Shown here: positions 1 to 64,000 of the stretch, in pieces | Layout of the letters: the number at the start of each line of letters is the position of its first letter | How positions within the stretch are numbered: position 1 is the first letter of the stretch | NCBI RefSeq assembly: GCF_014640635.1 | Contig: NZ_BMHI01000002.1 | Span: forward strand, 186,001 to 250,000 | Direction of reading: 5' to 3' | From: Flexivirga endophytica | Lineage (GTDB): Bacteria; Actinomycetota; Actinomycetes; Actinomycetales; Dermatophilaceae | DNA length: 64,000 bases | The notes under the pieces: model-generated | Seen by the model: the letters and a program-made list of their open reading frames with translations, nothing else | Database searches by the model: none | Told to the model about the DNA's origin: nothing | Translations under genes and position numbers: made by a program

Positions 1-22
1 CCGGGTGAGAAGGAGGCACGTG

Positions 23-1159
23 ATGAGTTCGCAGTTTCCGGTCAGCCGACGCACTGTCCTACGCGCGGGAGGGGTGATCGGCAGCGGTCTCGCCCTCGGC
101 GTCGCGTCGACGCAGCCCGCGCAGGCCGATCCGCCGTGGTTCGCCAAGCTCTCGCTCGAGCAGCAGGTCGGCCAGCGGGTGATCTTCTCCTACCCGGGTC
201 CCGACCCGTCCGACGAGATGTTCCAGCTGATCAAGGACGGCATGGTCGGAGGGCTGATCTTCTTTGGCGAGAACATCCCCAGCCTCTCGCACATCGCCGA
301 CGTGGTGGCCGACCTGAAGGCCGCCCACGCGCAGAGCCCGGCGAGCGCGACGCCGCTGGTGCTGACGACCGACCAGGAAGGCGGCTACATCCGGCGCCTG
401 CGTGGTCAGGAGCCGATCCTGTCGGAGAAGAAGATCGGTGCGTCCGCGGATCCGCTCGCCGAGGCGACCAAGGCGGGCACCGGCGCGGGCGAGGCGCTCA
501 AGGCGGTCGGCATGAACCTCAATCTCGCACCGGTCGAGGACGTCTACCGCGAGGAGGGCAACTTCGACGACCAGTGGGAGCGGTCCTACAGCTCCGACCC
601 GGCCGTGTGCGGAACGCTCGGCGCCGCCTTTGTGCGCGCCCAACAGGCCACCGGCGTCGCCGCCACCGCGAAGCACTATCCCGGCCTCGGCTGGGCGACG
701 CGGGCCGAGAACACCGACCTCGGCGTCGTCACACTGACCCAGCCCGCGGCCGAGATCCGCGCCGTGGACGAGTTCGCGTTCACGCCGGTCATCGAGGCAG
801 GCGTCCAACTGGTGATGACCTCGTGGGCGACATACCCCGCGATCGACCCGGACTACCCGGCCGGCCTGTCCAAGATCTTCGTCGGCGAGGAGTTGCGCGG
901 CCGTCAGCAGTTCCGTGGCGTGACGATCACCGACGCACTCGAGGCCGGCGCCCTCGAGCCGTATGGCGACACCGGCGAACGCTCCGTGCTGTCCGCCGAA
1001 GCGGGCATGGACGTGTTGCTCGCCTCCGGTCGCGACGTCGCCCAGGGCACCGACGCGGTCACCGCGGTCGCCGCTGCGCTGCGGAGCGGCCGGCTCAACC
1101 CCGGCCACTTCAAGGTCGCGCTGACCCGGGTCCAGCGGCTGCGGAACAGCCTCGGCTGA
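23..1159 (+). CDS. Tat-exported glycoside hydrolase family 3 protein (beta-N-acetylhexosaminidase-like)
   Basis: Single-domain family 3 glycosidase of about 378 residues, the size of NagZ-type beta-N-acetylhexosaminidases, which trim N-acetylglucosamine from cell-wall fragments. The start at ATG 23 follows AAGGAGG at 10-16. The N-terminus carries a twin-arginine motif (SRRTVLR), a hydrophobic stretch and an AQA cleavage site, so export through Tat is expected. Family motifs are DQEGG (about residue 118), KHYPGLG and ITDAL, whose Asp is the likely nucleophile. The substrate is inferred from the family. It ends 20 bp from the convergent acyl-CoA ligase. A second GH3 protein lies at 31851-33254. 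Confidence 0.85.
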   Translation: MSSQFPVSRRTVLRAGGVIGSGLALGVASTQPAQADPPWFAKLSLEQQVGQRVIFSYPGPDPSDEMFQLIKDGMVGGLIFFGENIPSLSHIADVVADLKAAHAQSPASATPLVLTTDQEGGYIRRLRGQEPILSEKKIGASADPLAEATKAGTGAGEALKAVGMNLNLAPVEDVYREEGNFDDQWERSYSSDPAVCGTLGAAFVRAQQATGVAATAKHYPGLGWATRAENTDLGVVTLTQPAAEIRAVDEFAFTPVIEAGVQLVMTSWATYPAIDPDYPAGLSKIFVGEELRGRQQFRGVTITDALEAGALEPYGDTGERSVLSAEAGMDVLLASGRDVAQGTDAVTAVAAALRSGRLNPGHFKVALTRVQRLRNSLG

Positions 1160-1179
1160 GGCCGGGTGCGCGGGCCGGG

Positions 1180-3021
1180 TCAGGCGCGGCTCGCGCCATA
1201 CATCTCGTTGATGGTGTCGGCTGTCCGGTCGGTGATGACGTTGCGCTTCATCTTCAGCGTCGGTGTCAGGTCCCCGGACTCGACCGTCCACTCGACCGGC
1301 AGCAGCCGCCATTCGCGGATCGACTCGGCGCGGGACACCAGCTCGTTGGTGGTCGCGACCTGCTCCTCGATGGCGGCCAGCACGTCGGGGTGGGAGGTGA
1401 GTTCTTCACCGTTGAAGATGCCGTGGTTGCGCGCCCAGTAGGCGGCGCCGTCGGGGTCGAGCGTGAGCAGCGCGGCGACGAACGGCCGGCCGTTGCCGAC
1501 GACCATCGCCTGCCCGATGAGGGGGTGCTGGGCCAGGCTCTCCTCCAGCATGACCGGTGCGACGTTGGTGCCACCGGAGGTGATGATGAGCTCCCCGGAC
1601 CGGCCGATGATCCGCAGGTGCTCGCCGTCGAATCGGCCGAGATCGCCGGTGCGGCACCAGCCATCGGTGGTCAACGCCATCCGGGTCGACTCCGGATCGC
1701 CGCGGTAACCGACCATCGCCTGCGGTGCCTGGATGAGCACCTCCCCGTCCGGGCCGAGCGTCATACGCACGCCCGGCATCGGCGGACCGACGGTGCCGAT
1801 CTTCGCGCCGCCCGGCGGGTTGACGTTCGTGATGCCGACCTCGGTCAGCCCGTAGCCCTCGAGGATCTCGAAGCCGACACCCTTGAAGAACAGGCTCAGG
1901 TGCGGGCTCAGCGCGCTGCCACCGGAGATGATCGTGCGGCACTCGCCGCCGAGGGCGTCGCGCAGCTTGCGGTAGACCAGCCGGTCGTAGAGCCCGTACT
2001 TGTAGCGCAGGCCCCGGCTCGGTGAGGTCGTGTCCGCCATCTCGACGGCGGTCTCCTCCGCGGCCGCGAAGATGCGCGCCGCCCGGGGCCCCTTCGCCTG
2101 GGCGCTCGCGGCGGCGGCGGCATACACCTTCTCGAAGATGCGGGGCACCGACCCGATGTAGGTGGGGTGGTGCATGGTGAACGCCGCCGCGACGTGTGTC
2201 ATGTCCGGCTCGTGCACCAGCACGTACCGGGCCAGCAGCGTTGCGGTCTCGAGCACGCGGCCGAAGATGTGCGCCAGCGGCAGCATGAGCACGGTGCGCG
2301 GCTGGTCGCCGCGGTCGACCGCCTCGCGGATGACGGAGTATGCCCCGTCGGCGCTGCAGAAGAATGCGGCATGGGTGATCTCGCAGCCCTTGGGTCGTCC
2401 CGTCGTACCCGACGTGTAGACGATCCCGTGCAGATCGGACTCGGCGACCGAGCCGGCCCGCGCGTCCAGGGACGCCTCGCCCACCGAGGCGGCCGCCTGC
2501 TCGATCTGCTCCATGGCGCCTTCGTCGACGACCAGCACATCGGGTCGTATGTCGTCGGCGAGGTGATCGACGCGGGAGGCGTTGCGCAGCTCCGGGGTCT
2601 CGACGACGAAGAGTCGCGCGCCGGAATCAGTGAGGATCCACTGCACCTGTATGGCGGACGACGTGTCGTAGATCGGTGCGACGGCCACCCCGACATACGC
2701 ACACGCCCACGACAGCAGGGTCCACTCGGCCCGGGTGCGGCACATGATCGCCACGACGTCGCCGGAGTCCAGGCCGAGCCCGATCAGGCCACGCGCCAGG
2801 ACACGGATCCGGTCGCGGAAACCGCGTGCGGTGACCTCGGTCCAGCGCTCGGCCGGCGCCGAGGTGTCACCGTCGGGAGGCAGCCGGAGCACCACGGCGT
2901 CGGGTGCCTCCGCGATCCAGTCGACGGCGAGTGGACCGGTGCGCGGGAACGTCCGGACCTCCGGACCGCCGTCGAGTTCGGTGACGGTCGCGGGGCGGAA
3001 CATGTTCTGGCTGTCGGTCAT
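1180..3021 (-). CDS. long-chain fatty acid-CoA ligase, FadD15-like
   Basis: AMP-forming acyl-CoA synthetase of 613 residues, activating fatty acids with ATP and CoA for breakdown or lipid synthesis in the cytoplasm. The AMP-binding loop YTSGTTGRPKG lies near residue 205, followed by GYGLTEVG and the adenylation motif around TGDLGRF. The length and arrangement match the FadD15/FACL group of actinobacteria rather than short acyl-CoA synthetases. The start at 3021 (MTDSQNM) is the first ATG. The gene is apparently monocistronic, convergent with the upstream glycosidase. Chain-length preference cannot be read from the sequence. Confidence 0.85.
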   Translation of the reverse strand: MTDSQNMFRPATVTELDGGPEVRTFPRTGPLAVDWIAEAPDAVVLRLPPDGDTSAPAERWTEVTARGFRDRIRVLARGLIGLGLDSGDVVAIMCRTRAEWTLLSWACAYVGVAVAPIYDTSSAIQVQWILTDSGARLFVVETPELRNASRVDHLADDIRPDVLVVDEGAMEQIEQAAASVGEASLDARAGSVAESDLHGIVYTSGTTGRPKGCEITHAAFFCSADGAYSVIREAVDRGDQPRTVLMLPLAHIFGRVLETATLLARYVLVHEPDMTHVAAAFTMHHPTYIGSVPRIFEKVYAAAAASAQAKGPRAARIFAAAEETAVEMADTTSPSRGLRYKYGLYDRLVYRKLRDALGGECRTIISGGSALSPHLSLFFKGVGFEILEGYGLTEVGITNVNPPGGAKIGTVGPPMPGVRMTLGPDGEVLIQAPQAMVGYRGDPESTRMALTTDGWCRTGDLGRFDGEHLRIIGRSGELIITSGGTNVAPVMLEESLAQHPLIGQAMVVGNGRPFVAALLTLDPDGAAYWARNHGIFNGEELTSHPDVLAAIEEQVATTNELVSRAESIREWRLLPVEWTVESGDLTPTLKMKRNVITDRTADTINEMYGASRA

Positions 3022-3160
3022 CGGCGCTGCACCTCGAAGACATACGCAGCAGGTGCCTGAAAAGTCATGACGGTCAGGTTAGGCGGTGGGGCACCTTACT
3101 GAGGGGGAAACAAAGGTGCGTCAGTTCGCCACGAACCGGGCCGTTGCAGGGGCGAGCCGC

Positions 3161-3595
3161 TCAATCAGCGGCGGACAGCTTGGCCAGCAGGCGTGGAACC
3201 TGTTGCAGCGCACGCCTTTCCGCATCGTCGAGGCGCTCGCCGATGGCCGTGGCCAGCAGGTCGCGGCGGGCTGCGCGGTCTCGGGTGAGCACTATGGCGC
3301 CGGCCGCGGTGATCCGGATGAGCTGGGCGCGGGCGTCGTTCGGGTCGGGTCGGCGCTCAACCAGCCCGAGCGCCTCGACGTCCTTGACCGCCCGGCTTAT
3401 CGCCTGGTGCCGCACGTTGCGGCCGGCCGCGAGCTGGGCGATCGTTCGCGGCCCGTCGCGGTCGAGTTGGCCGAGCAACTCAGCTCGAGCGCGGGGGAGG
3501 GTGTCGGTCTGCGCGCGAGTGGCACGCACCAGCCGGCCGATGGCGGTCCGGAGTTGTTCGGCCAGCTCGCGATCGGCGTCCTGCGCGCGGCTCAC
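3161..3595 (-). CDS. MarR family transcriptional regulator
   Basis: Small winged-helix repressor of 144 residues. The recognition region (IAQLAAGRNVRHQAISRAVKDVEALGLVE, split here as helix 3 and helix 4) is followed by the wing DPNDAR, typical of MarR. MarR proteins work as dimers on short palindromes and lose DNA on ligand binding. The start overlaps the stop of the metallo-hydrolase gene by 4 bp, so the two are co-transcribed. The two palindromes at 4259-4298 in front of that operon are the obvious autoregulatory targets (inference). Confidence 0.85.
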   Translation of the reverse strand: MSRAQDADRELAEQLRTAIGRLVRATRAQTDTLPRARAELLGQLDRDGPRTIAQLAAGRNVRHQAISRAVKDVEALGLVERRPDPNDARAQLIRITAAGAIVLTRDRAARRDLLATAIGERLDDAERRALQQVPRLLAKLSAAD

Positions 3596-4260
3596 AGCTC
3601 GAGCTCTTCGCCCGGTGCGAGGTCGTGCAACGGGGTCCGGGTCAGCCCGTCGGGTCCGAGGAACTTCGTCATCGAACGCCGGCCGATCTCACTGAGCATG
3701 ACGTCGTGGATCGGCACCGTCCGCCGGGGAGCGACGGCGGTGACGAAGTCGATCGCGTCGCCCACCTTGGTCCACGGGCCACTGGTCGGCACGAGCAGCG
3801 TGTCGACCGAAAAGCCAGGCACGGCATACGAATCGCCCGGGTGATAGACCCGGGCGCCGATCAGGTAGCCGAGGTTCTCCGGCACCTCGATACCCTCGTG
3901 TATGGCGCCGTGCGCTCCCGTGAACGCGCGCACCTCGACGCCCTCGACGTCGAGCCGCCCGTCGCCGGTCACGACCTGGACCCGCGCGGCGTCGGCACCC
4001 GCATCGAGCAGTGCCTTCGCCGCGGAAGCCGGGGCGAAGACCTGCAGCCGGGGCCTGTCCGCCATCGCGGTGGTCACGAGCGGAAGGTCGACGTGGTCGA
4101 AGTGGTCGTGCGTGACCAGCACGACGTCCGCGGTCTCGAGCGACGCCTTCGCCTCGGGCGTGAACGCGCCGGGATCGACCACGACCGACACTTCGTCGGC
4201 GTCGATGCGAACACACGCGTGGGAGTGTTTGGTCAGCAGCACGGTTTGGCTCCTCGTCAT
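3592..4260 (-). CDS. metallo-beta-lactamase fold hydrolase (UlaG-like)
   Basis: MBL-fold hydrolase of about 222 residues with the metal motif THDHFDHVD near residue 50 and later metal ligands in VTGDG, HPGDS and the C-terminal IHD. The group includes UlaG-type lactonases and many uncharacterised Zn-dependent hydrolases, so the substrate is unknown. The chosen start is ATG 4258-4260 (MTRSQTVLL). An upstream ATG at 4290 would add ten Cys/Tyr/His residues and lies inside an operator, so it is unlikely. No clear ribosome site precedes 4260 and the message may be leaderless. It is first in an operon with marR. Confidence 0.75.
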   Translation of the reverse strand: MTRSQTVLLTKHSHACVRIDADEVSVVVDPGAFTPEAKASLETADVVLVTHDHFDHVDLPLVTTAMADRPRLQVFAPASAAKALLDAGADAARVQVVTGDGRLDVEGVEVRAFTGAHGAIHEGIEVPENLGYLIGARVYHPGDSYAVPGFSVDTLLVPTSGPWTKVGDAIDFVTAVAPRRTVPIHDVMLSEIGRRSMTKFLGPDGLTRTPLHDLAPGEELEL

Positions 4261-4298
4261 ACAACAATGTTGTGGATAACAATACAACATTGTTGTAT
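4259..4298. promoter_or_regulatory. paired palindromic operators, probably for the MarR protein
   Basis: Two copies of one palindrome sit between the divergent hydrolase-marR operon and the oxidase gene at 4406. ATACAACATTGTTGTAT at 4282-4298 is perfect, and ATACAACAATGTTGTGG at 4259-4275 matches at 15 of 17 positions. Their centres are 23 bp apart, about two helical turns, and the proximal copy overlaps the hydrolase start codon. The spacing and form fit MarR-family dimer sites. Assignment to the neighbouring MarR protein is inference. Confidence 0.7.
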
Positions 4299-4405
4299 GA
4301 AACTCGGAGGTAGATCAGGAGGCGATGTCGAAATCGCGGCGCCGGGGTCGTCCCTTGGTATGTCGACGGTGCAACACGCACCGTCCCCAGCCCAAGGAGC
4401 ACACC

Positions 4406-4891
4406 ATGAACGCCACCGAGCTGGCCGAAATCCTCGGCCGGGACTACAGCCAGCAGTTGTTGCAGAGCGCGATCGCCCGCGTCGCGTACACCGGTCTCGA
4501 CGGGGACCCGCGCGTCATACCGATCGGCTTCCTGTGGACCGACGGCACGATCAAGCTCTACACCGCGCCGAAGGCTCCGAAAGTGAAGGCGCTGCAGGCA
4601 AATCCGCGCGTCGCCATCACCATCGACACCGCAGGTATGCCGCCACGCATCCTCCTGATCCGGGGTGCCGCCGCCCTCGAGACGGTGGACGGTGTGCCGG
4701 ACGGCTACATCGAAGCCAGTCGCATCGGCATACCGGCGGAGATGATGGCGGACTGGGAGGCGGGTGTCCGCGCGCTCTACCAGCAGATGGTCGTGATCAC
4801 CGTGACGCCCGATTGGGCCAAGCTGCTCGACTTCGAGACGACCATCCCGCAAGCGGTCGCCGAATTGGTCGGGCAGCAGAGTGCGCGCTGA
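4406..4891 (+). CDS. pyridoxamine 5'-phosphate oxidase-like flavin-binding protein
   Basis: Protein of 161 residues with the split-barrel fold typical of FMN/F420-binding PPOX proteins. It shows the start ARVAYTGLDGDPRVIPIGFLW, here read as the first two strands, the Lys-rich loop APKAPKVKAL and the VAITID strand. The ATG at 4406 follows AAGGAG at 4394-4399. It is transcribed away from the metallo-hydrolase operon across the paired operators and is probably under the same MarR control. Members reduce or oxidise small molecules with flavin or F420, and the substrate here is unknown. Two Ile residues use the rare ATA codon inside the GTATGNC word. Confidence 0.75.
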   Translation: MNATELAEILGRDYSQQLLQSAIARVAYTGLDGDPRVIPIGFLWTDGTIKLYTAPKAPKVKALQANPRVAITIDTAGMPPRILLIRGAAALETVDGVPDGYIEASRIGIPAEMMADWEAGVRALYQQMVVITVTPDWAKLLDFETTIPQAVAELVGQQSAR

Positions 4892-4906
4892 GGTGCGAGC
4901 TGGGCG

Positions 4907-5614
4907 TCAGCGGGACTGCCACGCGTCGTCGACCGGGCGATAGCCCAGCGTGCGCAGCGTGTCGTCGAGGTCGATCGTCGGGTAGCGGTTGGCGGAGATG
5001 CCGTTGGCGACGAAGAAGTCGAAACCCTCTGCGGTCACTGCGTTTCGGATGAGATCAGCCGCGTCGCGCGGGCTGAGCCACGCGGACAGGTCGTAGTCCG
5101 GGGTGCCCGGGCCAGGCTGCGTCTCGTAGAAGTAGCCGAGGCGCAGCGCGACGACGGACACTGCCGTCGTGGCAGCGACCCACGACCCCAGCGCCTCGGC
5201 CCACGCCTTGGTCGCTCCGTAGAGATTCATCGGCCGGGGCGCATCGGTCGCCCGGGACTGGCGGCCCGCAGGTCGGGCTGCGACAGCCTGCACACTGCTG
5301 GCCAGAACCAGCCGCCGCACCTCGCACTCGGCTGCCGCCTGCGCGACGTGGTGCGCGCCGATGATGTTCGCCGGCAGCAACGAGTCCCAGTCGGCCTCCG
5401 GGTCGGGCACAGCGGCGAGATGCACGACCGCGTCCGCTCCCGCGAACGCGCTCCGGCACGCGTCCAGGTCCGTGACGTCGAGCGTGGTGACCACGTCCTC
5501 GGCGCGCAGGTCGGTCCGGCGCAGGTCCCAGTCGGTGGGCAGCATCGGCGTGATGGCGCGCCCGATCCGTCCGGCGGCGCCGGTCAGGATCACCGTGCGG
5601 GCTTCAGTTGCCAT
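4907..5614 (-). CDS. NAD-dependent epimerase/dehydratase family protein (extended SDR)
   Basis: Short protein of 235 residues from the extended short-chain dehydrogenase group. The dinucleotide motif TGAAGRIG lies at residue 10, DVTD near 47, and the active-site pair YGATK near 145. The compact length and the order of motifs resemble uronate dehydrogenases, but the match is not strong enough to name the substrate. The gene is convergent with the upstream PPOX-like gene and divergent from cobT, with 120 bp between. Confidence 0.75.
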   Translation of the reverse strand: MATEARTVILTGAAGRIGRAITPMLPTDWDLRRTDLRAEDVVTTLDVTDLDACRSAFAGADAVVHLAAVPDPEADWDSLLPANIIGAHHVAQAAAECEVRRLVLASSVQAVAARPAGRQSRATDAPRPMNLYGATKAWAEALGSWVAATTAVSVVALRLGYFYETQPGPGTPDYDLSAWLSPRDAADLIRNAVTAEGFDFFVANGISANRYPTIDLDDTLRTLGYRPVDDAWQSR

Positions 5615-5737
5615 GCCGTCGAGCGTAGCCAGGGCACCTCACTGAGTCGCTGCGCTTTCGCCTCGCCCGCTCGGCCGTGGCCGTCGGGACGTATGCCGGG
5701 GTGGTCGTGACGATGAGCCGTTCGATAGGAATGCAGC

Positions 5738-6778
5738 ATGCCCACCGTCGCCGCACCCTCCGCCCGTATCCAGCAGCAGGCCGCCGATCGCCTCGCCGCG
5801 CTCGCCACGCCACCGGGCGCACTGGGCCGGCTCGGTGACCTCGCAGTCTGGGTCGCGTCGTGTCAGGGACAGGTGCCACCGCGGCCGCTCGACAAGGTCC
5901 GACTGGTCATCTTCGCCGGCGACCACGGCGTCGCCGAGCACGGTGTGTCCGCCTTCCCGGCGTCGATCACCGGCGCCATGGTGCGCACCTTCTTGGCCGG
6001 CAAGGCCGGCGTCAACGCCTTGGCACAGGCGCACGGTGTCGCCGTACGTGTGCTCGATATCGGTGTCGCAGAGGGCTTTTCAGATCTCGACGACGAAAGT
6101 CACGCCGCGCTGACGGCATACAAGATCCGCGCCGGAAGCGGGGCGATCCATCTGGAGGACGCGCTGACCGCCGAGGAGACCGAAGCGGCGCTCGCTGCCG
6201 GTGCGTCAGTCGCGCGGGAGGAGATCGCGGTCGGGGCGCAGCTGCTGATCAGCGGTGACATGGGCATCGGCAACACCACGCCGGCCGCAGCGATGGTCGC
6301 CGCCGCGCTGGGGCTGCCCGCCGCCGAAGTGGTCGGCCGAGGCACCGGCGTCACCGAGGACGTGCTGCAGCGCAAGGCAGCGATCGTCGACGCCGCCCTG
6401 GCCCGCGCGGGTGCTCGCACCGACGACCCGGTGCAGACGCTCGCCGCACTCGGTAGCGCCGACCTCGCCGCAACCACCGGATACCTGCTCACTGCGGCAC
6501 GGCACGGCGTGCCGGTGCTCCTGGATGGGCTGATGAGCGTCGCCTGCGCGCTCACGGCCGACCGGATCGAGCCGGGCGCGGCCGCCTGGTATGCCGCCGG
6601 CCATCGCTCCACCGAGCCCGCGCAGTCGCTCGCGCTGGACAAGCTCGGCATGCAACCGCTGCTGGACCTGGGCCTGCGCCTCGGCGAAGGCTCCGGCGCC
6701 GTGGCCGCGGTGCCCGTGGTGCGCAGTGCGGTGGCGCTGTTACGGGACGTCGCGCTCCTGGCCGAGCTCGGCAACTGA
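5738..6778 (+). CDS. cobT: nicotinate-nucleotide:dimethylbenzimidazole phosphoribosyltransferase
   Basis: CobT makes alpha-ribazole phosphate, the lower-ligand precursor of cobalamin, from nicotinate mononucleotide and dimethylbenzimidazole. The 346 residues match the family's length. Visible features are the N-terminal PPGALGRL, FAGDHGV, the NAG-type Gly-rich segment GDMGIGNTTPAAA, and the C-terminal LGEGSGA, whose Glu is the catalytic base in characterised enzymes. It overlaps cobS by one base (TGATG), so the two are translationally coupled. No cobalamin riboswitch is evident in the 120 bp upstream. Confidence 0.95.
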   Translation: MPTVAAPSARIQQQAADRLAALATPPGALGRLGDLAVWVASCQGQVPPRPLDKVRLVIFAGDHGVAEHGVSAFPASITGAMVRTFLAGKAGVNALAQAHGVAVRVLDIGVAEGFSDLDDESHAALTAYKIRAGSGAIHLEDALTAEETEAALAAGASVAREEIAVGAQLLISGDMGIGNTTPAAAMVAAALGLPAAEVVGRGTGVTEDVLQRKAAIVDAALARAGARTDDPVQTLAALGSADLAATTGYLLTAARHGVPVLLDGLMSVACALTADRIEPGAAAWYAAGHRSTEPAQSLALDKLGMQPLLDLGLRLGEGSGAVAAVPVVRSAVALLRDVALLAELGN

Positions 6779-7545
6779 TGCTGCTCGACGCCTGGCGTCT
6801 CGCGCTGGGCACGCTCACCGCAGTGCGGGTGCCGCCGCCGGAGCAGGTGGACCGTCGCGTCGCCGGTATGGCGATGGTGCTCGCGCCGCTGGCGGCTGTG
6901 CCGCTCGGGGCGGCGGTCACCCTCGTCGGCCTGCTCGGCCACTGGCTCGATCTGTCGGTGTGGGTCACGGCGCTGCTCGCGGTCGGAGCCCTGGTGCTCG
7001 GCAACCGCGCCTTCCATCTGGACGGGCTGTCGGACACGGTGGACGGACTCGCCTCGTCGTTCGACGCGGAGCGGTCGCTCGCCGTGATGAAGACCGGCAC
7101 CTCCGGCCCGGCCGGGGTGGCCGCCACGGTCCTGGTCATCGGCCTGCAGACGGCCGGACTGGCTGCATTGTTCGGCCGCGCCGACTGGTGGCAGGCCGCG
7201 ATCCTCGGCGGCGTCGCCGTGTGCGTCTCGCGTGCCGCGCTGGTGATCTGCTGCGCGCGCGGAGTGCGTCCTGCGCGGGAGGACGGACTCGGCCGCACCT
7301 TCACCCAGACCGTTCCACGGTCGGTCGCTGCCATCAGCTGGCTGCTCGTGACGGTCGTGCTCGCAGCGGTCGGTGCCTGGGCTGGATTCCCTTGGTGGCG
7401 TGGCGTTTTCACGGCGGTGCTCGCGCTGGTTGCCGTCGGGGTCATCGTGTCGCGGGCCGTCCGCCGGTTCGGCGGAGTGACCGGCGACGTCTTCGGCGCT
7501 GCCGTGGAGCTGGCGCTCGTCGCCATACTCGTCGGGCTTTCCTAG
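6778..7545 (+). CDS. cobS: adenosylcobinamide-GDP ribazoletransferase (cobalamin synthase)
   Basis: CobS is the integral-membrane enzyme that joins adenosylcobinamide-GDP to alpha-ribazole (phosphate), the last step of nucleotide-loop assembly. The 255 residues hold five to seven hydrophobic segments and the family motif FHLDGLSDTVDG near residue 80, which binds metal and substrate. The start overlaps the cobT stop. It ends only 4 bp from the convergent cobU stop, so the whole loop-assembly set lies in 2.3 kb. Confidence 0.95.
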   Translation: MLLDAWRLALGTLTAVRVPPPEQVDRRVAGMAMVLAPLAAVPLGAAVTLVGLLGHWLDLSVWVTALLAVGALVLGNRAFHLDGLSDTVDGLASSFDAERSLAVMKTGTSGPAGVAATVLVIGLQTAGLAALFGRADWWQAAILGGVAVCVSRAALVICCARGVRPAREDGLGRTFTQTVPRSVAAISWLLVTVVLAAVGAWAGFPWWRGVFTAVLALVAVGVIVSRAVRRFGGVTGDVFGAAVELALVAILVGLS

Positions 7546-7549
7546 CTCG

Positions 7550-8074
7550 TCAGAGCACGAGCACGCGTCCCGCGACGACCAGGTGCACCTCGTCGCAGGC
7601 TGCTCCGAGGCGCTGATTGACCTCGCCGAGCAGGTCGCGGAAAAGCCGTCCGGAGCGATGCGCCGGCACCACGCCGAGGCCGACCTCGTTGGTCACCAGG
7701 ACGACCTGATCCCGGGTTCGCAGCACGGCCGCGGCGTCCTCGACCAGGCCGTTGACGACGTCGGCGATCTCCTCGGTGGGCGAGTCCCACAGCGCGCGCT
7801 CGTCCAGGACTGCGGTCAGCCAGGTGCCCAGGCAGTCGACGATCACCGGGCCGTCGGTGCGCAGCGCCGCCGTCAGATCACGTGTCTCGAGAGTCGTCCA
7901 GCGCGCTGGGCGTCGCTGCCGGTGTGCGGCGATGCGGGCGGCCCAGTCGGGGTCGGGATCCTCGGCGGTGGTGGGTCCGGGTGCGACATACGTGACGGAC
8001 GGCAGGTCCGCCACGAGCGCTTCGGCGTGCCGCGATTTCCCGGAGCGGACCCCGCCGGTGACCAGTGTCTTCAC
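7550..8074 (-). CDS. cobU: bifunctional adenosylcobinamide kinase/guanylyltransferase
   Basis: CobU phosphorylates adenosylcobinamide and then transfers GMP to it. The protein begins with the P-loop GGVRSGKSRHAE, then has HRQRRP, whose His takes the GMP, VDCLGTWLT, and the ending VTNEVGLGVVPAHRSGR, all diagnostic. GTG 8074 is chosen because it directly precedes the P-loop strand and follows GAAGGGA. A longer frame upstream reads into the RNA ligase gene. Length is 174 residues, normal for the family. It is transcribed towards cobS, 10 bp after the RNA ligase gene. Confidence 0.93.
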   Translation of the reverse strand: MKTLVTGGVRSGKSRHAEALVADLPSVTYVAPGPTTAEDPDPDWAARIAAHRQRRPARWTTLETRDLTAALRTDGPVIVDCLGTWLTAVLDERALWDSPTEEIADVVNGLVEDAAAVLRTRDQVVLVTNEVGLGVVPAHRSGRLFRDLLGEVNQRLGAACDEVHLVVAGRVLVL

Positions 8075-8084
8075 GTCGATCCCT

Positions 8085-8636
8085 TCACATGTCGCGCTGC
8101 AGCGGGAACGTCTGCAGTAGGCGACAGTCGTGGTTGGCCCACCATTGCAGGTCGATCCGGTCGACCGGCACCGTGGCGGGCAGCAGGTGCGCAACCCGGG
8201 CGTGAACGGCCTCGGGGGTGACCGTCGACGAGCGCTGGTCCAGCGTCAGATGCGGCACCACGTCGCTGAACTCTCCGCCATACGGCGGGTGCGCAGGGAA
8301 CGCCGCGGCCAGCCGCCTCGTCAGCAGGCGCAGCTCGTCGTCCGGCTCCGGGCGTAGGTGCAGGAGGCCATCGGGGAACTCGTGCAGCTGCGCGAGTTTG
8401 ACCTCGAAACAGGTTGTGGTGGCGGCGATTTCGGCAACGGCTGTCCGGTCGTCGGCGGTCGGCGCGGGCACCCATGGTCCGAGGACGGTGATGTGCGCGT
8501 GCGCGAAGCCGGTATCGGCGGACACGAACGACCTGTCGTAGAACGCGGTGCGCTCCCGGACCACTTCTTCGAGGGCGGGCACCGGGACAGCGAGGACGGT
8601 GTGGCCCATCAGTGGGTCGTCCGCGGCTGAAGGCAT
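8085..8636 (-). CDS. 2'-5' RNA ligase family protein (2H phosphoesterase)
   Basis: Protein of 183 residues with the two His-x-Thr motifs of the 2H phosphoesterase fold, HITVLGPW near residue 48 and HLTLDQ near 130. Members act on 2',3'-cyclic phosphates or 2'-5' linkages in RNA or nucleotides, and the physiological substrate of the bacterial enzymes is mostly unknown. It stands 10 bp upstream of cobU on the same strand and probably shares its message. No known link exists between this activity and cobalamin synthesis. Confidence 0.8.
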   Translation of the reverse strand: MPSAADDPLMGHTVLAVPVPALEEVVRERTAFYDRSFVSADTGFAHAHITVLGPWVPAPTADDRTAVAEIAATTTCFEVKLAQLHEFPDGLLHLRPEPDDELRLLTRRLAAAFPAHPPYGGEFSDVVPHLTLDQRSSTVTPEAVHARVAHLLPATVPVDRIDLQWWANHDCRLLQTFPLQRDM

Positions 8637-8659
8637 CTGCCTACGATAGAAAGGGCCGC

Positions 8660-9259
8660 GTGACTGCTCCGCTCTACCTCGTCCGTCACGGACAATCCGA
8701 GTGGAACGTCCGGCGGCTGACGCAGGGGCAGACCCCGCATCCGCGGCTCACCGAGCTCGGTCGGCAGCAGGCCACCCGCGCCGCCGCACTCATCACCGCG
8801 GACCTGGCCGCGTCGGGTGAGGTGGTCGGCCGGATCGTCACCAGCGATCTGACCCGTGCGGTCGAGACCGCCGAGATCATCGCGGCTTCCGCGGGTGCGC
8901 CGATCGTCCACGACGCGCGACTGCGCGAGCAGCACCTCGGCGATCTGCAGGGCCGCCCGTATGACGAAACCTGGTCCGCCGCAGACGCACACGACTGGTC
9001 GGACCCGATGCTGCCGATCGCCGGCGGGGAGTCGCCGGCGGACGTGCATGCCCGGATGGCCGCCGCGATGGGCGACATCGACCGGACCGCGGTGGTGGTC
9101 GTCGTCTCCCACGGTGACGCGATCCGGGCTGCGCTCGCGCACTTCGCCGGGCACGGGCCACTCGAGGCGCCGTGGGTCGCGGTCGCCAACGGTGCGGTCG
9201 CTCGGATCGACCGGGAGATCACCTGGTTGGGAAGCGATACGTCCCAGCGGTGCTCGTGA
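8660..9259 (+). CDS. histidine phosphatase family protein (CobC-like candidate)
   Basis: Phosphoglycerate-mutase-like phosphatase of 199 residues. The phospho-acceptor motif LVRHGQSEWN is at residue 7, the acid residue is in LREQHLGDLQG, and the second His is in VSHGDAIRAAL. GTG 8660 is chosen for the spacing to AGAAAGGG at 8648-8655. It is divergent from the RNA ligase gene. Its position beside cobT, cobS and cobU suggests alpha-ribazole-phosphate phosphatase (CobC), but the fold is shared by many phosphatases and the role stays inferred. Confidence 0.8.
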   Translation: MTAPLYLVRHGQSEWNVRRLTQGQTPHPRLTELGRQQATRAAALITADLAASGEVVGRIVTSDLTRAVETAEIIAASAGAPIVHDARLREQHLGDLQGRPYDETWSAADAHDWSDPMLPIAGGESPADVHARMAAAMGDIDRTAVVVVVSHGDAIRAALAHFAGHGPLEAPWVAVANGAVARIDREITWLGSDTSQRCS

Positions 9260-9274
9260 CGTCGGGCCCGGCCC

Positions 9275-9655
9275 TCACATCCCGATCTTCTGGTGGTCGA
9301 CCTCGATCAGTGCGACGACGCGCTCGACGTCGCGACCGTAGGGGCCGCCGATGTATTTCAGGGCGATCCGGTCGACCGCCGTCCAGCCCTCGACGCCGTC
9401 CAGCCACTCGACCACGCGCCCGCGCAGCAGCACCGGCGTGAACGGCTCGTCCGGCGGAGTGAGCGAGATCGCGACCCTGGGGTCGCGCTGCAGGTTGCGT
9501 GCCTTGCGCGAGTCGGGGCCGGTCAGGATGGCGACGCGATCGCCGACCGTGCCGATCCACAGCGGGACCGAGTGTGGTGAGCCGTCGGGCAGCGTGGTCG
9601 CCAGGTGGGCGATCGGAGTGCCGTTCAGGATGGAACGTATGTCGTCGGTGAGCAT
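9275..9655 (-). CDS. PPOX class flavin/F420-binding protein
   Basis: Split-barrel protein of 126 residues typical of actinobacterial PPOX-class F420-dependent enzymes. It has an early IAHLATTLPDGSPHSVP strand pair, the cofactor loop DSRKARNLQRDPRVAISL and a tryptophan-containing C-terminal part. The cofactor cannot be told from the sequence alone (F420, FMN or haem-type relatives exist). The start at 9655 is the first ATG. It lies 9 bp downstream of the RibD-like reductase gene and is probably co-transcribed with it. Confidence 0.8.
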   Translation of the reverse strand: MLTDDIRSILNGTPIAHLATTLPDGSPHSVPLWIGTVGDRVAILTGPDSRKARNLQRDPRVAISLTPPDEPFTPVLLRGRVVEWLDGVEGWTAVDRIALKYIGGPYGRDVERVVALIEVDHQKIGM

Positions 9656-9664
9656 GGGCGGTCC

Positions 9665-10222
9665 CTACTTCGCGATCCGGTAGTGGAGGTGGGTGACGCC
9701 GACACCCGGAACGGTGTCGACGAGGGTGAGCGGGACCTGCTCGGCGAGCGGCCCGAAGAAGCGGCGACCGGCACCGAGCAGGACCGGCACCTGATGCAGC
9801 ATCACCTCGTCGACGAGGCCGGCTTCCAGTGCCGCCGTCACGGTGACGCCGCCCTGGATGCCGACGTCCTTGGCCCGCGCGAGTTCCTTCGCCCGGGCGA
9901 TGGCGTCCTCGATCGACGTCGTGAAGACCTGGCGTGCCGAGGCGGCATACTCCTCCGGTTGCGGCCGGTGGCTGACCACGACCATCGGGGCGCTGGGGTG
10001 CGGGCTGCCGCCGTCGAACCCCTCGCAGTCGTCGTATGTCGTGCGTCCGGTCACTACCGCTCCGACGCCGTCGACGAGCTGTTGGTAGACCGCGGAGTTG
10101 CCGGGGTCGCCATACCAATCGAACAGCACGCCGCCGTCGCCCAGACCGTGGCTCGGGCGGGCATCCCGGCCGGTGATGTAGCCGTCGACGGAGACCGCCA
10201 GCGCTGCGAAGACCTTGCTCAT
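9665..10222 (-). CDS. dihydrofolate reductase family protein (RibD C-terminal domain)
   Basis: Protein of 185 residues of the RibD C-terminal/DHFR-like superfamily. It starts with KVFAALAVSVDGYI, has VTGRTTYDD near residue 60, and a nucleotide-binding segment with GGVTVTAALEAGLVDEV near 130. Members are NADPH-dependent reductases, often stress- or xenobiotic-linked, with unknown substrates. AAAGGA precedes the ATG. It is divergent from a HxlR regulator across repeated TTCCTTGA elements, which suggests it is the main target of that regulator. Confidence 0.82.
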   Translation of the reverse strand: MSKVFAALAVSVDGYITGRDARPSHGLGDGGVLFDWYGDPGNSAVYQQLVDGVGAVVTGRTTYDDCEGFDGGSPHPSAPMVVVSHRPQPEEYAASARQVFTTSIEDAIARAKELARAKDVGIQGGVTVTAALEAGLVDEVMLHQVPVLLGAGRRFFGPLAEQVPLTLVDTVPGVGVTHLHYRIAK

Positions 10223-10239
10223 GACGAGGTTCCTTTCGG

Positions 10240-10292
10240 AGTTCCTTGAAGAGACTCCATGGACGCTACCGCACTTAGTTCCTTGAGGGAAC
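10240..10292. promoter_or_regulatory. repeated operator elements between reductase and hxlR-type gene
   Basis: AGTTCCTTGA occurs twice in the same orientation at 10240-10249 and 10277-10286. The second copy extends into the inverted repeat GTTCC-TTGAG-GGAAC at 10278-10292. The region lies between two divergent genes, and HxlR proteins commonly bind such sites. Assignment to the neighbouring regulator is inference. Confidence 0.5.
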
Positions 10293-10313
10293 CCTTAATG
10301 CTAGATTTGGTGG

Positions 10314-10766
10314 ATGCAGCGCACACAGTTCGGTGAGATGGCCTGCTCGATCGCGCGGACCTGGGGCGTGATCGGGGAGCCGTGGTCGGCGCTGATCGTG
10401 CGCGACATCTGGGTCGGCATCCGCAGGTTCGATCAACTGCAGGCCGATCTGGGCATCTCCCGCAAGGTCCTCACCGAGCGGCTGAACCACCTGGTCGAGT
10501 GTGACGTCCTCGAACGCCGTCCGTATGGCGCTCGCCCCCGCTTCGAATATCACCTCACGCAGAAGGGCACCGAGCTGCTGGACGTGCTCATGTCCATGGT
10601 GCGGTGGGGCGACCACTGGCTTTCCGGGGAGGCCGGACCGCCGGTGCTCTACCGGCACCACGCGTGCGGACAGATCGCCGAGGTCGACCCGCGCTGCAGC
10701 AGCTGCGGTGAGCCGATGCACGCCGACGATGTGGACGTCCTCCCGGGGCCGGGCGCTGCTCGCTGA
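10314..10766 (+). CDS. HxlR family transcriptional regulator
   Basis: Winged-helix regulator of 150 residues with the HxlR core: an N-terminal Cys in GEMACSIAR, IGEPWSALIVRDI, and the helix pair RFDQLQADLGISRKVLTERL. Thiol or aldehyde sensing through this Cys is known in several family members. The C-terminus is odd. It adds a small metal-ribbon-like tail with HHACG and CSSCGEP. The start is the ATG at 10314. It is divergent from the RibD-like reductase and PPOX genes and likely controls them. Confidence 0.85.
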   Translation: MQRTQFGEMACSIARTWGVIGEPWSALIVRDIWVGIRRFDQLQADLGISRKVLTERLNHLVECDVLERRPYGARPRFEYHLTQKGTELLDVLMSMVRWGDHWLSGEAGPPVLYRHHACGQIAEVDPRCSSCGEPMHADDVDVLPGPGAAR

Positions 10767-10784
10767 CCGACGGAGCGCCTGACC

Positions 10785-11603
10785 TCAGTCGGCCTGCAGC
10801 GCGGTGGTGATCGGCGTGAGTCCGTCGATGAGTTCGTCGAGTTCGGCCGCGGTCAGCACGGTGTATGCCGGGGCGGCGAGCTCGTCGGTCAGGGCCTCGA
10901 TCCGCTCCCGGGTCTCGCGGCCTGAATCGGTGCATCCACCTGCGGCGTCGACGAATCCGCGGTCGCGCAGGCCGCCGATGACTGCGTCCAGCTGAGCCTT
11001 CGGCAGGTGGTGGATCCGGCCGAACTTCTCCGGACGCATGTCGTGTGTGACCGCGTAGAGCACGTGCGCCTCGGTGCCGCCGATGCCGTGCGCGACCAGG
11101 GCGGCGTTGTGCCCGTCCCCGCGGTGCTCGCGCAGCAGCGTCGCCGCGTGCCACATCTTGGCCACCGGTTCCTCGGGTATGTCGAGCGCCCGGAGCCCGG
11201 CATACAGGACACGACCCTCGGTGGGTGCGCTGACGGCGGCGCGGGTGGCGAGGTCGGCGAGGTGCGGCAGGTCGGGGGAGTCGGCCAATTCGCCGACCGC
11301 AGCCCGAATCGCGTTGACGCTGCCGCGTTCCCGTATGGCGATCGCCTCCTCCGGCGTGACCTTGCCCCAGACCCAGGGGATGTGCCGGGCGACCTCGCCG
11401 GGAGCGAAGTTGTAGAAGACCGCGTCGACGACCTCCGCGGGCGCCATACCCAATGGTGCGGCGCGGCCGGCGAAGTAGCCGTCCCAGTAGTTGCGCATGC
11501 CGACCGCGCGGAACTCGGAGTCCGCCACCGGGCTGAACGTCCTCGTGCCGATCGCCTCGCAGATCTCGGCCATCCGGTGGATCTTGTGCTGTGGGTGCGT
11601 CAT
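10785..11603 (-). CDS. SCO6745 family protein
   Basis: Protein of 272 residues matching the helix-rich SCO6745 family, common in actinobacteria and of unknown function. Recognisable segments are YFAGRAAPLGMAPAEVV, YNFAPGEVARHIP and the Trp/His-containing MWHAATLLREHRGDGHNAAL. The C-terminal half resembles a winged helix (FVDAAGGCTDSGRETRERIE region), so a regulatory or DNA-linked role is possible but unproven. No signal peptide or membrane segment is seen. The ATG at 11603 opens with THPQHKIHRM. It is convergent with the HxlR gene. Confidence 0.7.
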   Translation of the reverse strand: MTHPQHKIHRMAEICEAIGTRTFSPVADSEFRAVGMRNYWDGYFAGRAAPLGMAPAEVVDAVFYNFAPGEVARHIPWVWGKVTPEEAIAIRERGSVNAIRAAVGELADSPDLPHLADLATRAAVSAPTEGRVLYAGLRALDIPEEPVAKMWHAATLLREHRGDGHNAALVAHGIGGTEAHVLYAVTHDMRPEKFGRIHHLPKAQLDAVIGGLRDRGFVDAAGGCTDSGRETRERIEALTDELAAPAYTVLTAAELDELIDGLTPITTALQAD

Positions 11604-11796
11604 CGGTCGTCAGCTCCTGTTGTCGTGACGGCAGCCTCGTGCGCCGTACTCAGCATGTCCACGAACGACACTGCCGGAATACGACACCGCCGATCGAGCT
11701 CAGCCTCCGGTGTGTCCACTCGGCGAGAACACCGTCTCAACATCTGTCCCCAGTGCGTAGATTGAGAAGTCGTTGTCGACGAAGGGGAGGAACTGC

Positions 11797-13092
11797 GTGC
11801 CAGCCACCGCACACCGCAAGCCTCGGGCGCCCGAGGAGTCCGGCGACGCCGGTGTCGTCGCGCGGGCCGCGACCGACATCGAAGGCCTCGCGGTGCGGAC
11901 GCTGTTGCAGGCCAACGCCCGTCTCGGCGAGCTGGTGGGTGCGCAGGTGCTGCTCAAGCGCGAAGACCTGCAGCCGGTGCGGTCCTACAAGATCCGTGGC
12001 GCGGTCAATCTGATCCGCGGACTCAGCCAGCAGGAGCGCGAGCGCGGGATCGTCTGCGCGAGTGCCGGCAACCACGCGCAGGGTGTCGCGCTCGCCTGCG
12101 CGGAGCTGGGCGTCACCGCGCGAATCTACTTGCCGCGCAACACTCCTCGACAGAAGCGGGACCGCGTTGCGTCGCTCGGTGGCGAGCACGTCCGGCTGAT
12201 CCTGCACGGTGACACCTACGACGACGCCTCGAAGGCCGCGATCCTGGATGCGTCACGCACCGGTGCGACCCTGGCGCCGGCGTTCGACGACCCGCGGGTG
12301 ATCGCCGGCCAGGGCACCGTCACCCGGGAGATCCTGCAGGACCTGGGGCACGCTCCCGACATACTCCTGGTGCCCGTCGGCGGGGGCGGCCTGCTGGCGG
12401 GGGCGCTGCTGGCGCTCGCCGAGGCGCCGGCCGAGTACGAAGCGGACAAGTGCCGCGTGATCGCGGTGGAGCCCGTGGGTGCCGCGAGTCTGCGGGCGGC
12501 GCTGGACGCGGGTCAGCCGTTGGATCTCGGCGAGATCGACACCTTCGCGGACGGCACCGCGGTCCGCAAGGTCGGTGACCACCCGTTCGAGATCATCCGC
12601 CGCGGCGAGGTCGAGGTCGTGAGCGTCGAGACCGGTGCGATCTGTCAGGAGATGCTGCGGCTCTATCAGGTCGACGGCATCATCGCCGAGCCCTCCGGTG
12701 CGATGGCGATGGCCGACCTCGACCGGCGGGGGATCACCCCTGGCGCCACGGTGGTCGCGATCCTGTCCGGTGGCAACAACGACGTCAGCCGGTATGCCGA
12801 GGTCATCGAGCGCGCACTCGTGCACGAGGGTCGCAAGCACTACCTCCTCGTCGACTTCCCGCAGGAGCCCGGTGCGCTGCGCCGCTTCCTGGAGGACATC
12901 CTCGGCCCGGACGACGACATCACGTTCTTCGAATACGTCAAACGCAACAATCGCGAGTTCGGTCCGGCGATGGTCGGGGTCGAGCTCGGGGATCCGTCGA
13001 CGTATGACGCCCTGCTCGAGCGCGCAGAGGAGTCCCCGCTGGAGGTCGAGCCGATCCCGCTGGACAGCCCGCTGTTGCGCTACCTGCTCTGA
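11797..13092 (+). CDS. ilvA: threonine ammonia-lyase (threonine dehydratase)
   Basis: PLP enzyme that converts threonine to 2-oxobutanoate, the first step towards isoleucine. The PLP lysine is in SYKIRGA near residue 60, the Gly-rich phosphate loop in VGGGGLLAG, and SGGNND near 330. A C-terminal ACT-like part (HYLLVDFPQEPGALRRF and onward) fits the shorter, single-domain feedback-sensitive form. GTG 11797 is chosen because AAGGGGAGG ends 6 bases before it. The upstream in-frame TTG at 11773 has no such site. Length is 431 residues. The gene seems monocistronic. Confidence 0.92.
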   Translation: MPATAHRKPRAPEESGDAGVVARAATDIEGLAVRTLLQANARLGELVGAQVLLKREDLQPVRSYKIRGAVNLIRGLSQQERERGIVCASAGNHAQGVALACAELGVTARIYLPRNTPRQKRDRVASLGGEHVRLILHGDTYDDASKAAILDASRTGATLAPAFDDPRVIAGQGTVTREILQDLGHAPDILLVPVGGGGLLAGALLALAEAPAEYEADKCRVIAVEPVGAASLRAALDAGQPLDLGEIDTFADGTAVRKVGDHPFEIIRRGEVEVVSVETGAICQEMLRLYQVDGIIAEPSGAMAMADLDRRGITPGATVVAILSGGNNDVSRYAEVIERALVHEGRKHYLLVDFPQEPGALRRFLEDILGPDDDITFFEYVKRNNREFGPAMVGVELGDPSTYDALLERAEESPLEVEPIPLDSPLLRYLL

Positions 13093-13177
13093 GGAGCACG
13101 ATCGATCCGCTCGATGCGCTCGCGGCTGGACAAATTCGGCGGCGCGGTGGCGCGGGTGGTTGTCTGTCCCGGTGAAC

Positions 13178-13954
13178 ATGAACGACGCACGGGACGGCGT
13201 CCGTCAGGTCAAGAACAGCAGGACGCTCGATGTCGGTGCCCGGGCCGGTTTCGTCGCCAGCGGAATGCTGCACCTGTTGATCGGCTATCTCGCGCTGCGG
13301 GTCGCCTTCCACAAGTCGGGCAAGAACCCGGACCAGTCAGGCGCGTTGGCGACGCTCGCGCAGAATGGCGCAGGGAAGGCGCTGTTGATCGTCTTCGTGG
13401 TGGGTTTCGTCGCGCTCGCGCTGTGGCAACTCGCGCGGGTGTTCATCGCCGCCGAGGTGAAGGATCGGTTCCAGAGCGGTGCGCTGGTGGTGATCTATCT
13501 GACGATGGGGTGGAGTGCGCTGTCCTTCGCCAGGGGCAAGGGTCGCTCGAGCAGGTCGACGTCGACCGACTTCACCGCGACGGTGATGAAGCAATCTGGC
13601 GGTCGCTGGCTGGTCGCGATCATCGGGCTGGTGATCATCGGCGTCGGGATCTACCACGTTCAGAAGGGGATTCGGACCCGGTTCATGGAAGAGCTGCGTG
13701 AGCATCCCGGCACGGCGATCACCTGGAGCGGGCGAGTGGGGTATGCCGCCAAGGGCATCGCGCTCGGCATCGTCGGCGTGCTCTTCGTCGTGGCCGCGGC
13801 GAAGCACCGATCCTCGCACGCGTCGGGTCTCGACGGCGCGCTGTCCGCCTTGCAGCGGGCGACCGGCGGGCAGCTACTGCTGACCCTGATGGGCCTCGGT
13901 CTGGCTGCCTTCGGTGTCTATTCGCTCGCGCGGGTGCGTTTTGGCCGGGTCTGA
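13178..13954 (+). CDS. DUF1206 family membrane protein
   Basis: Integral membrane protein of 258 residues with six hydrophobic segments in three pairs, the repeated GxxARG/GYxAKG pattern (GARAGFVASGML, GRVGYAAKGI) and no catalytic motif. DUF1206 proteins are widespread in actinobacteria and of unknown function. ATG 13178 (MNDARDG) is preferred, though GTG 13172 is in frame two codons earlier, and neither has a strong ribosome site. The 3' end overlaps the next membrane-protein gene, so the two are probably coupled. Confidence 0.75.
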   Translation: MNDARDGVRQVKNSRTLDVGARAGFVASGMLHLLIGYLALRVAFHKSGKNPDQSGALATLAQNGAGKALLIVFVVGFVALALWQLARVFIAAEVKDRFQSGALVVIYLTMGWSALSFARGKGRSSRSTSTDFTATVMKQSGGRWLVAIIGLVIIGVGIYHVQKGIRTRFMEELREHPGTAITWSGRVGYAAKGIALGIVGVLFVVAAAKHRSSHASGLDGALSALQRATGGQLLLTLMGLGLAAFGVYSLARVRFGRV

Positions 13955-14450
13955 GGAGCCGCCGCCGGCGGAGGAGCGCGCACTCGCCGCGGCATACGAC
14001 CCGGACCGCCGGCCGACCACTGGGCTGCCCCGGGTGATGTGGGTCAGCGCGCTGATCCTCGGCGTCGGGGCCGTCCTGCTCATCCCGTGGACCGTCTATC
14101 TGGCGTGGACGCTGCCCGGACATGCCGTGGCTGCGAACTACGACATCGCGTGGACGGGGTTCGACATCGGCCTCATCCTGGCGCTCGCCGGCACGGCAGT
14201 GGCGGCGCTACGAGGTGGCCGGTGGCTGCCCACTTTGGCGGCGGTCACAGCGGCGGCGCTGCTCATCGATGCGTGGTTCGACGTCGTCACCGCGTCGACC
14301 GTCGCCGATCGGGTGGAGGCCGTAGTGCTGGCCGCGATCGTCGAAATCCCGGTCGCCGGCGCATGCCTGTGGATCGCCGTCAACGCCCAGGAGTTCAACG
14401 ACCGGCGCGTCGCCCGGGCGGCACGGCGGACGAGTCATCGACCGCGGTGA
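13914..14450 (+). CDS. four-helix membrane protein of unknown function
   Basis: About 178 residues with an acidic soluble N-terminus, the conserved-looking YDPDRRPTTGLPRVMW and four hydrophobic segments (VSALILGVGAVLLIP, IGLILALAGTAVAAL, LAAVTAAALLIDAWF, AVVLAAIVEIPVAGA). Similar proteins are common in actinobacteria but have no assigned role. The start is uncertain: GTG 13914 overlaps the DUF1206 gene by 41 bp, while TTG 13941 would overlap by 14 bp. Neither shows a clear ribosome site. The tail is Arg-rich. Confidence 0.6.
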   Translation: MSIRSRGCVLAGSEEPPPAEERALAAAYDPDRRPTTGLPRVMWVSALILGVGAVLLIPWTVYLAWTLPGHAVAANYDIAWTGFDIGLILALAGTAVAALRGGRWLPTLAAVTAAALLIDAWFDVVTASTVADRVEAVVLAAIVEIPVAGACLWIAVNAQEFNDRRVARAARRTSHRPR

Positions 14451-14533
14451 CGGTGGTGTCGAGGCGAACCTCGGTCGAGCTGGGTACATCCGCGCGGTGA
14501 ATCCGCCTGCGCCGACAGAGGATCGGCCGGCAG

Positions 14534-14700
14534 CTACATGTCGCGGTAGCGAACCGCAGCGTCGAGCTGCTCCTTGAGCCCCTCCGCATTGAACCTCCAT
14601 AAGGGTGTGCCGGACCAGCCCCGAGGGTGCGATCGTCGGGATGTTCAGCTCGTCGCTGCCGCGCCAGTCCGGCCCTGCTGCAACCAGACCACGGACGAGT
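14534..14700 (-). pseudogene. degraded C-terminal gene remnant, family not recognised
   Basis: On the minus strand a reading frame with clear GC3 bias reads DWRGSDELNIPTIAPSGLV and then RHTLMEV. About one codon later the coding signal moves to another frame, reads RFNAEGLKEQLDAAVRYRDM and stops at 14534-14536. Joined across one frameshift, the parts look like the last 50 or so residues of a conserved protein. No start or upstream part is present. I cannot name the family. It sits between complete + strand genes, so it is probably the relic of a deletion. Confidence 0.4.
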
Positions 14701-14722
14701 CGCACACCTGAAGGAGGACCAG

Positions 14723-15007
14723 ATGGCAAAGGGCGAAGCCGAAGACGAGCGGATCGTCGACGAGGCCGTCGCAACCGCGCCATCGCTGCGCGACGTGAGC
14801 GTGCGTGAACTCCTGGCGCAACTGACGATCGTGCGAGCTCGGCTTTTGGGCGAGTTGCGGGCCGGTGGCTATCAGACCGTGCCGAATCAGAACTACCGCC
14901 GCGCCCAGCTGCGTCGGCAGGAGCAGGACCTTGTCCGTCAACTGCGCATCCGGCAGAACCAGTGGCGCCGAGCGATAACGACGACCCAGGACCAACCGCG
15001 ACCCTAG
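14723..15007 (+). CDS. small charged helical protein, unknown function
   Basis: 94 residues, rich in Arg, Glu and Gln, predicted almost wholly helical (VRELLAQLTIVRARLLGELR, then an Arg/Gln helix), without membrane segments. AAGGAGGA at 14711-14718 gives a very strong ribosome site for the ATG at 14723. The pattern of two long amphipathic helices suggests a coiled coil or nucleic-acid-associated protein, but no family is recognised. The next tiny gene starts 18 bp downstream and may be co-transcribed. Confidence 0.55.
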   Translation: MAKGEAEDERIVDEAVATAPSLRDVSVRELLAQLTIVRARLLGELRAGGYQTVPNQNYRRAQLRRQEQDLVRQLRIRQNQWRRAITTTQDQPRP

Positions 15008-15025
15008 TCAACGGGTGACACAGAG

Positions 15026-15247
15026 ATGGCCGTCTTCGTCTACGAGATAACCGGGCCGGCCGCGGCGAACGGGTGGCAAACAAGTGCACCCGACGAGCCG
15101 ATCGCGACCGCGGCCGAGGCATGGCGCCTGATCGCCCGGATCGTCCGACGGACCGAACCGGAGCTGGCGCTGTCGCTACGCACACGCAGCATGCCAGGAG
15201 TCCTCAACCACAACGGGACCCGGTACACGGTGATCCGTATCGCGTGA
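15026..15247 (+). CDS. small hypothetical protein, 73 aa
   Basis: 73 residues beginning MAVFVYEITGPAAANGW and ending RYTVIRIA, a likely mixed alpha/beta fold with a central helix (AAEAWRLIARIVRRTE). No family is recognised. The ribosome site is weak (ACAGAG). One Ile uses ATA outside the GTATGNC word, unlike almost all other ATA codons in the window. It follows the 94-residue gene by 18 bp and is convergent with the amidase gene. Confidence 0.5.
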   Translation: MAVFVYEITGPAAANGWQTSAPDEPIATAAEAWRLIARIVRRTEPELALSLRTRSMPGVLNHNGTRYTVIRIA

Positions 15248-15267
15248 TCGAACCGGCCGGGCGACGC

Positions 15268-16959
15268 TCACAGCGGTGGCGTACGCGGTGGCGCCATACG
15301 CCGTGAGCCGAGTGCCTCGAAGCCGGCGGCCACCCGCAGCAGTGCGTTGTCGTCATACGCGCGACCGGCGAAGGTGAGACCGACCGGCATCCCGATGTCG
15401 GCCATGACGCCCAACGGAACCGTGACGGTGGGTATACCGAGGTGGCGGATGACGAGGTTGCCGTTGGCCACCCAGGTGCCGTTGCGCCAGGCGAGATCGG
15501 CCGACGCGGTGTTGACGTCGCTGTCTGCCGGTCCGACGTCGGCGACTGCCGGAAACACCACAGCATCAAGGGTGTTCGTGGTCATCCAGTCCTCCAGGTC
15601 GGCTTGACGGGTGCGCTCCAGCCCGGCCAGCCCGTCCGGCAGCGTCGGCATGTCGTTCAGCCCGGCACCTGGGTGGGTGCGCACCCAGTCCGGGTAGGTG
15701 GCGATGTCGTCGGGGAAGCCGGTGTAGCGGTCCAGCGCACCCGGCGGCTGCGGGAAGATCGTGGCGCCGTCGACGGGTGCGAGCGAGGACAACGCCGGGT
15801 CGCCGTTGGCGGCCAGGAAGTCCTCCCACGACCAGGGCGACAGGGCGTTGATCTCCTCGCTGAGGAACTCCGGGCTGACGAAGCCCCTCGTGCTGATCGT
15901 CGGCGCACCGGCCCGGTCGCCCTCGTAGTTGGACACAGCAGGGAAGTCCACCTCGACCACTTCCGCGCCGGCCGCTTCCAGGTCGGCACGCGCCGCCTCC
16001 CAGAGGGCGATCACCGACGCGCGGGTCTCGATGCGCTCGCCGGTCGGCCCGCCGATCGTCGTCCCGGTGCCGGCGTCGGGGTCGGCATTCAGGTACATCC
16101 GCGGTATGCCGAGCCGTATGCCGGACAGCGAAAGCCCTTCTCGCAGTGCGGGATAGGACGGGGGACGCACCGCGGACGACGCCGGGATCGACACCCACGG
16201 CTGCACCCGCCAGAAATCCCCACGGGTGTCCGCGTCGTCGGCGACGATGACGTCCAGCACCTCCAGCAGATCGGCCATGGTCCGCGTGTGCGGCACGACG
16301 ACGTCCATCGTGGGGACCAGCGGCCAGTTGCCGCGGACCGAGATCACGCCACGTGACGGGGTGTAGGCGCACAGGCCGTTGTTGGAGGCCGGGCCGCGGC
16401 CGCTGGACCAGGTCTCCTCGCCCAGCCCGAACGCCGCGAAGCTCGCCGAGGTCGCGGTGCCCGAGCCGTTTGAGGACCCGGAAGCGTAGGGCGCAGTGAG
16501 GAACTCGGCGTTGTAGGGACTCTCGGCGCGACCGTAGAGCCCGCGCTGCATGCCGCCGTTCGCCATCGGCGGCATGTTGGTCAGGCCGAGACAGATCGCG
16601 CCGTTGCCGCGCAGTCGCTCGATGGTGAACGCGTCGCGTTGCGCCACCAGGTCGGCGAACGCCGGACTGCCGGCCGCCGCCGTCAGGCCTTTGACGAGGT
16701 AGCTGTCCTTCGCCGTGTAGGGAATGCCGTCCAGCGGTCCCAGCGTCTCGCCGCTCGCCCGCCGCCGGTCCGACTCAGCGGCCTCGGCCCGTGCCTCGGG
16801 GTTGGGCACGATGACGGCGTTCAGCGCGGTCGCCGTGTCCGGCCCGTCGTAGGCTGCGATCCGTGCGAGGTAGGCATCGACCAGCTCGACAGCCGTCGTC
16901 TCGCCCGTCTCGAGCGCGGCGCGTAGGTCGCTGATGGAACGTTCGACGACATCGATCAC
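15268..16959 (-). CDS. amidase signature family protein
   Basis: Amidase of 563 residues with the Ser-cis-Ser-Lys arrangement: Lys in YTAKDSYLVKG near residue 85 and the serine-rich motif GSSNGSGTATSASF near 185, where the usual pattern is GSSSGS. It hydrolyses a carboxamide, and the natural substrate is unknown. GTG 16959 is selected because it follows TAGGAGA and starts the first helix (IDVVERSISDLRAAL). A longer frame upstream runs into the oxidoreductase gene. It is likely co-transcribed with that gene, 20 bp upstream on the same strand. Confidence 0.82.
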   Translation of the reverse strand: MIDVVERSISDLRAALETGETTAVELVDAYLARIAAYDGPDTATALNAVIVPNPEARAEAAESDRRRASGETLGPLDGIPYTAKDSYLVKGLTAAAGSPAFADLVAQRDAFTIERLRGNGAICLGLTNMPPMANGGMQRGLYGRAESPYNAEFLTAPYASGSSNGSGTATSASFAAFGLGEETWSSGRGPASNNGLCAYTPSRGVISVRGNWPLVPTMDVVVPHTRTMADLLEVLDVIVADDADTRGDFWRVQPWVSIPASSAVRPPSYPALREGLSLSGIRLGIPRMYLNADPDAGTGTTIGGPTGERIETRASVIALWEAARADLEAAGAEVVEVDFPAVSNYEGDRAGAPTISTRGFVSPEFLSEEINALSPWSWEDFLAANGDPALSSLAPVDGATIFPQPPGALDRYTGFPDDIATYPDWVRTHPGAGLNDMPTLPDGLAGLERTRQADLEDWMTTNTLDAVVFPAVADVGPADSDVNTASADLAWRNGTWVANGNLVIRHLGIPTVTVPLGVMADIGMPVGLTFAGRAYDDNALLRVAAGFEALGSRRMAPPRTPPL

Positions 16960-16979
16960 GGGATCTCCTACGTGGGTCT

Positions 16980-18335
16980 TCAGTGGCCGGTGAGGAACGA
17001 CAACACCCTGCCCAGTGTGGCGGGGCGGCGGGTCACTCGCTCCTCCCGGTCGGCCCATGATGCCACCTGCAGTCCGGCGTTGATGCCGAGCCAGCGGAGC
17101 GGCTCCGGCTCCCAACGCCGCGAATTGTGCTGCACCCAGGGCAGTTTCGAGAGCTCGGTGCGCTGCCCGGTGACCAGCTCGGCGACCGTGCGCCCACCGA
17201 GGTTGCTCAGGGCGACACCGTCCCCGACATACCCGCCGGACCAGCCCAGGCCGGTCGCCGTGTCGTAGCCGACGCTCGGCTGCCAGTCGCGCGGTATGCC
17301 GAGGGCGCCGCCCCAGGAATGGGTGAACCGCACGTCGTCCAGCACCGGAAACATCTGCCGCAGTGACGATTTCAGTGTCTCGAAGACCCTCGGATCCTCG
17401 TCGAACTCCGGCCGGATCCCCGACCGGAAGTGGTATGGCGCCCCGCGACCACCGAACACCAGCCGGTCGTCGGAGGTTCGTTGGCCGTAGACGATGACGT
17501 GTCGGTGCTCGCTGAATGTCTCGGCCCGCGCCAGCCCGATCCGCTTCCACCAGTCAGCGGCCAGCGGTTCGGTGGCGACGATCAGTGAGTAGACCGGTGC
17601 CACCGCACGGGTCGACCCGGGCAGGTGGGAGGACCAGGCCTCCGTCGCCCGAATGATGCTGCCCGCTCTGATGATCGGGCCACCGGTGGTGTGCGCCATA
17701 CCGGGTTCGATGGAGGTCACGCGCGTGTGCTCGACGATGCGCCCGCCCAGCCGCTCGACCGCGTCGGCGACACCGTCGACGAGTCGGCGTGGCTGCACCC
17801 GCGCGCAGTGCGGGTTGTAAGTGGCGCCCAAAGTGCCTGTGGCGCACAGTCTTTCGACCGCTGCGTCCTGCTTGAGCAAGGATGTGCCGAGGCTCCAGTG
17901 CTCCGAGTGCGCGACCTCTTCCTTCGCCCGGGTGAGCTGAGCACGGCTGCGCGCGACGACGACGGTACCGCCGTGCCGGAAGCCGCAGTTGATCGCTTCG
18001 GCGTCGACCACGCGGCCCACCTCCGCCACGCTGTCGCGCAGGGCGGCGTACTGCGCACGCGCCGCAGCGTCGCCGTGCGCTTTGGCGAGGACCTCCGGCG
18101 GCGTCGGGTAGAGCGCCGACACCCAGCCGCCGTTGCGACCACTCGCGCCATACCCGGCGTGCTCGGCCTCGACCACCAGCACCGACAGCGACGGGTCGCT
18201 CCGCAACAGGTAGTAGGCCGACCACAACCCGGTGAAGCCGGCGCCGACGATGCACACGTCGACCGTCGCGTCGTCGGTCAGGGAAGGCCGGTCCGTCGGC
18301 GTGCTGGCGTCCCACCAGAGGGGCCGTGCCGTCAT
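16980..18335 (-). CDS. FAD-dependent amine/amino-acid oxidoreductase (DadA/PuuB-like)
   Basis: DAO-superfamily flavoprotein of about 451 residues. It starts MTARPLWWD, has the dinucleotide motif VGAGFTGLWSAYYL near residue 27, then GYGASGRNGGWVSA and a C-terminal GWSGGYVGDGVALSNLGG flavin loop. This layout is shared by gamma-glutamylputrescine oxidases and related amine oxidases. A further in-frame ATG lies at 18362. Neither start has a clear ribosome site. It is divergent from the PotABCD-like operon, and a second homologue ends that operon, which suggests amine or polyamine catabolism. Confidence 0.78.
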   Translation of the reverse strand: MTARPLWWDASTPTDRPSLTDDATVDVCIVGAGFTGLWSAYYLLRSDPSLSVLVVEAEHAGYGASGRNGGWVSALYPTPPEVLAKAHGDAAARAQYAALRDSVAEVGRVVDAEAINCGFRHGGTVVVARSRAQLTRAKEEVAHSEHWSLGTSLLKQDAAVERLCATGTLGATYNPHCARVQPRRLVDGVADAVERLGGRIVEHTRVTSIEPGMAHTTGGPIIRAGSIIRATEAWSSHLPGSTRAVAPVYSLIVATEPLAADWWKRIGLARAETFSEHRHVIVYGQRTSDDRLVFGGRGAPYHFRSGIRPEFDEDPRVFETLKSSLRQMFPVLDDVRFTHSWGGALGIPRDWQPSVGYDTATGLGWSGGYVGDGVALSNLGGRTVAELVTGQRTELSKLPWVQHNSRRWEPEPLRWLGINAGLQVASWADREERVTRRPATLGRVLSFLTGH

Positions 18336-18362
18336 ACGCACGATCGTGGCGTATGGCGACAT

Positions 18363-18375
18363 CGGTTGGCAACCG
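18363..18375. promoter_or_regulatory. palindrome CGGTTGGCAACCG upstream of the oxidoreductase
   Basis: A perfect 6-bp-arm palindrome, CGGTTG-G-CAACCG, lies directly in front of the minus-strand oxidoreductase gene and inside the 190-bp divergent region shared with the transporter operon. It is a candidate operator for a locus regulator. No regulator gene is present nearby. Confidence 0.4.
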
Positions 18376-18442
18376 TTTTGACAACGAATTCCGTCGCGAA
18401 ACCATCATTCGAGACACGGATCAGTAATTTTTGCAGTATCTC

Positions 18443-18471
18443 TTCACGAGAACCGTGGTCGCCGCTATGGT
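18443..18471 (+). promoter_or_regulatory. possible promoter of the pot-like operon
   Basis: TTCACG at 18443-18448 and TATGGT at 18466-18471 are separated by 17 bp and lie 84 bp before the ATP-binding gene. Each hexamer matches the housekeeping consensus at four of six positions. The match is modest and by eye only. Confidence 0.3.
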
Positions 18472-18554
18472 TGCTCCCCATCGAAGCACTGTGGCTTCAC
18501 GCCGACGCATCTCAAGCCGCCGTGCTTATTGAACTTCATGATGGGAGCCGACGG

Positions 18555-19739
18555 ATGACAAGTCAGGCCGATCAGCAGCAACACGACACCGCATCGATGG
18601 TCGACACCGCAGCCATCAATCTGCGGGGCGTCGAGAAGACGTTCGTCGCCAAGAACGAGACGTTCCAGGCCGTGCAACGACTCGACCTGTCCATCGGCGA
18701 GGGAGAGTTCTTCAGCCTGCTCGGACCGTCCGGCTGCGGCAAGACCACGACGCTGCGGATGATCGCCGGGTTCGAGGAGCCCACGGCGGGCGAGATCCTG
18801 CTGCACGGTCAGAACATGGTGGGGGTGCCGCCATACAAACGCGACGTCAACACCGTCTTCCAGAGCTACGCCCTCTTCCCGCACATGACCGTCGAGCAGA
18901 ACGTCGCCTTCGGCCTGGAGCGCAAGCGGATCGGCAAGGCGGAGGTGCGCACCCGCGTCGGCGAGATGCTCGAGATCGTCGGCCTCGGGGAGCGCGGTTC
19001 GCGGCGGCCGCAGCAACTGTCCGGTGGTCAGCAGCAGCGCGTCGCGCTCGCCCGTGCCCTCGTCAACCGGCCGAGCGCACTGTTGCTCGACGAGCCGCTG
19101 GCTGCGCTGGACCTGAAGCTGCGGCAGGCGATGCAGGTGGAGCTCAAGCGCATCCAGCGCGAGGTCGGCATCACGTTCGTGTTCGTCACTCACGACCAGG
19201 GTGAGGCGCTGACGATGAGCGACCGGATCGTGGTGATGAACGCCGGGCTGATCGAGCAGGTCGGCAACCCGCAGGAGCTCTACGAGCGGCCCAGGACGCG
19301 CTTCGTTGCAGGGTTCCTCGGCACCTCGAACATCATGGAGGGCAAGGTCACCCGGTATGACGACGGCGTCGCGCTGATCGACGCCGGCGCCGATGGGCGG
19401 GTGCTGGTGCCGACCGACGACGCGGCCGTCGGTGACCGCATCACCATCAGCGTCCGGCCGGAGAAGATCGTCCTGTCACACGACGAACCACCCGCCGGTG
19501 ACCGCGAGTGCAGCGTGCAGGGGACCGTCGAAGAGATGGTCTACCTCGGCACGTCCAACACCTACGAGGTGCGCCTCAACGGCGGTGAGACCGTGACGGT
19601 CCTGGAGCAGAACGGCTCGACCGCGGACGCCACCGCCGTCCGCGGCGACAAGGTCTGGCTGAGTTGGCGACCGCAGCACTCGCTGCACCTGGTCGACTCG
19701 CCGAGCGTCGAGGAAGGTGCGGCCGATGACGCCGGTTGA
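18555..19739 (+). CDS. potA: spermidine/putrescine-type ABC transporter ATP-binding protein
   Basis: ATPase of 394 residues driving import of polyamines or related cations. It has Walker A GPSGCGKTTT near residue 59, the Q-loop in NTVFQSYALFPHM, signature LSGGQQQRVALARAL, Walker B LLLDEPLAALD, the switch His in FVTHDQGEA and a C-terminal TOBE domain. ATG 18555 follows GGGAG. An internal Met (MVDTAAINL, 18597) is an alternative start. It is first in an operon ATPase, binding protein, two permeases, oxidoreductase. Ligand identity rests on family resemblance. Confidence 0.88.
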   Translation: MTSQADQQQHDTASMVDTAAINLRGVEKTFVAKNETFQAVQRLDLSIGEGEFFSLLGPSGCGKTTTLRMIAGFEEPTAGEILLHGQNMVGVPPYKRDVNTVFQSYALFPHMTVEQNVAFGLERKRIGKAEVRTRVGEMLEIVGLGERGSRRPQQLSGGQQQRVALARALVNRPSALLLDEPLAALDLKLRQAMQVELKRIQREVGITFVFVTHDQGEALTMSDRIVVMNAGLIEQVGNPQELYERPRTRFVAGFLGTSNIMEGKVTRYDDGVALIDAGADGRVLVPTDDAAVGDRITISVRPEKIVLSHDEPPAGDRECSVQGTVEEMVYLGTSNTYEVRLNGGETVTVLEQNGSTADATAVRGDKVWLSWRPQHSLHLVDSPSVEEGAADDAG

Positions 19740-20988
19740 TCCCGGTCCGGACGGCCTGGCGAACCTGCGCGGGCTGACCCAGCGCCGGTTCAGCCGCCGT
19801 GACCTGATGCAGGCGGCCGCGCTGCTGGCCGGCGCGGGCGTGGTGGCCGGGTGCTCCGTGCCCGGCGCACGCGCCAGCGCCATACCGGCCGACTACTGGA
19901 AGGACAAGAAGGCGAGCAGGTCGCTGGACTGGGCGCAGTGGCCGCTCTACATCGACGTCGGCAAGGTCAAGGGCAAGACCGTGCACCCGTCGCTGGTGGA
20001 GTTCACCAAGCGCACCGACATCCAGGTGAAGTACGAGGAAGTCATCCAGGACATGGATTCCTTCGTCGGCACCATCCGGCCGGTGCTCGCCTCGCACCAG
20101 GCCACCGGTTACGACCTGATGGTCTTGACCAACGGCATCTACCTGACGCAGATGCGGGAGCTGAATTATTTGATCCCGCTTGATCATTCGCGAATGCCCA
20201 ACTTCTTCAAGTATGCCGACAAGACCGCCAAGGACCCGACCTTCGACCGCGGCAACAAATACACCGTGCCCTGGCAGTCGGGCATCACCGGGATCGCCTA
20301 CAACCCGAAGTACGTCAAGCGTCCGATCACCAGCTTCGACGACCTCTTCGACCCGGCGTTCAAGGGCAAGGTCGGCATGTTCGCCGACAACCAGGACCTG
20401 CCGAACTTCGGGCTCGTCGGCATCGGCGTCGACCCGGCCAAGTCGACCGAGGACGACTGGCGGCGCGCGGCCGACCGCCTCATCAAGCAACGCGATGAAG
20501 GCTTCGTGCGGGCCTACTACCAGCAGGACTACATCTCACCGCTGTCCAAGGGCGACCTGTGGATCACCATGGCCTGGTCCGGTGACATCTTCCAGGCGAA
20601 TGCGTCGACGCCGGGCCTCGACCTGAAGTTCGTCGTCCCCGAGCAGGGTGCGGTCGTGTGGACCGACAACCTCTGCATTCCACGCTATTCGCGCAATCCG
20701 GTCTCGGCGATGGAGCTGATCAACTTCGCCTACGACCCCAAGATCGCCGCGATGATCGCCGAATACGTCAACTACTTCACCCCGGTGCCGACGGCGCGCA
20801 AATACATCCTCGACGACGCCAAGGCGGCCACCAAGAAGGCCGACCGGGAGTCATTGCTGCAGATCGCCGACAGCCCCTTGGTGTTCCCCACCAAGGCAAT
20901 GGAATCCAAGCTCTATCGCTATGCCACTTTGACGCCGGAGGAGGTGCCGGTATGGAACCAGATCTTCGAGCCGGTCTACGAGTCGTGA
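19726..20988 (+). CDS. potD: polyamine ABC transporter substrate-binding lipoprotein
   Basis: Periplasmic-type binding protein of 420 residues anchored as a lipoprotein. A twin-arginine motif (SRRDLMQ) precedes a hydrophobic stretch and the lipobox VAGC near residue 44. The mature part resembles PotD/PotF (WPLYIDVGK, LMVLTNGIYL, WQSGITGIAYN). ATG 19726 lies 10 bases after AGGAAGG and overlaps potA by 14 bp. It should deliver polyamine to the PotB-PotC channel, though aromatic ligand residues were not mapped. Confidence 0.85.
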   Translation: MTPVDPGPDGLANLRGLTQRRFSRRDLMQAAALLAGAGVVAGCSVPGARASAIPADYWKDKKASRSLDWAQWPLYIDVGKVKGKTVHPSLVEFTKRTDIQVKYEEVIQDMDSFVGTIRPVLASHQATGYDLMVLTNGIYLTQMRELNYLIPLDHSRMPNFFKYADKTAKDPTFDRGNKYTVPWQSGITGIAYNPKYVKRPITSFDDLFDPAFKGKVGMFADNQDLPNFGLVGIGVDPAKSTEDDWRRAADRLIKQRDEGFVRAYYQQDYISPLSKGDLWITMAWSGDIFQANASTPGLDLKFVVPEQGAVVWTDNLCIPRYSRNPVSAMELINFAYDPKIAAMIAEYVNYFTPVPTARKYILDDAKAATKKADRESLLQIADSPLVFPTKAMESKLYRYATLTPEEVPVWNQIFEPVYES

Positions 20989-21025
20989 CCGTTTTCGGTG
21001 TCCTCCGGACTGACGGGATGCTGCG

Positions 21026-21928
21026 ATGACCAGCGCGACGTCCGACGAGGTCAAGGTCGGGTCGACACGCCGGCGGATGGGCCGGCTGACGGCATACTGG
21101 CTGGCCCTGCCCGGTGGGCTGTGGCTGGCGATCTTCTTCGTCATACCGATGATCTATCTGTTGTCGCTGTCGTTGATGACCGGCAACTTCATCGACGGCT
21201 TCACCCAGACGTTCCACGTGTCGACCTACTGGCACACGATCAGCCTCTACCACGACCAGTTCATCCGGTCGATCATCTACGCGCTGATCGTCACCGCGCT
21301 CACCATCACGCTCGCCTATCCGATGGCCTACTGGATCGCCATGCGGGGCGGTAAGCACAAGTCGACATACCTGCTGATCATCCTGTTGCCGTTCTTCGTG
21401 TCGTTCGTCATACGGACGTTGCAGTGGCAGTTCATCCTGGCTGACAACGGCTTCGTCCTCGGCACGTTGAAGGATTTGCACCTGGTCGGCTCGGACTTCC
21501 ACCTGCTGGCCACTCCGGTCGCGGTGATCTGCGGATTGACCTACAACTACTTGCCGTTCATGGTGCTGCCGCTCTATGTGTCGATCGAGCGACTGGATCC
21601 ACGGTTGATGGAGGCGGCGAACGATCTGTATGCCAGCAAACTGCAGGCACTGCTGCGGATCGTCTTCCCACTCACCATTCCCGGCATCTTCGCCGGCGTG
21701 ATCATGACGTTCGTGCCGGTCGCTTCTGACTTCGTCAATGCGCAGCTGCTGGGCGGTGCGAAGACGACGATGATCGGCAATGTCATCTACACGCTCTATC
21801 TGACGAACAACGACTATGCGGCCGCGTCGGCGCTGTCGTTCACGTTGATGGGTGCGTTGTTGATCGGCATCTTCATCTATGCGCGAGCACTCGGCACCAA
21901 GGACGTGATGGAGGCGGCGGCGCTATGA
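21026..21928 (+). CDS. potB: polyamine ABC transporter permease, PotB-like
   Basis: Inner-membrane permease of 300 residues with six hydrophobic segments and the cytoplasmic EAA loop (MEAANDLYASKLQALLRIVFPLTIPG, around residue 195), which contacts the ATPase. It starts with a charged cytoplasmic tail before GGLWLAIFFVIPMIYLL. It lies 37 bp after potD and its stop overlaps the next permease start by 4 bp. Two Ile residues use ATA codons within the GTATGNC word (VIPMIY and VIRTL). Confidence 0.88.
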   Translation: MTSATSDEVKVGSTRRRMGRLTAYWLALPGGLWLAIFFVIPMIYLLSLSLMTGNFIDGFTQTFHVSTYWHTISLYHDQFIRSIIYALIVTALTITLAYPMAYWIAMRGGKHKSTYLLIILLPFFVSFVIRTLQWQFILADNGFVLGTLKDLHLVGSDFHLLATPVAVICGLTYNYLPFMVLPLYVSIERLDPRLMEAANDLYASKLQALLRIVFPLTIPGIFAGVIMTFVPVASDFVNAQLLGGAKTTMIGNVIYTLYLTNNDYAAASALSFTLMGALLIGIFIYARALGTKDVMEAAAL

Positions 21929-22761
21929 CGACCACTGAAGCACCTCGCGCCACCTCGCCGGTCGCGCGACGCAAGCCGAAGCGCAAGTGGACCTATTACA
22001 TCCTGCCCGTCTACACGTGGGCGGTCCTGCTCTTCCTGTGCCTGCCGATCTTCGTGATGATCCTCTTCGGATTCAACGACACCAAGGGCCGCTACAACAT
22101 CACCTTCCAGGGCTTCACGCTCAAGTGGTACAAGGAACTCTTCGCGATCGACGGCCTGACGAATGCGTTGATCAACTCCCTCACCATCGCGGTGATCGCG
22201 ACGGTCGTGTCCGTCGCCGTCGGCGGTGCACTCGGTATGGCGCTGGGGCGCTATCGCTTTCGCGGCAAGGGCCCGCTGTCGCTGGTGGTCTTCGCCCAGA
22301 TCGCGACCCCCGAGCTGGTGCTGGGCACCTCGCTGTTGTCGTTGTTCCTGTCGCTCAACATCCCGCGCGGTTACACCACGATCCTGTTGGCGCACATCAT
22401 GTTCTGCATCCCCTTCGTGGCCGTCACCGTGCAGGCACGGGTCGCCGGCCTGGACGGATCGCTGAAGGAAGCGGCGATGGATCTGGGTGCCACACCGGTC
22501 GTGGCGTTCCGCAAGATCACCTTGCCGATGATCATGCCGGGACTCCTGGCCGGAGCGCTGTTGTCCTTCGCACTGTCGATCGACGACTTCGTGACCACCA
22601 GCTTCAACGCCGGCCAGACGGTGACCTTCCCGCTGTGGGTGTATGGCGCCTCGCGGCTCGGCATCCCCGCACAGGTCAACGTGATGGGCACACTGATCTT
22701 CCTCTTCGGGTTGATCCTGGCCGGCTACAGCATCCTGGCCGGGCGCCGTAAGAAGGACTGA
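21925..22761 (+). CDS. potC: polyamine ABC transporter permease, PotC-like
   Basis: Second permease, 278 residues, six hydrophobic segments. The EAA loop KEAAMDLGATPVVAFRKITL near residue 185 is followed by the PotC-like SIDDFVTTSF. It overlaps potB by 4 bp (ATGA) and is followed after 10 bp by the oxidoreductase gene. It forms the membrane channel with PotB. The family signature is strong, and the transported substrate is inferred from the binding protein and the linked amine oxidoreductases. Confidence 0.88.
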   Translation: MTTTEAPRATSPVARRKPKRKWTYYILPVYTWAVLLFLCLPIFVMILFGFNDTKGRYNITFQGFTLKWYKELFAIDGLTNALINSLTIAVIATVVSVAVGGALGMALGRYRFRGKGPLSLVVFAQIATPELVLGTSLLSLFLSLNIPRGYTTILLAHIMFCIPFVAVTVQARVAGLDGSLKEAAMDLGATPVVAFRKITLPMIMPGLLAGALLSFALSIDDFVTTSFNAGQTVTFPLWVYGASRLGIPAQVNVMGTLIFLFGLILAGYSILAGRRKKD

Positions 22762-22771
22762 ATCCGCAGCG

Positions 22772-24160
22772 ATGACAACGCTCGACCGTCGGATCGACGC
22801 CCGGATCGGGGCGGCGCGACGCACGCCGTACTGGCTGGACAACGCCGTCCGGCCGGCTGCCCGACCGCCGCTCGACGCGGACACCTCGTGTGATCTCGCG
22901 GTGGTCGGCGGCGGGTTCAGCGGCCTGTGGGCCGCGGTGCTCGCCAAGGAGGCGGACCCGGACCGGGACGTGCTGCTGCTCGAGGGTGGTCGGCTGGCCT
23001 GGGCGGCGTCCGGTCGCAACGGCGGCTTCTGCGCGGCCAGCCTCACCCACGGTTACGACAACGGGATCAGCCGGTTCGGCGAGGCGGCCCAGATCGAGCT
23101 CGACCGGCTCGGTATGGCGAACCTCGACCAGATCGAGGAGACGGTCGCGCGCTACCGGATCGACTGCGACTTCGAGCGCACCGGCGAGGTCGACGTCGCG
23201 ACCGAGGCGTACCAACTGGTCGATCCGGCGGACGTGACCGATGCGGTGCACCTGGACCAGCAGGAGGTTCGTGCCGAGTTGGACTCGCCCACCTTTCTCG
23301 GCGGTGTCTGGGACAAGCGCGGCGTCGCGATGCTCGACCCGGCGAAGCTCGCCTGGGGTCTTGCCGAGGTTGCCGAGCGACTCGGTGTGCGCATCGTGGA
23401 GCAGACACCGGTCCGTGACCTGCACAAGCAAGGGCAGCACATCGAGCTGCGGACCGATCACGGCACCGTCCGTGCCCGACGGGTCGCCTTGGCCACCAAC
23501 GTTTTTCCGTCGCTGCTGCGCCGACTGCGGCTCTACTGCGTCCCGGTCTACGACCACGTGCTGATGACCGAACCACTGACCGACGAGCAGCTGGCTGCCA
23601 TCGGCTGGCAGCACCGCCAGGGCTTCGGCGACAGCGGCAACCAGTTCCATTACTACCGGCTGACCGCCGACAACCGCATCCTCTGGGGTGGGTATGACGC
23701 GGTCTATCACTTCGGCCGCCAGGTCAAAGCCGAGTATGACGATCGGCCCGCGACGTTCCGCACGCTCGCGGAGCATTTCGACACGACGTTCCCGCAGCTG
23801 GCCGGCATCGGTTTCAGCCACCGCTGGGGCGGAGCGATCGACACCTGCACGAGATTCTGTGCCTTCTACGGAGCGGCATACGACCACCGGGTGGCTTACG
23901 CGCTGGGCTACACCGGTCTGGGGGTCGGCGCGAGCCGCTTCGGCGCCCAGGTGATGCTCGACCTGCTGGACGGTGCCGAGACCGAGCGCACGCGGACCCC
24001 GCTGGTGCAGTCCCGCCCGCTGCCGTTCCCGCCGGAACCGTTGGCATTCCTCGGGATCGAGGCGACCAGACGGTCACTGGCCCACGCCGACGAGAACGAC
24101 GGCCGGCGCAACCTGTGGCTGCGCGGACTCGACAAGGTCGGGCTCGGTTTCGATTCCTGA
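22772..24160 (+). CDS. FAD-dependent oxidoreductase of the DAO family, linked to pot genes
   Basis: Flavoprotein of 462 residues, a paralogue of the minus-strand oxidoreductase at 16980-18335. It has the FAD motif VVGGGFSGLWAAVLA near residue 43, WAASGRNGGFCAASL, and the C-terminal GYTGLGVGASRFGAQ. The ATG at 22772 lies 10 bp after potC, so it is the last gene of the operon. Likely role: intracellular oxidation of the imported amine (gamma-glutamylputrescine-oxidase-like), from context and family. No aldehyde dehydrogenase or glutamyl ligase gene is present in the window. Confidence 0.8.
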   Translation: MTTLDRRIDARIGAARRTPYWLDNAVRPAARPPLDADTSCDLAVVGGGFSGLWAAVLAKEADPDRDVLLLEGGRLAWAASGRNGGFCAASLTHGYDNGISRFGEAAQIELDRLGMANLDQIEETVARYRIDCDFERTGEVDVATEAYQLVDPADVTDAVHLDQQEVRAELDSPTFLGGVWDKRGVAMLDPAKLAWGLAEVAERLGVRIVEQTPVRDLHKQGQHIELRTDHGTVRARRVALATNVFPSLLRRLRLYCVPVYDHVLMTEPLTDEQLAAIGWQHRQGFGDSGNQFHYYRLTADNRILWGGYDAVYHFGRQVKAEYDDRPATFRTLAEHFDTTFPQLAGIGFSHRWGGAIDTCTRFCAFYGAAYDHRVAYALGYTGLGVGASRFGAQVMLDLLDGAETERTRTPLVQSRPLPFPPEPLAFLGIEATRRSLAHADENDGRRNLWLRGLDKVGLGFDS

Positions 24161-24586
24161 CCGTTCGCGTTCCGTCTTTCGGCGATCTGAGTGCAGTTCG
24201 GATCTGCTGACAACCGGTGCAACGTCGTGGACGTCCTGGTGGTGTGAGTGGCAGGGGGTGCCGGCACTGTGAGGCGGGGGAGCAATGGGTCAAGCGGTAC
24301 CTGAGGTCACCGACGAACAGCGACGTAGTGAAGGTCGGCCGCCGAAGTCGTTTCGGGACAACTACATACGTGCATCCTCGGGCGGCTGGACGGATCTCAC
24401 TTGCGGCTCACCTGTGGCACCACCGGCATCACGATCGGCAACTGACCGAACACGATCGGTGATCGCGGTCTACCTCGGCGCCATTTGGGCATCAACGTCC
24501 GGCAGGGGCGCGGCGCAGATCGGGACGGTCGCGCTGTCGGGTGCGGCTGCCCGACGACGTGACGTCCGGCCTCGCCGGAGCTCGAC
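24161..24586. other. 426-bp region without a supported gene
   Basis: An ATG at 24285 follows GGGGGAG and opens a frame MGQAVPEVTDEQRRSEGRPP that continues into antisense of the GNAT gene, but third codon positions are not GC-rich, so I do not call it. A CACGATCGG repeat appears twice (near 24429 and 24453). I see no terminator hairpin, RNA gene or recognisable remnant. One CATAC here (24365) is among the few in the window outside the GTATGNC pattern. Confidence 0.4.
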
Positions 24587-25168
24587 TCAGCTCGTCTCCG
24601 GGCCGCCGGTCGACACCCATGAGCCGAGTGGCTCGCCCGGCTTGTCCTCGTCCGTCTCCTCGACACCGCACACGACGAAACCCCGCGCCCGGTAGTTGGC
24701 CAGCGCGGCCGGGCCGTCGAGGGAGCAGGTGTGCACCCAGACTCGGCTGACATCCGGCAGGCCGTCGGTGCGCCCGGGAACGGACCAGGCGGCCTGTATG
24801 CCGTGCGCGAGCAGCCGGCCGCCGAGTCCGCGCCCGATCGCCTGTTCGGCCAGTCCGAAGTAGCGGATCTCCACATGTAGGCCATCACTCTGCGGCACGG
24901 GTTGCAGGTGCAGGTAGCCCAGCGGCACGCCACCGCCATACAGGATCCAGAACTCGGTCCCTGGCACCGACAATTCGCCCTGCCACTGCTCGCGCGACCA
25001 GTCCAGCCGGTCGGTCCAGTGCCACGGTCCACCGACCAATCCGTAGAGGAATCGGGCATATTCGGGTGACACGTCGGTCGCGCGGTCCAGTCGCACGCCG
25101 TCGGGAAGTGTCGGCGCGGGGGCCGATGGCGCGTCACGCATCTCGAGCGTGGTGGTCGTGACTTTCAT
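24587..25168 (-). CDS. GNAT family N-acetyltransferase
   Basis: Acetyltransferase of 193 residues. The acetyl-CoA loop QAIGRGLGGRLLAHGIQ (Q/RxxGxG/A form) is near residue 118, preceded by strand GYLHLQPV and followed by the tail NYRARGFVVCGVEE, as in GNAT enzymes. The FWILYGGGVPLGYLHL segment resembles aminoglycoside 6'-type and uncharacterised acetyltransferases, but the acceptor cannot be predicted. ATG 25168 is chosen because AGAGGA precedes it, and longer frames upstream run antisense to the DUF1348 gene. Divergent from that gene. Confidence 0.75.
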   Translation of the reverse strand: MKVTTTTLEMRDAPSAPAPTLPDGVRLDRATDVSPEYARFLYGLVGGPWHWTDRLDWSREQWQGELSVPGTEFWILYGGGVPLGYLHLQPVPQSDGLHVEIRYFGLAEQAIGRGLGGRLLAHGIQAAWSVPGRTDGLPDVSRVWVHTCSLDGPAALANYRARGFVVCGVEETDEDKPGEPLGSWVSTGGPETS

Positions 25169-25271
25169 GCGCGTTCCTCTCGTGCGGTCACCGCTCATCC
25201 TCGCGCAAGCAGGGTCGTCATACTGGAGGCGCCCACGTTTCGTGGACGGTATGGCGGCAAGGAGATGCGAC

Positions 25272-25742
25272 ATGGCAACAAGCGGGCTTGTCCCACCGTT
25301 CGACCGCGACGGCGCGATCGCGAAGGTGCGCAAGGCAGAGGATCTTTGGAACACTCGCGATCCGGAGAAGGTCGCGGCCGCCTATTCGCCGGACAGCCGC
25401 TGGCGCAACCGCACGACCTGGGTGAACGGGCACGACGAGATCGTGGCGTTCCTGACCCAGAAGTGGGACCGCGAACGCGACTACCGGCTGATCAAGCAGC
25501 TGTGGGCGTTCGGCGGCAACCGGATCGCGGTGCGCTTCGCGTCGGAGTCGATGGGCAAGGACGGGCTCTGGTATCGCTCCTATGGCAACGAGCAGTGGCA
25601 GTTCGACGATGAAGGGCGTTGCCAGTTCCGGCACGCGAGCATCAACGACCTGCAGATCGCGGAGGCGGACCGCCTCTATCGGTGGGATGCGCCGGGCCCT
25701 CGTCCGCAGGACCACCCCGGTCTGAGCGATCTGGGTCTCTGA
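25272..25742 (+). CDS. DUF1348 family protein (NTF2-like fold)
   Basis: 156-residue member of the DUF1348/SnoaL-like group. Diagnostic segments are WNTRDPEKVAAAYSPDSRWRNR, IVAFLTQKWDRERDYRL, NRIAVRFASES, WYRSYGNEQWQFD and HASINDLQI. The fold is a small alpha+beta barrel that may bind a ligand, and the function is unknown. AAGGAG at 25259-25264 sets the ATG at 25272. It lies divergently next to a GNAT gene and is the last gene before the HNH-containing stretch. Confidence 0.82.
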   Translation: MATSGLVPPFDRDGAIAKVRKAEDLWNTRDPEKVAAAYSPDSRWRNRTTWVNGHDEIVAFLTQKWDRERDYRLIKQLWAFGGNRIAVRFASESMGKDGLWYRSYGNEQWQFDDEGRCQFRHASINDLQIAEADRLYRWDAPGPRPQDHPGLSDLGL

Positions 25743-25787
25743 CCGCCGCGAGCTCTCACGGCACTTGAATTGTGTTGGGGGCTGGTG

Positions 25788-27539
25788 TTATTCGCCGGGT
25801 GTGGTGGTGTAGTCGCGGCCGGTGGGGCTGGTCCAGGTGCATGCACCGTCGGGCGTCATGGTGACGGTCCAGCCGTGGGCTTGTTTGGTGCGGTGGTGGT
25901 GGCGGCACAGGCATTGCAGGTTGGTTGCGGCGGTCGGGCCGTGCGGCCAGGGGGTGACGTGGTCCAGGTCGCAGCGGTGGGCGGGGGTGGTGCAGCCGGG
26001 GAATCGGCAGTGCCGGTCGCGGGTTTGGACGTAGTGCTGTAGGCGGGTGCTGGGCCGGTAGCGGGTTTCGCAGGTTTCCAGGGTGACGCCGGTGTCGGCG
26101 TCGATCAGGGCACGGGTGATGGTCATCCCGAACGAGCGGGTCATGGTTTCGATGACGTCGGCTGGGATGGTGCCGATGCCGGGCACGGTGGCATCACCCA
26201 ACCGGGCAGTCGGTGTGCGGGGTTCTGATGGTGGTGGTGCGCCGCGGGTGGTCGTCGCGGATGGTGGCGCTCCTCGCAGTTGGTGGGTGTGCAGGTCGGC
26301 GTGCGGGTCGAGGTCGGTGGGTGCGTATTCGTCGTCGAGTTCCCAGTCGGCGAAATCCGCGTCACATGGTGGGTATTGGTGTTTGAGGAGTTCGTTGAAC
26401 TCCCGGTCGATCTCGTCCTGACTGCGGACTCTGACACCGCACGGTCGCCCTGTTGCCGGTGTGGGTGTGGTGGGGCGGCCGTGGGGGAAGACGGTGGTCC
26501 CGGTGACGGGGTGCGCGAACGCGTCGGGCCAACCGGGTCCACCACCGGCGGCCGCGGTCCGGGCAGCGGTACCCGAAGCTGCTGCAGTGGCCGCGGTGCC
26601 GGTGTGGATGGGGAGGTGGATGACCAGGTGGGTGGTGATGGTGGTGTTGCCGAGGATGAGGTCGGCGATGGCGTCGGCGCGGCATTCGGCCAGGGTTTTG
26701 TCGGTGGTGGTGTCGGAGTGCAGCGCCCGGGCGTGCTGGTCGATGGCGGCCATGATCTTGGCGGCGACCGCGGACGGCAGGATCGCGTGCAGGTGGGTGA
26801 GGCCGGGTTCGTCGTCGGGGTGGGTGAACACTCCGACCCGGTCTCGGCGCCGCCGGGTCGCGGCCTGGGTAGCGGTGATGGGGTCCAGGGCGCGCAGGAT
26901 CCGTTGGGTGCGGTGTTGCACCCGCGGGGCGGATTGCCGGGCGAGTAGGGCGACGTTGGCTTGTTCGACGGCGGCGGCCTCCGCCGCACTGCTGGCATGG
27001 TCGGGGTCACCCAGCAACGCGGTTTCGACCTGCCGGGCCAGGTCCAGGGTTGCGGGGGTGCCGTCCTGGGTGGTCTCGCGGGCGACCCGGCCGAGTGCGC
27101 GGTGAATGCTGGTGAGTTTGGCTGGCTCCAACTCCCCGGTGCCGACATGGCCGAACAGGCGTGGGGTGCGGATGATCGCATCAGTCGCTTCAGCGACTCG
27201 GTTGAGTGCTTGCCCGGAGGTCCACCCGAATTGAGGTCCGAGCTCGGAACCGATGAATTCGTCTCGATGTGTGCCGAAGGCGTGCCGCACTTCGTGTTCC
27301 CGGAAACCCTCAGGCGCGGTGGCATCAGGGAAGGCGACCTTCTCGATCGCCGCGGCTTGCGCGAGCCGAGCGGACTGCAACGCCCACACCGCATTGAGCG
27401 TCCGCTGCGCGATGATTGCCTGCTCCACGAGTTCCTGTTTGGTCAGGGTTGTCGAATCGATGCGGGAGTCCTGGAACGCCGAAGCGAGCAGCTCGAAGGC
27501 GGCCGTCGGCTCTGCGTCGGTACCTCGGATCCCCTCCAT
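25788..27539 (-). CDS. DUF222 domain HNH endonuclease (13E12 repeat family)
   Basis: 583-residue protein with an N-terminal helical DUF222 domain (about residues 10-340), a Pro/Thr-rich linker and a C-terminal HNH nuclease domain. The latter shows CRFPGC, CDLDHVTPWPHG, NLQCLCRHHHRTK, with the paired Cys-x-x-Cys metal ligands and the His-Asn-His core. Such genes occur in many copies in actinobacterial genomes and behave like mobile elements. The start at ATG 27539 is tentative (weak ribosome site). The gene contains no GTATGNC word in 1.75 kb, unlike the rest of the window, which supports recent acquisition. Confidence 0.85.
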   Translation of the reverse strand: MEGIRGTDAEPTAAFELLASAFQDSRIDSTTLTKQELVEQAIIAQRTLNAVWALQSARLAQAAAIEKVAFPDATAPEGFREHEVRHAFGTHRDEFIGSELGPQFGWTSGQALNRVAEATDAIIRTPRLFGHVGTGELEPAKLTSIHRALGRVARETTQDGTPATLDLARQVETALLGDPDHASSAAEAAAVEQANVALLARQSAPRVQHRTQRILRALDPITATQAATRRRRDRVGVFTHPDDEPGLTHLHAILPSAVAAKIMAAIDQHARALHSDTTTDKTLAECRADAIADLILGNTTITTHLVIHLPIHTGTAATAAASGTAARTAAAGGGPGWPDAFAHPVTGTTVFPHGRPTTPTPATGRPCGVRVRSQDEIDREFNELLKHQYPPCDADFADWELDDEYAPTDLDPHADLHTHQLRGAPPSATTTRGAPPPSEPRTPTARLGDATVPGIGTIPADVIETMTRSFGMTITRALIDADTGVTLETCETRYRPSTRLQHYVQTRDRHCRFPGCTTPAHRCDLDHVTPWPHGPTAATNLQCLCRHHHRTKQAHGWTVTMTPDGACTWTSPTGRDYTTTPGE

Positions 27540-27964
27540 TTCTATATCGTACAGGCGTTCGATGAAGATGTCGAGTTTTGAGTGGTGTAATTCGGTGCAA
27601 ATACGAAGCTTCGATGCCTGCGAGCGAACGGCCCATCCCACGCCACGTGACGTGAATCAGATACGCCAAGCTGTAGCCGCGCGCGAAAAACGGCGTCGCA
27701 CGCCGCCCATCGCGCCGACCTCTCCGCAACGCAAACACCCGAGCGCGCCGACCGAGACCAACGCACCCTCAGTGCATCGACGCCTCGCGACTGGTGCGTC
27801 CGAACAGCGCACTCTAGGCAGTAGTTCCCTACCCCGAGAGAGACTTCGTCGAACGGGGAGCGGAGCACCTTCGGCCTTGAGACACTTCGAGACCACGCCC
27901 ATGCGCCATTGCGATACCCCGTCAGCGGTGAGGCACCACGAACCAGTCGTCAGGAGACCGAACG
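27540..27964. other. 425-bp divergent intergenic region between HNH gene and unknown gene
   Basis: Relatively A+T-rich next to the HNH start (TATAGA-like element at 27542-27547 on the minus strand), with small palindromes CGAAGCTTCG at 27604-27613 and the CACGTGACGTG tract near 27643. AGGAG near 27952 serves the gene at 27965. There is no gene, no RNA structure I can support and no GTATGNC word. Confidence 0.4.
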
Positions 27965-29203
27965 ATGGATGACGAGATTCAGTTGATCAGCGACGGCGAC
28001 GGCTTGGCTGTCATCGGCGATTCGGCGGTTGTCGATCGATTCCTCGCTGCGGAAGGACTCTCTTCCAAGGACCTGGGCCTACCTCGACTCAGCCGGATCC
28101 TCAGCGTTGGCGGCGGTGTGTCAAGCGTGGGCTCCGAGGCCGCCGCAAACTCGGGGCGTTGGGTCAAGTTGACGAAAGAGTCCGCGAAGCTTGTTCGCAA
28201 GCATGGTTTGAGGGAGAGCAAGGGCGGCTACAGCACGGGTGTGCTGAAGGGAAAGAACGGTCAGGTCAAGGGATTCGTCGAGTTCGTGAAGGCCCCCGGC
28301 ACACTGCTGACCAATCCTGCCATGTTGGCCGGGGCAGCCGGCATCATGGCGCAACTCGCCATGCAGCAGACGATGGACGAAATCACCGACTATCTCGCGA
28401 CGATCGACAAGAAGGTCGACGACGTCCTTCGTGCGCAGAAGGATGCAGTGCTCGCTGACATGATCGGCGTCGACCTGGTCATCGAGGAGGCAATGATCAT
28501 TCGGGACCAGGTCGGCCGGGTCTCAGAAGTCACCTGGTCGAAGGCGCAGGCCACGACACTGACGATCGCACGGACCCAGGCATACGCTTTGCGGCAGCTC
28601 GACGCAGTCGCTGAGAAGCTTGAGCGGGAGAAGCGATTCGGTGAGCTCGCCGACGCCACCAAGGAAGCGCAATCCACGGTGCAGGACTGGCTCGCGGTAT
28701 TGGCTCGTTGCTATCAGTTGCAAGAGGCGATCGCGGTGCTCGAGCTCGATAGAGTCCTCGATTCCTCGCCCGACGAACTGGATCGCTATCGTCTCGCGCT
28801 GCGGGCTGCCCGGCTCAACCGGGTGGAGCGGATCTCCGGCACCACCGAGCGCTTAATGATCCGGATGGATGCTGCGGCCGGCGCTGCCAACGCCAGGGTC
28901 CTCATGCACCCGACCGCCTCGCGGGATGTCGTCAGGTCGACCAATGAGGTGGCAACCGCTGTCGTCGACTTCCACGGTCGGCTCGGGATCGAGCAGGCTC
29001 GGGAGTCGATGGAGGCCAGGCGTTGGCTGGATGCCGCCACCGAGGCGCGACACAAAGCGCTCGAGTCTGGCGCGGACGGACTGGACGCCGCCCGCAATCT
29101 CGGTAACGAGACTTTTGATCGCGCCAGGACGATGACGACCAAACTCTCCGGCGGCATCGGCAAGCCCAGCTTGCGGCGGCGAGCGCGGGACAAGGACAGC
29201 TGA
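27965..29203 (+). CDS. unrecognised 412-aa helical protein with one hydrophobic segment
   Basis: I do not recognise this protein with confidence. After about 105 mixed residues there is one Gly/Ala-rich hydrophobic stretch (LLTNPAMLAGAAGIMAQLAM, about 118-137). Long charged helices follow, with heptad-like patterns (TIDKKVDDVLRAQKDAVLAD, QLDAVAEKLEREKRFGELAD), and a basic tail. There is no signal peptide, cysteine cluster or catalytic motif. Two long helices flanking a short hydrophobic one recall alpha-pore-forming proteins, but this is only an architectural analogy. AGGAG precedes the ATG. Third positions are less GC-rich than in its neighbours, suggesting transfer. Confidence 0.6.
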   Translation: MDDEIQLISDGDGLAVIGDSAVVDRFLAAEGLSSKDLGLPRLSRILSVGGGVSSVGSEAAANSGRWVKLTKESAKLVRKHGLRESKGGYSTGVLKGKNGQVKGFVEFVKAPGTLLTNPAMLAGAAGIMAQLAMQQTMDEITDYLATIDKKVDDVLRAQKDAVLADMIGVDLVIEEAMIIRDQVGRVSEVTWSKAQATTLTIARTQAYALRQLDAVAEKLEREKRFGELADATKEAQSTVQDWLAVLARCYQLQEAIAVLELDRVLDSSPDELDRYRLALRAARLNRVERISGTTERLMIRMDAAAGAANARVLMHPTASRDVVRSTNEVATAVVDFHGRLGIEQARESMEARRWLDAATEARHKALESGADGLDAARNLGNETFDRARTMTTKLSGGIGKPSLRRRARDKDS

Positions 29204-29240
29204 GCGCCACCCCGCCAACGGCCACCCGGCGGACCCGCCC

Positions 29241-30029
29241 TCACATCTGCGCGCGCAACACCGCGAATTCGCAACCAGGAGAGTCGGGATCGAAGCCGTG
29301 CTCGAGCAACCAGCGCGCTGACGTGAGGCCGCGGTAGGACCACCACGCGCGGATAACGCCGCGGTCGACGTCGGCGCCATGATCGGCGCCATGATCGGCG
29401 CCATGACCAGCGCCGTAGCCGGCGAGGATGTCGTCGAGGTGCTCCGGATGGCCGATGGCCAACGTTGCCAGGTCGTACATCGCGTCGCCGGGCGCGCCTT
29501 CGGACCAGTCGAGGACGCCCGTCACCTCGTCGGTGATCTGTTCGACGAAGACGTGGTCGACCTGGAGATCGCCGTGCATGAAGACCGGGGTCCACGGCCG
29601 CAGCGCGGTCTCGGCGATCCGGCGATTGCGGGTGACGAGATCGGTTGGCAGGACGGCATTTTCGAGCAACCATGCGCACTCGGTGTCCAGGCGTGCAGCG
29701 AGTCCGTCGACGCTCGCGCCCTGCCAGGATGGTGGCGTCGCATCGTGCAGTTCTCGTATGGCGCCACCCGCCGCCGCCCATGCCGCGGCCGATGCGGTCG
29801 ACGGCTCGCCTAGCCGGCCGAGCGGTCTACCGTCGAGCGCGGCCAGGGCGAGCACCGGAGGCTGATGCCACAAGATGTGCGGTGTCGGGACGGGCGCCAT
29901 ACGCATCGTCTCGATCTCCCTGTCGAGGCGTGACTGATCGGCGTCCATCTTCAGGAAGATGTCGCCGACCCGGACGGTCGCCCGCTCGGCGTGCGCCACG
30001 ACGACCTCGATCTCGTCCATGGAGGACAC
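29241..30029 (-). CDS. aminoglycoside phosphotransferase-like kinase family protein
   Basis: Protein-kinase-like (APH) fold protein of 262 residues. The catalytic loop reads HGDLQVDH, so the Asn usual at the eighth position is His, and the metal motif is LDWSEGAPGDAMYDLA. It may phosphorylate a small molecule, but the altered loop leaves activity open, although similar loops occur in other actinobacterial members as I recall them. Near the C-terminus it carries a GAGHGADHGADHGAD stretch from a 12-bp tandem repeat. Start GTG 30029 versus ATG 30020 is unsettled. It is 56 bp after the acyl-CoA ligase gene. Confidence 0.7.
   Translation of the reverse strand: MSSMDEIEVVVAHAERATVRVGDIFLKMDADQSRLDREIETMRMAPVPTPHILWHQPPVLALAALDGRPLGRLGEPSTASAAAWAAAGGAIRELHDATPPSWQGASVDGLAARLDTECAWLLENAVLPTDLVTRNRRIAETALRPWTPVFMHGDLQVDHVFVEQITDEVTGVLDWSEGAPGDAMYDLATLAIGHPEHLDDILAGYGAGHGADHGADHGADVDRGVIRAWWSYRGLTSARWLLEHGFDPDSPGCEFAVLRAQM
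29373..29420. repeat. 12-bp tandem repeat inside the kinase-like gene
   Basis: The unit GGCGCCATGATC occurs at 29373-29384 and 29385-29396, again with one change at 29397-29408 (GGCGCCATGACC), and degenerates at 29409-29420. On the coding (minus) strand it encodes repeated Gly-Ala-Asp-His units. In-frame units mean that copy-number change would lengthen or shorten a His/Asp-rich loop without a frameshift. Confidence 0.85.
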
Positions 30030-30085
30030 CCTGGCAGGGGCGACGGCACGGCTGCCAGGGCTTATCGCCCGACGGGAGGGCCGCG

Positions 30086-31756
30086 TCAGTCGCTCGGCTG
30101 CTCCACCTGCAGGTCGCCGGCGGCATACCGCTCGCGCAGCCGCTTCTTGTCGAACTTGCCGACGCTGGTCTTGGGCACCTCGTCGATGATCGCCCAGCGC
30201 TCAGGCAGCTGCCAGTGAGCAACGTTGTCCGCCAGATGTTTTCGCAGATCGGCCGGAGTCGTGGTCGAGCCCTCCTTGATGACCACGGTGGCCAAGGGTC
30301 GCTCGCCCCACTTCTCGTCGGGGATGTTCACCACGCTGGCTTCGACGACGTCGGGGTGGGACATGATCTTGTTCTCCAGATCGACCGAGCTGATCCACTC
30401 CCCACCCGATTTGATGACGTCCTTCGAGCGGTCGGTGAGCCGCAGGAAGCGGTCGGCCGTCAGTGCGCCGACGTCGCCGGTGCGGAACCAGCCGTCCGAG
30501 CTGAAGCGTGACGCGCGGTCATCGATGTCCGCCTGGGCGTCCCCTTCATTGGTGAGGTAGGAGCCGGCGATCCACGGCCCGCGGATCTCCAACTCGCCGA
30601 CGCTGGTGCCGTCCGTCGGCTGCACCGCGCCGTCCGGTCCGACGATGCGCCCCTCGAAGGTGGCGAGCAGCCGGCCCTGCGTCGCGCGGGCGCTCCAGTA
30701 TTCGTCGGAGCCCTCGTCCAGCCGGGGCGGAGGTATGGCGACAGAGCCCATCGGCGACGTCTCCGTCATACCCCACGCATGGATGATCTCGATGCCGAGT
30801 TCGTCCTGGTAGCGGCGCATCATCGACTCCGGCGCCGCGGACCCGCCGACGACGAGCCGGCGGACCGTCGACGCGTCGGCGCCTTCGTGCTCGGTGAGAT
30901 AGCGCAACAGGTCGGCCCAGATCGTCGGCACGCCCGCGCCCCCGGTGATCTTGAGTTGCTTGATCATGGTGGCCAACGGCTCGGCCTGCAGGTAGCGACC
31001 CGGCATGACCAGGCCAGAGCCGGAGAGCATTGCCATGTAAGGGAATCCCCACGCATTCGCGTGGAAGAGCGGCACGACGACGAGCAGCCGGTCGGCAGCG
31101 GACCAGTGGAAGGTGCCCGCCCCGGCGAGCGCATGCAGGTAGTTGGACCGGTGCGAATAGGCCACCCCCTTGGGGTTGCCGGTCGTGCCGGAGGTGTAGC
31201 AGAGCGAGGAGGCGTCGTTCTCGTCCATGTCCGAGACCCACTCGTATGACGTGGGTCGGTCCGCCAGCAGTGTCGCCCAGTCGTGCACCTCGGCGTGCTC
31301 GGCGAGAGTGGCCTGCAGCGTCTCGGGGATAGCTCCGTTGACGATGACGTGGCGCACCTTCCGCAGATGCGGCAACAGCTTGCCGAACGGCTCGGCGAGC
31401 GTGTCGTCGACGATGACCACCTCGCTGCCGCCGTGGTTGGTCACGTAGAGCAGTTGCTCGGGGAAGAGCCGGATGTTGAGCGCGTGCAGCACCGCACCCA
31501 TCGACGGCACCGCGAGGTATGTCGCCAGGTGCTCGGCGTTGTTCCACATGAACGTCCCGACCCGCTGGTCGCCGTCGATCCCCAGCCCACGGAGCGCGTG
31601 CGCCAATTGGGCGCACATCTCGCCGAGCTCGCCATACGTCGTCGTACGCGGGCCGTCCTCGGTCCAGGTGATGACCTCACTGTCGGCATACGCGGTGGTG
31701 CCGAATTCCAGCAAGGTGGAGATGAGAAGTGGGGTCTCCTGCATGGTGCTCTTCAT
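30086..31756 (-). CDS. AMP-binding acyl-CoA ligase (medium/long-chain, AlkK-like)
   Basis: Acyl-CoA synthetase of 556 residues. Motifs are YTSGTTGNPKGVAYSH near residue 190, AWGMTETSP near 325, GWFRTGDVG and RSKDVIKSGGEW near 425, with the catalytic Lys in the C-terminal KTSVGKFDKK. The layout matches the AlkK/medium-chain ligases more than FadD15. It activates a fatty or other carboxylic acid as its CoA ester. The ATG at 31756 could be replaced by one at 31744. It is followed by the kinase-like gene in the same direction. Confidence 0.87.
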   Translation of the reverse strand: MKSTMQETPLLISTLLEFGTTAYADSEVITWTEDGPRTTTYGELGEMCAQLAHALRGLGIDGDQRVGTFMWNNAEHLATYLAVPSMGAVLHALNIRLFPEQLLYVTNHGGSEVVIVDDTLAEPFGKLLPHLRKVRHVIVNGAIPETLQATLAEHAEVHDWATLLADRPTSYEWVSDMDENDASSLCYTSGTTGNPKGVAYSHRSNYLHALAGAGTFHWSAADRLLVVVPLFHANAWGFPYMAMLSGSGLVMPGRYLQAEPLATMIKQLKITGGAGVPTIWADLLRYLTEHEGADASTVRRLVVGGSAAPESMMRRYQDELGIEIIHAWGMTETSPMGSVAIPPPRLDEGSDEYWSARATQGRLLATFEGRIVGPDGAVQPTDGTSVGELEIRGPWIAGSYLTNEGDAQADIDDRASRFSSDGWFRTGDVGALTADRFLRLTDRSKDVIKSGGEWISSVDLENKIMSHPDVVEASVVNIPDEKWGERPLATVVIKEGSTTTPADLRKHLADNVAHWQLPERWAIIDEVPKTSVGKFDKKRLRERYAAGDLQVEQPSD

Positions 31757-31850
31757 GGCCGCAGCCTGTCACTTGGGAGCCGCCGACGGGAGGATCTCCC
31801 GAAATGTTTCGGTCGGCGAGATGCGTCCGATCAACCTGTCGCGACCCGGC

Positions 31851-33254
31851 TCACCGGCAGAAGAGCAGGCCGTGCTGCGCCTTCAGCGTGAGGATCCGGT
31901 GTATGGCGTGGTTGACCTGCCACGCGAAGGTCGAGCTGGCGTGGACGCGTGCGCGTATCGCGGACAGCATCGTCGGGACTTCGCCGGGCGAGCCGGTGAG
32001 CACCATGTCGCCGCCCGCTGCGATGAACCGCACGGCCCGGTCGCCCACCGGAACGTGTTGCACCGCAACGGCGCTCATTGAATCACTGACCACTACGCCG
32101 TGGAAGCCGAGGTTGCCGCGCAGGATCGTGGTGACGATCTTGGACGAGAACGGTGCCTGGTTGGCCGAGTCGATCTTCGGGTACCACGCCAGCCCGACCA
32201 TCACCATGCCGGCGCCGGCGCTGATGCCCGACTTGAACGGTGTCAGGTAGGCGTCGGTGGATGTCATCGTGTTGTCGGTGATGCCGGTGCTCGAGGTGTC
32301 CGTGTTGTTGGCGATCCGACCGATGCCGGGGAAGTGCTTCAGGGTCGCGATCGCGCCGCGCGAGTTGAGGCCGTGGACGACATTGGTCACTGCGCGCGAG
32401 ACGACGCTCGGGGTGTATCCGTATTCGCGGTAGTAGTGGCCGATCGGACCGTTACCCGTGCCCAGGGACTGCGGCACCGTGTCGGTGACCGGCGCGAGGT
32501 CGACGCCGACGCCGACGTCCCGCAGTTGTTGCCCGACCGTCGCCGCAACGCTCTGCTGGTGCGACGACGACCAGGTGCCCTGGGTGAGCGCGGTCGGAAG
32601 CTTGGTGAAGCCGGCCCCGGTGAGCTGCTGCACGTAGCCGCCCTCCTGGTCGGCACCGATGAGCTGTGCCACGCCGTCGGTGGCGGAGTTGCTCGTCAGC
32701 CGCTGCAACCCGTCCGAGGTCCGGCCGACTGTCCCGTCGCCGCTCCAGCCACCGAGATAGACGATGTTGCCGACGTGGTAATTGGAGACGAGCCCGTGGA
32801 CGGTCGACTGGCCGCCGCTCGTCATACCGACCATGATCAGTTGCCCCAACCGCTGCGGCACCGTCATCTCGTTGTAGGTCTTGGTGACGCACGCGGACCC
32901 GGTCCCGCCGAAACGGAGCAGGGCCTTCCAGGTCAGGTCGTCGACGACACCCGTCGCGTCGAGATGCCGCGCAGACTGGAAGCGCTTGACCGCGCTCAGG
33001 GTCGCCGCGCCGAAGACTCCGTCGGCGCCCGACGATCCCACCGAGTAGCCGTGTTTGATCAGCAATTGCTGTGCCAGCTTCACGCAGCTGCCGGTCTTGC
33101 CGTAGTAGGTGACGGCGTATGACGGGCAGCTCGCCAGCGTCGTCGCGGTCCGGGTGGCCGCATGCGACGGTGTGGCCGGCGCCAGCGCCATACCTGCTGC
33201 GGCAATGGCGAATGTCGCCCCCAGGACCAGTTGCCGCTTCCCCGCGATATTCAT
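31851..33254 (-). CDS. secreted glycoside hydrolase family 3 enzyme with peptidoglycan-binding domain
   Basis: 467-residue exported protein with a signal peptide (positive start, hydrophobic core, cleavage near SHAAT). A peptidoglycan-binding_1 repeat at about 55-105 (LAQQLLIKHGYSV, DGVFGAATLSAVKRFQ) comes before a NagZ-like GH3 domain with ADQEGGYVQQL, LKHFPGIG and VVVSDSMSAV (nucleophile Asp). It likely removes N-acetylglucosamine from the wall outside the cell. ATG 33254 follows GGAGGGGG. A TetR-like palindrome lies just upstream. Confidence 0.87.
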   Translation of the reverse strand: MNIAGKRQLVLGATFAIAAAGMALAPATPSHAATRTATTLASCPSYAVTYYGKTGSCVKLAQQLLIKHGYSVGSSGADGVFGAATLSAVKRFQSARHLDATGVVDDLTWKALLRFGGTGSACVTKTYNEMTVPQRLGQLIMVGMTSGGQSTVHGLVSNYHVGNIVYLGGWSGDGTVGRTSDGLQRLTSNSATDGVAQLIGADQEGGYVQQLTGAGFTKLPTALTQGTWSSSHQQSVAATVGQQLRDVGVGVDLAPVTDTVPQSLGTGNGPIGHYYREYGYTPSVVSRAVTNVVHGLNSRGAIATLKHFPGIGRIANNTDTSSTGITDNTMTSTDAYLTPFKSGISAGAGMVMVGLAWYPKIDSANQAPFSSKIVTTILRGNLGFHGVVVSDSMSAVAVQHVPVGDRAVRFIAAGGDMVLTGSPGEVPTMLSAIRARVHASSTFAWQVNHAIHRILTLKAQHGLLFCR

Positions 33255-33269
33255 GATGTGCCCCCTCCG

Positions 33270-33285
33270 CTGAGTGCTCACTCAG
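33270..33285. promoter_or_regulatory. 16-bp palindrome CTGAGTGCTCACTCAG upstream of GH3 gene
   Basis: Perfect 7-bp arms CTGAGTG/CACTCAG flank a CT centre, 16-31 bp upstream of the GH3 start codon and overlapping its likely promoter or leader. TGAGTG..CACTCA is a form often bound by TetR-family repressors. No regulator gene is adjacent. Confidence 0.5.
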
Positions 33286-33446
33286 TAGGACGCCTATCCG
33301 GGCTGGTCGGTTGTCAAGACGTTCGTCGGTGGGCGAGCGAGCTGGGACGACGCCGAGCGTGAGCGTCCTGACTCATGACCAGCAACTCGAGCCCGGCGCT
33401 GCTAGGCTCCGCTGGTTCGTGACCTGGCAAGACGGAGGTGCGGCCC

Positions 33447-34226
33447 ATGAGCGCCATGAACACTTCACTCTTCACCGCAGAGCGCACCACTGACGGGGTC
33501 ATCGAGCGCGACTTCACGATCGGCGAGGTCCCCGGTGTGCTCTGGTCACCCGCGGACGCGTCACCGGGCACACCGCTGGTGCTGATGGGTCACGGTGGCG
33601 GGCTGCACAAGCGGTCAACCGGCCTGGTCGCCCGAGCCCGGGACGCCGTGCTGCGTGACGGACACGCCGTCGCAGCCATCGATGCCCCCGGACACGGAGA
33701 CCGGCCGCGGTCCGCCGAGGACCAGCGCTGGGTCGACGAGATGCTCGCCGAGCGAGCGGCCGGTCGGTCGATGGCCGCGACCATCGCGGCATACAACGCC
33801 TCGCTCACCGAGCGCGCGGTGCCCGAATGGCGGGCGACGATCGACGCGCTCCAACAACTGCCGGAGATCGGCCGGAGTGCGCCGGTCGGCTACTCCGGTA
33901 TGACGCTGGCCAGTGCCATCGGCATACCGCTCGTCGTGGCCGAATCCCGCATCACCGCAGCTATTTTCGGCGGCGTCTTCGTGTATGACGAAATCACGCT
34001 CGCCGCGCGGAGCGTGACCATCCCGGTGGAGTTCCTGCTCCCGCTGGACGACCCGGAGATTACCCGGGAGTCGGGGTTGGCTCTCTTCGAGGAATTCGCC
34101 TCGGAGGACAAGACGTTGCACGCCTTCCCGGGTAGCCACTTCACCGTGCCGATGGAGCGCGTCGACACGCGCTTCTTCGCCCGACACCTGGCGCACCCCG
34201 CGGCGTCAGTCGAGCCGGTCGGGTAG
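33447..34226 (+). CDS. alpha/beta hydrolase
   Basis: Cytoplasmic hydrolase of 259 residues with the oxyanion segment LVLMGHGGGLHKR near residue 50, DAPGHGDRP, the nucleophile elbow GYSGM near 152, and a late His in FPGSHFTVP. The Asp partner is probably in PLDDPE. It resembles dienelactone-hydrolase-like esterases, with substrate unknown. ATG 33447 lies 8 bases after GGAGG. Its 3' end overlaps the remnant of the sigma-factor gene on the other strand by 21 bp. Confidence 0.75.
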   Translation: MSAMNTSLFTAERTTDGVIERDFTIGEVPGVLWSPADASPGTPLVLMGHGGGLHKRSTGLVARARDAVLRDGHAVAAIDAPGHGDRPRSAEDQRWVDEMLAERAAGRSMAATIAAYNASLTERAVPEWRATIDALQQLPEIGRSAPVGYSGMTLASAIGIPLVVAESRITAAIFGGVFVYDEITLAARSVTIPVEFLLPLDDPEITRESGLALFEEFASEDKTLHAFPGSHFTVPMERVDTRFFARHLAHPAASVEPVG

Positions 34227-34845
34227 GCCGAACCGTCCGTAGGTCGCGCTCAGGCTGCGCTGATCCATCGGCTGCTGCGGAAAGCGTTGGTACGACTCGT
34301 TATCCGGGGAATCGGTCGACCGGACGATGAAGGCGGTCACATCGAACACCCGGTCGTCACGCAGCGTCAGTACGTTGAGCGCGAAGGGCAGATGAGCCCC
34401 GGTCGCCTCGTCCCAGGCGTAGAACGCGAGTGCGGGCTGCGCATTGGCGCTGGAAGGAGTTACCTTCCAACGCCATTCGCCACTCAGGGACGACTCGCGG
34501 GCCCAGGTCTCCACAATCAATCGCGGTGCGTACCAGATCGACAGCGGCGGCATCGCGAAGCTGGCGTCCTCGGTGAGCAGGGCGGTGCAGGCCGCCACGT
34601 CACACATCTCCCAAGCAGCGAACTGTCCGGATACGGCTCTATCCATACGGATTCGGCCATCGGTGCACCGCGGTGCCGTCCCGCAGTCCGGCGGCACCGC
34701 GCCAGGGCCGGATCAGCGTGTCCTGGACGGCGTCGTCGGCGTCATACACCGAGCCGAGCATCCGGTAGCAGTGCGCGTGGAGCTCAGCTCGGTGACACTC
34801 GACCAGAACGGCGAAATCGACGCCCTGGTCAGGGTTTTCACTCAG
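34206..34845 (-). pseudogene. broken ECF sigma factor gene with SnoaL-like C-terminal domain
   Basis: Two separated parts of one sigma gene survive. The 5' part (34845-34639) reads FAVLVECHRAELHAHCYRML, then GSVYDADDAVQDTLIRPWRG, the region-2 start of an ECF sigma factor, and stops at 34639. In the next frame (34646-34206) comes the SnoaL-like C-terminal domain typical of SigG-type ECF factors (AAWEMCDVAACTALLTEDASF, begun here at the first Ala, and the ending GRFGLPDRL). Most of regions 2 to 4, about 150 residues, is gone and the frame is shifted. The first codon appears to be CTG overlapping the VOC gene stop. Confidence 0.75.
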
Positions 34846-35230
34846 GTTGTTCCACCACCATCAGGCTGTGTCCGCTCGGATCACGGAACCAGAACATCGG
34901 CGGCACGGGGTCACCCATCCGGGAGACCTCCGCATCCACGTCGACACCCTTGTCCACCATCTCGGCGTGCACCGCCTCGACGTCGGCGGTGGTGAGCGTG
35001 ATGCCGGTCTGCGCGGGCTCGAACGTCGACCCCTCGGGTGGTGGCGCGAGCGCGATGCCTGTCTCGCCCTCCGGTGGGTACATCTCGATCCACCGGTAGC
35101 CACCGCCGAAGGGCTCGTCGGTGCGCTTCTCGAAACCGATCGATTCGTAGAACGTCACGGCCTTGTCCTGGTCGGGCGTCGTCACACAGACGAGGCTGAT
35201 CCCGCGGAGCGCGGTCTTGGTCACTGGCAT
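34838..35230 (-). CDS. VOC family (glyoxalase-like) protein
   Basis: 130-residue vicinal-oxygen-chelate protein with two beta-alpha-beta-beta-beta units. ISLVCVTTPDQDKAVTFYE opens the first, and MFWFRDPSGHSLMVVEQ closes the second with the usual metal Glu. It may be a dioxygenase, isomerase or binding protein, and the substrate is unknown. ATG 35230 follows AGGAGG. Its stop overlaps the start of the broken sigma gene, a pairing often seen with SigG-type ECF genes in actinobacteria, so the two once formed an operon. Confidence 0.82.
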   Translation of the reverse strand: MPVTKTALRGISLVCVTTPDQDKAVTFYESIGFEKRTDEPFGGGYRWIEMYPPEGETGIALAPPPEGSTFEPAQTGITLTTADVEAVHAEMVDKGVDVDAEVSRMGDPVPPMFWFRDPSGHSLMVVEQPE

Positions 35231-35354
35231 GGTGCACCTCCTGGAGAAATCACATGCTGGCACCAACTAGGACCCGCGTCACCCACGAAACTCATCGGTG
35301 TCGGCTCGGTTCGTTCGCCGACAGCGAAGCAGTAGTCGTCGGCGCCGGAGGGCG

Positions 35355-36146
35355 TCATTCGCGGCGTTGGTAGAGCAGCGTGGTGAGCGGCGCGAAGACG
35401 GCGATCAGCACGGCGGCGGTGCCGATCACCAGAATGGCCTGGTGTCCTGCCGGCGTACCGTCCATCAGGTCTCGCGCGGCCGTCACCAGATGGCTGATCG
35501 GATTGGCCTCCGCGACGTTCCGCAGCCACCCCGGCATCGTGTCGGGGGCGACGAAAACGTTGCTGACGAAGGTCACGGGAAAGAGGATCACGAAGCCGAG
35601 GTTCATCACCGCTGTGGGGGTGCGCAGCAGCAGGCCGAGGGTGGTCCAGGCCCAGGAGAGTGCTGACGCGAACAGGACGACCAGACCGACGGCGAAGAGC
35701 ACGCCGAGCACGCCGCCGTGCGCGCGATAGCCCATCAGGAAACCGAGGCCGAGCACGAGACCGGCGGCGAGCAGGTAGCGACCGACGTCGCCGATCAGAG
35801 CACCGACGATCGGCGCCGGGCGCCAGTTCGGCATGGATCGGAAGCGGTCGAACGCTCCGGTGGTGAGATCACGATTGAGCGTGACGCCGCTGTAGATGGT
35901 CACGAACACGACCGCCAGGGCGAGCGTGCCGGGCAGGAGGTACTGCAAGTAGTCGTGCGTGGAGCCGGAGACCGCCCCGCCGAACAGGTAGGTGAACAGC
36001 AGTGTGAAGAGGATGGGGATGCCGATGACGTCGCCGAGTTGTTCGGGGACGTGCTTGATCTTCAGCAGGGAGCGCCGGGCGTAGGTGAGCGAGGCTGAGA
36101 CGGGGCCCGCCGGTCGTGCGGGAGCCTCGGCGTCGAGGACGGTCAT
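35355..36146 (-). CDS. ABC-2 type transporter permease (DrrB-like)
   Basis: Membrane subunit of 263 residues with six hydrophobic segments. The family segment [21 protein letters not shown] lies near residue 75 (first Leu counted) and the C-terminal [20 protein letters not shown] before the last helix. These fit DrrB-type drug or lipid exporters. The start overlaps the ATPase gene by 4 bp. It should form an efflux pump with that ATPase. The substrate is not predictable, though linkage to a TetR repressor suggests an inducible xenobiotic. Confidence 0.87.
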
Positions 36147-37132
36147 ACGGACACCTCCGATCGGTCGGTGGATTCGCCGGTCAGTGCGAAGAAGACCTCG
36201 TCGAGGCTGGGCTGACCGTAGGTGAAGTCGGTCACGGCGATGCCCTCCTGAGCAAGCTGGTTGAGCACCTGAACGGCGAGATTGGTTGACGCTGCGAGGT
36301 CCTCGGCCGGAAGCTGTGCCCGCAGCGCGGCGGGATCGCCATCCTTCATGACATGGGGCGTCAGGGAGGCGGTCAGCGTGGCTTCGGCCCGGTCGCGCTG
36401 AGACGGATCTGCCAGTCGCAGTCGGATCCCACCGGCGCCGACAGCAGACTTCAGCTCCTCGCGAGTACCCGACGCGATGACCCGGCCGTGGTTGATCACC
36501 GCGATCCGGTCCGCCAACTGGTCGGCTTCGTCGAGGTACTGGGTCGTCAGCAGGACCGTCGTCCCGTTGGCGACGATATGGCGCACGACGTCCCAGACCT
36601 GGCTCCGGCTGCGCGGATCCAGTCCCGTGGTCGGCTCGTCGAGGAAGAGAAGCTCAGGTCGCACGATGATGCTCGCGGCGATATCGAGACGACGCCGCAT
36701 CCCGCCCGAGAGCTGAGTCGCGAGTCGCCCGGCGGCAGCGTCGAGCTCGAACCCCACGAGCAGGTCGTCGGCGCGCGTCTTCGCCGCCGCGGGGGAGTAG
36801 CCGTGGAGGCGGCCGATCATGACGAGGTTCTCCCGCGCGGTCAGATCCTCGTCGACCGACGCGAACTGGCCGGTCAGGCTGATGCGTCGGCGCACCGCGG
36901 GGGCATCGTGTGCCACGTCGTGTCCGAACACGAGGGCGGTGCCCGCGTCGGGGCGCAGCAGCGTGGCGAGCATCCGGATGGTGGTCGTCTTGCCTGCACC
37001 GTTCGGCCCCAGAACGGCGCAAATGCTCCCTGTCGGGATGTCGAGATCGATTCCGTCGACGGCGCGCGTCTCACCGAAGGCCTTGGCCAGGCCGCGGGCA
37101 CGCACGGCAAGATCGGCATTGCGAGTGGTCAT
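36143..37132 (-). CDS. ABC exporter ATP-binding protein (DrrA-like)
   Basis: 329-residue ATPase with Walker [11 protein letters not shown] near residue 44, signature [15 protein letters not shown], Walker [17 protein letters not shown], and a DrrA-type C-terminal domain ending in [15 protein letters not shown]. The ATG at 37132 is used because the family starts just before [10 protein letters not shown]. The longer frame upstream runs into the operator. There is no clear ribosome site. It is paired with the permease by a 4-bp overlap and divergent from a TetR gene across a perfect operator palindrome. Confidence 0.88.
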
Positions 37133-37153
37133 GGGGATCACTGTAACTAGCAT

Positions 37154-37169
37154 TTGTCCATATGGACAA
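37154..37169. promoter_or_regulatory. TetR-type operator TTGTCCATATGGACAA
   Basis: A perfect 16-bp palindrome lies between the divergent exporter operon and tetR-like gene, 21 bp from each start codon. A further half-site AATGGACAA follows at 37174-37182. Position and form make it the likely binding site of the TetR protein at 37191, controlling both directions. Confidence 0.75.
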
Positions 37170-37190
37170 GTCAAATGGACAAGGATTGTG

Positions 37191-37787
37191 ATGCCTGAAT
37201 CTTCCCGACGTGGCCCTGGGTCCGAGGCAACGCGCGAGAAGCTCAACGCGGCGGCGGCAGAGTTGATCGGTGAGCTGGGCTGGGGCCGGGTGACGACGCG
37301 CGCCGTCGCAGAGCGGGCTGGGGTGCCGCACGGCGCAGTCAGCTACCACTTCCGCGGTAAGCAGGAATTGCTGACCGAGGCGTGTCTGGCGGCGTTCGGC
37401 AATGCGGTGCCGTTCGAGGAGTTCGCCTCGCTCGGCGGTATCGACGACCTGATCGACTTCATTGCCGTCGAACTCGAGCAGGGACTCGCGGACAACACAG
37501 TGCTCACGCGGTTGATGTTCGAGGCGATGCGTGAAGCGGAACGGGACGACAGACTGCGAGAGCGACTGCAGGCGATGATGGCCGACTACCGGCAGGCGGT
37601 GGTGACGTTGGTCCAGGCGGATCAAGCGCGTGGAGTGCTGTCCCCGGCATTTTCCGCCGAAGGGGTGGCAATCATGCTCGCCGCCGTCGGTGACGGACTG
37701 TTGCTACATGCCCTCCTGGACCCGGGCCTCGACATACGCGGTGGGCTGACTGCACTCCGCACCGTGCTCACCGCCTCGCAGGGCTGA
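37191..37787 (+). CDS. TetR family transcriptional regulator of the DrrAB-like exporter
   Basis: 198-residue TetR repressor. The helix-turn-helix [20 protein letters not shown] is near residue 30, followed by the Lys-Glu-rich [10 protein letters not shown], then a ligand-binding helical domain with [23 protein letters not shown] at 37181-37185 sets the ATG at 37191. It is divergent from the exporter genes with a shared palindrome, the standard arrangement for drug-responsive control. The inducer is unknown. Confidence 0.88.
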
Positions 37788-37933
37788 CCGGGCGCGGCCG
37801 TCGCTTCGTGAGGATGATCCGGCTCGCGCTGATCGCAGAGACGACCACGGGCTGTCTCGAGGGCGGTGAACCACTCCTGGGCGCGACGCGCTGCCCTTCA
37901 CATTCGCCGCCGAACAGCGCACGGTGGACGGTA

Positions 37934-38199
37934 TGGATACGCACTACGGAACCAACCGAACGGAGCCGGCTGCGTCGACGCCTGCACCGGCGCCGCCGCA
38001 GCCGCCCACCCCACAGGAGCCGCAGCCGCCCGACCCTCCACCGTCACCGGCTGAGCCCGGACCGTTTCCGGACCCGCCCGGACCGCAGCCGGAGCCACTG
38101 CCATCGGGTGACACCTGGCCGGACCACCGGCGGCGATCCAACCGATCGGGACAACCGTGTCCGGCTCCAGCTCGGAGTTCAGGTGTACGACGCTGTTGA
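37934..38199 (+). CDS. possible small proline-rich protein
   Basis: A frame of 88 residues starts MDTHYGTNRTEPAAS and continues as a Pro-rich tract of short PQPPTP- and PDPP-type units up to about 38100, then loses character in Arg/Ser-rich sequence. GGTGGA precedes the ATG. The last third overlaps, on the other strand, the carbonic-anhydrase-like remnant. The join near 38105 may be a recombination junction and the true 3' end may be lost. High GC makes Pro-rich frames arise by chance, so confidence is low. Confidence 0.3.
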
Positions 38200-38281
38200 T
38201 CCGCAACTCGCACCGCTGCCCGATCACCGAGCCGGGGAACACCGACACATCTCTGCACCGTATGACGACCGAACCTCCCAT
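38115..38281 (-). pseudogene. remnant of a gamma carbonic anhydrase/hexapeptide-repeat acyltransferase
   Basis: The minus strand reads FPGSVIGQRCELRINSVVHL followed by NSELEPDTVVPIGWIAAGGP, closely resembling the last coils of the left-handed beta-helix in gamma-carbonic-anhydrase-like proteins, where [V]VPIGxIAVGDPA is usual. The upstream coils and the C-terminal helix are missing, and no plausible start serves the piece. It is therefore a fragment of about 45-55 residues rather than a gene. It lies just downstream of the ars operon. Confidence 0.45.
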
Positions 38282-38317
38282 GCCTGAGGCATCGCGCCTC
38301 GCCGTCGGCGTGGAGCC

Positions 38318-38716
38318 TCAGCGCTCGAGCAGTTCAGCGATCAAATGCTCGACACACGAGCGGATCTCGTCGCGTACCTCCCGCACGACGTCGAGCGGTT
38401 GCCCGGCCGGGTCGGTGAGCGGCCAGTCCACGTAGCGCTTGCCGGGGAAGTAGGGGCAGGTGTCGCCGCAGCCCATGGTGACCACGACGTCGACACCTTC
38501 GACGAGATCCGTTGTGAGCAGCCGGGGTCGGGCAGTGGCGATGTCGATCCCGACCTCGCTCATCGCCGTGATCGCGGCGGGGTTGAGCTGATCGGCGGGC
38601 TCGGTGCCGGCCGAGTAGATCGCGATCCGGTCCGCGGCGAGGTGCCGCAGCCAGCCGGCTGCCATCTGGGAACGTCCGGCGTTGTGGACGCAGACGAACA
38701 GAACGGCCGGCCTCAT
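38318..38716 (-). CDS. arsC: arsenate reductase, low-molecular-weight phosphatase type
   Basis: 132-residue arsenate reductase that converts As(V) to As(III) for export. The P-loop VCVHNAGRSQMAA near residue 9 has the CX5R form, and the later CGDTCPYFPGKRYVDWPLTD carries the Cys pair used in the thiol relay. The host is an actinobacterium, so mycothiol/mycoredoxin or thioredoxin may be the reductant (not resolvable here). ATG 38716 follows AGGAGG and overlaps the acr3 stop by 4 bp. Last gene of the acr3-arsC unit. Confidence 0.92.
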   Translation of the reverse strand: MRPAVLFVCVHNAGRSQMAAGWLRHLAADRIAIYSAGTEPADQLNPAAITAMSEVGIDIATARPRLLTTDLVEGVDVVVTMGCGDTCPYFPGKRYVDWPLTDPAGQPLDVVREVRDEIRSCVEHLIAELLER

Positions 38717-39837
38717 GCGACCTCCTGGGCGGTGGCGGATGTGTTGGTCGCCGGCGCGATGCGCCGCCGGATCGCGAGGGCGACATACACCAGGGCGACG
38801 AGGACGGGAACCTCGATGAGCGGGCCGACGACACCGGCGAGAGCTTGCCCCGACGTCGCACCGAAGACGCCGATGCACACAGCGATCGCGAGCTCGAAGT
38901 TGTTGCCTGCGGCGGTGAACGCCACGGTCGCCGTCTTGGCGTAGCCGAGCCCCATACGGTGTCCCCAGGCGAAGCTGACGCCGAACATCAGCGCGAAGTA
39001 GCCCAACAGCGGCAAGGCGATCCGGACCACGCTCCACGGTTGGGTGGTGATCGTGTGCCCCTGCAGGGCGAAGAGCACGACGATCGTGAAGAGCAGTCCG
39101 TAGAGCGCCACCGGTCCGATCTTCGGCAGGAACCGCTGCTCGTACCAGTCGGTGCCCTTGGCGCGCTCGCCGAAGGTCCGGGTGAGGAAACCGGCGACGA
39201 GCGGTATGCCGAGGAAGACCAGCACGGAGACCACGATCGTGCCGATGGAGAAGCCGGCCTCGACGGTGTCCAACCCGAGCCAGCCGGGCAGGACCTGCAG
39301 GTAGAACCAACCCAGGACCCCGAAGGCAAGGATCTGGAAGACCGCATTGATGGCGACCAGCACCGCGGCGGCCTGCCGGTCACCGCAGGCGAGGTCGTTC
39401 CAGATGAGCACCATCGCGATGCACCGCGCCAGCCCGACGATGATCAGCCCGGTCCGGTAGGCGGGCAGGTCGGGTAGGAAGATCCACGCCAGCGCGAACA
39501 TCAGCGCCGGGCCGATGAGCCAGTTGAGGACCAACGATGTCGCCAGCATGCGGCGGTCACCGGCGACGCGGTCCAGCCGGTCGTAGCGGACCTTCGCCAG
39601 CACCGGGTACATCATCAGCAGCAGGCCGATCGCGATCGGCAGGCTGACCGACCCGACCTGCACCGCATCCAGATGGCCCGCCAGGGACGGGATCGCCCGG
39701 CCGAGCACGATGCCCAGCACCATGGCGGCGATGATCCACACGGGCAGGAAGCGGTCGAGCATCGACAGCTTCGCCAGCACGGGTGCGCTGTCCTCCTCGG
39801 CGGATGTGGATGTATGGCGCAGGTCGGTGGCCGCCAC
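38713..39837 (-). CDS. acr3: arsenite efflux transporter of the ACR3 family
   Basis: 374-residue membrane protein with ten hydrophobic segments. The start [19 protein letters not shown], the conserved Cys in [14 protein letters not shown] near residue 138, and the late [15 protein letters not shown] segment with its essential Glu are ACR3 hallmarks. It exports arsenite by proton exchange across the inner membrane. Two bases separate it from arsM upstream and it overlaps arsC downstream, so arsM-acr3-arsC is one operon. Confidence 0.93.
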
Positions 39838-39839
39838 GC

Positions 39840-40652
39840 TCAGGCTCCCTGCACCGGCTTGACGGCGCGAACGAGCGCGGAGTGCATTCCCGGAGCGGCC
39901 TCGTGGGTGAATTCGACTACGGCGTCGGCGAATCCGACCGCCGCCAGGCCGTCGAGGTATTCGGAGCGGGACAGTGCGCCGGCGATGCAGCCGACATACG
40001 ACCCGCGCTCGGCACGGTCGGCCGGTGTCAGGTGGTCCTCGGCGACGACGTCCGAGACGCCGATGCGGCCTCCCGGTGCGAGCACGCGGAACATCTCGGC
40101 CAGCACGGCCGGCTTGTCGGTCGACAGGTTGATGACGCAGTTGGAGATGACCACGTCGACGGAGCCGTCCGGCAGCGGAACGTCCTCGATGGTGCCCTTG
40201 AGGAAGTCCACGTTCGTGACTCCCGCCCTGGCCTTGTTGGCGTTGGCCAGCTCGAGCATCTCGTCGGTCATGTCGACGCCGTAGGCGTGCCCGGTCGGCC
40301 CGACGCGGCGCGCGGACAGCAGCACGTCGATGCCACCACCCGAGCCGAGGTCGAGCACCTTCTCACCTTCGTGCAACTCGGCAACCATCATCGGGTTGCC
40401 ACAGCCGAGGGACGCGGCGACGGCCTCGGCGGGCAGTTCGCCCTGCTCGTCCGAGGAGTAGAGGGACGCGCCGAACGCGTCGTCGACTTCACCGGTGCCA
40501 CCGCAGCACGAGCTGTTCTCACTTGGTGCGCAACAGGATTGGTCTGCATCAACAACTGCCAGGGCGTCGCGGTCGCCGCGTGTCACGGCCGTTGCCGCGG
40601 CGGCATACCGGGAGCGGACCTGCTCCTGGAGCTCATTGGTCTGTTCGGTCAC
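39840..40652 (-). CDS. arsM: arsenite S-adenosylmethionine methyltransferase
   Basis: 270-residue methyltransferase that methylates As(III). The SAM motif [20 protein letters not shown] is near residue 95, with Cys in SNCVINLS near 165 and YVGCIAGA near 220 at positions known to bind arsenite. An unusual Cys-rich N-terminal piece ([14 protein letters not shown], about residues 35-48) may be a further arsenic-binding site. First gene of the arsM-acr3-arsC operon, divergent from arsR with a good operator between. Confidence 0.9.
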
Positions 40653-40676
40653 GACATTGCCTCCTGCGAAAGAACC

Positions 40677-40694
40677 TATTGAAGAACTTCGATA
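40677..40694. promoter_or_regulatory. ArsR operator TATTGAAGAACTTCGATA
   Basis: Arms TATTGAAG and CTTCGATA (one mismatch) flank AA, 24 bp upstream of the arsM start in the divergent ars region. This matches the imperfect palindrome bound by actinobacterial ArsR/SmtB repressors. A second, weaker candidate (ATCGACGTTCGTCAAT, 40713-40728) lies nearer arsR. Confidence 0.65.
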
Positions 40695-40751
40695 TGAGCA
40701 TCGTGCCGCACGTATCGACGTTCGTCAATGCATCAGCGTAGAGTAGTTGCC

Positions 40752-41111
40752 ATGACCACCAGGACGCAGCTTCCGATCGCCTCCGCGGGGATCGCCTCGT
40801 GCTGTTCGCCACTCACGGGCGGCGTGCTCGACGAGGAGTCGGCGCAGCAGCTGGCGCGGGTCTTCAAGGCGCTGGGCGATCCGACCCGGGTGCGTTTGGT
40901 GTCCCTCATCGCAGCGGCCGACGACGCCGAGGCGTGCATCTGCGATCTGACCGATCCGGTGGGCCTGAGCCAGCCGACCGTGTCCCACCACATGAAGCTG
41001 CTCGTCGACGCCGGCCTGGTGACCCGTGAACAGCGCGGGAAGTGGGCCTACTACCGGCTGGTGCGGGAGACGTTCGACGCGCTGCGGGGAGCCATCAGCC
41101 TCGATCGATGA
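40752..41111 (+). CDS. arsR: ArsR/SmtB family arsenic-responsive repressor
   Basis: 119-residue winged-helix repressor with a likely As(III) site built from the N-terminal CCSPL pair and Cys residues in EACICDL, the pattern seen in corynebacterial-type ArsR. The recognition helix is LSQPTVSHHMKLLVDAGLV near residue 75. ATG 40752 (MTTRTQL) is preferred over ATG 40728, which lies in the operator region. Ribosome sites are weak for both. It is divergent from arsM-acr3-arsC and should repress both directions until arsenite binds. Confidence 0.88.
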   Translation: MTTRTQLPIASAGIASCCSPLTGGVLDEESAQQLARVFKALGDPTRVRLVSLIAAADDAEACICDLTDPVGLSQPTVSHHMKLLVDAGLVTREQRGKWAYYRLVRETFDALRGAISLDR

Positions 41112-41121
41112 GGCGGCGCAC

Positions 41122-41598
41122 TCAACCGCGCGCGATCGCCAGCGCGATGCCGACGGGAATGCTGACCAGCACGATCGCGAGCACGGCACGGTAAACCATC
41201 ACCAGCAGTGACCGTCCGGCTCCACGGCCGGCGAACAGGAACAACACCAGGGAGATCGCGAGCAACACCGATCCCAGCACCATGAGCCACAGCTGGTCGG
41301 TGACCGTTCCGGCGATGACGCCCGCGTTGCCGAGGTTCCACGCCAACAACTCGGCCCATGGAGTGCGCGTCACGCGCTCGGCCGGGACCACTGCCGCCTG
41401 GCCGACGCCGACCACGATCTGCGCAATGCCGCAGACCAGCACGAGGTAGGCGACCGCCCAGGTCGCGTGCTCGGAGGGTGCGTGCGCGGTCGCGGCCGCC
41501 AGGAGGCCGCCGCCCACGATGCACACGGCGCCGATGGCGGCGAACGGCGAGGCCCTACGCCACTGCTCGGCGGTCGGTGGGCTGACCAAGTTCTTCAC
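41122..41598 (-). CDS. membrane protein of unknown function
   Basis: 158 residues with five hydrophobic segments (FAAIGAVCIVGGGLLAA, VAYLVLVCGIAQIVVGV, NAGVIAGTVTDQLWLMV, GSVLLAISLVLFLF, AVLAIVLVSIPVGIAL) and no catalytic motif. I do not recognise a named family. It ends 10 bp from the arsR stop in convergent orientation. No evidence links it to arsenic resistance beyond position. Confidence 0.6.
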   Translation of the reverse strand: MKNLVSPPTAEQWRRASPFAAIGAVCIVGGGLLAAATAHAPSEHATWAVAYLVLVCGIAQIVVGVGQAAVVPAERVTRTPWAELLAWNLGNAGVIAGTVTDQLWLMVLGSVLLAISLVLFLFAGRGAGRSLLVMVYRAVLAIVLVSIPVGIALAIARG

Positions 41599-41719
41599 CT
41601 CTGCAGAGTAGATATCGACGGCCGCAGTCAGCGCTCTGGGATGGCCCGACGGCCTGATCGCACTGGCGGGCCCGCGAACAAGCGATGGATCGAACGTTCA
41701 CCAGTCACTCAGCGCAGCG

Positions 41720-42988
41720 GTGAACACTGAAAGGGTGACACGTGCGGCGAACGGCTCGGCCTCGGCCGGCACGCCCGGCCCGAACCAGCTGACACCGATG
41801 CGCTTCGTCGTCGGGTTCGGTGTGGTCGCCGGGCTGGGCGATTTCGTCTACGAGGGCGCGCGTTCGGTCGTCGGGCCCTACCTGGCCACCTTCGGAGCGA
41901 GCGCCGCGGCCGTCGGCCTCGTCACCGGAGCAGGGGAAGCCGTGGCGCTGCTCTTCCGGCTGGTGTCCGGACCCCTGACCGACCGGACGCAACGACCCTG
42001 GCCGATCACCATCGCCGGCTACGCGATCACGATGGTCGCCGTCCCGCTCCTCGCGGTCGGGCAGCTGCTCTGGCAGGTCGTGATCCTGGTCATCGGCGAA
42101 CGCTTCGGCAAGGCCGTCAGGAGTCCGGCCAAGGGCACCATGTTGGCCGCCGCCAGCAGCAGCATCGGCCGTGGGCGGGCCTTCGCCATACAGGAGGCGC
42201 TCGACCAGGCCGGCGCCGTCGTCGGCCCACTGGTCGTCGCCGCGATGGTGGCCATCTCCGGATACCGCCTCGGCTTCGCCGTGCTCGCCATACCGGCTGC
42301 TGCGAGCCTGGTGGTGCTCGCCGTCCTCCGCCTGCGTGCTCCGCACCCGGAGGCGTACGAGACGGTGACCGCCGACGGCCAGGAAACGAAAAACGTTGGG
42401 GAGCAAGGAGGTCGGCCACAGCTGTCGGCTCGCTTCTGGGGCTACAGCGCCTTCACCGCGCTGACGATGCTCGGCTATGCGACGTTCGCGGTGCTGGCGT
42501 TCCACCTTCAGGTGCGGCACGTCGTGCCGACCTACGAGATCCCGATCATCTATGCGGCCGCCATGGGCGTCGACGCGGTGGCCGCGTTGGGATCCGGATG
42601 GATCTACGACCGCGTCGGCCTCCGCGGACTGGTGGTGCTGCCGATGCTGGCCGCGATCGTGCCTGCGTTGTCCTTCTCCACCGACGTAGCGCTGGTGTGG
42701 GTCGGCGCCCTCGTCTGGGGTGCGGCGATGGGGGTGCACGAGTCGACCATGAAAGCCGCCGTCGCCGACCTCGTCCCACCGAGCCGGCGCGGTTCCGGCT
42801 ACGGCATCTTCGCCGCGGTGTACGGCGTCGCCTGGCTCGCCGGATCCGCCGCGATCGGTGCCCTGTATGACGTGTCGGTCACCGCGATCGTCGTCTTCAC
42901 GACGGTGGCCCAACTCGTCGCACTGCTCGCGTTCTTCGCATTCCTCGCGGGCGGAGACGACGCCCGCGGAAATCGAACGGTTCTGTAA
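41720..42988 (+). CDS. major facilitator superfamily transporter
   Basis: 422 residues with twelve predicted membrane segments. The loop 2-3 motif appears as GPLTDRTQRPW (usual GxLaDrxGrr), and motif-like GERFGKAVRSPAKGTML falls in the centre of the first half. It probably exports a drug or metabolite. Substrate and direction are not predictable. The start is uncertain: GTG 41720 or GTG 41735, of which the second follows GAAAGG closely. Two Ile residues at 42187 and 42292 use ATA codons within the GTATGNC word. Confidence 0.8.
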   Translation: MNTERVTRAANGSASAGTPGPNQLTPMRFVVGFGVVAGLGDFVYEGARSVVGPYLATFGASAAAVGLVTGAGEAVALLFRLVSGPLTDRTQRPWPITIAGYAITMVAVPLLAVGQLLWQVVILVIGERFGKAVRSPAKGTMLAAASSSIGRGRAFAIQEALDQAGAVVGPLVVAAMVAISGYRLGFAVLAIPAAASLVVLAVLRLRAPHPEAYETVTADGQETKNVGEQGGRPQLSARFWGYSAFTALTMLGYATFAVLAFHLQVRHVVPTYEIPIIYAAAMGVDAVAALGSGWIYDRVGLRGLVVLPMLAAIVPALSFSTDVALVWVGALVWGAAMGVHESTMKAAVADLVPPSRRGSGYGIFAAVYGVAWLAGSAAIGALYDVSVTAIVVFTTVAQLVALLAFFAFLAGGDDARGNRTVL

Positions 42989-43119
42989 GCCCGACAAGCG
43001 GTGCAGCCGGCCGGCGGTACGACTGTTCCTGGAGCTGTTGTCGACGCTCACGACGGATCATCCCCGCGCCCGAGACGACAGCGTCACCACTTCGTTCACC
43101 GACTGCAAAAGGACCTGTC

Positions 43120-44277
43120 ATGAACTCCCTCACCAAGCTCGCGGTCACCTTCGGAACCGTCGCCGTCACCGGCGTGCTCGCGGCCGCTCCGGCGACCGCG
43201 ACACCCGGCCACACCGGCGCGCCATACGGCCAAAGCTCAAGCCGCGGAGTCGTTTTCGTGCAGAACGACGATCTCGCCGGCAACACGATCGTCGCCTACG
43301 ACCGCACCTCCTCCGGTGGGCTGGCCCAGGCGGGGTCCTACCGCACCGGAGGGGTCGGCGGCGTGCTGTCCGGCTCGGTCGTCGACCACCTCGCCAGCCA
43401 GGGGTCGCTCACCTACGACCGATCGTCCGGGTCGCTGTATGCCGTCAACGCGGGCAGCAACACCCTCACGTCGTTCCGGGTCTCTGGTGACCGCCTCGCA
43501 CGTCGCCAGGTCGTCCCCACGGGCGGGCGGTTCCCGGTCAGTGTCGCGGCGCACGGCAATCTCGTCTTCGTGCTGAACGCCCGTGACGGCGGTTCGATCT
43601 CGGGCTACCTGCGTGTCGGCGCCCGGCTGCTGCCCGTCCCGGTCTGGCACCGCGAGCTGCATCTGAACACCTCCGCCCCGGGGCATGCCGATGAGTTCAC
43701 CTCGACGCCTGGCCAGATCGGCTTCACGCCGGACGGGCACACGCTGCTGGTCTCGACCAAGAACGGCGGCAACACCCTCGAGGCGTTCCCGATCGGACTC
43801 TTCGGGCCATCGGCGCACCCGGTCGTCACCTCCTTGCCGGGGAAGGTGCCCTTCGGCTTCTCCTTCGACGCCAGCGGCCACCTCGTGCTCAGCGAAGCCG
43901 GAACGAACAGCGTTGCCACATTTGCGGTTTCACGCAGCGGACGGGCAGCAGCACTGGACTCCGCCACCACCGGACAAGCGGCCACGTGCTGGATCGCAAC
44001 GATCGGCAACAAGGTCTACGCGTCGAACGCCGGCAGCGCGAACCTGTCGCGCTACACGACGTCATACAGCGGCACCCTGACCAGTCACGGCGTGACCGCC
44101 ACCGACCCGGGCACCGTCGACGCGGCGGCGTCGTCCGACGGCCGTTACCTCTATGCGCAGACCGGCGCCCAGGGGATCGTGGACGCCTACCGGGTCCAGG
44201 CGGACGGCGCGCTGACGAGGACCGGCTCGGTCACTGTGCCGAACGCTGTCGGAGCCGAAGGGATCGTCGCGCTCTGA
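43120..44277 (+). CDS. secreted beta-propeller (lactonase-like) protein
   Basis: 385-residue exported protein. The signal peptide has Lys at position 6, a hydrophobic core VTFGTVAVTGVLAAAP and a site near ATATPG. The mature part has seven propeller-type repeats (GVVFVQNDD, GSLYAVNAGSNTLTSFRV, GNLVFVLNA, HTLLVSTKNGGNTLEAF, NKVYASNAGSANLSRY) like YVTN/6-phosphogluconolactonase proteins. Enzyme activity is unproven, and many such proteins only bind. AAAAGGA sets the ATG at 43120. The 3' end is followed by a strong bidirectional hairpin. Confidence 0.75.
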   Translation: MNSLTKLAVTFGTVAVTGVLAAAPATATPGHTGAPYGQSSSRGVVFVQNDDLAGNTIVAYDRTSSGGLAQAGSYRTGGVGGVLSGSVVDHLASQGSLTYDRSSGSLYAVNAGSNTLTSFRVSGDRLARRQVVPTGGRFPVSVAAHGNLVFVLNARDGGSISGYLRVGARLLPVPVWHRELHLNTSAPGHADEFTSTPGQIGFTPDGHTLLVSTKNGGNTLEAFPIGLFGPSAHPVVTSLPGKVPFGFSFDASGHLVLSEAGTNSVATFAVSRSGRAAALDSATTGQAATCWIATIGNKVYASNAGSANLSRYTTSYSGTLTSHGVTATDPGTVDAAASSDGRYLYAQTGAQGIVDAYRVQADGALTRTGSVTVPNAVGAEGIVAL

Positions 44278-44290
44278 GCCGTCGCCCTCC

Positions 44291-44329
44291 CCCTCGTCTC
44301 GTATGGCGCAGCGCCATACGAGACGAGGG
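44291..44329. terminator. 39-bp perfect palindrome, likely bidirectional terminator
   Basis: Two perfect 19-bp arms (44291-44309 and 44311-44329) surround a single A at 44310. The arm reads CCCTCGTCTCGTATGGCGC. It sits between the convergent beta-propeller and copA genes, 13 and 11 bp from their stops, so it can end transcription from both sides. There is no U-tract, as is common in high-GC actinobacteria. Both arms contain GTATGGC near the apex. Confidence 0.8.
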
Positions 44330-44340
44330 ACGCGGTGGTC

Positions 44341-46626
44341 TCACTCGGCAAGTGACGAACGAAAACCCCTGAGCCGCAGGCTGTTCGCGACGACCGACAC
44401 CGAGGAGAACGCCATGGCGGCACCCGCAAGCATCGGGTTGAGCAGGCCGGCCGCGGCGATCGGGATCGCGATCACGTTGTAGCCGAACGCCCAGAGAAGG
44501 TTGCTCTTGATCACGCCGAGCGTGCGACGCGACAGCCGGATCGCGTCACCCGCCACCCGCAGGTCGCCGCGCACCAGAGTGAGGTCGCTCGCCTCGATGG
44601 CGACGTCGGTGCCGGTGCCCATCGCCAGACCCAGATCGGCCTGTGCCAGAGCCGCTGCATCGTTGACGCCGTCGCCGACCATCGCGACGACGCGACCTTC
44701 GGACTGCAGCCGCTTGACCACGTCGACCTTGTCGGCGGGCAGGACCTCGGCGAAGACGTCCGCCGCATCGATGCCGACCTGTCCGGCCACGGTGCGCGCC
44801 ACACGTTCGTTGTCGCCGGTCAGCAGGATCGGGCGCAGCCCGAGCCCGCGCAGCTGGGTGATCGCCTCCGCGGAGGTGTCCTTCACCCGATCGGCGACGA
44901 CCAGCACCGCCCGTGCCCGACCGTCCCAGCCGACAGCGACCGCGGTCTGCCCGCGGTCCTGAGCGTCGTCGAACGCCGTCTGCAGGTGATTGTCGAGGTG
45001 CTGCGACCACTGTGCGAGCAGTTGCGGACGACCCACGAGAACGGCGTGCCCGTCCACGATGCCCTGCACGCCGAGTCCCTCGATGTTGGCGAAGCCCTCG
45101 ACCGTGCCGAGCTCGCCGGCTTCTCGGGCCGCGTCGGCGATGGCGCGCGCGATCGGGTGCTCGGACGCGTCCTCCAAGGAGCCCGCCATACGCAACACCT
45201 GCGCGGTCTCCTCGCCATCGGCGGCGGCGGTGTCGGCGAGTGTCATCGCACCGGTCGTGACGGTGCCGGTCTTGTCCAGCACGATCGTGTCGATGGTGCG
45301 GGTCTGCTCCAGCGCCTCCGGTCCCTTGATGAGGATGCCGAGCTGGGCTCCTCGCCCGGTGCCGACCATCAGCGCGGTCGGAGTGGCGAGACCGAGGGCA
45401 CAGGGACAGGCCACGATCAGCACGGCGACGGCCGCGGTCAGTGCGCCCGCCGCGCCGGCGCCGGTGCCGAGCCAGAAGCCGAAAACGGCTACGGCGACGG
45501 CGATCACGGTCGGCACGAAGATGCCGGAGATCCGGTCGGCGAGCCGTTGGACGGCCGCCTTCCCGGTCTGGGCGTCCTCGACCAGCTTGGCCATCTGGGC
45601 CAGTTGGGTGTCGGAGCCTACGCGGGTGGCGCGTATGACGAGCCGGCCGGCTGCGTTGACCGTCGCACCGACGACCGCGTCGCCGGGGGAGACTTCCACG
45701 GGCACGGATTCGCCGGTCAGCATCGACGCGTCGACTGCGGACCGGCCCTCCTCGACGACGCCGTCCGTGGCGATCTTCTCGCCGGGCCGGACGACGAAGC
45801 GGTCGTCAACGGCCAACTGCGACACCGGGATCCGTTGCTCGGTGCCGTCGCGCAACACAGCGACGTCCCGGGCGCCCAGGTCGAGCAGCGCACGCAGGGC
45901 GGCACCGGCATTGCGCTTGGCGCGATGCTCCAGGTAGCGGCCGAGCAGGATGAAGGTGATGACGCCGGCTGCGGCTTCGAAGTAGATGTTCGACGTGCCG
46001 TCGGTGCGCTCGATGGTCAGCTCGAAGGGATGACGCATGCCCGGCATGCCGGCATCGCCCCAGAAGAGCGCGTAGACCGACCAGGCGAACGCGGCGCCGG
46101 TGCCCAGTGACACCAGGGTGTCCATGGTCGCGGCACCGTGCCTGAGGTTGACCCAGGTCGCCTTGTGGAACGGCAGCGCGCCCCAGACCACGACGGGCGC
46201 GGCGAGAGTCAGCGACAACCACTGCCAGTTGTCGAACTGCAAGGCCGGGATCATCGCCATCGCGACCACCGGGACGGAGAGTATGGCGGAGACGATCAGC
46301 CGGGTGCGCAGATCGCGCACAGCCGAATCCGCTGCAGTTTCCTCGGTGTTCGGGTGGTCGGCGTCATCCGCCTCCGGTGGCTCGGGCAGCTTGGCGCCAT
46401 ACCCGGCGGACTCCACGGTGGCGACCAGGTCGTCCGGGGTGACGGTCTCGCCATACGTGACCTTGGCCTTCTCGGTGGCATAGTTGACCGTGGCGGTCAC
46501 ACCGTCGAGCTTGTTGAGCTTGCGCTCGATGCGGTTGGCGCACGAGGCACAGGTCATGCCGGTGAGCAGCAGCTCGACATCGGTGCCACTGGTCGACGGC
46601 TGGGTCGTGTCAGTGGTCATGCTCAT
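44341..46626 (-). CDS. copA: copper-translocating P-type ATPase
   Basis: 761-residue P1B-type ATPase. An N-terminal heavy-metal domain with [15 protein letters not shown] (about residues 22-36) precedes eight membrane segments, the ion motif [10 protein letters not shown], phosphorylation site DKTGTVTTG and hinge [13 protein letters not shown] with a Cys-x-x-Cys domain predicts Cu(I) export. ATG 46626 (MSMTTDTT) follows GAGGGGACC. ATG 46620 is an alternative. It lies downstream of the copZ-like and exported His-rich genes, with 62 bp before it, and likely belongs to the same CsoR-controlled unit. Confidence 0.93.
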
Positions 46627-46688
46627 GCCGGTCCCCTCGTTCCTCGGGTGCCGCCATGAGCTCTGCTCCTTCTGGTCGCTCGCTTCGC

Positions 46689-47636
46689 TCACTCATGGTC
46701 GCCTCCTTCTGTTCCATTGTCCTCGCCCGGTGTGTGCCCGGTGCTGCCGCGTGCGTCGAGCGTGAACTGCGCGGTGTGCACCTTGCCGTCGACCCGGAAG
46801 TCGAGGAAGAGGTGGTAGCGCGACGCGCTCGGCACCTCCGCGCCGAAGCCGATCTCCGGGCCCGGCTTCGTCCTGCCGTCGCCGGGCTCGCCGTCCGGGT
46901 GCACGTGCAGGTATGCCGAATCCCCTTCGCGCAGTGCGACCAGGTGCCCGTACGCGCCCAGATGGGGCTGCAGGTCGGTGACCGGCTTGCCCGCCTTGGT
47001 GACGCGGAAGTCGAGCATCGAGTGCTCACCCGCCGTCAACGAGCCGGTCGCGGTGACCGTGTAGCCGTCGACCTGCGCGGTGCGGCGTGGCTGCGGCATG
47101 GACTGCCGGCCAGGGTCGCCGGGCACGGTGACGTCGCTGGCGAGGGTGAGGTTCTTGCCGCCGGTCGGCACGAAGTCCGTGTAGATGCGCCACGTGCCGG
47201 ACATGAGATCGAGCGGCACCGACCACCTTCCGGTCGCCGTGTCGAGGGTGGGGTGGACGTGCTGGAAACCGCTGAAATCGCGCCGCACCGCGATCAGGTG
47301 CAGCTTCTTATCGTGCGAGGTCTGGTATGCCGTCACCGGCTTACCGTCGGGTCCGAGGATGCGGAAGGTCACGCGCTGTTGTCCGCCGTGATGAACGGCG
47401 GGGACGAGGTCCAGGGTGTAGCCCTGCCGGCTGGCGATAACTCCTTGCGGCAGGCTCGTGGGTTCGGTCATGTTCATCCCGTCGTCCATCGTGGGCTTGG
47501 TGGTGGAGTGCGCGGAGTGGGACGGGTGCGTGGCCGTCGGTGATCCGGTGTCGACCTGACCACCCACGGTGTAGCCGCCGCCGGCCAGGAGCAACAGTCC
47601 GGCGCCATACGCACCGAGGCGGGTGGGGGTGTTCAT
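46689..47636 (-). CDS. exported His/Met-containing protein of the copper locus
   Basis: 315 residues. An N-terminal hydrophobic segment ([17 protein letters not shown]) is followed by a His/Ser/Met-rich stretch ([20 protein letters not shown]) likely to bind copper, then two beta-rich repeats ([23 protein letters not shown] and [18 protein letters not shown]). It resembles secreted proteins that accompany copZ and copA in actinobacteria but has no named family that I can give. The start overlaps the copZ stop by 4 bp. Probably surface-located copper sequestration or delivery (inference). Confidence 0.7.
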
Positions 47637-47902
47637 GCCAGCGCGTAGCCGGCCTCACGCACCGCGGCTTCCACCGTGTCGCGTGCGACTGGCTCGTCGG
47701 AGGTGAACGTCAGCACCCCGGAGGCCAGGTCGACGTGCACGTCGCGGACGCCGTCGATCGCGCCGACCTCCTCGGTCACCGAGGTCACGCAATGCCCGCA
47801 CGTCATACCGGAGACCGTGTATGACGTCGCGTCGATCGAGACCGGCGGTGTGGTGTCGATCGTGTCGGTCGTCTGGGTGCCGCAGTTGCAGGAAGTGCAC
47901 AT
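47633..47902 (-). CDS. copZ: heavy-metal-associated domain copper chaperone, CopZ-like
   Basis: 89 residues. A Cys-rich leader MCTSCNCGTQ precedes a ferredoxin-like HMA domain with the metal site GMTCGHCVTSVTEEV near residue 35. It should carry Cu(I) to the CopA pump. The extra N-terminal Cys residues are unusual for a minimal CopZ and may add a binding site. ATG 47902 follows GAGAGGA. First gene of the operon, and its stop overlaps the next start by 4 bp. Confidence 0.88.
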   Translation of the reverse strand: MCTSCNCGTQTTDTIDTTPPVSIDATSYTVSGMTCGHCVTSVTEEVGAIDGVRDVHVDLASGVLTFTSDEPVARDTVEAAVREAGYALA

Positions 47903-47960
47903 GGTGCGTCCTCTCGGTGGAGTGTCGTCGAAGTTGCGGCGGGTCGTGATCGCAACGGCA

Positions 47961-47975
47961 TACCCCCCAGGGGTA
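47961..47975. promoter_or_regulatory. CsoR-type operator, copy 1
   Basis: TACCCC-CCA-GGGGTA is a perfect palindrome about 60 bp upstream of copZ. It has the G/C-rich core with flanking TA characteristic of operators for the copper-sensing repressor CsoR. No csoR gene is in the window. Confidence 0.7.
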
Positions 47976-47984
47976 CGTTCAATG

Positions 47985-48003
47985 TATACCCCCACTGGGT
48001 ATA
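47985..48003. promoter_or_regulatory. CsoR-type operator, copy 2
   Basis: TATACCC-CCACT-GGGTATA has perfect 7-bp arms and lies 9 bp beyond the first copy. Its TATACC edge may double as part of a promoter. Two adjacent sites suggest cooperative copper-dependent control of copZ, the exported protein and copA, and possibly of the divergent GNAT gene. Confidence 0.65.
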
Positions 48004-48079
48004 TAGCCGCAAGTGGGTGGCGCGACCAGAGCGGAAAATCTGCTGCGGTGAGCATCGTCCAACGGCCAAGATCAGCGGT

Positions 48080-49078
48080 ATGACGACAGAGCGCACCGCC
48101 GGCGCCGACTTCGCCGGGCTGGGGTTGGACCCGAAACACTTCCCGGGCTGGGACGTGCGAGCGCTCCAACTCACCGACGCCGCCGATGTCGCGGCTGCAA
48201 TGGCGGCATCCCAACTGCACGACACGGGCGAGGTGGCCATCGAAGAGGCCGACATCCTGGGCGACTGGCATCGGCCGTCCTTCGACGTCGGCGCGAGCAC
48301 CGTCGGGGTCTTCACTGCGGAGGGCGAGCTCGCGGCATACGCCGAATACCCGGGCCACGACCGCTATGACGCGACGGTCGAACCCGACCATCGCGGAAGG
48401 GGTTTGGGCACCGCGCTGGTCCGGTGGGTCTGCGCCCGCGCGGGCGCCGCCGGAGCGAAGATTGTCGGAATGCCGGTGCCGCAAGGCTCCACGGGCGAGC
48501 AGTTGCTGCGAGGGCTCGGGTTTGCCGAGCGCTGGACGTCGTGGTCGCTGAGGCTGCCTGCGCACGTTCGCCTGCCGCAACTCCAGCTACCGGAAGGCCA
48601 CCGGATCAAGAACGCCACGTCGGCGCACGATCGGCACGCGGCATACGACGTCATCGAGGACGCCTTTCTCGAGTGGTCCGACCGTGAGAAGGACCCGTAC
48701 GCAGACTTCGCCGCACAGACCTATGAGCGTCCCGGCTTCGCCGACTGGCACATGCGCGTCGTATGTCGCGACACCGCGGATGGCGAAAGCGTTGTGGGCG
48801 CTGCGTTTTCGATCATCGACACCAATAGCGGTGCGCTCTTCGTCGACCGGCTCGCAGTTCGCGTCGATGCACGCGGCCAGGGGTTCGCGCGCGCACTGCT
48901 CGCCGACGTGTTCTCCATCGGGCTGGACCGCGGCGCCACCGGCTGCGAGTTGTCGACCGACTCCCGGACCGGTGCACTCGGTCTCTACACCGGCCTCGGC
49001 ATGGAGGTCACGAACACCTGGGTCAACCTCGCCGCATCACTGAGGCCCCGGATCGGGTCGGACGCCGCCCCAGGATGA
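48080..49078 (+). CDS. tandem GNAT-domain N-acetyltransferase
   Basis: 332 residues with two GNAT domains. The first has the acetyl-CoA loop PDHRGRGLGTALVRWV near residue 115, the second VRVDARGQGFARALLADV near 270 with the C-terminal TGALGLYTGLGMEVTNTW. Two-domain GNATs include mycothiol synthase, but its diagnostic features are not clear here, so the acceptor is unknown. ATG 48080 (MTTERTAG) is the natural start, and longer frames run into the copper operators. It ends 24 bp before rocD. Confidence 0.78.
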   Translation: MTTERTAGADFAGLGLDPKHFPGWDVRALQLTDAADVAAAMAASQLHDTGEVAIEEADILGDWHRPSFDVGASTVGVFTAEGELAAYAEYPGHDRYDATVEPDHRGRGLGTALVRWVCARAGAAGAKIVGMPVPQGSTGEQLLRGLGFAERWTSWSLRLPAHVRLPQLQLPEGHRIKNATSAHDRHAAYDVIEDAFLEWSDREKDPYADFAAQTYERPGFADWHMRVVCRDTADGESVVGAAFSIIDTNSGALFVDRLAVRVDARGQGFARALLADVFSIGLDRGATGCELSTDSRTGALGLYTGLGMEVTNTWVNLAASLRPRIGSDAAPG

Positions 49079-49102
49079 CCCACGTCCGGCATGCTGGGAG
49101 GC

Positions 49103-50326
49103 ATGACGACAGCGAATGTGAAGAACACCGCGGCGATCGAGGTCGACGAGACGTATGTCGCGCACAACTACCATCCGCTGCCCGTTGTGGTCGCAGAGGC
49201 GGCCGGGGCCTGGGTCACCGACCTGGACGGCAAGCGCTACCTGGACTGCCTGGCGGGCTACTCCGCCCTCAACTTCGGCCACGGCCACCCGGAGCTGCTC
49301 GCGACCGCACATGGCCAACTGGACCGGGTCACCCTGACCAGCCGTGCGTTCCACAACGCCGAGCTCGGACCGTTCTGCGAGGCGCTGGCGACGCTCGCCG
49401 GCAAGGACATGGTGCTGCCGATGAACACCGGCGCCGAAGCGGTCGAGACCGCCATCAAGGTCTCCCGGAAGTGGGCGTACGACGTCAAGGGCGTCCCCGC
49501 CGATCAGGCGAACATCGTTGTCGGACAAGGGAATTTCCACGGGCGGACCACCACGATCGTCGGGTTCTCCGACGACCCGGGTGCTCGTGACGGGTTCGGC
49601 CCGTTCACACCCGGGTTCCGCTCGGTCCCGTATGGCGACCTCGCCGCCCTCGACGCTGCGATCGACGAGAACACGGCTGCGGTGCTGATGGAGCCGATCC
49701 AGGGCGAAGGCGGAGTGATCGTGCCTCCGGAAGGCTTCCTGCGCGAGGTCCGGGAGCTCACCACGCGCCGCCGCGTGCTGTTCGTCGCCGACGAGATCCA
49801 GTCCGGGCTCGGCCGCACCGGCACGACGTTCGCCTGCGACCTGGAAGAGGTCGTGCCCGACATCTACATCCTCGGCAAGGCGCTCGGCGGCGGCATCGTC
49901 CCCGTGTCGGCGATCGTCGCAAACCACGACGTGCTCGACGTCATACATCCCGGCAACCATGGCTCGACGTTCGGCGGCAACCCGCTCGCCGCCGCCGTCG
50001 GTCACGCGGTGGTCGACCTGCTGGCGACGGGGGAGTACCAACAACGCGCAGCTCGGCTCGGGCAGCGGCTCGACGAGGGTTTGCGCGCGCTCATCGGTCA
50101 AGGAGTTCTTGCCGTCCGTGCTCGCGGACTGTGGGCCGGCGTCGACGTCGACCCGGCACTGATGTCCGGCCGCGAGCTGTGTGAGCGGCTCGCCGCCCGC
50201 GGGGTCCTCGCGAAGGAGACGCATGGCTCGACGGTCCGGCTCGCGCCGCCGCTGGTCATCGAGGAGGGCGATCTGGACTGGATGCTCGAGCAGATCGGTG
50301 CTGTCATCACCGGGCGAACCGACTGA
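49103..50326 (+). CDS. rocD: ornithine-oxo-acid transaminase
   Basis: PLP aminotransferase of 407 residues that converts ornithine and 2-oxoglutarate to glutamate semialdehyde. Motifs are the start YVAHNYHPLPVVVAEAAG, MNTGAEAVETAIK, GNFHGRTTT, LFVADEIQSGLGRTG and the PLP lysine in YILGKALGGG near residue 260. ATG 49103 lies 2 bases after GGAGG, whereas ATG 49091 has no site. No arginase or P5C dehydrogenase gene is adjacent. The VIHPG Ile uses ATA within the GTATGNC word. Confidence 0.92.
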   Translation: MTTANVKNTAAIEVDETYVAHNYHPLPVVVAEAAGAWVTDLDGKRYLDCLAGYSALNFGHGHPELLATAHGQLDRVTLTSRAFHNAELGPFCEALATLAGKDMVLPMNTGAEAVETAIKVSRKWAYDVKGVPADQANIVVGQGNFHGRTTTIVGFSDDPGARDGFGPFTPGFRSVPYGDLAALDAAIDENTAAVLMEPIQGEGGVIVPPEGFLREVRELTTRRRVLFVADEIQSGLGRTGTTFACDLEEVVPDIYILGKALGGGIVPVSAIVANHDVLDVIHPGNHGSTFGGNPLAAAVGHAVVDLLATGEYQQRAARLGQRLDEGLRALIGQGVLAVRARGLWAGVDVDPALMSGRELCERLAARGVLAKETHGSTVRLAPPLVIEEGDLDWMLEQIGAVITGRTD

Positions 50327-50404
50327 CGACAGACGCACCACGGCTATTACTCGGTGGTAACTTTGGCGCGCCCAGCACACTCCGACCACCCTCAGGAGCA
50401 GCCG

Positions 50405-51724
50405 ATGAAGCACTCGATGATCCGCTCCGTCGCAGCCGTCGCACTGACTTTCACGGCTTCCGCCGCAGGCGTCGGCGTGGCACCCGTCGCGCATGCGACG
50501 ACCACCGACCCGTTCTTCACTTACACGGGAAGCGCGCCGCTGTCGTCGTACAAGCCGGGTGCAGTGCTCAAGACACGGACGCTGTCCTATCACGTGCTGG
50601 GCATCCCGACGCCGGTGAAAGCGGTCCAGATCCTCTACCGCACTATCGACGCGCAGGGACGGCCGACGGCCAATGTCACCTCGATCCTGAAGCCGATCGA
50701 TGGCGGTGACCCGGCCAAAGCCGTTGCATACCAGTCCTATTACGACTCCGGAAACCCCGCAGACGGCCCGTCCCGGGCGATCGCCGGCGACGTGCGTCTC
50801 GGCAGCGCGCTCTTCGACACCGAGACGCTGCTGATCGTGCCGCTGCTGACCCAGGGCTACTCGGTGATCATCGCCGACACGGAGGGGCAGACGGCCGACT
50901 TCCTGGCCGCCCCGGAGTACGGCACCAACACGCTGGACTCGATCCGTGCGACGACCCACGCTGCGGCGACCGGGCTGAACACCAGCACCCGGATCGGAAT
51001 GATCGGCTACTCCGGGGGCTCGGTGGCCACGACCTGGGCGGCGCAACTCGCGCCGACCTACGCGCCGGACGTCGACAAGCAACTCACCGGTGCCGCGGTC
51101 GGTGGTGTCGTCGTCGACCCGGCCCACATGACGGAGTACGCGAACGGCAGCCTGCTGTGGGCGGGTGTCATGCCGACGATGATGGCGACCACCGCCCGGG
51201 CGTATGGCGTCGACCTCTCGCCATACCTCAGCGACTACGGCAAGCAGGTGTTCCCGAAGCTGAGCCACGAGGCGATGGTCAACGTCCTCGGCCGCTACCC
51301 GTTCCTGCGCTGGCAGCAGCTCTTCAAGCCGCAGTACTCCACCCTCCAGTCGATCCCGCCGCTGGCCCGCACCCTCAACAGGATCAACATGGGCACGGCC
51401 CCGACGCCGACCGTGCCGATGTTCCTGGGTCAAGGGGCGAACGGCGCGCTCGAGGGCACCCTCACCAACAACCGACCGGGTATCGGCCCCGGCGACGGCA
51501 TCACCGTCACCGGCGACGTGCGAGCACTCGCGCGGCAGTTCTGCGCCGACGGCAACAGGATCAGCTACAGCCAGTACGACCTGCTGAGCCACAACACCGC
51601 CGAGCCGGGCTGGGCGGTCCAGGCCCTCGGCTGGCTCAACGACCGGTTCGCCGACAAGGCCGCGCCGTCCAGCTGCGGCCACATCGCACCCGGAAACTCG
51701 TTGGCGCCGCTGCCGACCGACTGA
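50405..51724 (+). CDS. secreted lipase/esterase (LIP family)
   Basis: 439-residue exported hydrolase. The signal peptide (Lys2 to about residue 32, cut near AHAT) precedes a Pro/Tyr-rich lipase domain of the secretory lipase family. The nucleophile elbow is GYSGGSVATTWAA near residue 200, the acid/His residues lie in the C-terminal half, and a Cys pair (FCADG, SSCGH) may form a disulfide. AGGAG at 50394-50398 sets the ATG at 50405. A related secreted lipase is at 56584-57915. Confidence 0.8.
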   Translation: MKHSMIRSVAAVALTFTASAAGVGVAPVAHATTTDPFFTYTGSAPLSSYKPGAVLKTRTLSYHVLGIPTPVKAVQILYRTIDAQGRPTANVTSILKPIDGGDPAKAVAYQSYYDSGNPADGPSRAIAGDVRLGSALFDTETLLIVPLLTQGYSVIIADTEGQTADFLAAPEYGTNTLDSIRATTHAAATGLNTSTRIGMIGYSGGSVATTWAAQLAPTYAPDVDKQLTGAAVGGVVVDPAHMTEYANGSLLWAGVMPTMMATTARAYGVDLSPYLSDYGKQVFPKLSHEAMVNVLGRYPFLRWQQLFKPQYSTLQSIPPLARTLNRINMGTAPTPTVPMFLGQGANGALEGTLTNNRPGIGPGDGITVTGDVRALARQFCADGNRISYSQYDLLSHNTAEPGWAVQALGWLNDRFADKAAPSSCGHIAPGNSLAPLPTD

Positions 51725-51743
51725 AGCGACGCGGCAGGGGAGC

Positions 51744-52412
51744 TCACTCGTCGCGTTGCGCGACCAGCACCACCGCCGGTCCGGCTCCGTCCGGCGGGGT
51801 GAGCCGCAGCTCCGCGGTCGGGCGCAGGCCTGACGTGCGCAGCAGCTCCACCAGCGGCTCCGGCCGCCAGCGGTGCGTGGTCCAGTGCACGGGCACTGCG
51901 CCATACGCCTCGCTGCGCTGGACGTCCTCGTCGCCGACGTGGGTGGCGACGATGAACTGCCCGCCCGGCCGCAGTGCTTGCGCGCAGTGCGCGAGGACCG
52001 GCGGCACGAGCTCACGGGGGAGGTTGAACAGCGACCACCACGCGAGGATCCCGCCGTGCGACGCCGGCGCGAGGTCGAGCTCGGTCCAGGAGCCGACCTC
52101 GAAACGGCACTGCGGGTGTCGCTGCCGTGCGTTGGCGATCATCCGCGGTGACAGGTCTATCCCCGAGACGTCGACTCCGCGCTCGGCCAGGTATGCCGTC
52201 ACCGTGCCCGGGCCGCAGCCCACGTCCAGCACGGGACCGATGCCGGAGACCTCATCGGCGAAGATGTCGATCGCGGAGCGCAGCCACGGCTGCCGGCGTA
52301 TGTCACCCATGCCGTCGGTGACGACCATCCGGGCGTAGTTGTCGGCGACGGCGTCATACGAGGCCCGCACGGTCTCGAGGTCGGCGGGATGGCGCAGGGG
52401 CGATGGGTTCAC
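51744..52412 (-). CDS. class I SAM-dependent methyltransferase
   Basis: 222-residue methyltransferase. The SAM site VLDVGCGPGTVTAYLAERG is near residue 60, with acidic loop GIDLSPRMI and motif IV ILAWWSLFNLP. It belongs to the broad Methyltransf_25/11 group, so no acceptor can be given. The ATG at 52412 (MNPSPLRH) is the first in frame. It is convergent with the lipase gene (19 bp) and divergent from an MFS gene. Confidence 0.82.
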   Translation of the reverse strand: MNPSPLRHPADLETVRASYDAVADNYARMVVTDGMGDIRRQPWLRSAIDIFADEVSGIGPVLDVGCGPGTVTAYLAERGVDVSGIDLSPRMIANARQRHPQCRFEVGSWTELDLAPASHGGILAWWSLFNLPRELVPPVLAHCAQALRPGGQFIVATHVGDEDVQRSEAYGAVPVHWTTHRWRPEPLVELLRTSGLRPTAELRLTPPDGAGPAVVLVAQRDE

Positions 52413-52494
52413 GAGTGCTCGATTCGGGAGGCCGGCCGTGGGATGAGCCAGTCAAGCGGGCACCACCGACAGTGCAACCTCTAGAGTCGCGACC

Positions 52495-53766
52495 GTGACC
52501 CCCGACCACGCGGACGCGAGGCCCGGCACGGCCGACGCGAGGCTGTCGGCCAACTTCTGGCGGCTCTGGACCGGTGAGTCGGTGTCGTCGTTCGGGGTCT
52601 ACGTGACGCTGCTCGCGCTGCAGGTGCTGGTCCTGGTCACGCTGCACGGCGACGCGCAGGATGTCGGCTGGGTCAACTCCTGCCGTTGGCTGCCCTACCT
52701 GCTCTTCGGCCTGCTCGCCGGCGCCTGGATCGAGCGCCGGCGACGCCAACCCGTCATGATCGCGACCGACCTCGCCTGCGGCGTGCTGCTGGCCGTCATA
52801 CCTTTGGCCTGGGTGCTGGACCGGTTGTCCGTGCCGATGCTGCTGGTGATCGTCTTCCTGTATGGCGCCTCGGCGCTGTTCAACGATGCCGCCTCGATGG
52901 CGGTGATGCCGCGCATCGTGTCCCGTGCCCAGTTGCAGCGTGCGCACGCTCGACTCGACGGCTCCTCCGCAGTGGCCCAGACGGCCGGACCGGCACTGGC
53001 CGGTGTGCTCATCCGGGTGCTCGGCGCTCCGTTCGCGGTGCTGGTCGACGCCGCGGCATACATCTTCTCCGCCGGCATGATGGCGACGCTACGTTTGGGC
53101 GAAAGACGTTCTGTCCGAACGATGTCCAAGACATCGGTCCGCCAAGACATCCGTGAGGGCGTGCGCTGGATCTACGGCGGTCCGACCCTGCGGTCGTTGG
53201 CCATTGGCACCCACGTCTGGTTCGCAGCCAACGCGACCCTCGGAGTCGTCGTGCCGACCTACGCACTGCAGACGCTGCGCCTGTCGGTGCTGCAGTTCAG
53301 CATCACCAGTGCGGTCGCTGGGGTGGGCGCGATCGTCGGCGCCGTCATCACCACGTGGGTGGGGCATCGACTCGGGACGGGACGCACCGTCATCGCGACC
53401 CATCTGGTGTCGATCGTCGGCGTGCTCGTGATGGCGCTCGCCGGGCTGGGCGATGCGGGTTGGCCGGCGGCGCTCACGCTGGCAGCGGGGCAGGGACTGC
53501 ACGGTGTGGCGATGGGCATGGGCAACTCGCACGAGACCGGCTACCGGCAGGCCGTGACCCCCGATGACCTCCAGGCCAGGACGAACATCACCATGCGCGC
53601 GTTCAACCGCGCGGTGATCGTCGTATTCGCCCCGATCGCAGGGCTTTTCGTGACACTCGGCGGGACGCGCGCATCCCTGATGGTCGCCGCGGGCATCTTC
53701 GGAGTCGCCGTCTGTGTGCTCGCGTTCTCGTCCTTCCGCGACGCGGACATCACCGCGCACCACTGA
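52495..53766 (+). CDS. MFS transporter (enterobactin exporter/MFS_3-like)
   Basis: 423 residues with twelve hydrophobic segments. The start LSANFWRLWTGESVSSFGVYVTLL, the loop LLAGAWIERRRRQPVMI and the central SVVRTMSK/DIREGVRWIYGGPTLR region are typical of the MFS_3 group, including EntS-like exporters. The substrate is unknown. GTG 52495 is the start. An Ile at 52795 uses ATA in the GTATGNC word. It is divergent from the methyltransferase gene. Confidence 0.82.
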   Translation: MTPDHADARPGTADARLSANFWRLWTGESVSSFGVYVTLLALQVLVLVTLHGDAQDVGWVNSCRWLPYLLFGLLAGAWIERRRRQPVMIATDLACGVLLAVIPLAWVLDRLSVPMLLVIVFLYGASALFNDAASMAVMPRIVSRAQLQRAHARLDGSSAVAQTAGPALAGVLIRVLGAPFAVLVDAAAYIFSAGMMATLRLGERRSVRTMSKTSVRQDIREGVRWIYGGPTLRSLAIGTHVWFAANATLGVVVPTYALQTLRLSVLQFSITSAVAGVGAIVGAVITTWVGHRLGTGRTVIATHLVSIVGVLVMALAGLGDAGWPAALTLAAGQGLHGVAMGMGNSHETGYRQAVTPDDLQARTNITMRAFNRAVIVVFAPIAGLFVTLGGTRASLMVAAGIFGVAVCVLAFSSFRDADITAHH

Positions 53767-53779
53767 AGCACGCGCGGGG

Positions 53780-54256
53780 CTACTCGTCGATCGGCTCCGT
53801 CACGTCGGCGACGTCGGCGTCCAGCGCCCGTATGACGTCCTCGGCCGGCGCGGTTGCCGAGACTCCGTGTCCGCCGGCGCCGATCGAGATCGTCCCGGTC
53901 ACCCGCGAGTCGGCGATGACCGGCCACGCATGCAGGCAGCCGAACGGCGTGATCGTGCCCCGCTCGTAGCCGGTGACCTCGAACGCGGTCGCCGCATCCG
54001 GCATCGAAAGCCGTTTGACGCCAAGCAGATCGCGCAGCTTCGGCCAGGAGATCCTCCGGTCGCCCGGCACGAGGACGAGGAGGTAGTCGTCCTCGTCCCG
54101 GCGTACGACGATCGTCTTGGCGATCTGGGCAGGCTCGATCCCTCGCACGGCAGCCGCCTCCGCGAGCGAACCGACCGGGCCATGCCGCACGATGTCGCAG
54201 GCGATGCCGGCAGCCGCGAGCGCCGCGGCCGCGCGCTCTTCACCGGTCTTCGTCAC
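53780..54256 (-). CDS. YbaK/EbsC-type aminoacyl-tRNA deacylase
   Basis: 158-residue editing-domain protein of the YbaK family, which hydrolyses misacylated tRNA such as Cys-tRNA(Pro). Visible are KTIVVRRDEDDYLLVLVPGDRRIS, KRLSMPDAATAFEVTGYERGTITPFG and IGAGGHGVS, in the family order. GTG 54256 is chosen because CGAGGAGGAC precedes it by four bases. It lies in the same direction as, and just after, the alcohol dehydrogenase-like gene, whose stop overlaps the longer alternative start. Confidence 0.85.
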   Translation of the reverse strand: MTKTGEERAAAALAAAGIACDIVRHGPVGSLAEAAAVRGIEPAQIAKTIVVRRDEDDYLLVLVPGDRRISWPKLRDLLGVKRLSMPDAATAFEVTGYERGTITPFGCLHAWPVIADSRVTGTISIGAGGHGVSATAPAEDVIRALDADVADVTEPIDE

Positions 54257-54273
54257 AGCTGTCCTCCTCGGGG

Positions 54274-55272
54274 TCACCGCCCATCATGCCCGGCCGTGGT
54301 GAGCACGATCTTGCCGATCTGTCCGCCGCGCTCCAACTCCTCGTGCGCCGCGACGACCTGATCGAGTGGGAAGACCTTCGCGACCGTCGGCTGCAATGCA
54401 CCACTGCGCAAGCCGGCCCCCAGAAACGCCGCGATGCGTCGTACGACGGCGGGATCGAGGACGTGCTCGAAACTCATGTAGCGGTAGATGGTCAGCGGCG
54501 CGTTCTGCGGCATCGAAGCCGGGCGCGGATCGAGCCATCCCACGGTCAGCAGGGTGCCGCCGGGCCGTGCGGCGGTCGCGAGCTCGGCCAGTCCGGGTCC
54601 CATCACCGAGTCGATGATGATGTCGACCCCGACGCCGCCCGTGTGAGCGCGTGCCGCGTCGGGGATCGCTTCCTCGTCACTGACGATGACGTGCGCCGCG
54701 CCGGCCGCGAGGAGGGCCGCCTTCTTGTCGGTGTGGCGCGTGACGGCCAGCGGGATCGCACCGAGCTGGTTTGCGATCTGTATGGCGGCCAGGCCGACCG
54801 AGCTCGAGGCCGCCGTGATGAGGACGGTGTCTCCGGGCCGCATGCCGGCCTTCTCCACGAGGGCGCCATACGCCGTGGAGTACGAGACCCACAGCGCCGC
54901 CGCGGCCACCGGATCCAACCCATCCGGTCGCGGGACGACCCGCTCGGCAGGTACCACGGTGTGATCGGCATACGTGCCCCGCACGTCCATGTCGGGGACG
55001 GCGGTGATGATGACGGCGTCGCCGACGGACACCGAATCAACCTCTGCGCCAACGGCATCCACGACACCGGTGCCTTCGCAGCCGATCCGTGCGTGCGGCA
55101 GGCGGAACGGTCGCGGGAACGCACCCGAACGCATCATCGAGTCGAGCCGGTTGATGCCGGCGGCCTCGATGCACACCCGGACCTCGCCGGGGCCCGGGTC
55201 GGTCAGTGGTTCATCAGCGAGCTGGAGGACATCGGGTGTCCCGGTGCGATCGAAGACGACGGTGCGTGTCAT
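54274..55272 (-). CDS. zinc-binding dehydrogenase/quinone oxidoreductase-like MDR protein
   Basis: 332-residue medium-chain dehydrogenase. An N-terminal GroES-like part (PGEVRVCIEAAGINRLDSMMR) precedes a Rossmann domain with ITAASSSVGLAAIQIANQLGA near residue 155. The ligands of structural or catalytic Zn are not all present, so an NADPH:quinone-reductase-type role is likely. ATG 55272 follows GAGGAG. It is divergent from a TetR gene across paired ACGGGAC elements, which suggests control by that repressor. Confidence 0.83.
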   Translation of the reverse strand: MTRTVVFDRTGTPDVLQLADEPLTDPGPGEVRVCIEAAGINRLDSMMRSGAFPRPFRLPHARIGCEGTGVVDAVGAEVDSVSVGDAVIITAVPDMDVRGTYADHTVVPAERVVPRPDGLDPVAAAALWVSYSTAYGALVEKAGMRPGDTVLITAASSSVGLAAIQIANQLGAIPLAVTRHTDKKAALLAAGAAHVIVSDEEAIPDAARAHTGGVGVDIIIDSVMGPGLAELATAARPGGTLLTVGWLDPRPASMPQNAPLTIYRYMSFEHVLDPAVVRRIAAFLGAGLRSGALQPTVAKVFPLDQVVAAHEELERGGQIGKIVLTTAGHDGR

Positions 55273-55335
55273 GACGAGATGGCTCCTCGTGTGGAGGGTG
55301 TGGTGGGCGAGGCGTTGTCGGCTACCATCGGAACG

Positions 55336-55380
55336 AAAGCGGGACAGCGTCACGCTTAAATATACGGGACGCTGTCCCGT
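55336..55380. promoter_or_regulatory. paired TetR-type operator, GGGAC elements
   Basis: A perfect 17-bp palindrome, ACGGGAC-GCT-GTCCCGT, lies at 55364-55380. An imperfect one with GCGGGACAGCGT and CGCTT arms lies at about 55337-55356. Both sit between the divergent dehydrogenase and TetR genes. The short AT-rich AAATATA (55358-55364) between them could be the -10 region. Confidence 0.7.
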
Positions 55381-55414
55381 TTAACAACGGATGCCCTCGG
55401 AAGGAGATGTCGCG

Positions 55415-55999
55415 ATGCCGAAGAGCACGACTCCGGCGCCGCCGCGGGCGAAGCGCGCCGATGCGCGGCGCAACGAGAAGTCGCTGCTGAACGCCGCCGC
55501 AGAGGTGTTCGTCTCCTCCGGCGTCGAGGCTCCGATCCGTGACATCGCAAAGGCGGCCGGCGTCGGCACGGCGACAATCTATCGCCACTTCCCGACCCGC
55601 GCGGAGTTGATCATCGCCGTCTACCGACACCAGGTGGATGCGCTCGCCGAAGACGGTCCGCGCCTGCTGCGCGAGACCGACAACGCGTACGACGCCCTCC
55701 GGACCTGGGTCGACCGGTTCGTCGACTTCCTGGTGACCAAGCACGGTCTCGCCGCGGTGCTGCAGTCGACCGACACGTGTTTCGACCCGCTGCACGACTA
55801 CTTCCTGGACGGCGTGGTGCCGGTCTGCTCACACCTCCTCGATGCGGCCAGAGAGTCGGGCGAAGTCACCTCCGAGATCGACGGCATCCACCTGATGCGG
55901 GCGATCGGCGGCCTGTGCGCGGGCGCCACCGATGCACACGACTACGACGCGCGGGCGATGGTCGACCTGCTGGTCACCGGCCTGCGCGCGAGAGTCTGA
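55415..55999 (+). CDS. TetR family transcriptional regulator
   Basis: 194-residue repressor with an Arg/Lys-rich start (APPRAKRADARRNEKSLLNA) and the helix-turn-helix IRDIAKAAGVGTATIYRHFP near residue 45. The C-terminal ligand domain resembles the SbtR-type group (DALRTWVDRFVDFLVTKHGLA). AAGGAGA at 55401-55407 fits the ATG at 55415 better than ATG 55391. It is divergent from the MDR dehydrogenase and probably binds the ACGGGAC palindrome in front of both genes. Confidence 0.88.
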   Translation: MPKSTTPAPPRAKRADARRNEKSLLNAAAEVFVSSGVEAPIRDIAKAAGVGTATIYRHFPTRAELIIAVYRHQVDALAEDGPRLLRETDNAYDALRTWVDRFVDFLVTKHGLAAVLQSTDTCFDPLHDYFLDGVVPVCSHLLDAARESGEVTSEIDGIHLMRAIGGLCAGATDAHDYDARAMVDLLVTGLRARV

Positions 56000-56021
56000 G
56001 CCGCGTATCCGGCGCGTCGGT

Positions 56022-56441
56022 TCACAGGGCGGTGAGCAGCACCAGCACCACGGTCGTCACCGCGAACATGCCGTGCACCAGGACGGCCGGCGGTGGCAGA
56101 TGGTCCTCCGCGGCGTGCCGCGGTCTGTGCGCGTGCCGACCACGAGTGATGTTGCCGGCCGCGAACCAGAGGCCGAACATCGTCAGGCCGAGTGCCGCGA
56201 CACAGACCAGCACGCCGAGCGCGACCCAGGGCAGCGCTCGTGCACCGCTGATGAGGTACCAGACCCAGATCGCCAGGCCGACCGCAGCGAGCCCGGCGTG
56301 GCCCAGGATCAGTGGTGGTGCGAAGCGTGACTCGCGTCCCTCGGTGCCTTTCTGGAGGCCACCCTTGGCTACCCAGGTCGTGAGAAGGAAGGCGCCCATC
56401 GACGCGGCAAGCACCCAGGTGACCAATGCGGCGATGCTCAC
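56022..56441 (-). CDS. four-helix membrane protein of unknown function
   Basis: 139 residues with four hydrophobic segments (ALVTWVLAASMGAFLLTTW, GHAGLAAVGLAIWVWYLI, VALGVLVCVAALGLTMFGL and VHGMFAVTTVVLVLLTAL) and a His/Arg-rich loop (RGRHAHRPRHAAEDHLPPP) that is typical of short actinobacterial membrane proteins. No function is known to me. The start is the ATG at 56441. It is convergent with the TetR gene and divergent from the lipoprotein lipase gene. Confidence 0.6.
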   Translation of the reverse strand: MSIAALVTWVLAASMGAFLLTTWVAKGGLQKGTEGRESRFAPPLILGHAGLAAVGLAIWVWYLISGARALPWVALGVLVCVAALGLTMFGLWFAAGNITRGRHAHRPRHAAEDHLPPPAVLVHGMFAVTTVVLVLLTAL

Positions 56442-56547
56442 GAGACCCTCCTGATGCCAGTCCGGTTCGGGCTACTGGACAGGTGGAACAGCGGTCGGCC
56501 CGTCGCCGCTGGTCTGAGGCTACCCCGGTACTTGGGGAAGCGTGCGG

Positions 56548-56577
56548 TTGACAAAGTGATAGTGCAGGTTGAACTAT
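56548..56577 (+). promoter_or_regulatory. possible promoter for the lipoprotein lipase gene
   Basis: A perfect -35 hexamer TTGACA (56548-56553) is followed after 18 bp by AACTAT (56572-56577), a weak -10, about 7 bp before the ATG at 56584. If correct, the message would be leaderless or nearly so. Confidence 0.35.
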
Positions 56578-56583
56578 CTGCGC

Positions 56584-57915
56584 ATGCGTTCTGCGATGAG
56601 CCGGCTCCTCGCGGTCCTGTCGATACTGCTCCTGCCGGCGGGTTGTTCCCGCAGTGGATCGTCGCCCTCGTCGCCGGTGCCGGACGACTCGAGCGCGGCC
56701 GGGGCGTCGAGCGCGCCACCGGCCTCCGGTGCATCGCCCGCGGCATACCGACCGCAGCAGTTCCACGGATCGCCGGCCAACTTCTACGTCCCACCGAAGC
56801 CGATGCCGAAGGTCGCGCACGGGACTCTGCTGCGTTATCAGCGGACCAAGCTGACGATCCCCGGCGGCACCGCATGGAAGGTGATGTACGCCAGCACCTC
56901 CCTGGCCGGCAGAAGCATCGCCGTCACCGGGATCGTCGTGGTGCCGACCGGCAACGCCCCCGAGGGCGGCTGGAAGCTGATCAGCGTGGCCCACGGCACG
57001 ACCGGCATCGCCGACGACTGCGCACCCTCGCGGTTCGACGTGCCGGAGAACGTCGACACCACATCGGCATACACGGTCGCCCTCTCGCGGGGCGACTACC
57101 GGCGGTTCGCCGAGGACGGCTACCTGAAGGCCGGCTACGTCCTCTCGTTCACGGACTACGAAGGCCTCGGCACGCCGGGGGTACATCCCTATCTCGTCGG
57201 CCCGAGCGAGCGCCGCAGCGTGCTGGACGCAGCGCGTGCGGCGCGCCGTCTTCCGCACACGCCGGTGCGGAAAAGCTTTGCGATCTGGGGTTATTCGCAG
57301 GGTGGACACGCCGCCGCGTGGGCGAACGACCTGGCCGCCAAGTGGACGCCGGAGCTACACCTCATGGGCAGCGTCGCGGGCGGTCCGGTCAGTGAGCTGA
57401 ACCTCGTCGCGAACACCCTCGGTTCGACGTCGATGGAGCCGAGCCTCTTCTTCATGATCATCGCGGGGTATGCCGCGGCATACCCCGAGCTGCACCCGTC
57501 CGACGTGTTGACCCCTGCCGGCATACGGGTGATGCAGAAGTTCGAGGCGCATTGCGGCGCCTACCCCGGTGCGGTGCGCGGCCAGAAGTTGTCCGATCTG
57601 GTCAAGCCCGGCTTCGACTCGAACACGGCGTGGCAACGCAGGCTCGGCGAGAGCAACCCCGGCCAGTACGGGTCGCAGGCGCCGGCGGCCCCACTGCTGA
57701 TCCTGCACAGCGCCGACGACGAAGTGGTGCCGGCCTTCCTGAGCAAGACGATGCTCGATCGGATATGCCGCATCGGCTGGACCGTCGAACGCCGGATCTA
57801 CCACAACGGCAAGGGTCACGTCGCCGAGGTGCCGAACGCGATGGCGGACGCACTGCCCTGGATCAATGCGCGTATGGCGGGCAAGAAGCCGGCCTCGAAC
57901 TGCACGAAGAAGTAG
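56584..57915 (+). CDS. secreted lipase lipoprotein (LIP family)
   Basis: 443-residue exported hydrolase with a lipoprotein signal (LLAVLSILLLPAGC) and a Ser/Ala/Pro-rich linker. The lipase domain has SVAHGTTGIADDC, LSFTDYEGLGTPG, the nucleophile elbow WGYSQGGHAAAWA near residue 235, Asp in HSADDEVV and His in NGKGHVAE. The family usually cleaves short- or long-chain acyl esters outside the cell. The start among ATG 56584 and ATG 56596 is uncertain, as neither has a clear ribosome site. The 50405 gene is a distant paralogue. Confidence 0.82.
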   Translation: MRSAMSRLLAVLSILLLPAGCSRSGSSPSSPVPDDSSAAGASSAPPASGASPAAYRPQQFHGSPANFYVPPKPMPKVAHGTLLRYQRTKLTIPGGTAWKVMYASTSLAGRSIAVTGIVVVPTGNAPEGGWKLISVAHGTTGIADDCAPSRFDVPENVDTTSAYTVALSRGDYRRFAEDGYLKAGYVLSFTDYEGLGTPGVHPYLVGPSERRSVLDAARAARRLPHTPVRKSFAIWGYSQGGHAAAWANDLAAKWTPELHLMGSVAGGPVSELNLVANTLGSTSMEPSLFFMIIAGYAAAYPELHPSDVLTPAGIRVMQKFEAHCGAYPGAVRGQKLSDLVKPGFDSNTAWQRRLGESNPGQYGSQAPAAPLLILHSADDEVVPAFLSKTMLDRICRIGWTVERRIYHNGKGHVAEVPNAMADALPWINARMAGKKPASNCTKK

Positions 57916-57934
57916 GTCAAGGCAAGGTGGGACC

Positions 57935-58228
57935 ATGCCAGCACAGACTGATCCACCACGCGATGTGACCCTGACGATCGGGCACGAGGAGCTGCGCATC
58001 CGCGGCATCTACGAAACCCTGTCCATCACCAACGACTTCCTGGCCGGGGTGCTGTTCGTCGTCGGCAGCATCCTCTTCTTCTGGGAGTCGACCACCGTCA
58101 CGGCGACCTGGTTCTTCCTGGTCGGCTCGGTGCTCTTCGTCGCCCGGCCGGCGATCCGGTTGGTGCGCCGACTGCATCTGGGGCGCATCGCGGAGGGCGC
58201 CCCTGGCGAGTCGGCGCGCGACTTCTGA
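57935..58228 (+). CDS. YrhK-like small membrane protein
   Basis: 97 residues. IRGIYETLSITNDFLAGVLF is followed by two hydrophobic segments (VVGSILFFWES and WFFLVGSVLFVARP), matching the YrhK domain seen in bacterial membrane proteins of unknown role. ATG 57935 follows AAGGTGGG. It lies 19 bp after the lipase gene in the same direction and ends 14 bp from the convergent nagB stop. Confidence 0.72.
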   Translation: MPAQTDPPRDVTLTIGHEELRIRGIYETLSITNDFLAGVLFVVGSILFFWESTTVTATWFFLVGSVLFVARPAIRLVRRLHLGRIAEGAPGESARDF

Positions 58229-58242
58229 GTCTCGGGAAGGTC

Positions 58243-58989
58243 TCAGACTTCTTGGCGGAGAAGGGAATCCGGTGACAACGACGCCGCCGCGGCCTCATCT
58301 GCAACGACGAACACGGCGGGGTGCAACTGCAGCCAGGAAGCCGGGCACTCCGCGGTCGGGGTCTGCTCCATCGCCCGTGCCAGCGCCTCGGCCTTGCGCG
58401 CACCGGACGCGAGCAACAGGATGCTGCGCGCCTCCAGGATCGTGCCGATGCCCTGGGTGAGCGCCTCGTGAGGGACGTCCTCCGGAGAGTCGAAGAATCG
58501 GGCGTTGTCGCGTCGCGTCCGGTCCGCCAACGTCACCGCACGGGTACGCGAATCCACTTGCGAGCCAGGCTCGTTGAAGCCGATGTGGCCGTTGGCGCCG
58601 ATGCCGAGAATCTGCAGGTCGACCCCGCCGTTCTCCTGCAGCTGACGCTCGAAGTTGGCCGCCGCCGCAGCGAGGTCGTCGGCCTCCGCGCGCGGCACAC
58701 CGACCTGTCCGTGCGGGATGCCGAGCGGCTCGGCGATCTGCTCGCGGACGAAGGTCGTGTAGCTGCCGGGGTGGTCGGCGGGGAGCCCGACGTATTCGTC
58801 GAGGGCCGCCAGCCGGATGTCGTGCAACCGGCCGTCGCTGCGCCGGGCCAGCTCGCGGTAGGTGCTGATCGGAGTGCCACCAGTCGCGACGCCCAGGACC
58901 TGGAGCGCTCCGGCGTCATACGCCTGCAGGATCCGCTCGGCGGCGACCTCGCCCAGCGCTGCCTTGTCGGCAACGACCTCTATCTGCAT
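58243..58989 (-). CDS. nagB: glucosamine-6-phosphate deaminase
   Basis: 248-residue enzyme converting glucosamine-6-phosphate to fructose-6-phosphate and ammonia. Motifs are VLGVATGGTPISTYREL near residue 32, LDEYVGLPADHPGSY with the catalytic Asp near 65, and ILGIGANGHIGFNEPGS near 128. ATG 58989 lies 10 bases after GGAAGG. A longer frame upstream reads antisense to the regulator gene. It is divergent from an RpiR-family regulator across a perfect palindrome, consistent with amino-sugar-responsive control, and it fits recycling of wall N-acetylglucosamine released by the GH3 enzymes. Confidence 0.93.
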   Translation of the reverse strand: MQIEVVADKAALGEVAAERILQAYDAGALQVLGVATGGTPISTYRELARRSDGRLHDIRLAALDEYVGLPADHPGSYTTFVREQIAEPLGIPHGQVGVPRAEADDLAAAAANFERQLQENGGVDLQILGIGANGHIGFNEPGSQVDSRTRAVTLADRTRRDNARFFDSPEDVPHEALTQGIGTILEARSILLLASGARKAEALARAMEQTPTAECPASWLQLHPAVFVVADEAAAASLSPDSLLRQEV

Positions 58990-59016
58990 GGTGCGGCGGC
59001 CTTCCTCGTTCGTGTA

Positions 59017-59033
59017 ATAGAATTTCATTCTAT
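59017..59033. promoter_or_regulatory. operator palindrome ATAGAATTTCATTCTAT between nagB and rpiR-type gene
   Basis: Perfect 7-bp arms ATAGAAT/ATTCTAT with a TTC centre lie 28 bp from the nagB start. It is A+T-rich in a GC-rich setting, as expected for a bound and melted control site. MurR/RpiR regulators often use such AT-rich palindromes. Assignment to the divergent regulator is inference. Confidence 0.65.
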
Positions 59034-59098
59034 CCACCGGCTGGTGAAACACCACTCCACAGGTACCGGCGATCGAACGAGCAGCTTCGGAGGTGCGC

Positions 59099-59986
59099 GT
59101 GCACGACAAGTCGGTGACCGCAACCGTCGACGTGTTGCGCCTGCTGGCCGCACGCCGCGACGAGTTGACCCCGGCGCTGCAGCGCATCGCGGACACCATC
59201 GCGGGTAACCCGGCGGAGGTCGTGCACATGTCCACCGCGGAGCTGGCCCGGCTCGCCGACACCTCGGACGCCGCGGTCTCCCGCTTCTGTCGCAGTGTCG
59301 ACGTCGCGAGCTTCCCGGAGCTGCGATCGCTGATCGCAGTGGCGCTCGCGCAGGGCCGGCAGCCGGCGCCCGTGTCGTTGGCCGATGTGCAGCGCAGCAG
59401 CGACCTGGCCACGATTGCCCGCGCCGTCCGCAACGCGCACGTGGATGCGGTCGACCTGACCTTCGCGCAACTCGACATCGCGGTGACCGCGCTGGCGATC
59501 GAGGCGATCAGCGCGGCCCGCCAGGTCATCGGTTTCGGGGTCGGCGCGGCCGGTGCCGTGCTTACGGATCTGGACTTCAAGCTCGGCCTGGTCGGCGTGC
59601 CGGTGACCACGACCACCGACATACATCGTGCCCTGTCGATGACGGCCCGCGCCGGCGCGGGAACGGTCGCGATCGTCATCAGTCATTCCGGTGACACCCG
59701 GGAGTGCGTCGAGGTCGCCCAGGCCGGCGTAGAGGCGGGCGTCACCGTCGTCGCGATCACCACTGCTGCCAACTCCGCGTTGAGCAGGGCGTCGACCCAC
59801 ACGTTGCGGCCCGTCGCGCACGAACCGCGGGCCCAGTCCGGCGGCACCGCATCCCGCATCGCGCAGCTGTATGTCGTGGACCTGCTCTACCTCGGCCTGC
59901 TGGCACGGGCGCCGCGCGAGGAGGAGGTGGCGGCCGACCGGATGAGTCGTGCCGTCCGCCCGCACCGGGTGAGCTCCGGCAGCTGA
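59099..59986 (+). CDS. MurR/RpiR family transcriptional regulator
   Basis: 295-residue regulator. An N-terminal HTH_6 domain (LARLADTSDAAVSRFCRSVD near residue 55) precedes a sugar-isomerase (SIS) domain with GFGVGAAGAVLTDLDFKLG near 155 and VISHSGDTRECVEVA near 205, which should sense an amino-sugar phosphate. GTG 59099 is chosen since CGGAGG ends 5 bases before it. A GTG at 59093 overlaps that site. It is divergent from nagB, so it probably controls nagB with GlcNAc- or glucosamine-phosphate as effector (inference). Confidence 0.88.
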   Translation: MHDKSVTATVDVLRLLAARRDELTPALQRIADTIAGNPAEVVHMSTAELARLADTSDAAVSRFCRSVDVASFPELRSLIAVALAQGRQPAPVSLADVQRSSDLATIARAVRNAHVDAVDLTFAQLDIAVTALAIEAISAARQVIGFGVGAAGAVLTDLDFKLGLVGVPVTTTTDIHRALSMTARAGAGTVAIVISHSGDTRECVEVAQAGVEAGVTVVAITTAANSALSRASTHTLRPVAHEPRAQSGGTASRIAQLYVVDLLYLGLLARAPREEEVAADRMSRAVRPHRVSSGS

Positions 59987-60062
59987 CAACGTCCTGGCGG
60001 CATACCGTGGGTGCGGCAGGTGCCGGCTGCGGCACGCCAGTCGGCTGTGAAGGAGCGCGCAC

Positions 60063-60593
60063 ATGCTGGTCGGAGAACACGTGGTGCTGCGGGCCCGCCG
60101 GGAGTCGGATGTCGCAGTCCTGCACGAGGAGTTGTATGACGACGTGCCGACGCGGATCCGCGCCGACACGAGGGGCTGGATGCCTGTGGGGCTTGCGGAT
60201 TCGCCATACGCGGCGCACGGGGCGAGGGTCGAGGCGGCCGAATTCTCGATCGTCGAGCGGTCAACGGACGAGCTCGCCGGCGAGGCGATCCTGTGGCAGA
60301 TCGACCCGCACAACCGGTCCGCGCACGCCGGTCTCGCGCTGCGACCGCGCTTCCGCGGTCGCGGGCTCGCCGTCGACACCTTGCGCGTGCTGGTCGACTA
60401 CGCTCTGCGCATCCGTGGCCTGCATCGGGTGCAGCTGGAGATCGTCGCCGACAACGAGCCGATGCTCTCTGCCGCGCAACGGGTCGGCTTCGTGCAGGAC
60501 GGCGTGTTGCGCGAATCGGTCTGGGTCGGTGGCCGATTCGCCGATCAGATCGTGTTGAGCGTGCTTGCACGAGTCGAGTCGTCATCCGGCTGA
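60063..60593 (+). CDS. GNAT family acetyltransferase, RimJ/RimL type
   Basis: 176-residue N-acetyltransferase starting VGEHVVLRARRESDVAVLHEEL, typical of the RimJ/RimL and ribosomal-protein group. The acetyl-CoA loop RPRFRGRGLAVDTLRVLV is near residue 100, and the NEPMLSAAQRVGFVQDGVLRES end is the usual C-terminal strand. The acceptor is unknown: protein N-terminus, antibiotic and polyamine are all possible. The start is the ATG at 60063. Confidence 0.82.
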   Translation: MLVGEHVVLRARRESDVAVLHEELYDDVPTRIRADTRGWMPVGLADSPYAAHGARVEAAEFSIVERSTDELAGEAILWQIDPHNRSAHAGLALRPRFRGRGLAVDTLRVLVDYALRIRGLHRVQLEIVADNEPMLSAAQRVGFVQDGVLRESVWVGGRFADQIVLSVLARVESSSG

Positions 60594-60713
60594 CGGCGGT
60601 GCGGCACGGTGACTACTCTCGAAGTGTGTGCGATGCCGCCACGACGTGACGCTCCTTCGCACGAGGCTGCATGAGAAGGCAGCACGACGATGTCACGAGA
60701 AGGAGCCGCACGC

Positions 60714-61829
60714 ATGAAGATCGGAGTCCCCACCGAGGTCAAGGACAACGAATTCCGGGTGGGCATCACCCCGGTCGGCGTCCACGAACTCGTCCGCAAC
60801 GGCCACGAGGTGCTGGTGCAGCGCGGCGCCGGGGAGGGCAGCTCGATCACCGACGAGCAGTACACCGCCGAGGGCGCCACCATCGTCGAGGCCGCGGACG
60901 ACGTGTGGGGTGACGCGGAGCTGGTGCTGAAGGTCAAGGAGCCGGTGGCGGAGGAATATCACCGGCTACGTGCCGATCTCACGCTCTTCACCTACCTGCA
61001 CCTGGCTGCGGACGTGGCGCTGACGCGGGAGCTGATGAGTCGCAAGGTCACCGGGATCGCTTATGAGACTGTGCAATTGCCCTCCGGGATGCTTCCGCTG
61101 CTCTATCCGATGAGCGAGGTGGCGGGATGCCTGGCACCGCAGGTCGGCGCGCACGCGCTGCTGAAGGCGCAGGGCGGTGCAGGAGTGCTGATGGGAGGTG
61201 TCGGTGGCGTGGCCAGCGCCAAGGTCGTCGTCCTGGGCGCGGGTGTGACCGGACAGAACGCCGCCAACATCGCGCTCGGCATGGGCGCCGACGTCACCGT
61301 GCTGGACACCGATCTCGAGAAACTGCGAATGACGTTCTGGCGCTACGACAACCGCGTGCGGCAGATCGCCAGCTCGACCCTCGCGGTGCGCGAGCAGGTG
61401 CTCGGCGCCGACCTGGTGATCGGGTCCGTGCTGATCCCCGGCGCACTGACGCCGAAGCTGGTCACCAACGAGATGGTCGCCAACATGAAGCCCGGCTCCG
61501 TGTTGGTCGACATCGCGGTCGACCAGGGCGGCTGCTTCGAGGACACCCACCCCACGACGCACTCCGATCCGACCTTCCAGGTGCACGGCAGCACGTTCTA
61601 CTGCGTCGCGAACATGCCCGGCGCGGTGCCCAACACGTCGACCTGGGCGCTGACCAACGCCACGCTCCCGTATGTCGTCCGCCTCGCCAACCAGGGCTGG
61701 CGCGATGCGTTGCGAGCTGATCAGGCGCTCGCGCGCGGGCTCAACACGTATGCCGGCGACGTCGTGTGCGAGCCGGTCGCGCAGGCCCACGGCCTCGAAC
61801 ACGTCGACCTGGCAACGGTGCTCGGGTAG
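60714..61829 (+). CDS. ald: alanine dehydrogenase
   Basis: 371-residue NAD-dependent enzyme interconverting alanine with pyruvate and ammonia. Motifs are the start KIGVPTEVKDNEFRVGITP, a catalytic Lys in ELVLKVKEP near residue 74, the His in FTYLHLAAD near 95, and the NAD site VVVLGAGVTGQNAANIALG near 173. ATG 60714 lies 9 bases after AAGGAG. ATG 60690 is too near that site. The length is exactly typical. The gene is monocistronic. Confidence 0.95.
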   Translation: MKIGVPTEVKDNEFRVGITPVGVHELVRNGHEVLVQRGAGEGSSITDEQYTAEGATIVEAADDVWGDAELVLKVKEPVAEEYHRLRADLTLFTYLHLAADVALTRELMSRKVTGIAYETVQLPSGMLPLLYPMSEVAGCLAPQVGAHALLKAQGGAGVLMGGVGGVASAKVVVLGAGVTGQNAANIALGMGADVTVLDTDLEKLRMTFWRYDNRVRQIASSTLAVREQVLGADLVIGSVLIPGALTPKLVTNEMVANMKPGSVLVDIAVDQGGCFEDTHPTTHSDPTFQVHGSTFYCVANMPGAVPNTSTWALTNATLPYVVRLANQGWRDALRADQALARGLNTYAGDVVCEPVAQAHGLEHVDLATVLG

Positions 61830-61924
61830 CTCCCTGGTCGGATTGACCGGCATGGCGACGGATGAGCGGCGTAGCGAAACCACCCGATTCGGCAAGCCGC
61901 TCGATGCAGCGGTATGCCGCTCGA

Positions 61925-62305
61925 TCAGCCGGCGAAGGCCAGTGCGATCAGTGCCAGCACGGGCAGGGTGCCCTGCGTGGCGGCGGCTCGCGCCTTCGAC
62001 ATGTCACTCGCGACCAGCACGAGTGACGCTGCGGCCATGGATCCGGCGCCGGCGACGGCGAGCGCGACCGACGCGGAGTGAGGACCGGTGCCGCGCAGCA
62101 CCACCGCGACCAGGACGACGATGGCGAGGAAGAGGTTGTAGAACCCCTGATTGAACGCCAACGGCTTTGTCTGCTCTGCCTGTTCGGCGCTGACGCCGAA
62201 GGTGGCACGCGTGCGTGGAGCCGTCCATGCGAAGGACTCCAGCCAGAAGATGTAGACGTGCAGCAGGGCAGCGAGCACGAGGAGCACGGAGGCCACGATC
62301 GACAT
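61925..62305 (-). CDS. DUF1304 family membrane protein
   Basis: 126-residue membrane protein with four hydrophobic segments. The DUF1304 signature is at the start (LLVLAALLHVYIFWLESFAW) and in QTKPLAFNQGFYNLFLAI near residue 47. Its function is unknown. The ATG at 62305 is the first. No operon partner is apparent: it is convergent with ald and 32 bp downstream of the methyltransferase gene on the same strand. Confidence 0.8.
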   Translation of the reverse strand: MSIVASVLLVLAALLHVYIFWLESFAWTAPRTRATFGVSAEQAEQTKPLAFNQGFYNLFLAIVVLVAVVLRGTGPHSASVALAVAGAGSMAAASLVLVASDMSKARAAATQGTLPVLALIALAFAG

Positions 62306-62337
62306 ACGCGGAGCTTACTGACCCGGGAGTTGACAGG

Positions 62338-63015
62338 TCAGGCCTTGCGACGGGCCAGCAGCGTGGAGTCGTCGATCTCGACGGTCCGCCCGTCACGGGT
62401 GACGGTGCGGGGGCGCTGCTGCACCACCAACGCCTCGAAGTCGTCCGGCAACCCCGGCACCAGGTCCTCGGCGAGGAACATCGCCTTGCGTTTGCTCTCG
62501 GTCAGCTCGGCGAAGTGTGCGGCGGGAGAGTGCCCCACGACCAGCAGGTGCCCGCCCGGCGCGACGGCGGCACCCAGCCGACCCACGGCGTCGACCATCC
62601 GGCCGTCCGGCAGGTGCAGGAAGTGTGAGGTGACCAGGTCGTAGGACCGGCCCGCGGCGTCGAACTCGCGGGCGTCGACCTGCCACCAGTGGGTGCGGTC
62701 GGCCACACCGGCGTCCGCTGCGTGCTGCGCTGCGCGGGCGAGACCCTTGCTCGAGAAGTCCGCGCCCGTGACCTGCCAACCCTGCTGAGCCAGCCAGATG
62801 ACGTCGCCGCCCTCGCCGCAGCCGACGTCGAGCGCGGTGCCGGGCGACAGCTTGCCGGCCTCGGCCACCAACTGTGGGTTGGGCTTTCCGCTCCAGACCG
62901 AGTCGGCTCCGTCATACCGCTCGTTCCAGGAGGTTGCCTCGAAATAGTCGGGGTCGGTGGGGCTCGCCCCGTGCTGGTGCTGGTGCTTGTGCTCTGCGGT
63001 CTCGTTGCTCTGCAT
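62338..63015 (-). CDS. class I SAM-dependent methyltransferase with His-rich N-terminus
   Basis: 225-residue methyltransferase. A short His-rich head (EHKHQHQHGASPTD, about residues 8-21) precedes FEATSWNERYDGADSVWSGK, the SAM motif ALDVGCGEGGDVIWLAQQG near residue 58, and GADFSSKGL. The layout resembles thiopurine/tellurite-resistance (TehB-like) methyltransferases, where the WxxRY..W.G start is usual. The His-rich head might bind metal. ATG 63015 is the first good start. The earlier frame lacks a site. Confidence 0.8.
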   Translation of the reverse strand: MQSNETAEHKHQHQHGASPTDPDYFEATSWNERYDGADSVWSGKPNPQLVAEAGKLSPGTALDVGCGEGGDVIWLAQQGWQVTGADFSSKGLARAAQHAADAGVADRTHWWQVDAREFDAAGRSYDLVTSHFLHLPDGRMVDAVGRLGAAVAPGGHLLVVGHSPAAHFAELTESKRKAMFLAEDLVPGLPDDFEALVVQQRPRTVTRDGRTVEIDDSTLLARRKA

Positions 63016-63099
63016 GCGATCAGCATGGCAAGCCTGCAAGAGACTTGGCAAACGTTGTTGCCAGATCAGCAAACTGCCGTTGTAGGGCGCAGCGCCCGC

Positions 63100-64000
63100 T
63101 CAGGGCGCAGTGGTCTGCTTCTGCGGAGGCTCGTCGATCTTGGTGCGCTCGCCGTGCGGGTTGCGGAAGAACACCACGGCGAGCACGGCCACGATCGCGA
63201 TGCCCGCCGGCAAGTAGAGCGCCTCGCCCATCGCTCGGGAGAAGCCGTCGGCGACGAACGCCGGCAGGTGTCCGGCGGCCCCGGCAGCACCTTCGGTCGC
63301 CGAGTAGGAACCGGCGGACTCACCCAGGTGCGCGTGCAGGCGGGACTCCATCACCGCGGCGATCGCGGCACTGCCGATGACCGCGCCGACCTGCCGGGTC
63401 ATGTTGTAGACACCGGCGCCGGCTCCGGCGCGCTGCGGTGGCAGCGTCCTGGTCGCCGTCACCGACAGCGGAGACCACATGAAGGCGTTGGCAAGACCGA
63501 GCAGCGCCAGCGGCAGCACGAGCTGCCAGGTCGGCAGGCCCGGCCCGAGGATCGCGCCCAGCCAGAAGAGCGACACCGTCAGGCAGACCAGACCGAACCC
63601 ACCGATCAGCGACGGGTGGTAGCGGTCCACCATCTGGCCGACGAACGGTGCGCCGACCACATTGACCAGCGCCATCGGCACGAAGAGCAGCCCGGCCTGG
63701 GTCGGGGACAACTCACGCACCACCTGCGCGTAGAGCATCATCGGCAGCGCGAACGAGGTGATCACGAAGCCGACGATGCTGATCGCGATGTTCGCCAGGC
63801 TGAAGTTGCGATCCTTGAAGAGCACGAGCGGCACCAGCGGGTCGGCCTTGGTGCGCGTCTGCCACCACACGAAGATCACCAGCAGCACCACACCGACCGC
63901 GATCAGCAACGGCACCGAGACGAAGCTCCACACGGAGCCCCAGTCGTAGGACTCACCCTCCTGTATGCCGAACACCAGGCAGAACAACCCGGCGCCACTG
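63100..64000 (-). CDS. MFS transporter, DHA2 (EmrB/QacA) type, truncated by window end
   Basis: The C-terminal 300 or so residues of a 14-helix drug:proton exporter. The frame is open to the window edge, so the N-terminal half, including motif A and C, is outside. The visible part has segment pairs such as VVRELSPTQAGLLFVPMALVN (QxGL pattern), the GQMVDRYHPSL loop and the late LPPQRAGAGAGVYNMTRQVGAVIG, both typical of DHA2. It probably exports a toxic compound, with substrate unknown. The end at 63100 is a normal stop. Confidence 0.82.
   Translation of the reverse strand, partial: SGAGLFCLVFGIQEGESYDWGSVWSFVSVPLLIAVGVVLLVIFVWWQTRTKADPLVPLVLFKDRNFSLANIAISIVGFVITSFALPMMLYAQVVRELSPTQAGLLFVPMALVNVVGAPFVGQMVDRYHPSLIGGFGLVCLTVSLFWLGAILGPGLPTWQLVLPLALLGLANAFMWSPLSVTATRTLPPQRAGAGAGVYNMTRQVGAVIGSAAIAAVMESRLHAHLGESAGSYSATEGAAGAAGHLPAFVADGFSRAMGEALYLPAGIAIVAVLAVVFFRNPHGERTKIDEPPQKQTTAP

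Follow-up and report, generated by a model that had tools for sequence, protein, structure and literature searches.

A polar DNA word with strand-wise spacing and many dialects in Flexivirga and its relatives

Introduction

The other genome-wide tag words known to us are the uptake signals of two Gram-negative families, cyanobacterial HIP1, Chi and KOPS; we know of no uptake word for Micrococcus luteus. Chi is a short asymmetric word that acts in one orientation, is specific to the species and leans to the leading strand, whereas KOPS point along the replication arms. The USS of the Pasteurellaceae is a genome-wide asymmetric word thought to be maintained by biased uptake, and AT-rich sequence flanks its 9-base core. 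The Flexivirga word described here, GTATGNCG, is likewise asymmetric and genome-wide, but it lacks the flanking signal of the USS: no extended motif surrounds it, and its flanks show nothing beyond a scarcity of A at -1 and -3. It is similar to Chi in being short and asymmetric and in differing between species, and it may likewise be read in one orientation, as same-orientation avoidance indirectly suggests; it differs from Chi in that it is not tracked by RecC and has no orientation bias. Like KOPS it has eight bases of which one is free and is asymmetric, although neither of its orientations prevails in the stretches sampled.

The portions of Frye et al. (2013; PMC3630211) drawn on here describe eight dialects of the DUS of the Neisseriaceae, one of them with an inserted base, as well as one genome with two dialects, family members with none, and as many as 5,918 copies in 2.4 Mb. 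The word described here resembles the DUS in its asymmetry, in its thousands of copies, in dialects that arise by base substitution and indel, in a two-dialect genome and in family members without the word. However, it belongs to Gram-positive Actinobacteria, has 7 fixed bases where the DUS has 10-12, is not concentrated between genes and is spaced separately on each strand, and its role in uptake is putative. Several features of DUS and USS were found i.e. asymmetric excess in both orientations, dialects, low abundance in acquired DNA and competence genes, but not indifference to orientation, as only same-orientation copies avoid each other. HIP1, in the sections of Elhai (2015; PMC4390886) used here, is also a short word found about 1-2 times per kb in coding and non-coding DNA; it is, however, the palindrome GCGATCGC, which marks both strands at once, and is tied to known solitary methylases, whereas the Flexivirga word is asymmetric and its methylase putative. 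A reach of ~1 kb for methyl-directed repair is discussed in the same sections. Transformation by Flp pili in M. luteus, as presented in part of Angelov et al. (2015; PMC4322843), is a case of actinobacterial competence that involves ComEA, ComEC and Tad/Flp; ComEA and ComEC are present here too. The terms 'uptake sequence' and 'overrepresented' do not occur in the text of that paper.

Results

The window, i.e. the whole stretch of 64,000 nt that was analysed, holds 148 copies of GTATGNCG (69 on the + strand and 79 on the - strand), or one per 432 bases, compared with a mean of 6.05 (sd 2.45, maximum 12) in 100 dinucleotide shuffles of the window. GTATG occurs 75+86 times on the two strands and GTATGNC 72+82 times; the sum of 154 matches exactly the tally of about 154 GTATGNC/GNCATAC made by eye in an earlier note, and the 20.4 predicted by base composition agrees with its estimate of about 20 at about 68% G+C. 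Exactly seven copies of GTATG lack a following NC (e.g. 4295..4299, + strand), as that note had it, with coordinates right within 5 bases. Orientations are roughly balanced, again as described (+/- per quarter of the window 19/21, 19/18, 14/20 and 17/20), and the longest word-free stretch, at 25257..29755, measures 4.5 kb. The excess persists across the whole Flexivirga genome, with 8,019 words against 1,249 of the reversed word, so the possibility that genome-wide counts lie near expectation fails. The earlier observation is therefore confirmed, and its extent is larger than first described.

The word overrides codon bias, as had been claimed: in permissive contexts Tyr is encoded by TAT in 252 of 293 cases (13-21% elsewhere) and Ile by ATA in 141 of 240 (1-2.5% elsewhere). 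Of the ten ATA codons given as examples, eight lie in a word and two do not, as stated; the eight include those in the - strand words at 7521..7528 (CGCCATAC on the + strand), at 21139..21146, inside the ORF of a PotB-like permease (21026-21928), and at 59617..59624 (ATA at 59621). The pooled synonymous odds ratio for GTATGNCG was 33.8 (2,377 contexts). All seven fixed positions are held, inside and outside genes, with odds ratios at synonymous sites between 4.5 and 555 and zero word losses in 3 of the 21 position-changes of the synonymous-site test, and transitions and transversions are held alike across all positions. Word density is equal in genes and between genes: 88.9 kb of non-coding DNA contains 156 words, compared with 10 predicted by composition and at most 36 across 200 permuted words. 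An explanation by codon-pair bias alone therefore fails, and the claim of an asymmetric word found on both strands and also outside genes stands, as does the dismissal of CpG deamination as its cause.

Near-miss words at first appeared depleted, but most of this depletion vanished when the words were masked out of the background (981 observed, 900 expected). The sole near-miss that is clearly low is GTATGNTG, with 3 copies against 12 expected and none in 426 synonymous chances. The depletion of neighbours proposed as a check thus holds for GTATGNTG and fails overall, and a Dcm/Vsr-type bias, in which the excess is confined to one depleted mismatch neighbour, was not found here, though GTATGNTG is low. 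Very-short-patch repair of one mismatch, a cause that had been suggested, is unsupported because every position and change type is held and near-misses are not depleted overall; a segregation or KOPS-like word pointing along the replication arm is unsupported because the sampled stretches carry both orientations about equally. The original list of causes is thereby narrowed: repair and segregation lose support, while a modified site and an uptake word remain, together with a Chi-like word.

When both orientations were pooled, spacing appeared random and the filling of permissive sites within 60 bases of the next word appeared independent of it (Tyr 42/48, p 0.23; Ile 23/41, p 0.92). Strand-separate analysis overturned this result. 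Neighbouring words were co-oriented in 320 of 837 pairs in Flexivirga (z -6.8), in 56 of the 147 adjacent pairs formed by all copies on both strands of the window (1..64000), and in 91 of 275 in a pool of GTATGCCG genomes (z -5.6); the counts were 39/119 for CGAAGGGG in genome G136 and 59/163 for GTACGNCG in G131, and seven control words in Flexivirga gave co-oriented fractions of 0.43-0.61. Among Flexivirga pairs less than 1 kb apart, 659 had the same orientation where 811 were expected (0.81) and 845 had opposite orientations where 792 were expected (1.07). The corresponding values for 17 relatives, each with its own word, were 441 against 629 (0.70) and 639 against 606 (1.05), and those for three control words were 680 (693 expected) and 604 (642 expected). 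Gaps on one strand were also more even than under shuffling of orientations, with a CV of 0.89 compared to 1.00 (sd 0.026) in Flexivirga and, in the GTATGCCG pool, of 0.80 compared to 0.99 (sd 0.043). Near a same-strand word, permissive Ile sites were filled less often (p 0.023), while Tyr sites showed no such drop (p 0.67). The word is polar: same-orientation copies avoid each other to a distance of ~1 kb and opposite ones do not, a pattern absent from the earlier note, and it seems that each strand wants its own word at ~1 kb intervals. In the window, a same-orientation pair 12 bases apart lies at 16104..16123 (+ strand), an arrangement that is scarce by word positions and pair counts, and two words abut head to head at 57468-57475 (+) and 57476-57483 (-), spanning 57468..57483. 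Polarity was weak in G088 (146/324 co-oriented, z -1.8) and was not detected for GTAGANC in G076 (71/141) or for GGAGNCGG in G010 (89/174); these two polarity-free dialects count against a one-strand mark.

Across the 53 genera sampled in the family there is one widespread word with many dialects, which differ even among sister species. The altered words are GTATGCCG, GGATGCCG, GTATGCG (a dialect missing one base), GTACGNCG, CGAAGGGG and several weaker ones, and one genome (G090) holds two words. Every dialect string found has A at position 3, which may reflect shared descent. Against a Markov background alone, GC-rich codon-pair words obscured the dialects; testing at synonymous sites resolved them, with odds ratios of 6-48 for strong dialect words compared with 1.5-1.8 for generic words in four such tests. 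Words with fewer than ~15 copies were left out, as high odds ratios arose at such counts in word-rich and outside genomes alike, as were a Streptomyces pool (odds ratio 3.2) whose loci had been chosen for word clusters and genome G069 (an odds ratio for GTATGNCG of 9.1 from 42 contexts, the coding sample containing 2 words). Loss of the word in lone word-poor species of word-rich genera (G131, G076 and G154) was discarded as an interpretation when other words turned up there, those of G076 and G154 being less certain than that of G131. In G088, GTATGCCG was found at the contig ends of a GGATGCCG genome, where repeats at both ends indicate a possible assembly fault, and this case was not used.

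In the comEC region, where numbers are small, Flexivirga caeni, at 82% identity, retains 12 of 19 words of G000, where 31% of arbitrary 7-of-8 windows are identical, and 0/11 and 0/12 are kept in two genomes with other dialects. In a small sample, the word is absent from an integrase-bearing gap of 9.4 kb in locus L020 and from one phage; such scarcity in recently acquired DNA fits an uptake word and is also expected under the rival readings.

RecC, PilM, PF01555 and PF00145 were considered as keepers of the word and rejected, as their distribution does not follow it. RecC occurs in 41 of 90 word-rich genomes (and is missing from the other 49) and in 37 of 67 word-poor ones. Nor do the two methylase families compared, PF01555 and PF00145, follow the word: the genome of the window lacks PF01555, and neither family occurs in 27 of the 90 word-rich genomes, a distribution that counts against a methylation mark. 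ComEC is present in 180 and T2SSF in 183 of 186 family genomes, including those where the word is weak or unseen, and ComEA adjoins ComEC in G000. PilM, a marker of classical type IV pili, the kind whose receptor pilin would be ComP, occurs in 7 of the 186, and from this rarity we infer that the T2SSF loci are of Tad type. The compared loci share leuS-degV-comEA-comEC surroundings, and among 20 comEC neighbourhoods compared by ORF clusters, with breaks caused by crude ORF calls, no extra gene went with the word.

Discussion

The excess, the strand-wise spacing and the altered words in relatives point to machinery that reads GTATGNCG as a tag. The strand-separate spacing moved weight off an uptake word, made a one-strand mark our first choice and raised a Chi-like word. 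We put the probability at roughly one in three that GTATGNCG is a polar genome tag that acts through a one-strand mark, perhaps adenine methylation, by which strands, or self DNA, would be distinguished. The uptake and Chi-like readings follow closely. The word would be recognised on one strand, with a reach of ~1 kb, and be needed separately by each strand. We infer an asymmetric DNA methylase, of a class outside PF01555/PF00145 (candidates are PF07669, PF02384, PF02086 and MmeI-like enzymes), that would modify one strand of the word, the putative modified base most likely being the adenine in position 3, because every dialect found has kept it. The mark would flag its own strand, so that both strands would need words at intervals, and marked strands could aid a repair or recombination step by showing which strand is the old one or which DNA is the cell's own. 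A per-site benefit of about 2Ns = 3.5 (odds ratio ~30) would fill most synonymous sites able to hold the word, and changes in the recognition part of the enzyme, slowly followed by the genome, would yield the dialects. Balanced orientations fit a strand mark rather than a replication-oriented Chi. It also speaks against the mark that restriction sites are usually avoided rather than enriched, and that Actinobacteria, which to our knowledge lack MutS and MutL, are not known to us to have methyl-directed mismatch repair. In its favour, the reach of such repair in E. coli is near 1 kb, according to the sections of Elhai (2015; PMC4390886) used here.

An uptake word like DUS or USS, spread by recombination because competent cells prefer DNA that bears it, is a possible explanation that we would not bet on, and the same applies to its candidate machinery, ComEA, ComEC and Tad-type pili as in M. 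luteus. The dialects, with the base-lacking GTATGCG and the two words of G090, behave like those reported in the portions of Frye et al. (2013; PMC3630211) cited above, ComEC and T2SSF are nearly universal, ComEA lies next to ComEC in G000, and the integrase-bearing gap and the phage lack the word. However, a receptor for double-stranded DNA should ignore orientation, and the avoidance seen is confined to copies that point the same way; the words have no extended motif and are not concentrated between genes, classical PilM is rare, ComEC and T2SSF also occur where the word is weak or unseen, and the papers listed in a literature search showed no transformation in the Dermatophilaceae. A Chi-like word, read in one orientation on broken or incoming DNA by a helicase-nuclease other than RecBCD, e.g. 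AdnAB, would account for polar recognition, for the diminishing value of further same-orientation copies and for a short asymmetric word with one free position that differs among related species. We consider it rather doubtful, since RecC does not track the word and the sampled stretches are balanced whereas Chi leans to the leading strand; AdnAB is not known to respond to Chi.

A different role on one strand, for instance as the point where lagging-strand or repair synthesis begins or where a single-strand binding protein attaches, would suit strand-separate spacing of ~1 kb, which is close to the size of Okazaki fragments, but is unlikely, as it comes with no candidate protein and known primase sites are much shorter. 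Equal use of coding and non-coding DNA and the absence of a penalty on extra opposite-orientation copies would be compatible with a nucleoid or chromosome-organising protein; a strict all-or-none word, spaced by strand and switched between sister species, makes such a site quite improbable. A local bias of repair or gene conversion in favour of the word would explain the scarcity of GTATGNTG, and is nevertheless very improbable given that all positions and change types are held, that near-misses are not depleted and that a purely local bias would not produce same-orientation avoidance. Codon-pair or mutational bias without recognition is hardly credible and, for GTATGNCG, is refuted: GC-rich words of a generic kind are likewise more frequent than in codon shuffles, and their odds ratios reach ~3 in some genomes, but they fall far below the strong dialects in the synonymous-site tests, density is equal outside genes and strand avoidance is not seen for control words. 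Two weak words, GGAGNCGG and GGACGNCG (the latter in G036 and G039), could be explained in this way.

Returning to the tag itself, we see even odds that a Gram-positive family, perhaps an order, tags each of its own strands about once per kb with a fast-evolving polar word, with a protein reader whose specificity drifts by single bases and dialects that separate sister species; this would be a new strand-wise tag distinct from DUS, HIP1, Chi and KOPS. The reader could be looked for by co-variation, as residues that change with dialect would point at it, and the strand-wise spacing provides a quantitative rule that separates mechanisms. If the word serves uptake, we know of no earlier case in Gram-positives. 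If it is a strand mark, it would bear on how Actinobacteria, without MutS and MutL as far as we know, tell their DNA strands apart.

Excess of the word in the window and genome

GTATGNCG is a real and strong genome-wide word of Flexivirga, with dialects in relatives and a spacing that is separate for each strand. A direct count found 148 copies in the window, 69 on the plus strand and 79 on the minus; of the 161 GTATG words there, 154 continue as GTATGNC. In 100 dinucleotide shuffles of the window GTATGNCG averaged 6.05 copies, with a maximum of 12. The earlier note had listed seven GTATG exceptions and ten codon examples, all of which lie within five bases of the positions it gave. The whole genome (4.72 Mb, 13 contigs) carries 4,048 + 3,971 copies versus 642 + 607 of the reversed word. 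Word counts for Flexivirga caeni (L053), 3361/3337/540/520, were identical to those of G001, a genome of the window's genus, which makes the window a Flexivirga. By equal counts, too, G008 is Metallococcus carri, G123 Knoellia remsis and G094 Humibacillus xanthopallidus, three further members of the family.

In a 464-kb Flexivirga sample (the window plus 20 stretches), with words masked from the background, we found 858 words where 20-26 were expected, and 981 one-mismatch neighbours versus 900 expected. The word has no flanking extension, except for few A at -1 and -3. Within the window the tetramers GTAC (126 versus 300) and CTAG (18 versus 97) are depleted, and GTAGAGC is mildly favoured in the sample (87 versus 32 by codon shuffle).

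Word density in the sample was 1.84 per kb within gene calls versus 1.75 outside; the calls came from a simple caller covering 81% of the DNA, so part of the uncalled DNA consists of missed genes. Gene-borne copies were 359 sense and 332 antisense. Tyr was encoded by TAT in 252 of 293 G-TAY-GNC-G contexts versus 13-21% elsewhere, and Ile by ATA in 141 of 240 C-GNC-ATH-C contexts versus 1-2.5% elsewhere. At all seven fixed positions the word base was preferred over synonymous alternatives, with odds ratios of 4.5 to 555; in three of the 21 position-change cases the synonymous alternative never occurred, and A- or T-ward changes tended to give lower odds ratios than G- or C-ward changes.

The largest gap in the sample, 9.4 kb without the word (353-9770 of L020, i.e. 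G000:C7:1-20000), contains ORFs that match no Pfam family, together with the gene for a phage integrase (7993-9186); the word reappears next to a UPF0182 gene past the gap, which looks like an integrated element. The longest wordless stretch of the window (25257-29755) holds a minus-strand ORF without a Pfam or NCBIfam match (25788-27641) and a plus-strand ORF without a Pfam match (27965-29203). Tetrasphaera phage TJE1 has 2 words in 49 kb. Clustered GTATGNCG was seen in five stretches (L158, L162, L193, L213, L246) of IMGVR_UViG_3300042560_001323, a 243 kb viral contig with low GC where counted.

Distribution and dialects

Across 186 Dermatophilaceae genomes, many genera are rich in GTATGNCG and others have it at background level; set cut-offs divided the 163 genomes at least 90% complete into 90 rich, 67 poor and 6 intermediate. 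GTATGNCG reached 6.4 times the reversed word in the window's genome and at most about 2.4 times in other families of the order (22 genomes, 19 families). In a phylum-wide GTATGCCG sample of 396 genomes, 392 from outside the family, the best outside genome with more than 100 words (G489) had 161 versus 30 reversed.

Word-poor genomes mostly carry some other word. Copies of GGATGCCG versus its reverse were 3,816 versus 392 in G020, 3,949 versus 289 in G030 and 4,480 versus 262 in G088; G090 and G091 have both GGATGCCG and GTATGNCG, intermixed along two contigs of G090. Pooled odds ratios from the synonymous-site test were 44 for GTATGCCG in G011; 48, 17, 13 and 4.1 for GGATGCCG in G030, G020, G088 and G005; 27 and 6.5 for CGAAGGGG in G136 and G102; 12.5 for GTAGANC in G076; 9.5 for GTAGNGGC in G154; 8.9 for GTATGCG in G024; 6.5, 3.2 and 1.9 for GTACGNCG in G131, G133 and G118; and 4.4 for GGAGNCGG in G010. 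The same test gave 1.5-1.8 for generic GC-rich words (four tests), 0.5-0.8 for three off-dialect pairings and 3.0 for GTAGANCG in the window's genome. As GTAGANC reaches 12.3 in Metallococcus carri and sits near 2 in many genomes, its signal in G076 may be partly general rather than dialect-specific.

In an unbiased word search the dialect word, whole or in piece, came top in 22 of the 31 family genomes searched. It ranked lower within the four words listed in G156, G132 and G076, and fell outside those four in G005; no clear word emerged in the other five (G118, G069, G013, G129, G018). Small-count words also reach high ratios in this search, including in outside genomes. With all tests combined, a word was found in 26 of the 31, weakly in G005, G133 and G010. 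Outside the family, where the search covered six genomes and 8 stretches, GGACGNCG was favoured in genomes from two further families within the order (G036, 3.5, 683 contexts; G039, 4.1, 597 contexts), and GGCATCCG in G055, on 11 copies, was inside small-count noise. In shape GGACGNCG matches the word of Flexivirga (stretches L393, L394, L396, L397).

A ComEC tree of 20 genomes placed GTACGNCG in two separate places, once where G131 stands beside its congener G029, a GTATGCCG genome (100/100), and a second time within the GTATGNCG group (88/83), and placed the GGATGCCG genome G030 beside the GTATGCCG genome G207 (100/100). Dialects therefore shift repeatedly, in small steps.

CGAAGGGG was strongly favoured in both orientations in G136 (stretches L284, L285, L344, L376, L377) and G102; 82 kb of G136 genes had 91 copies, where codon shuffling gave 8. 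It is similar in sequence to KOPS, but balanced in orientation. The contig ends of G088, C1:1-20200 (L281) and 3675001-3695000 (L368), carry mostly GTATGCCG and the other sampled stretches GGATGCCG; because the word spacing repeats at both ends, we read them as repeated DNA, an island or a misassembly.

Strand-separate spacing

Same-orientation neighbour pairs were few in Flexivirga (320/837, z -6.8), the pooled GTATGCCG genomes (91/275, z -5.6), G136 (39/119, CGAAGGGG), G131 and G133 (59/163 and 51/139, GTACGNCG), G007 (39/99) and G030 (28/72), and numbered 146/324 in G088 (z -1.8). Orientation avoidance was absent for GTAGANC in G076 (71/141 same) and GGAGNCGG in G010 (89/174), and seven control words in Flexivirga gave same-orientation shares of 0.43 to 0.61. 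The all-pair correlation revealed the cause: same-orientation pairs are scarce up to roughly 1 to 1.5 kb, beyond which their frequency is normal, while opposite-orientation pairs are not scarce and are in mild excess under 200 bases. Below 1 kb, Flexivirga had 659 same-orientation pairs versus 811 expected and 845 opposite versus 792, and 17 relatives with their own words (from a list of 18, G132 being dropped by the length filter) had 441 versus 629 and 639 versus 606. Three control words gave 680 versus 693 expected and 604 versus 642, and G088 taken alone showed little pair avoidance. Convergent (head-to-head) pairs 9-50 bases apart were about twice as frequent as expected in the 17-relative pool (28 versus 13), with no such excess in Flexivirga (20 versus 17).

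Same-strand gaps were also more even than with orientations shuffled, with coefficients of variation of 0.89 versus 1.00 (sd 0.026) in Flexivirga, 0.80 versus 0.99 in the GTATGCCG pool, 0.80 versus 0.95 in G131 and 0.94 versus 1.06 in G136; evenness in G088 equalled that with shuffled orientations. Near a same-strand word, permissive Ile sites were emptier (p 0.023) and permissive Tyr sites were not (p 0.67), and with orientations pooled filling had no distance effect. A mark on one strand, or a reader with polarity, fits the strand-separate spacing better than an uptake receptor blind to orientation.

Known systems and candidate genes

The known word classes treated by Elhai 2015 (PMC4390886) include Chi, uptake words and HIP1, and the same source has E. 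coli methyl-directed repair starting to fall off at about 1,000 nt. Judged from part of its text, the system of Frye et al. 2013 (PMC3630211) is the closest to the Flexivirga word in behaviour. For Micrococcus luteus, a review of type IV filament uptake (PMC6370729) mentions comEA, comEC and Flp pili; a term search in text of Angelov et al. 2015 (PMC4322843) found neither "uptake sequence" nor "overrepresented". Our open-access searches for the N-containing words and their complements found no paper, and topical searches listed none on such a word in Actinobacteria; the word, its dialects and the strand-separate spacing were not reported in the literature searched.

ComEC is present in 180 of the 186 family genomes, T2SSF in 183 and PilM in 7. 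RecC is patchy (89/186) and occurs in 41/90 rich and 37/67 poor genomes; a recC gene lies at G000:C2:251304-252278, just past the window's right end. The methylase families PF01555 (75/186, zero in the window's genome) and PF00145 (98/186) occur in 34/90 and 52/90 rich and in 30/67 and 35/67 poor genomes, respectively, and 27 of the 90 rich genomes have neither. Because many poor genomes use other dialects, a shared gene whose specificity drifts fits better than a gene gained and lost.
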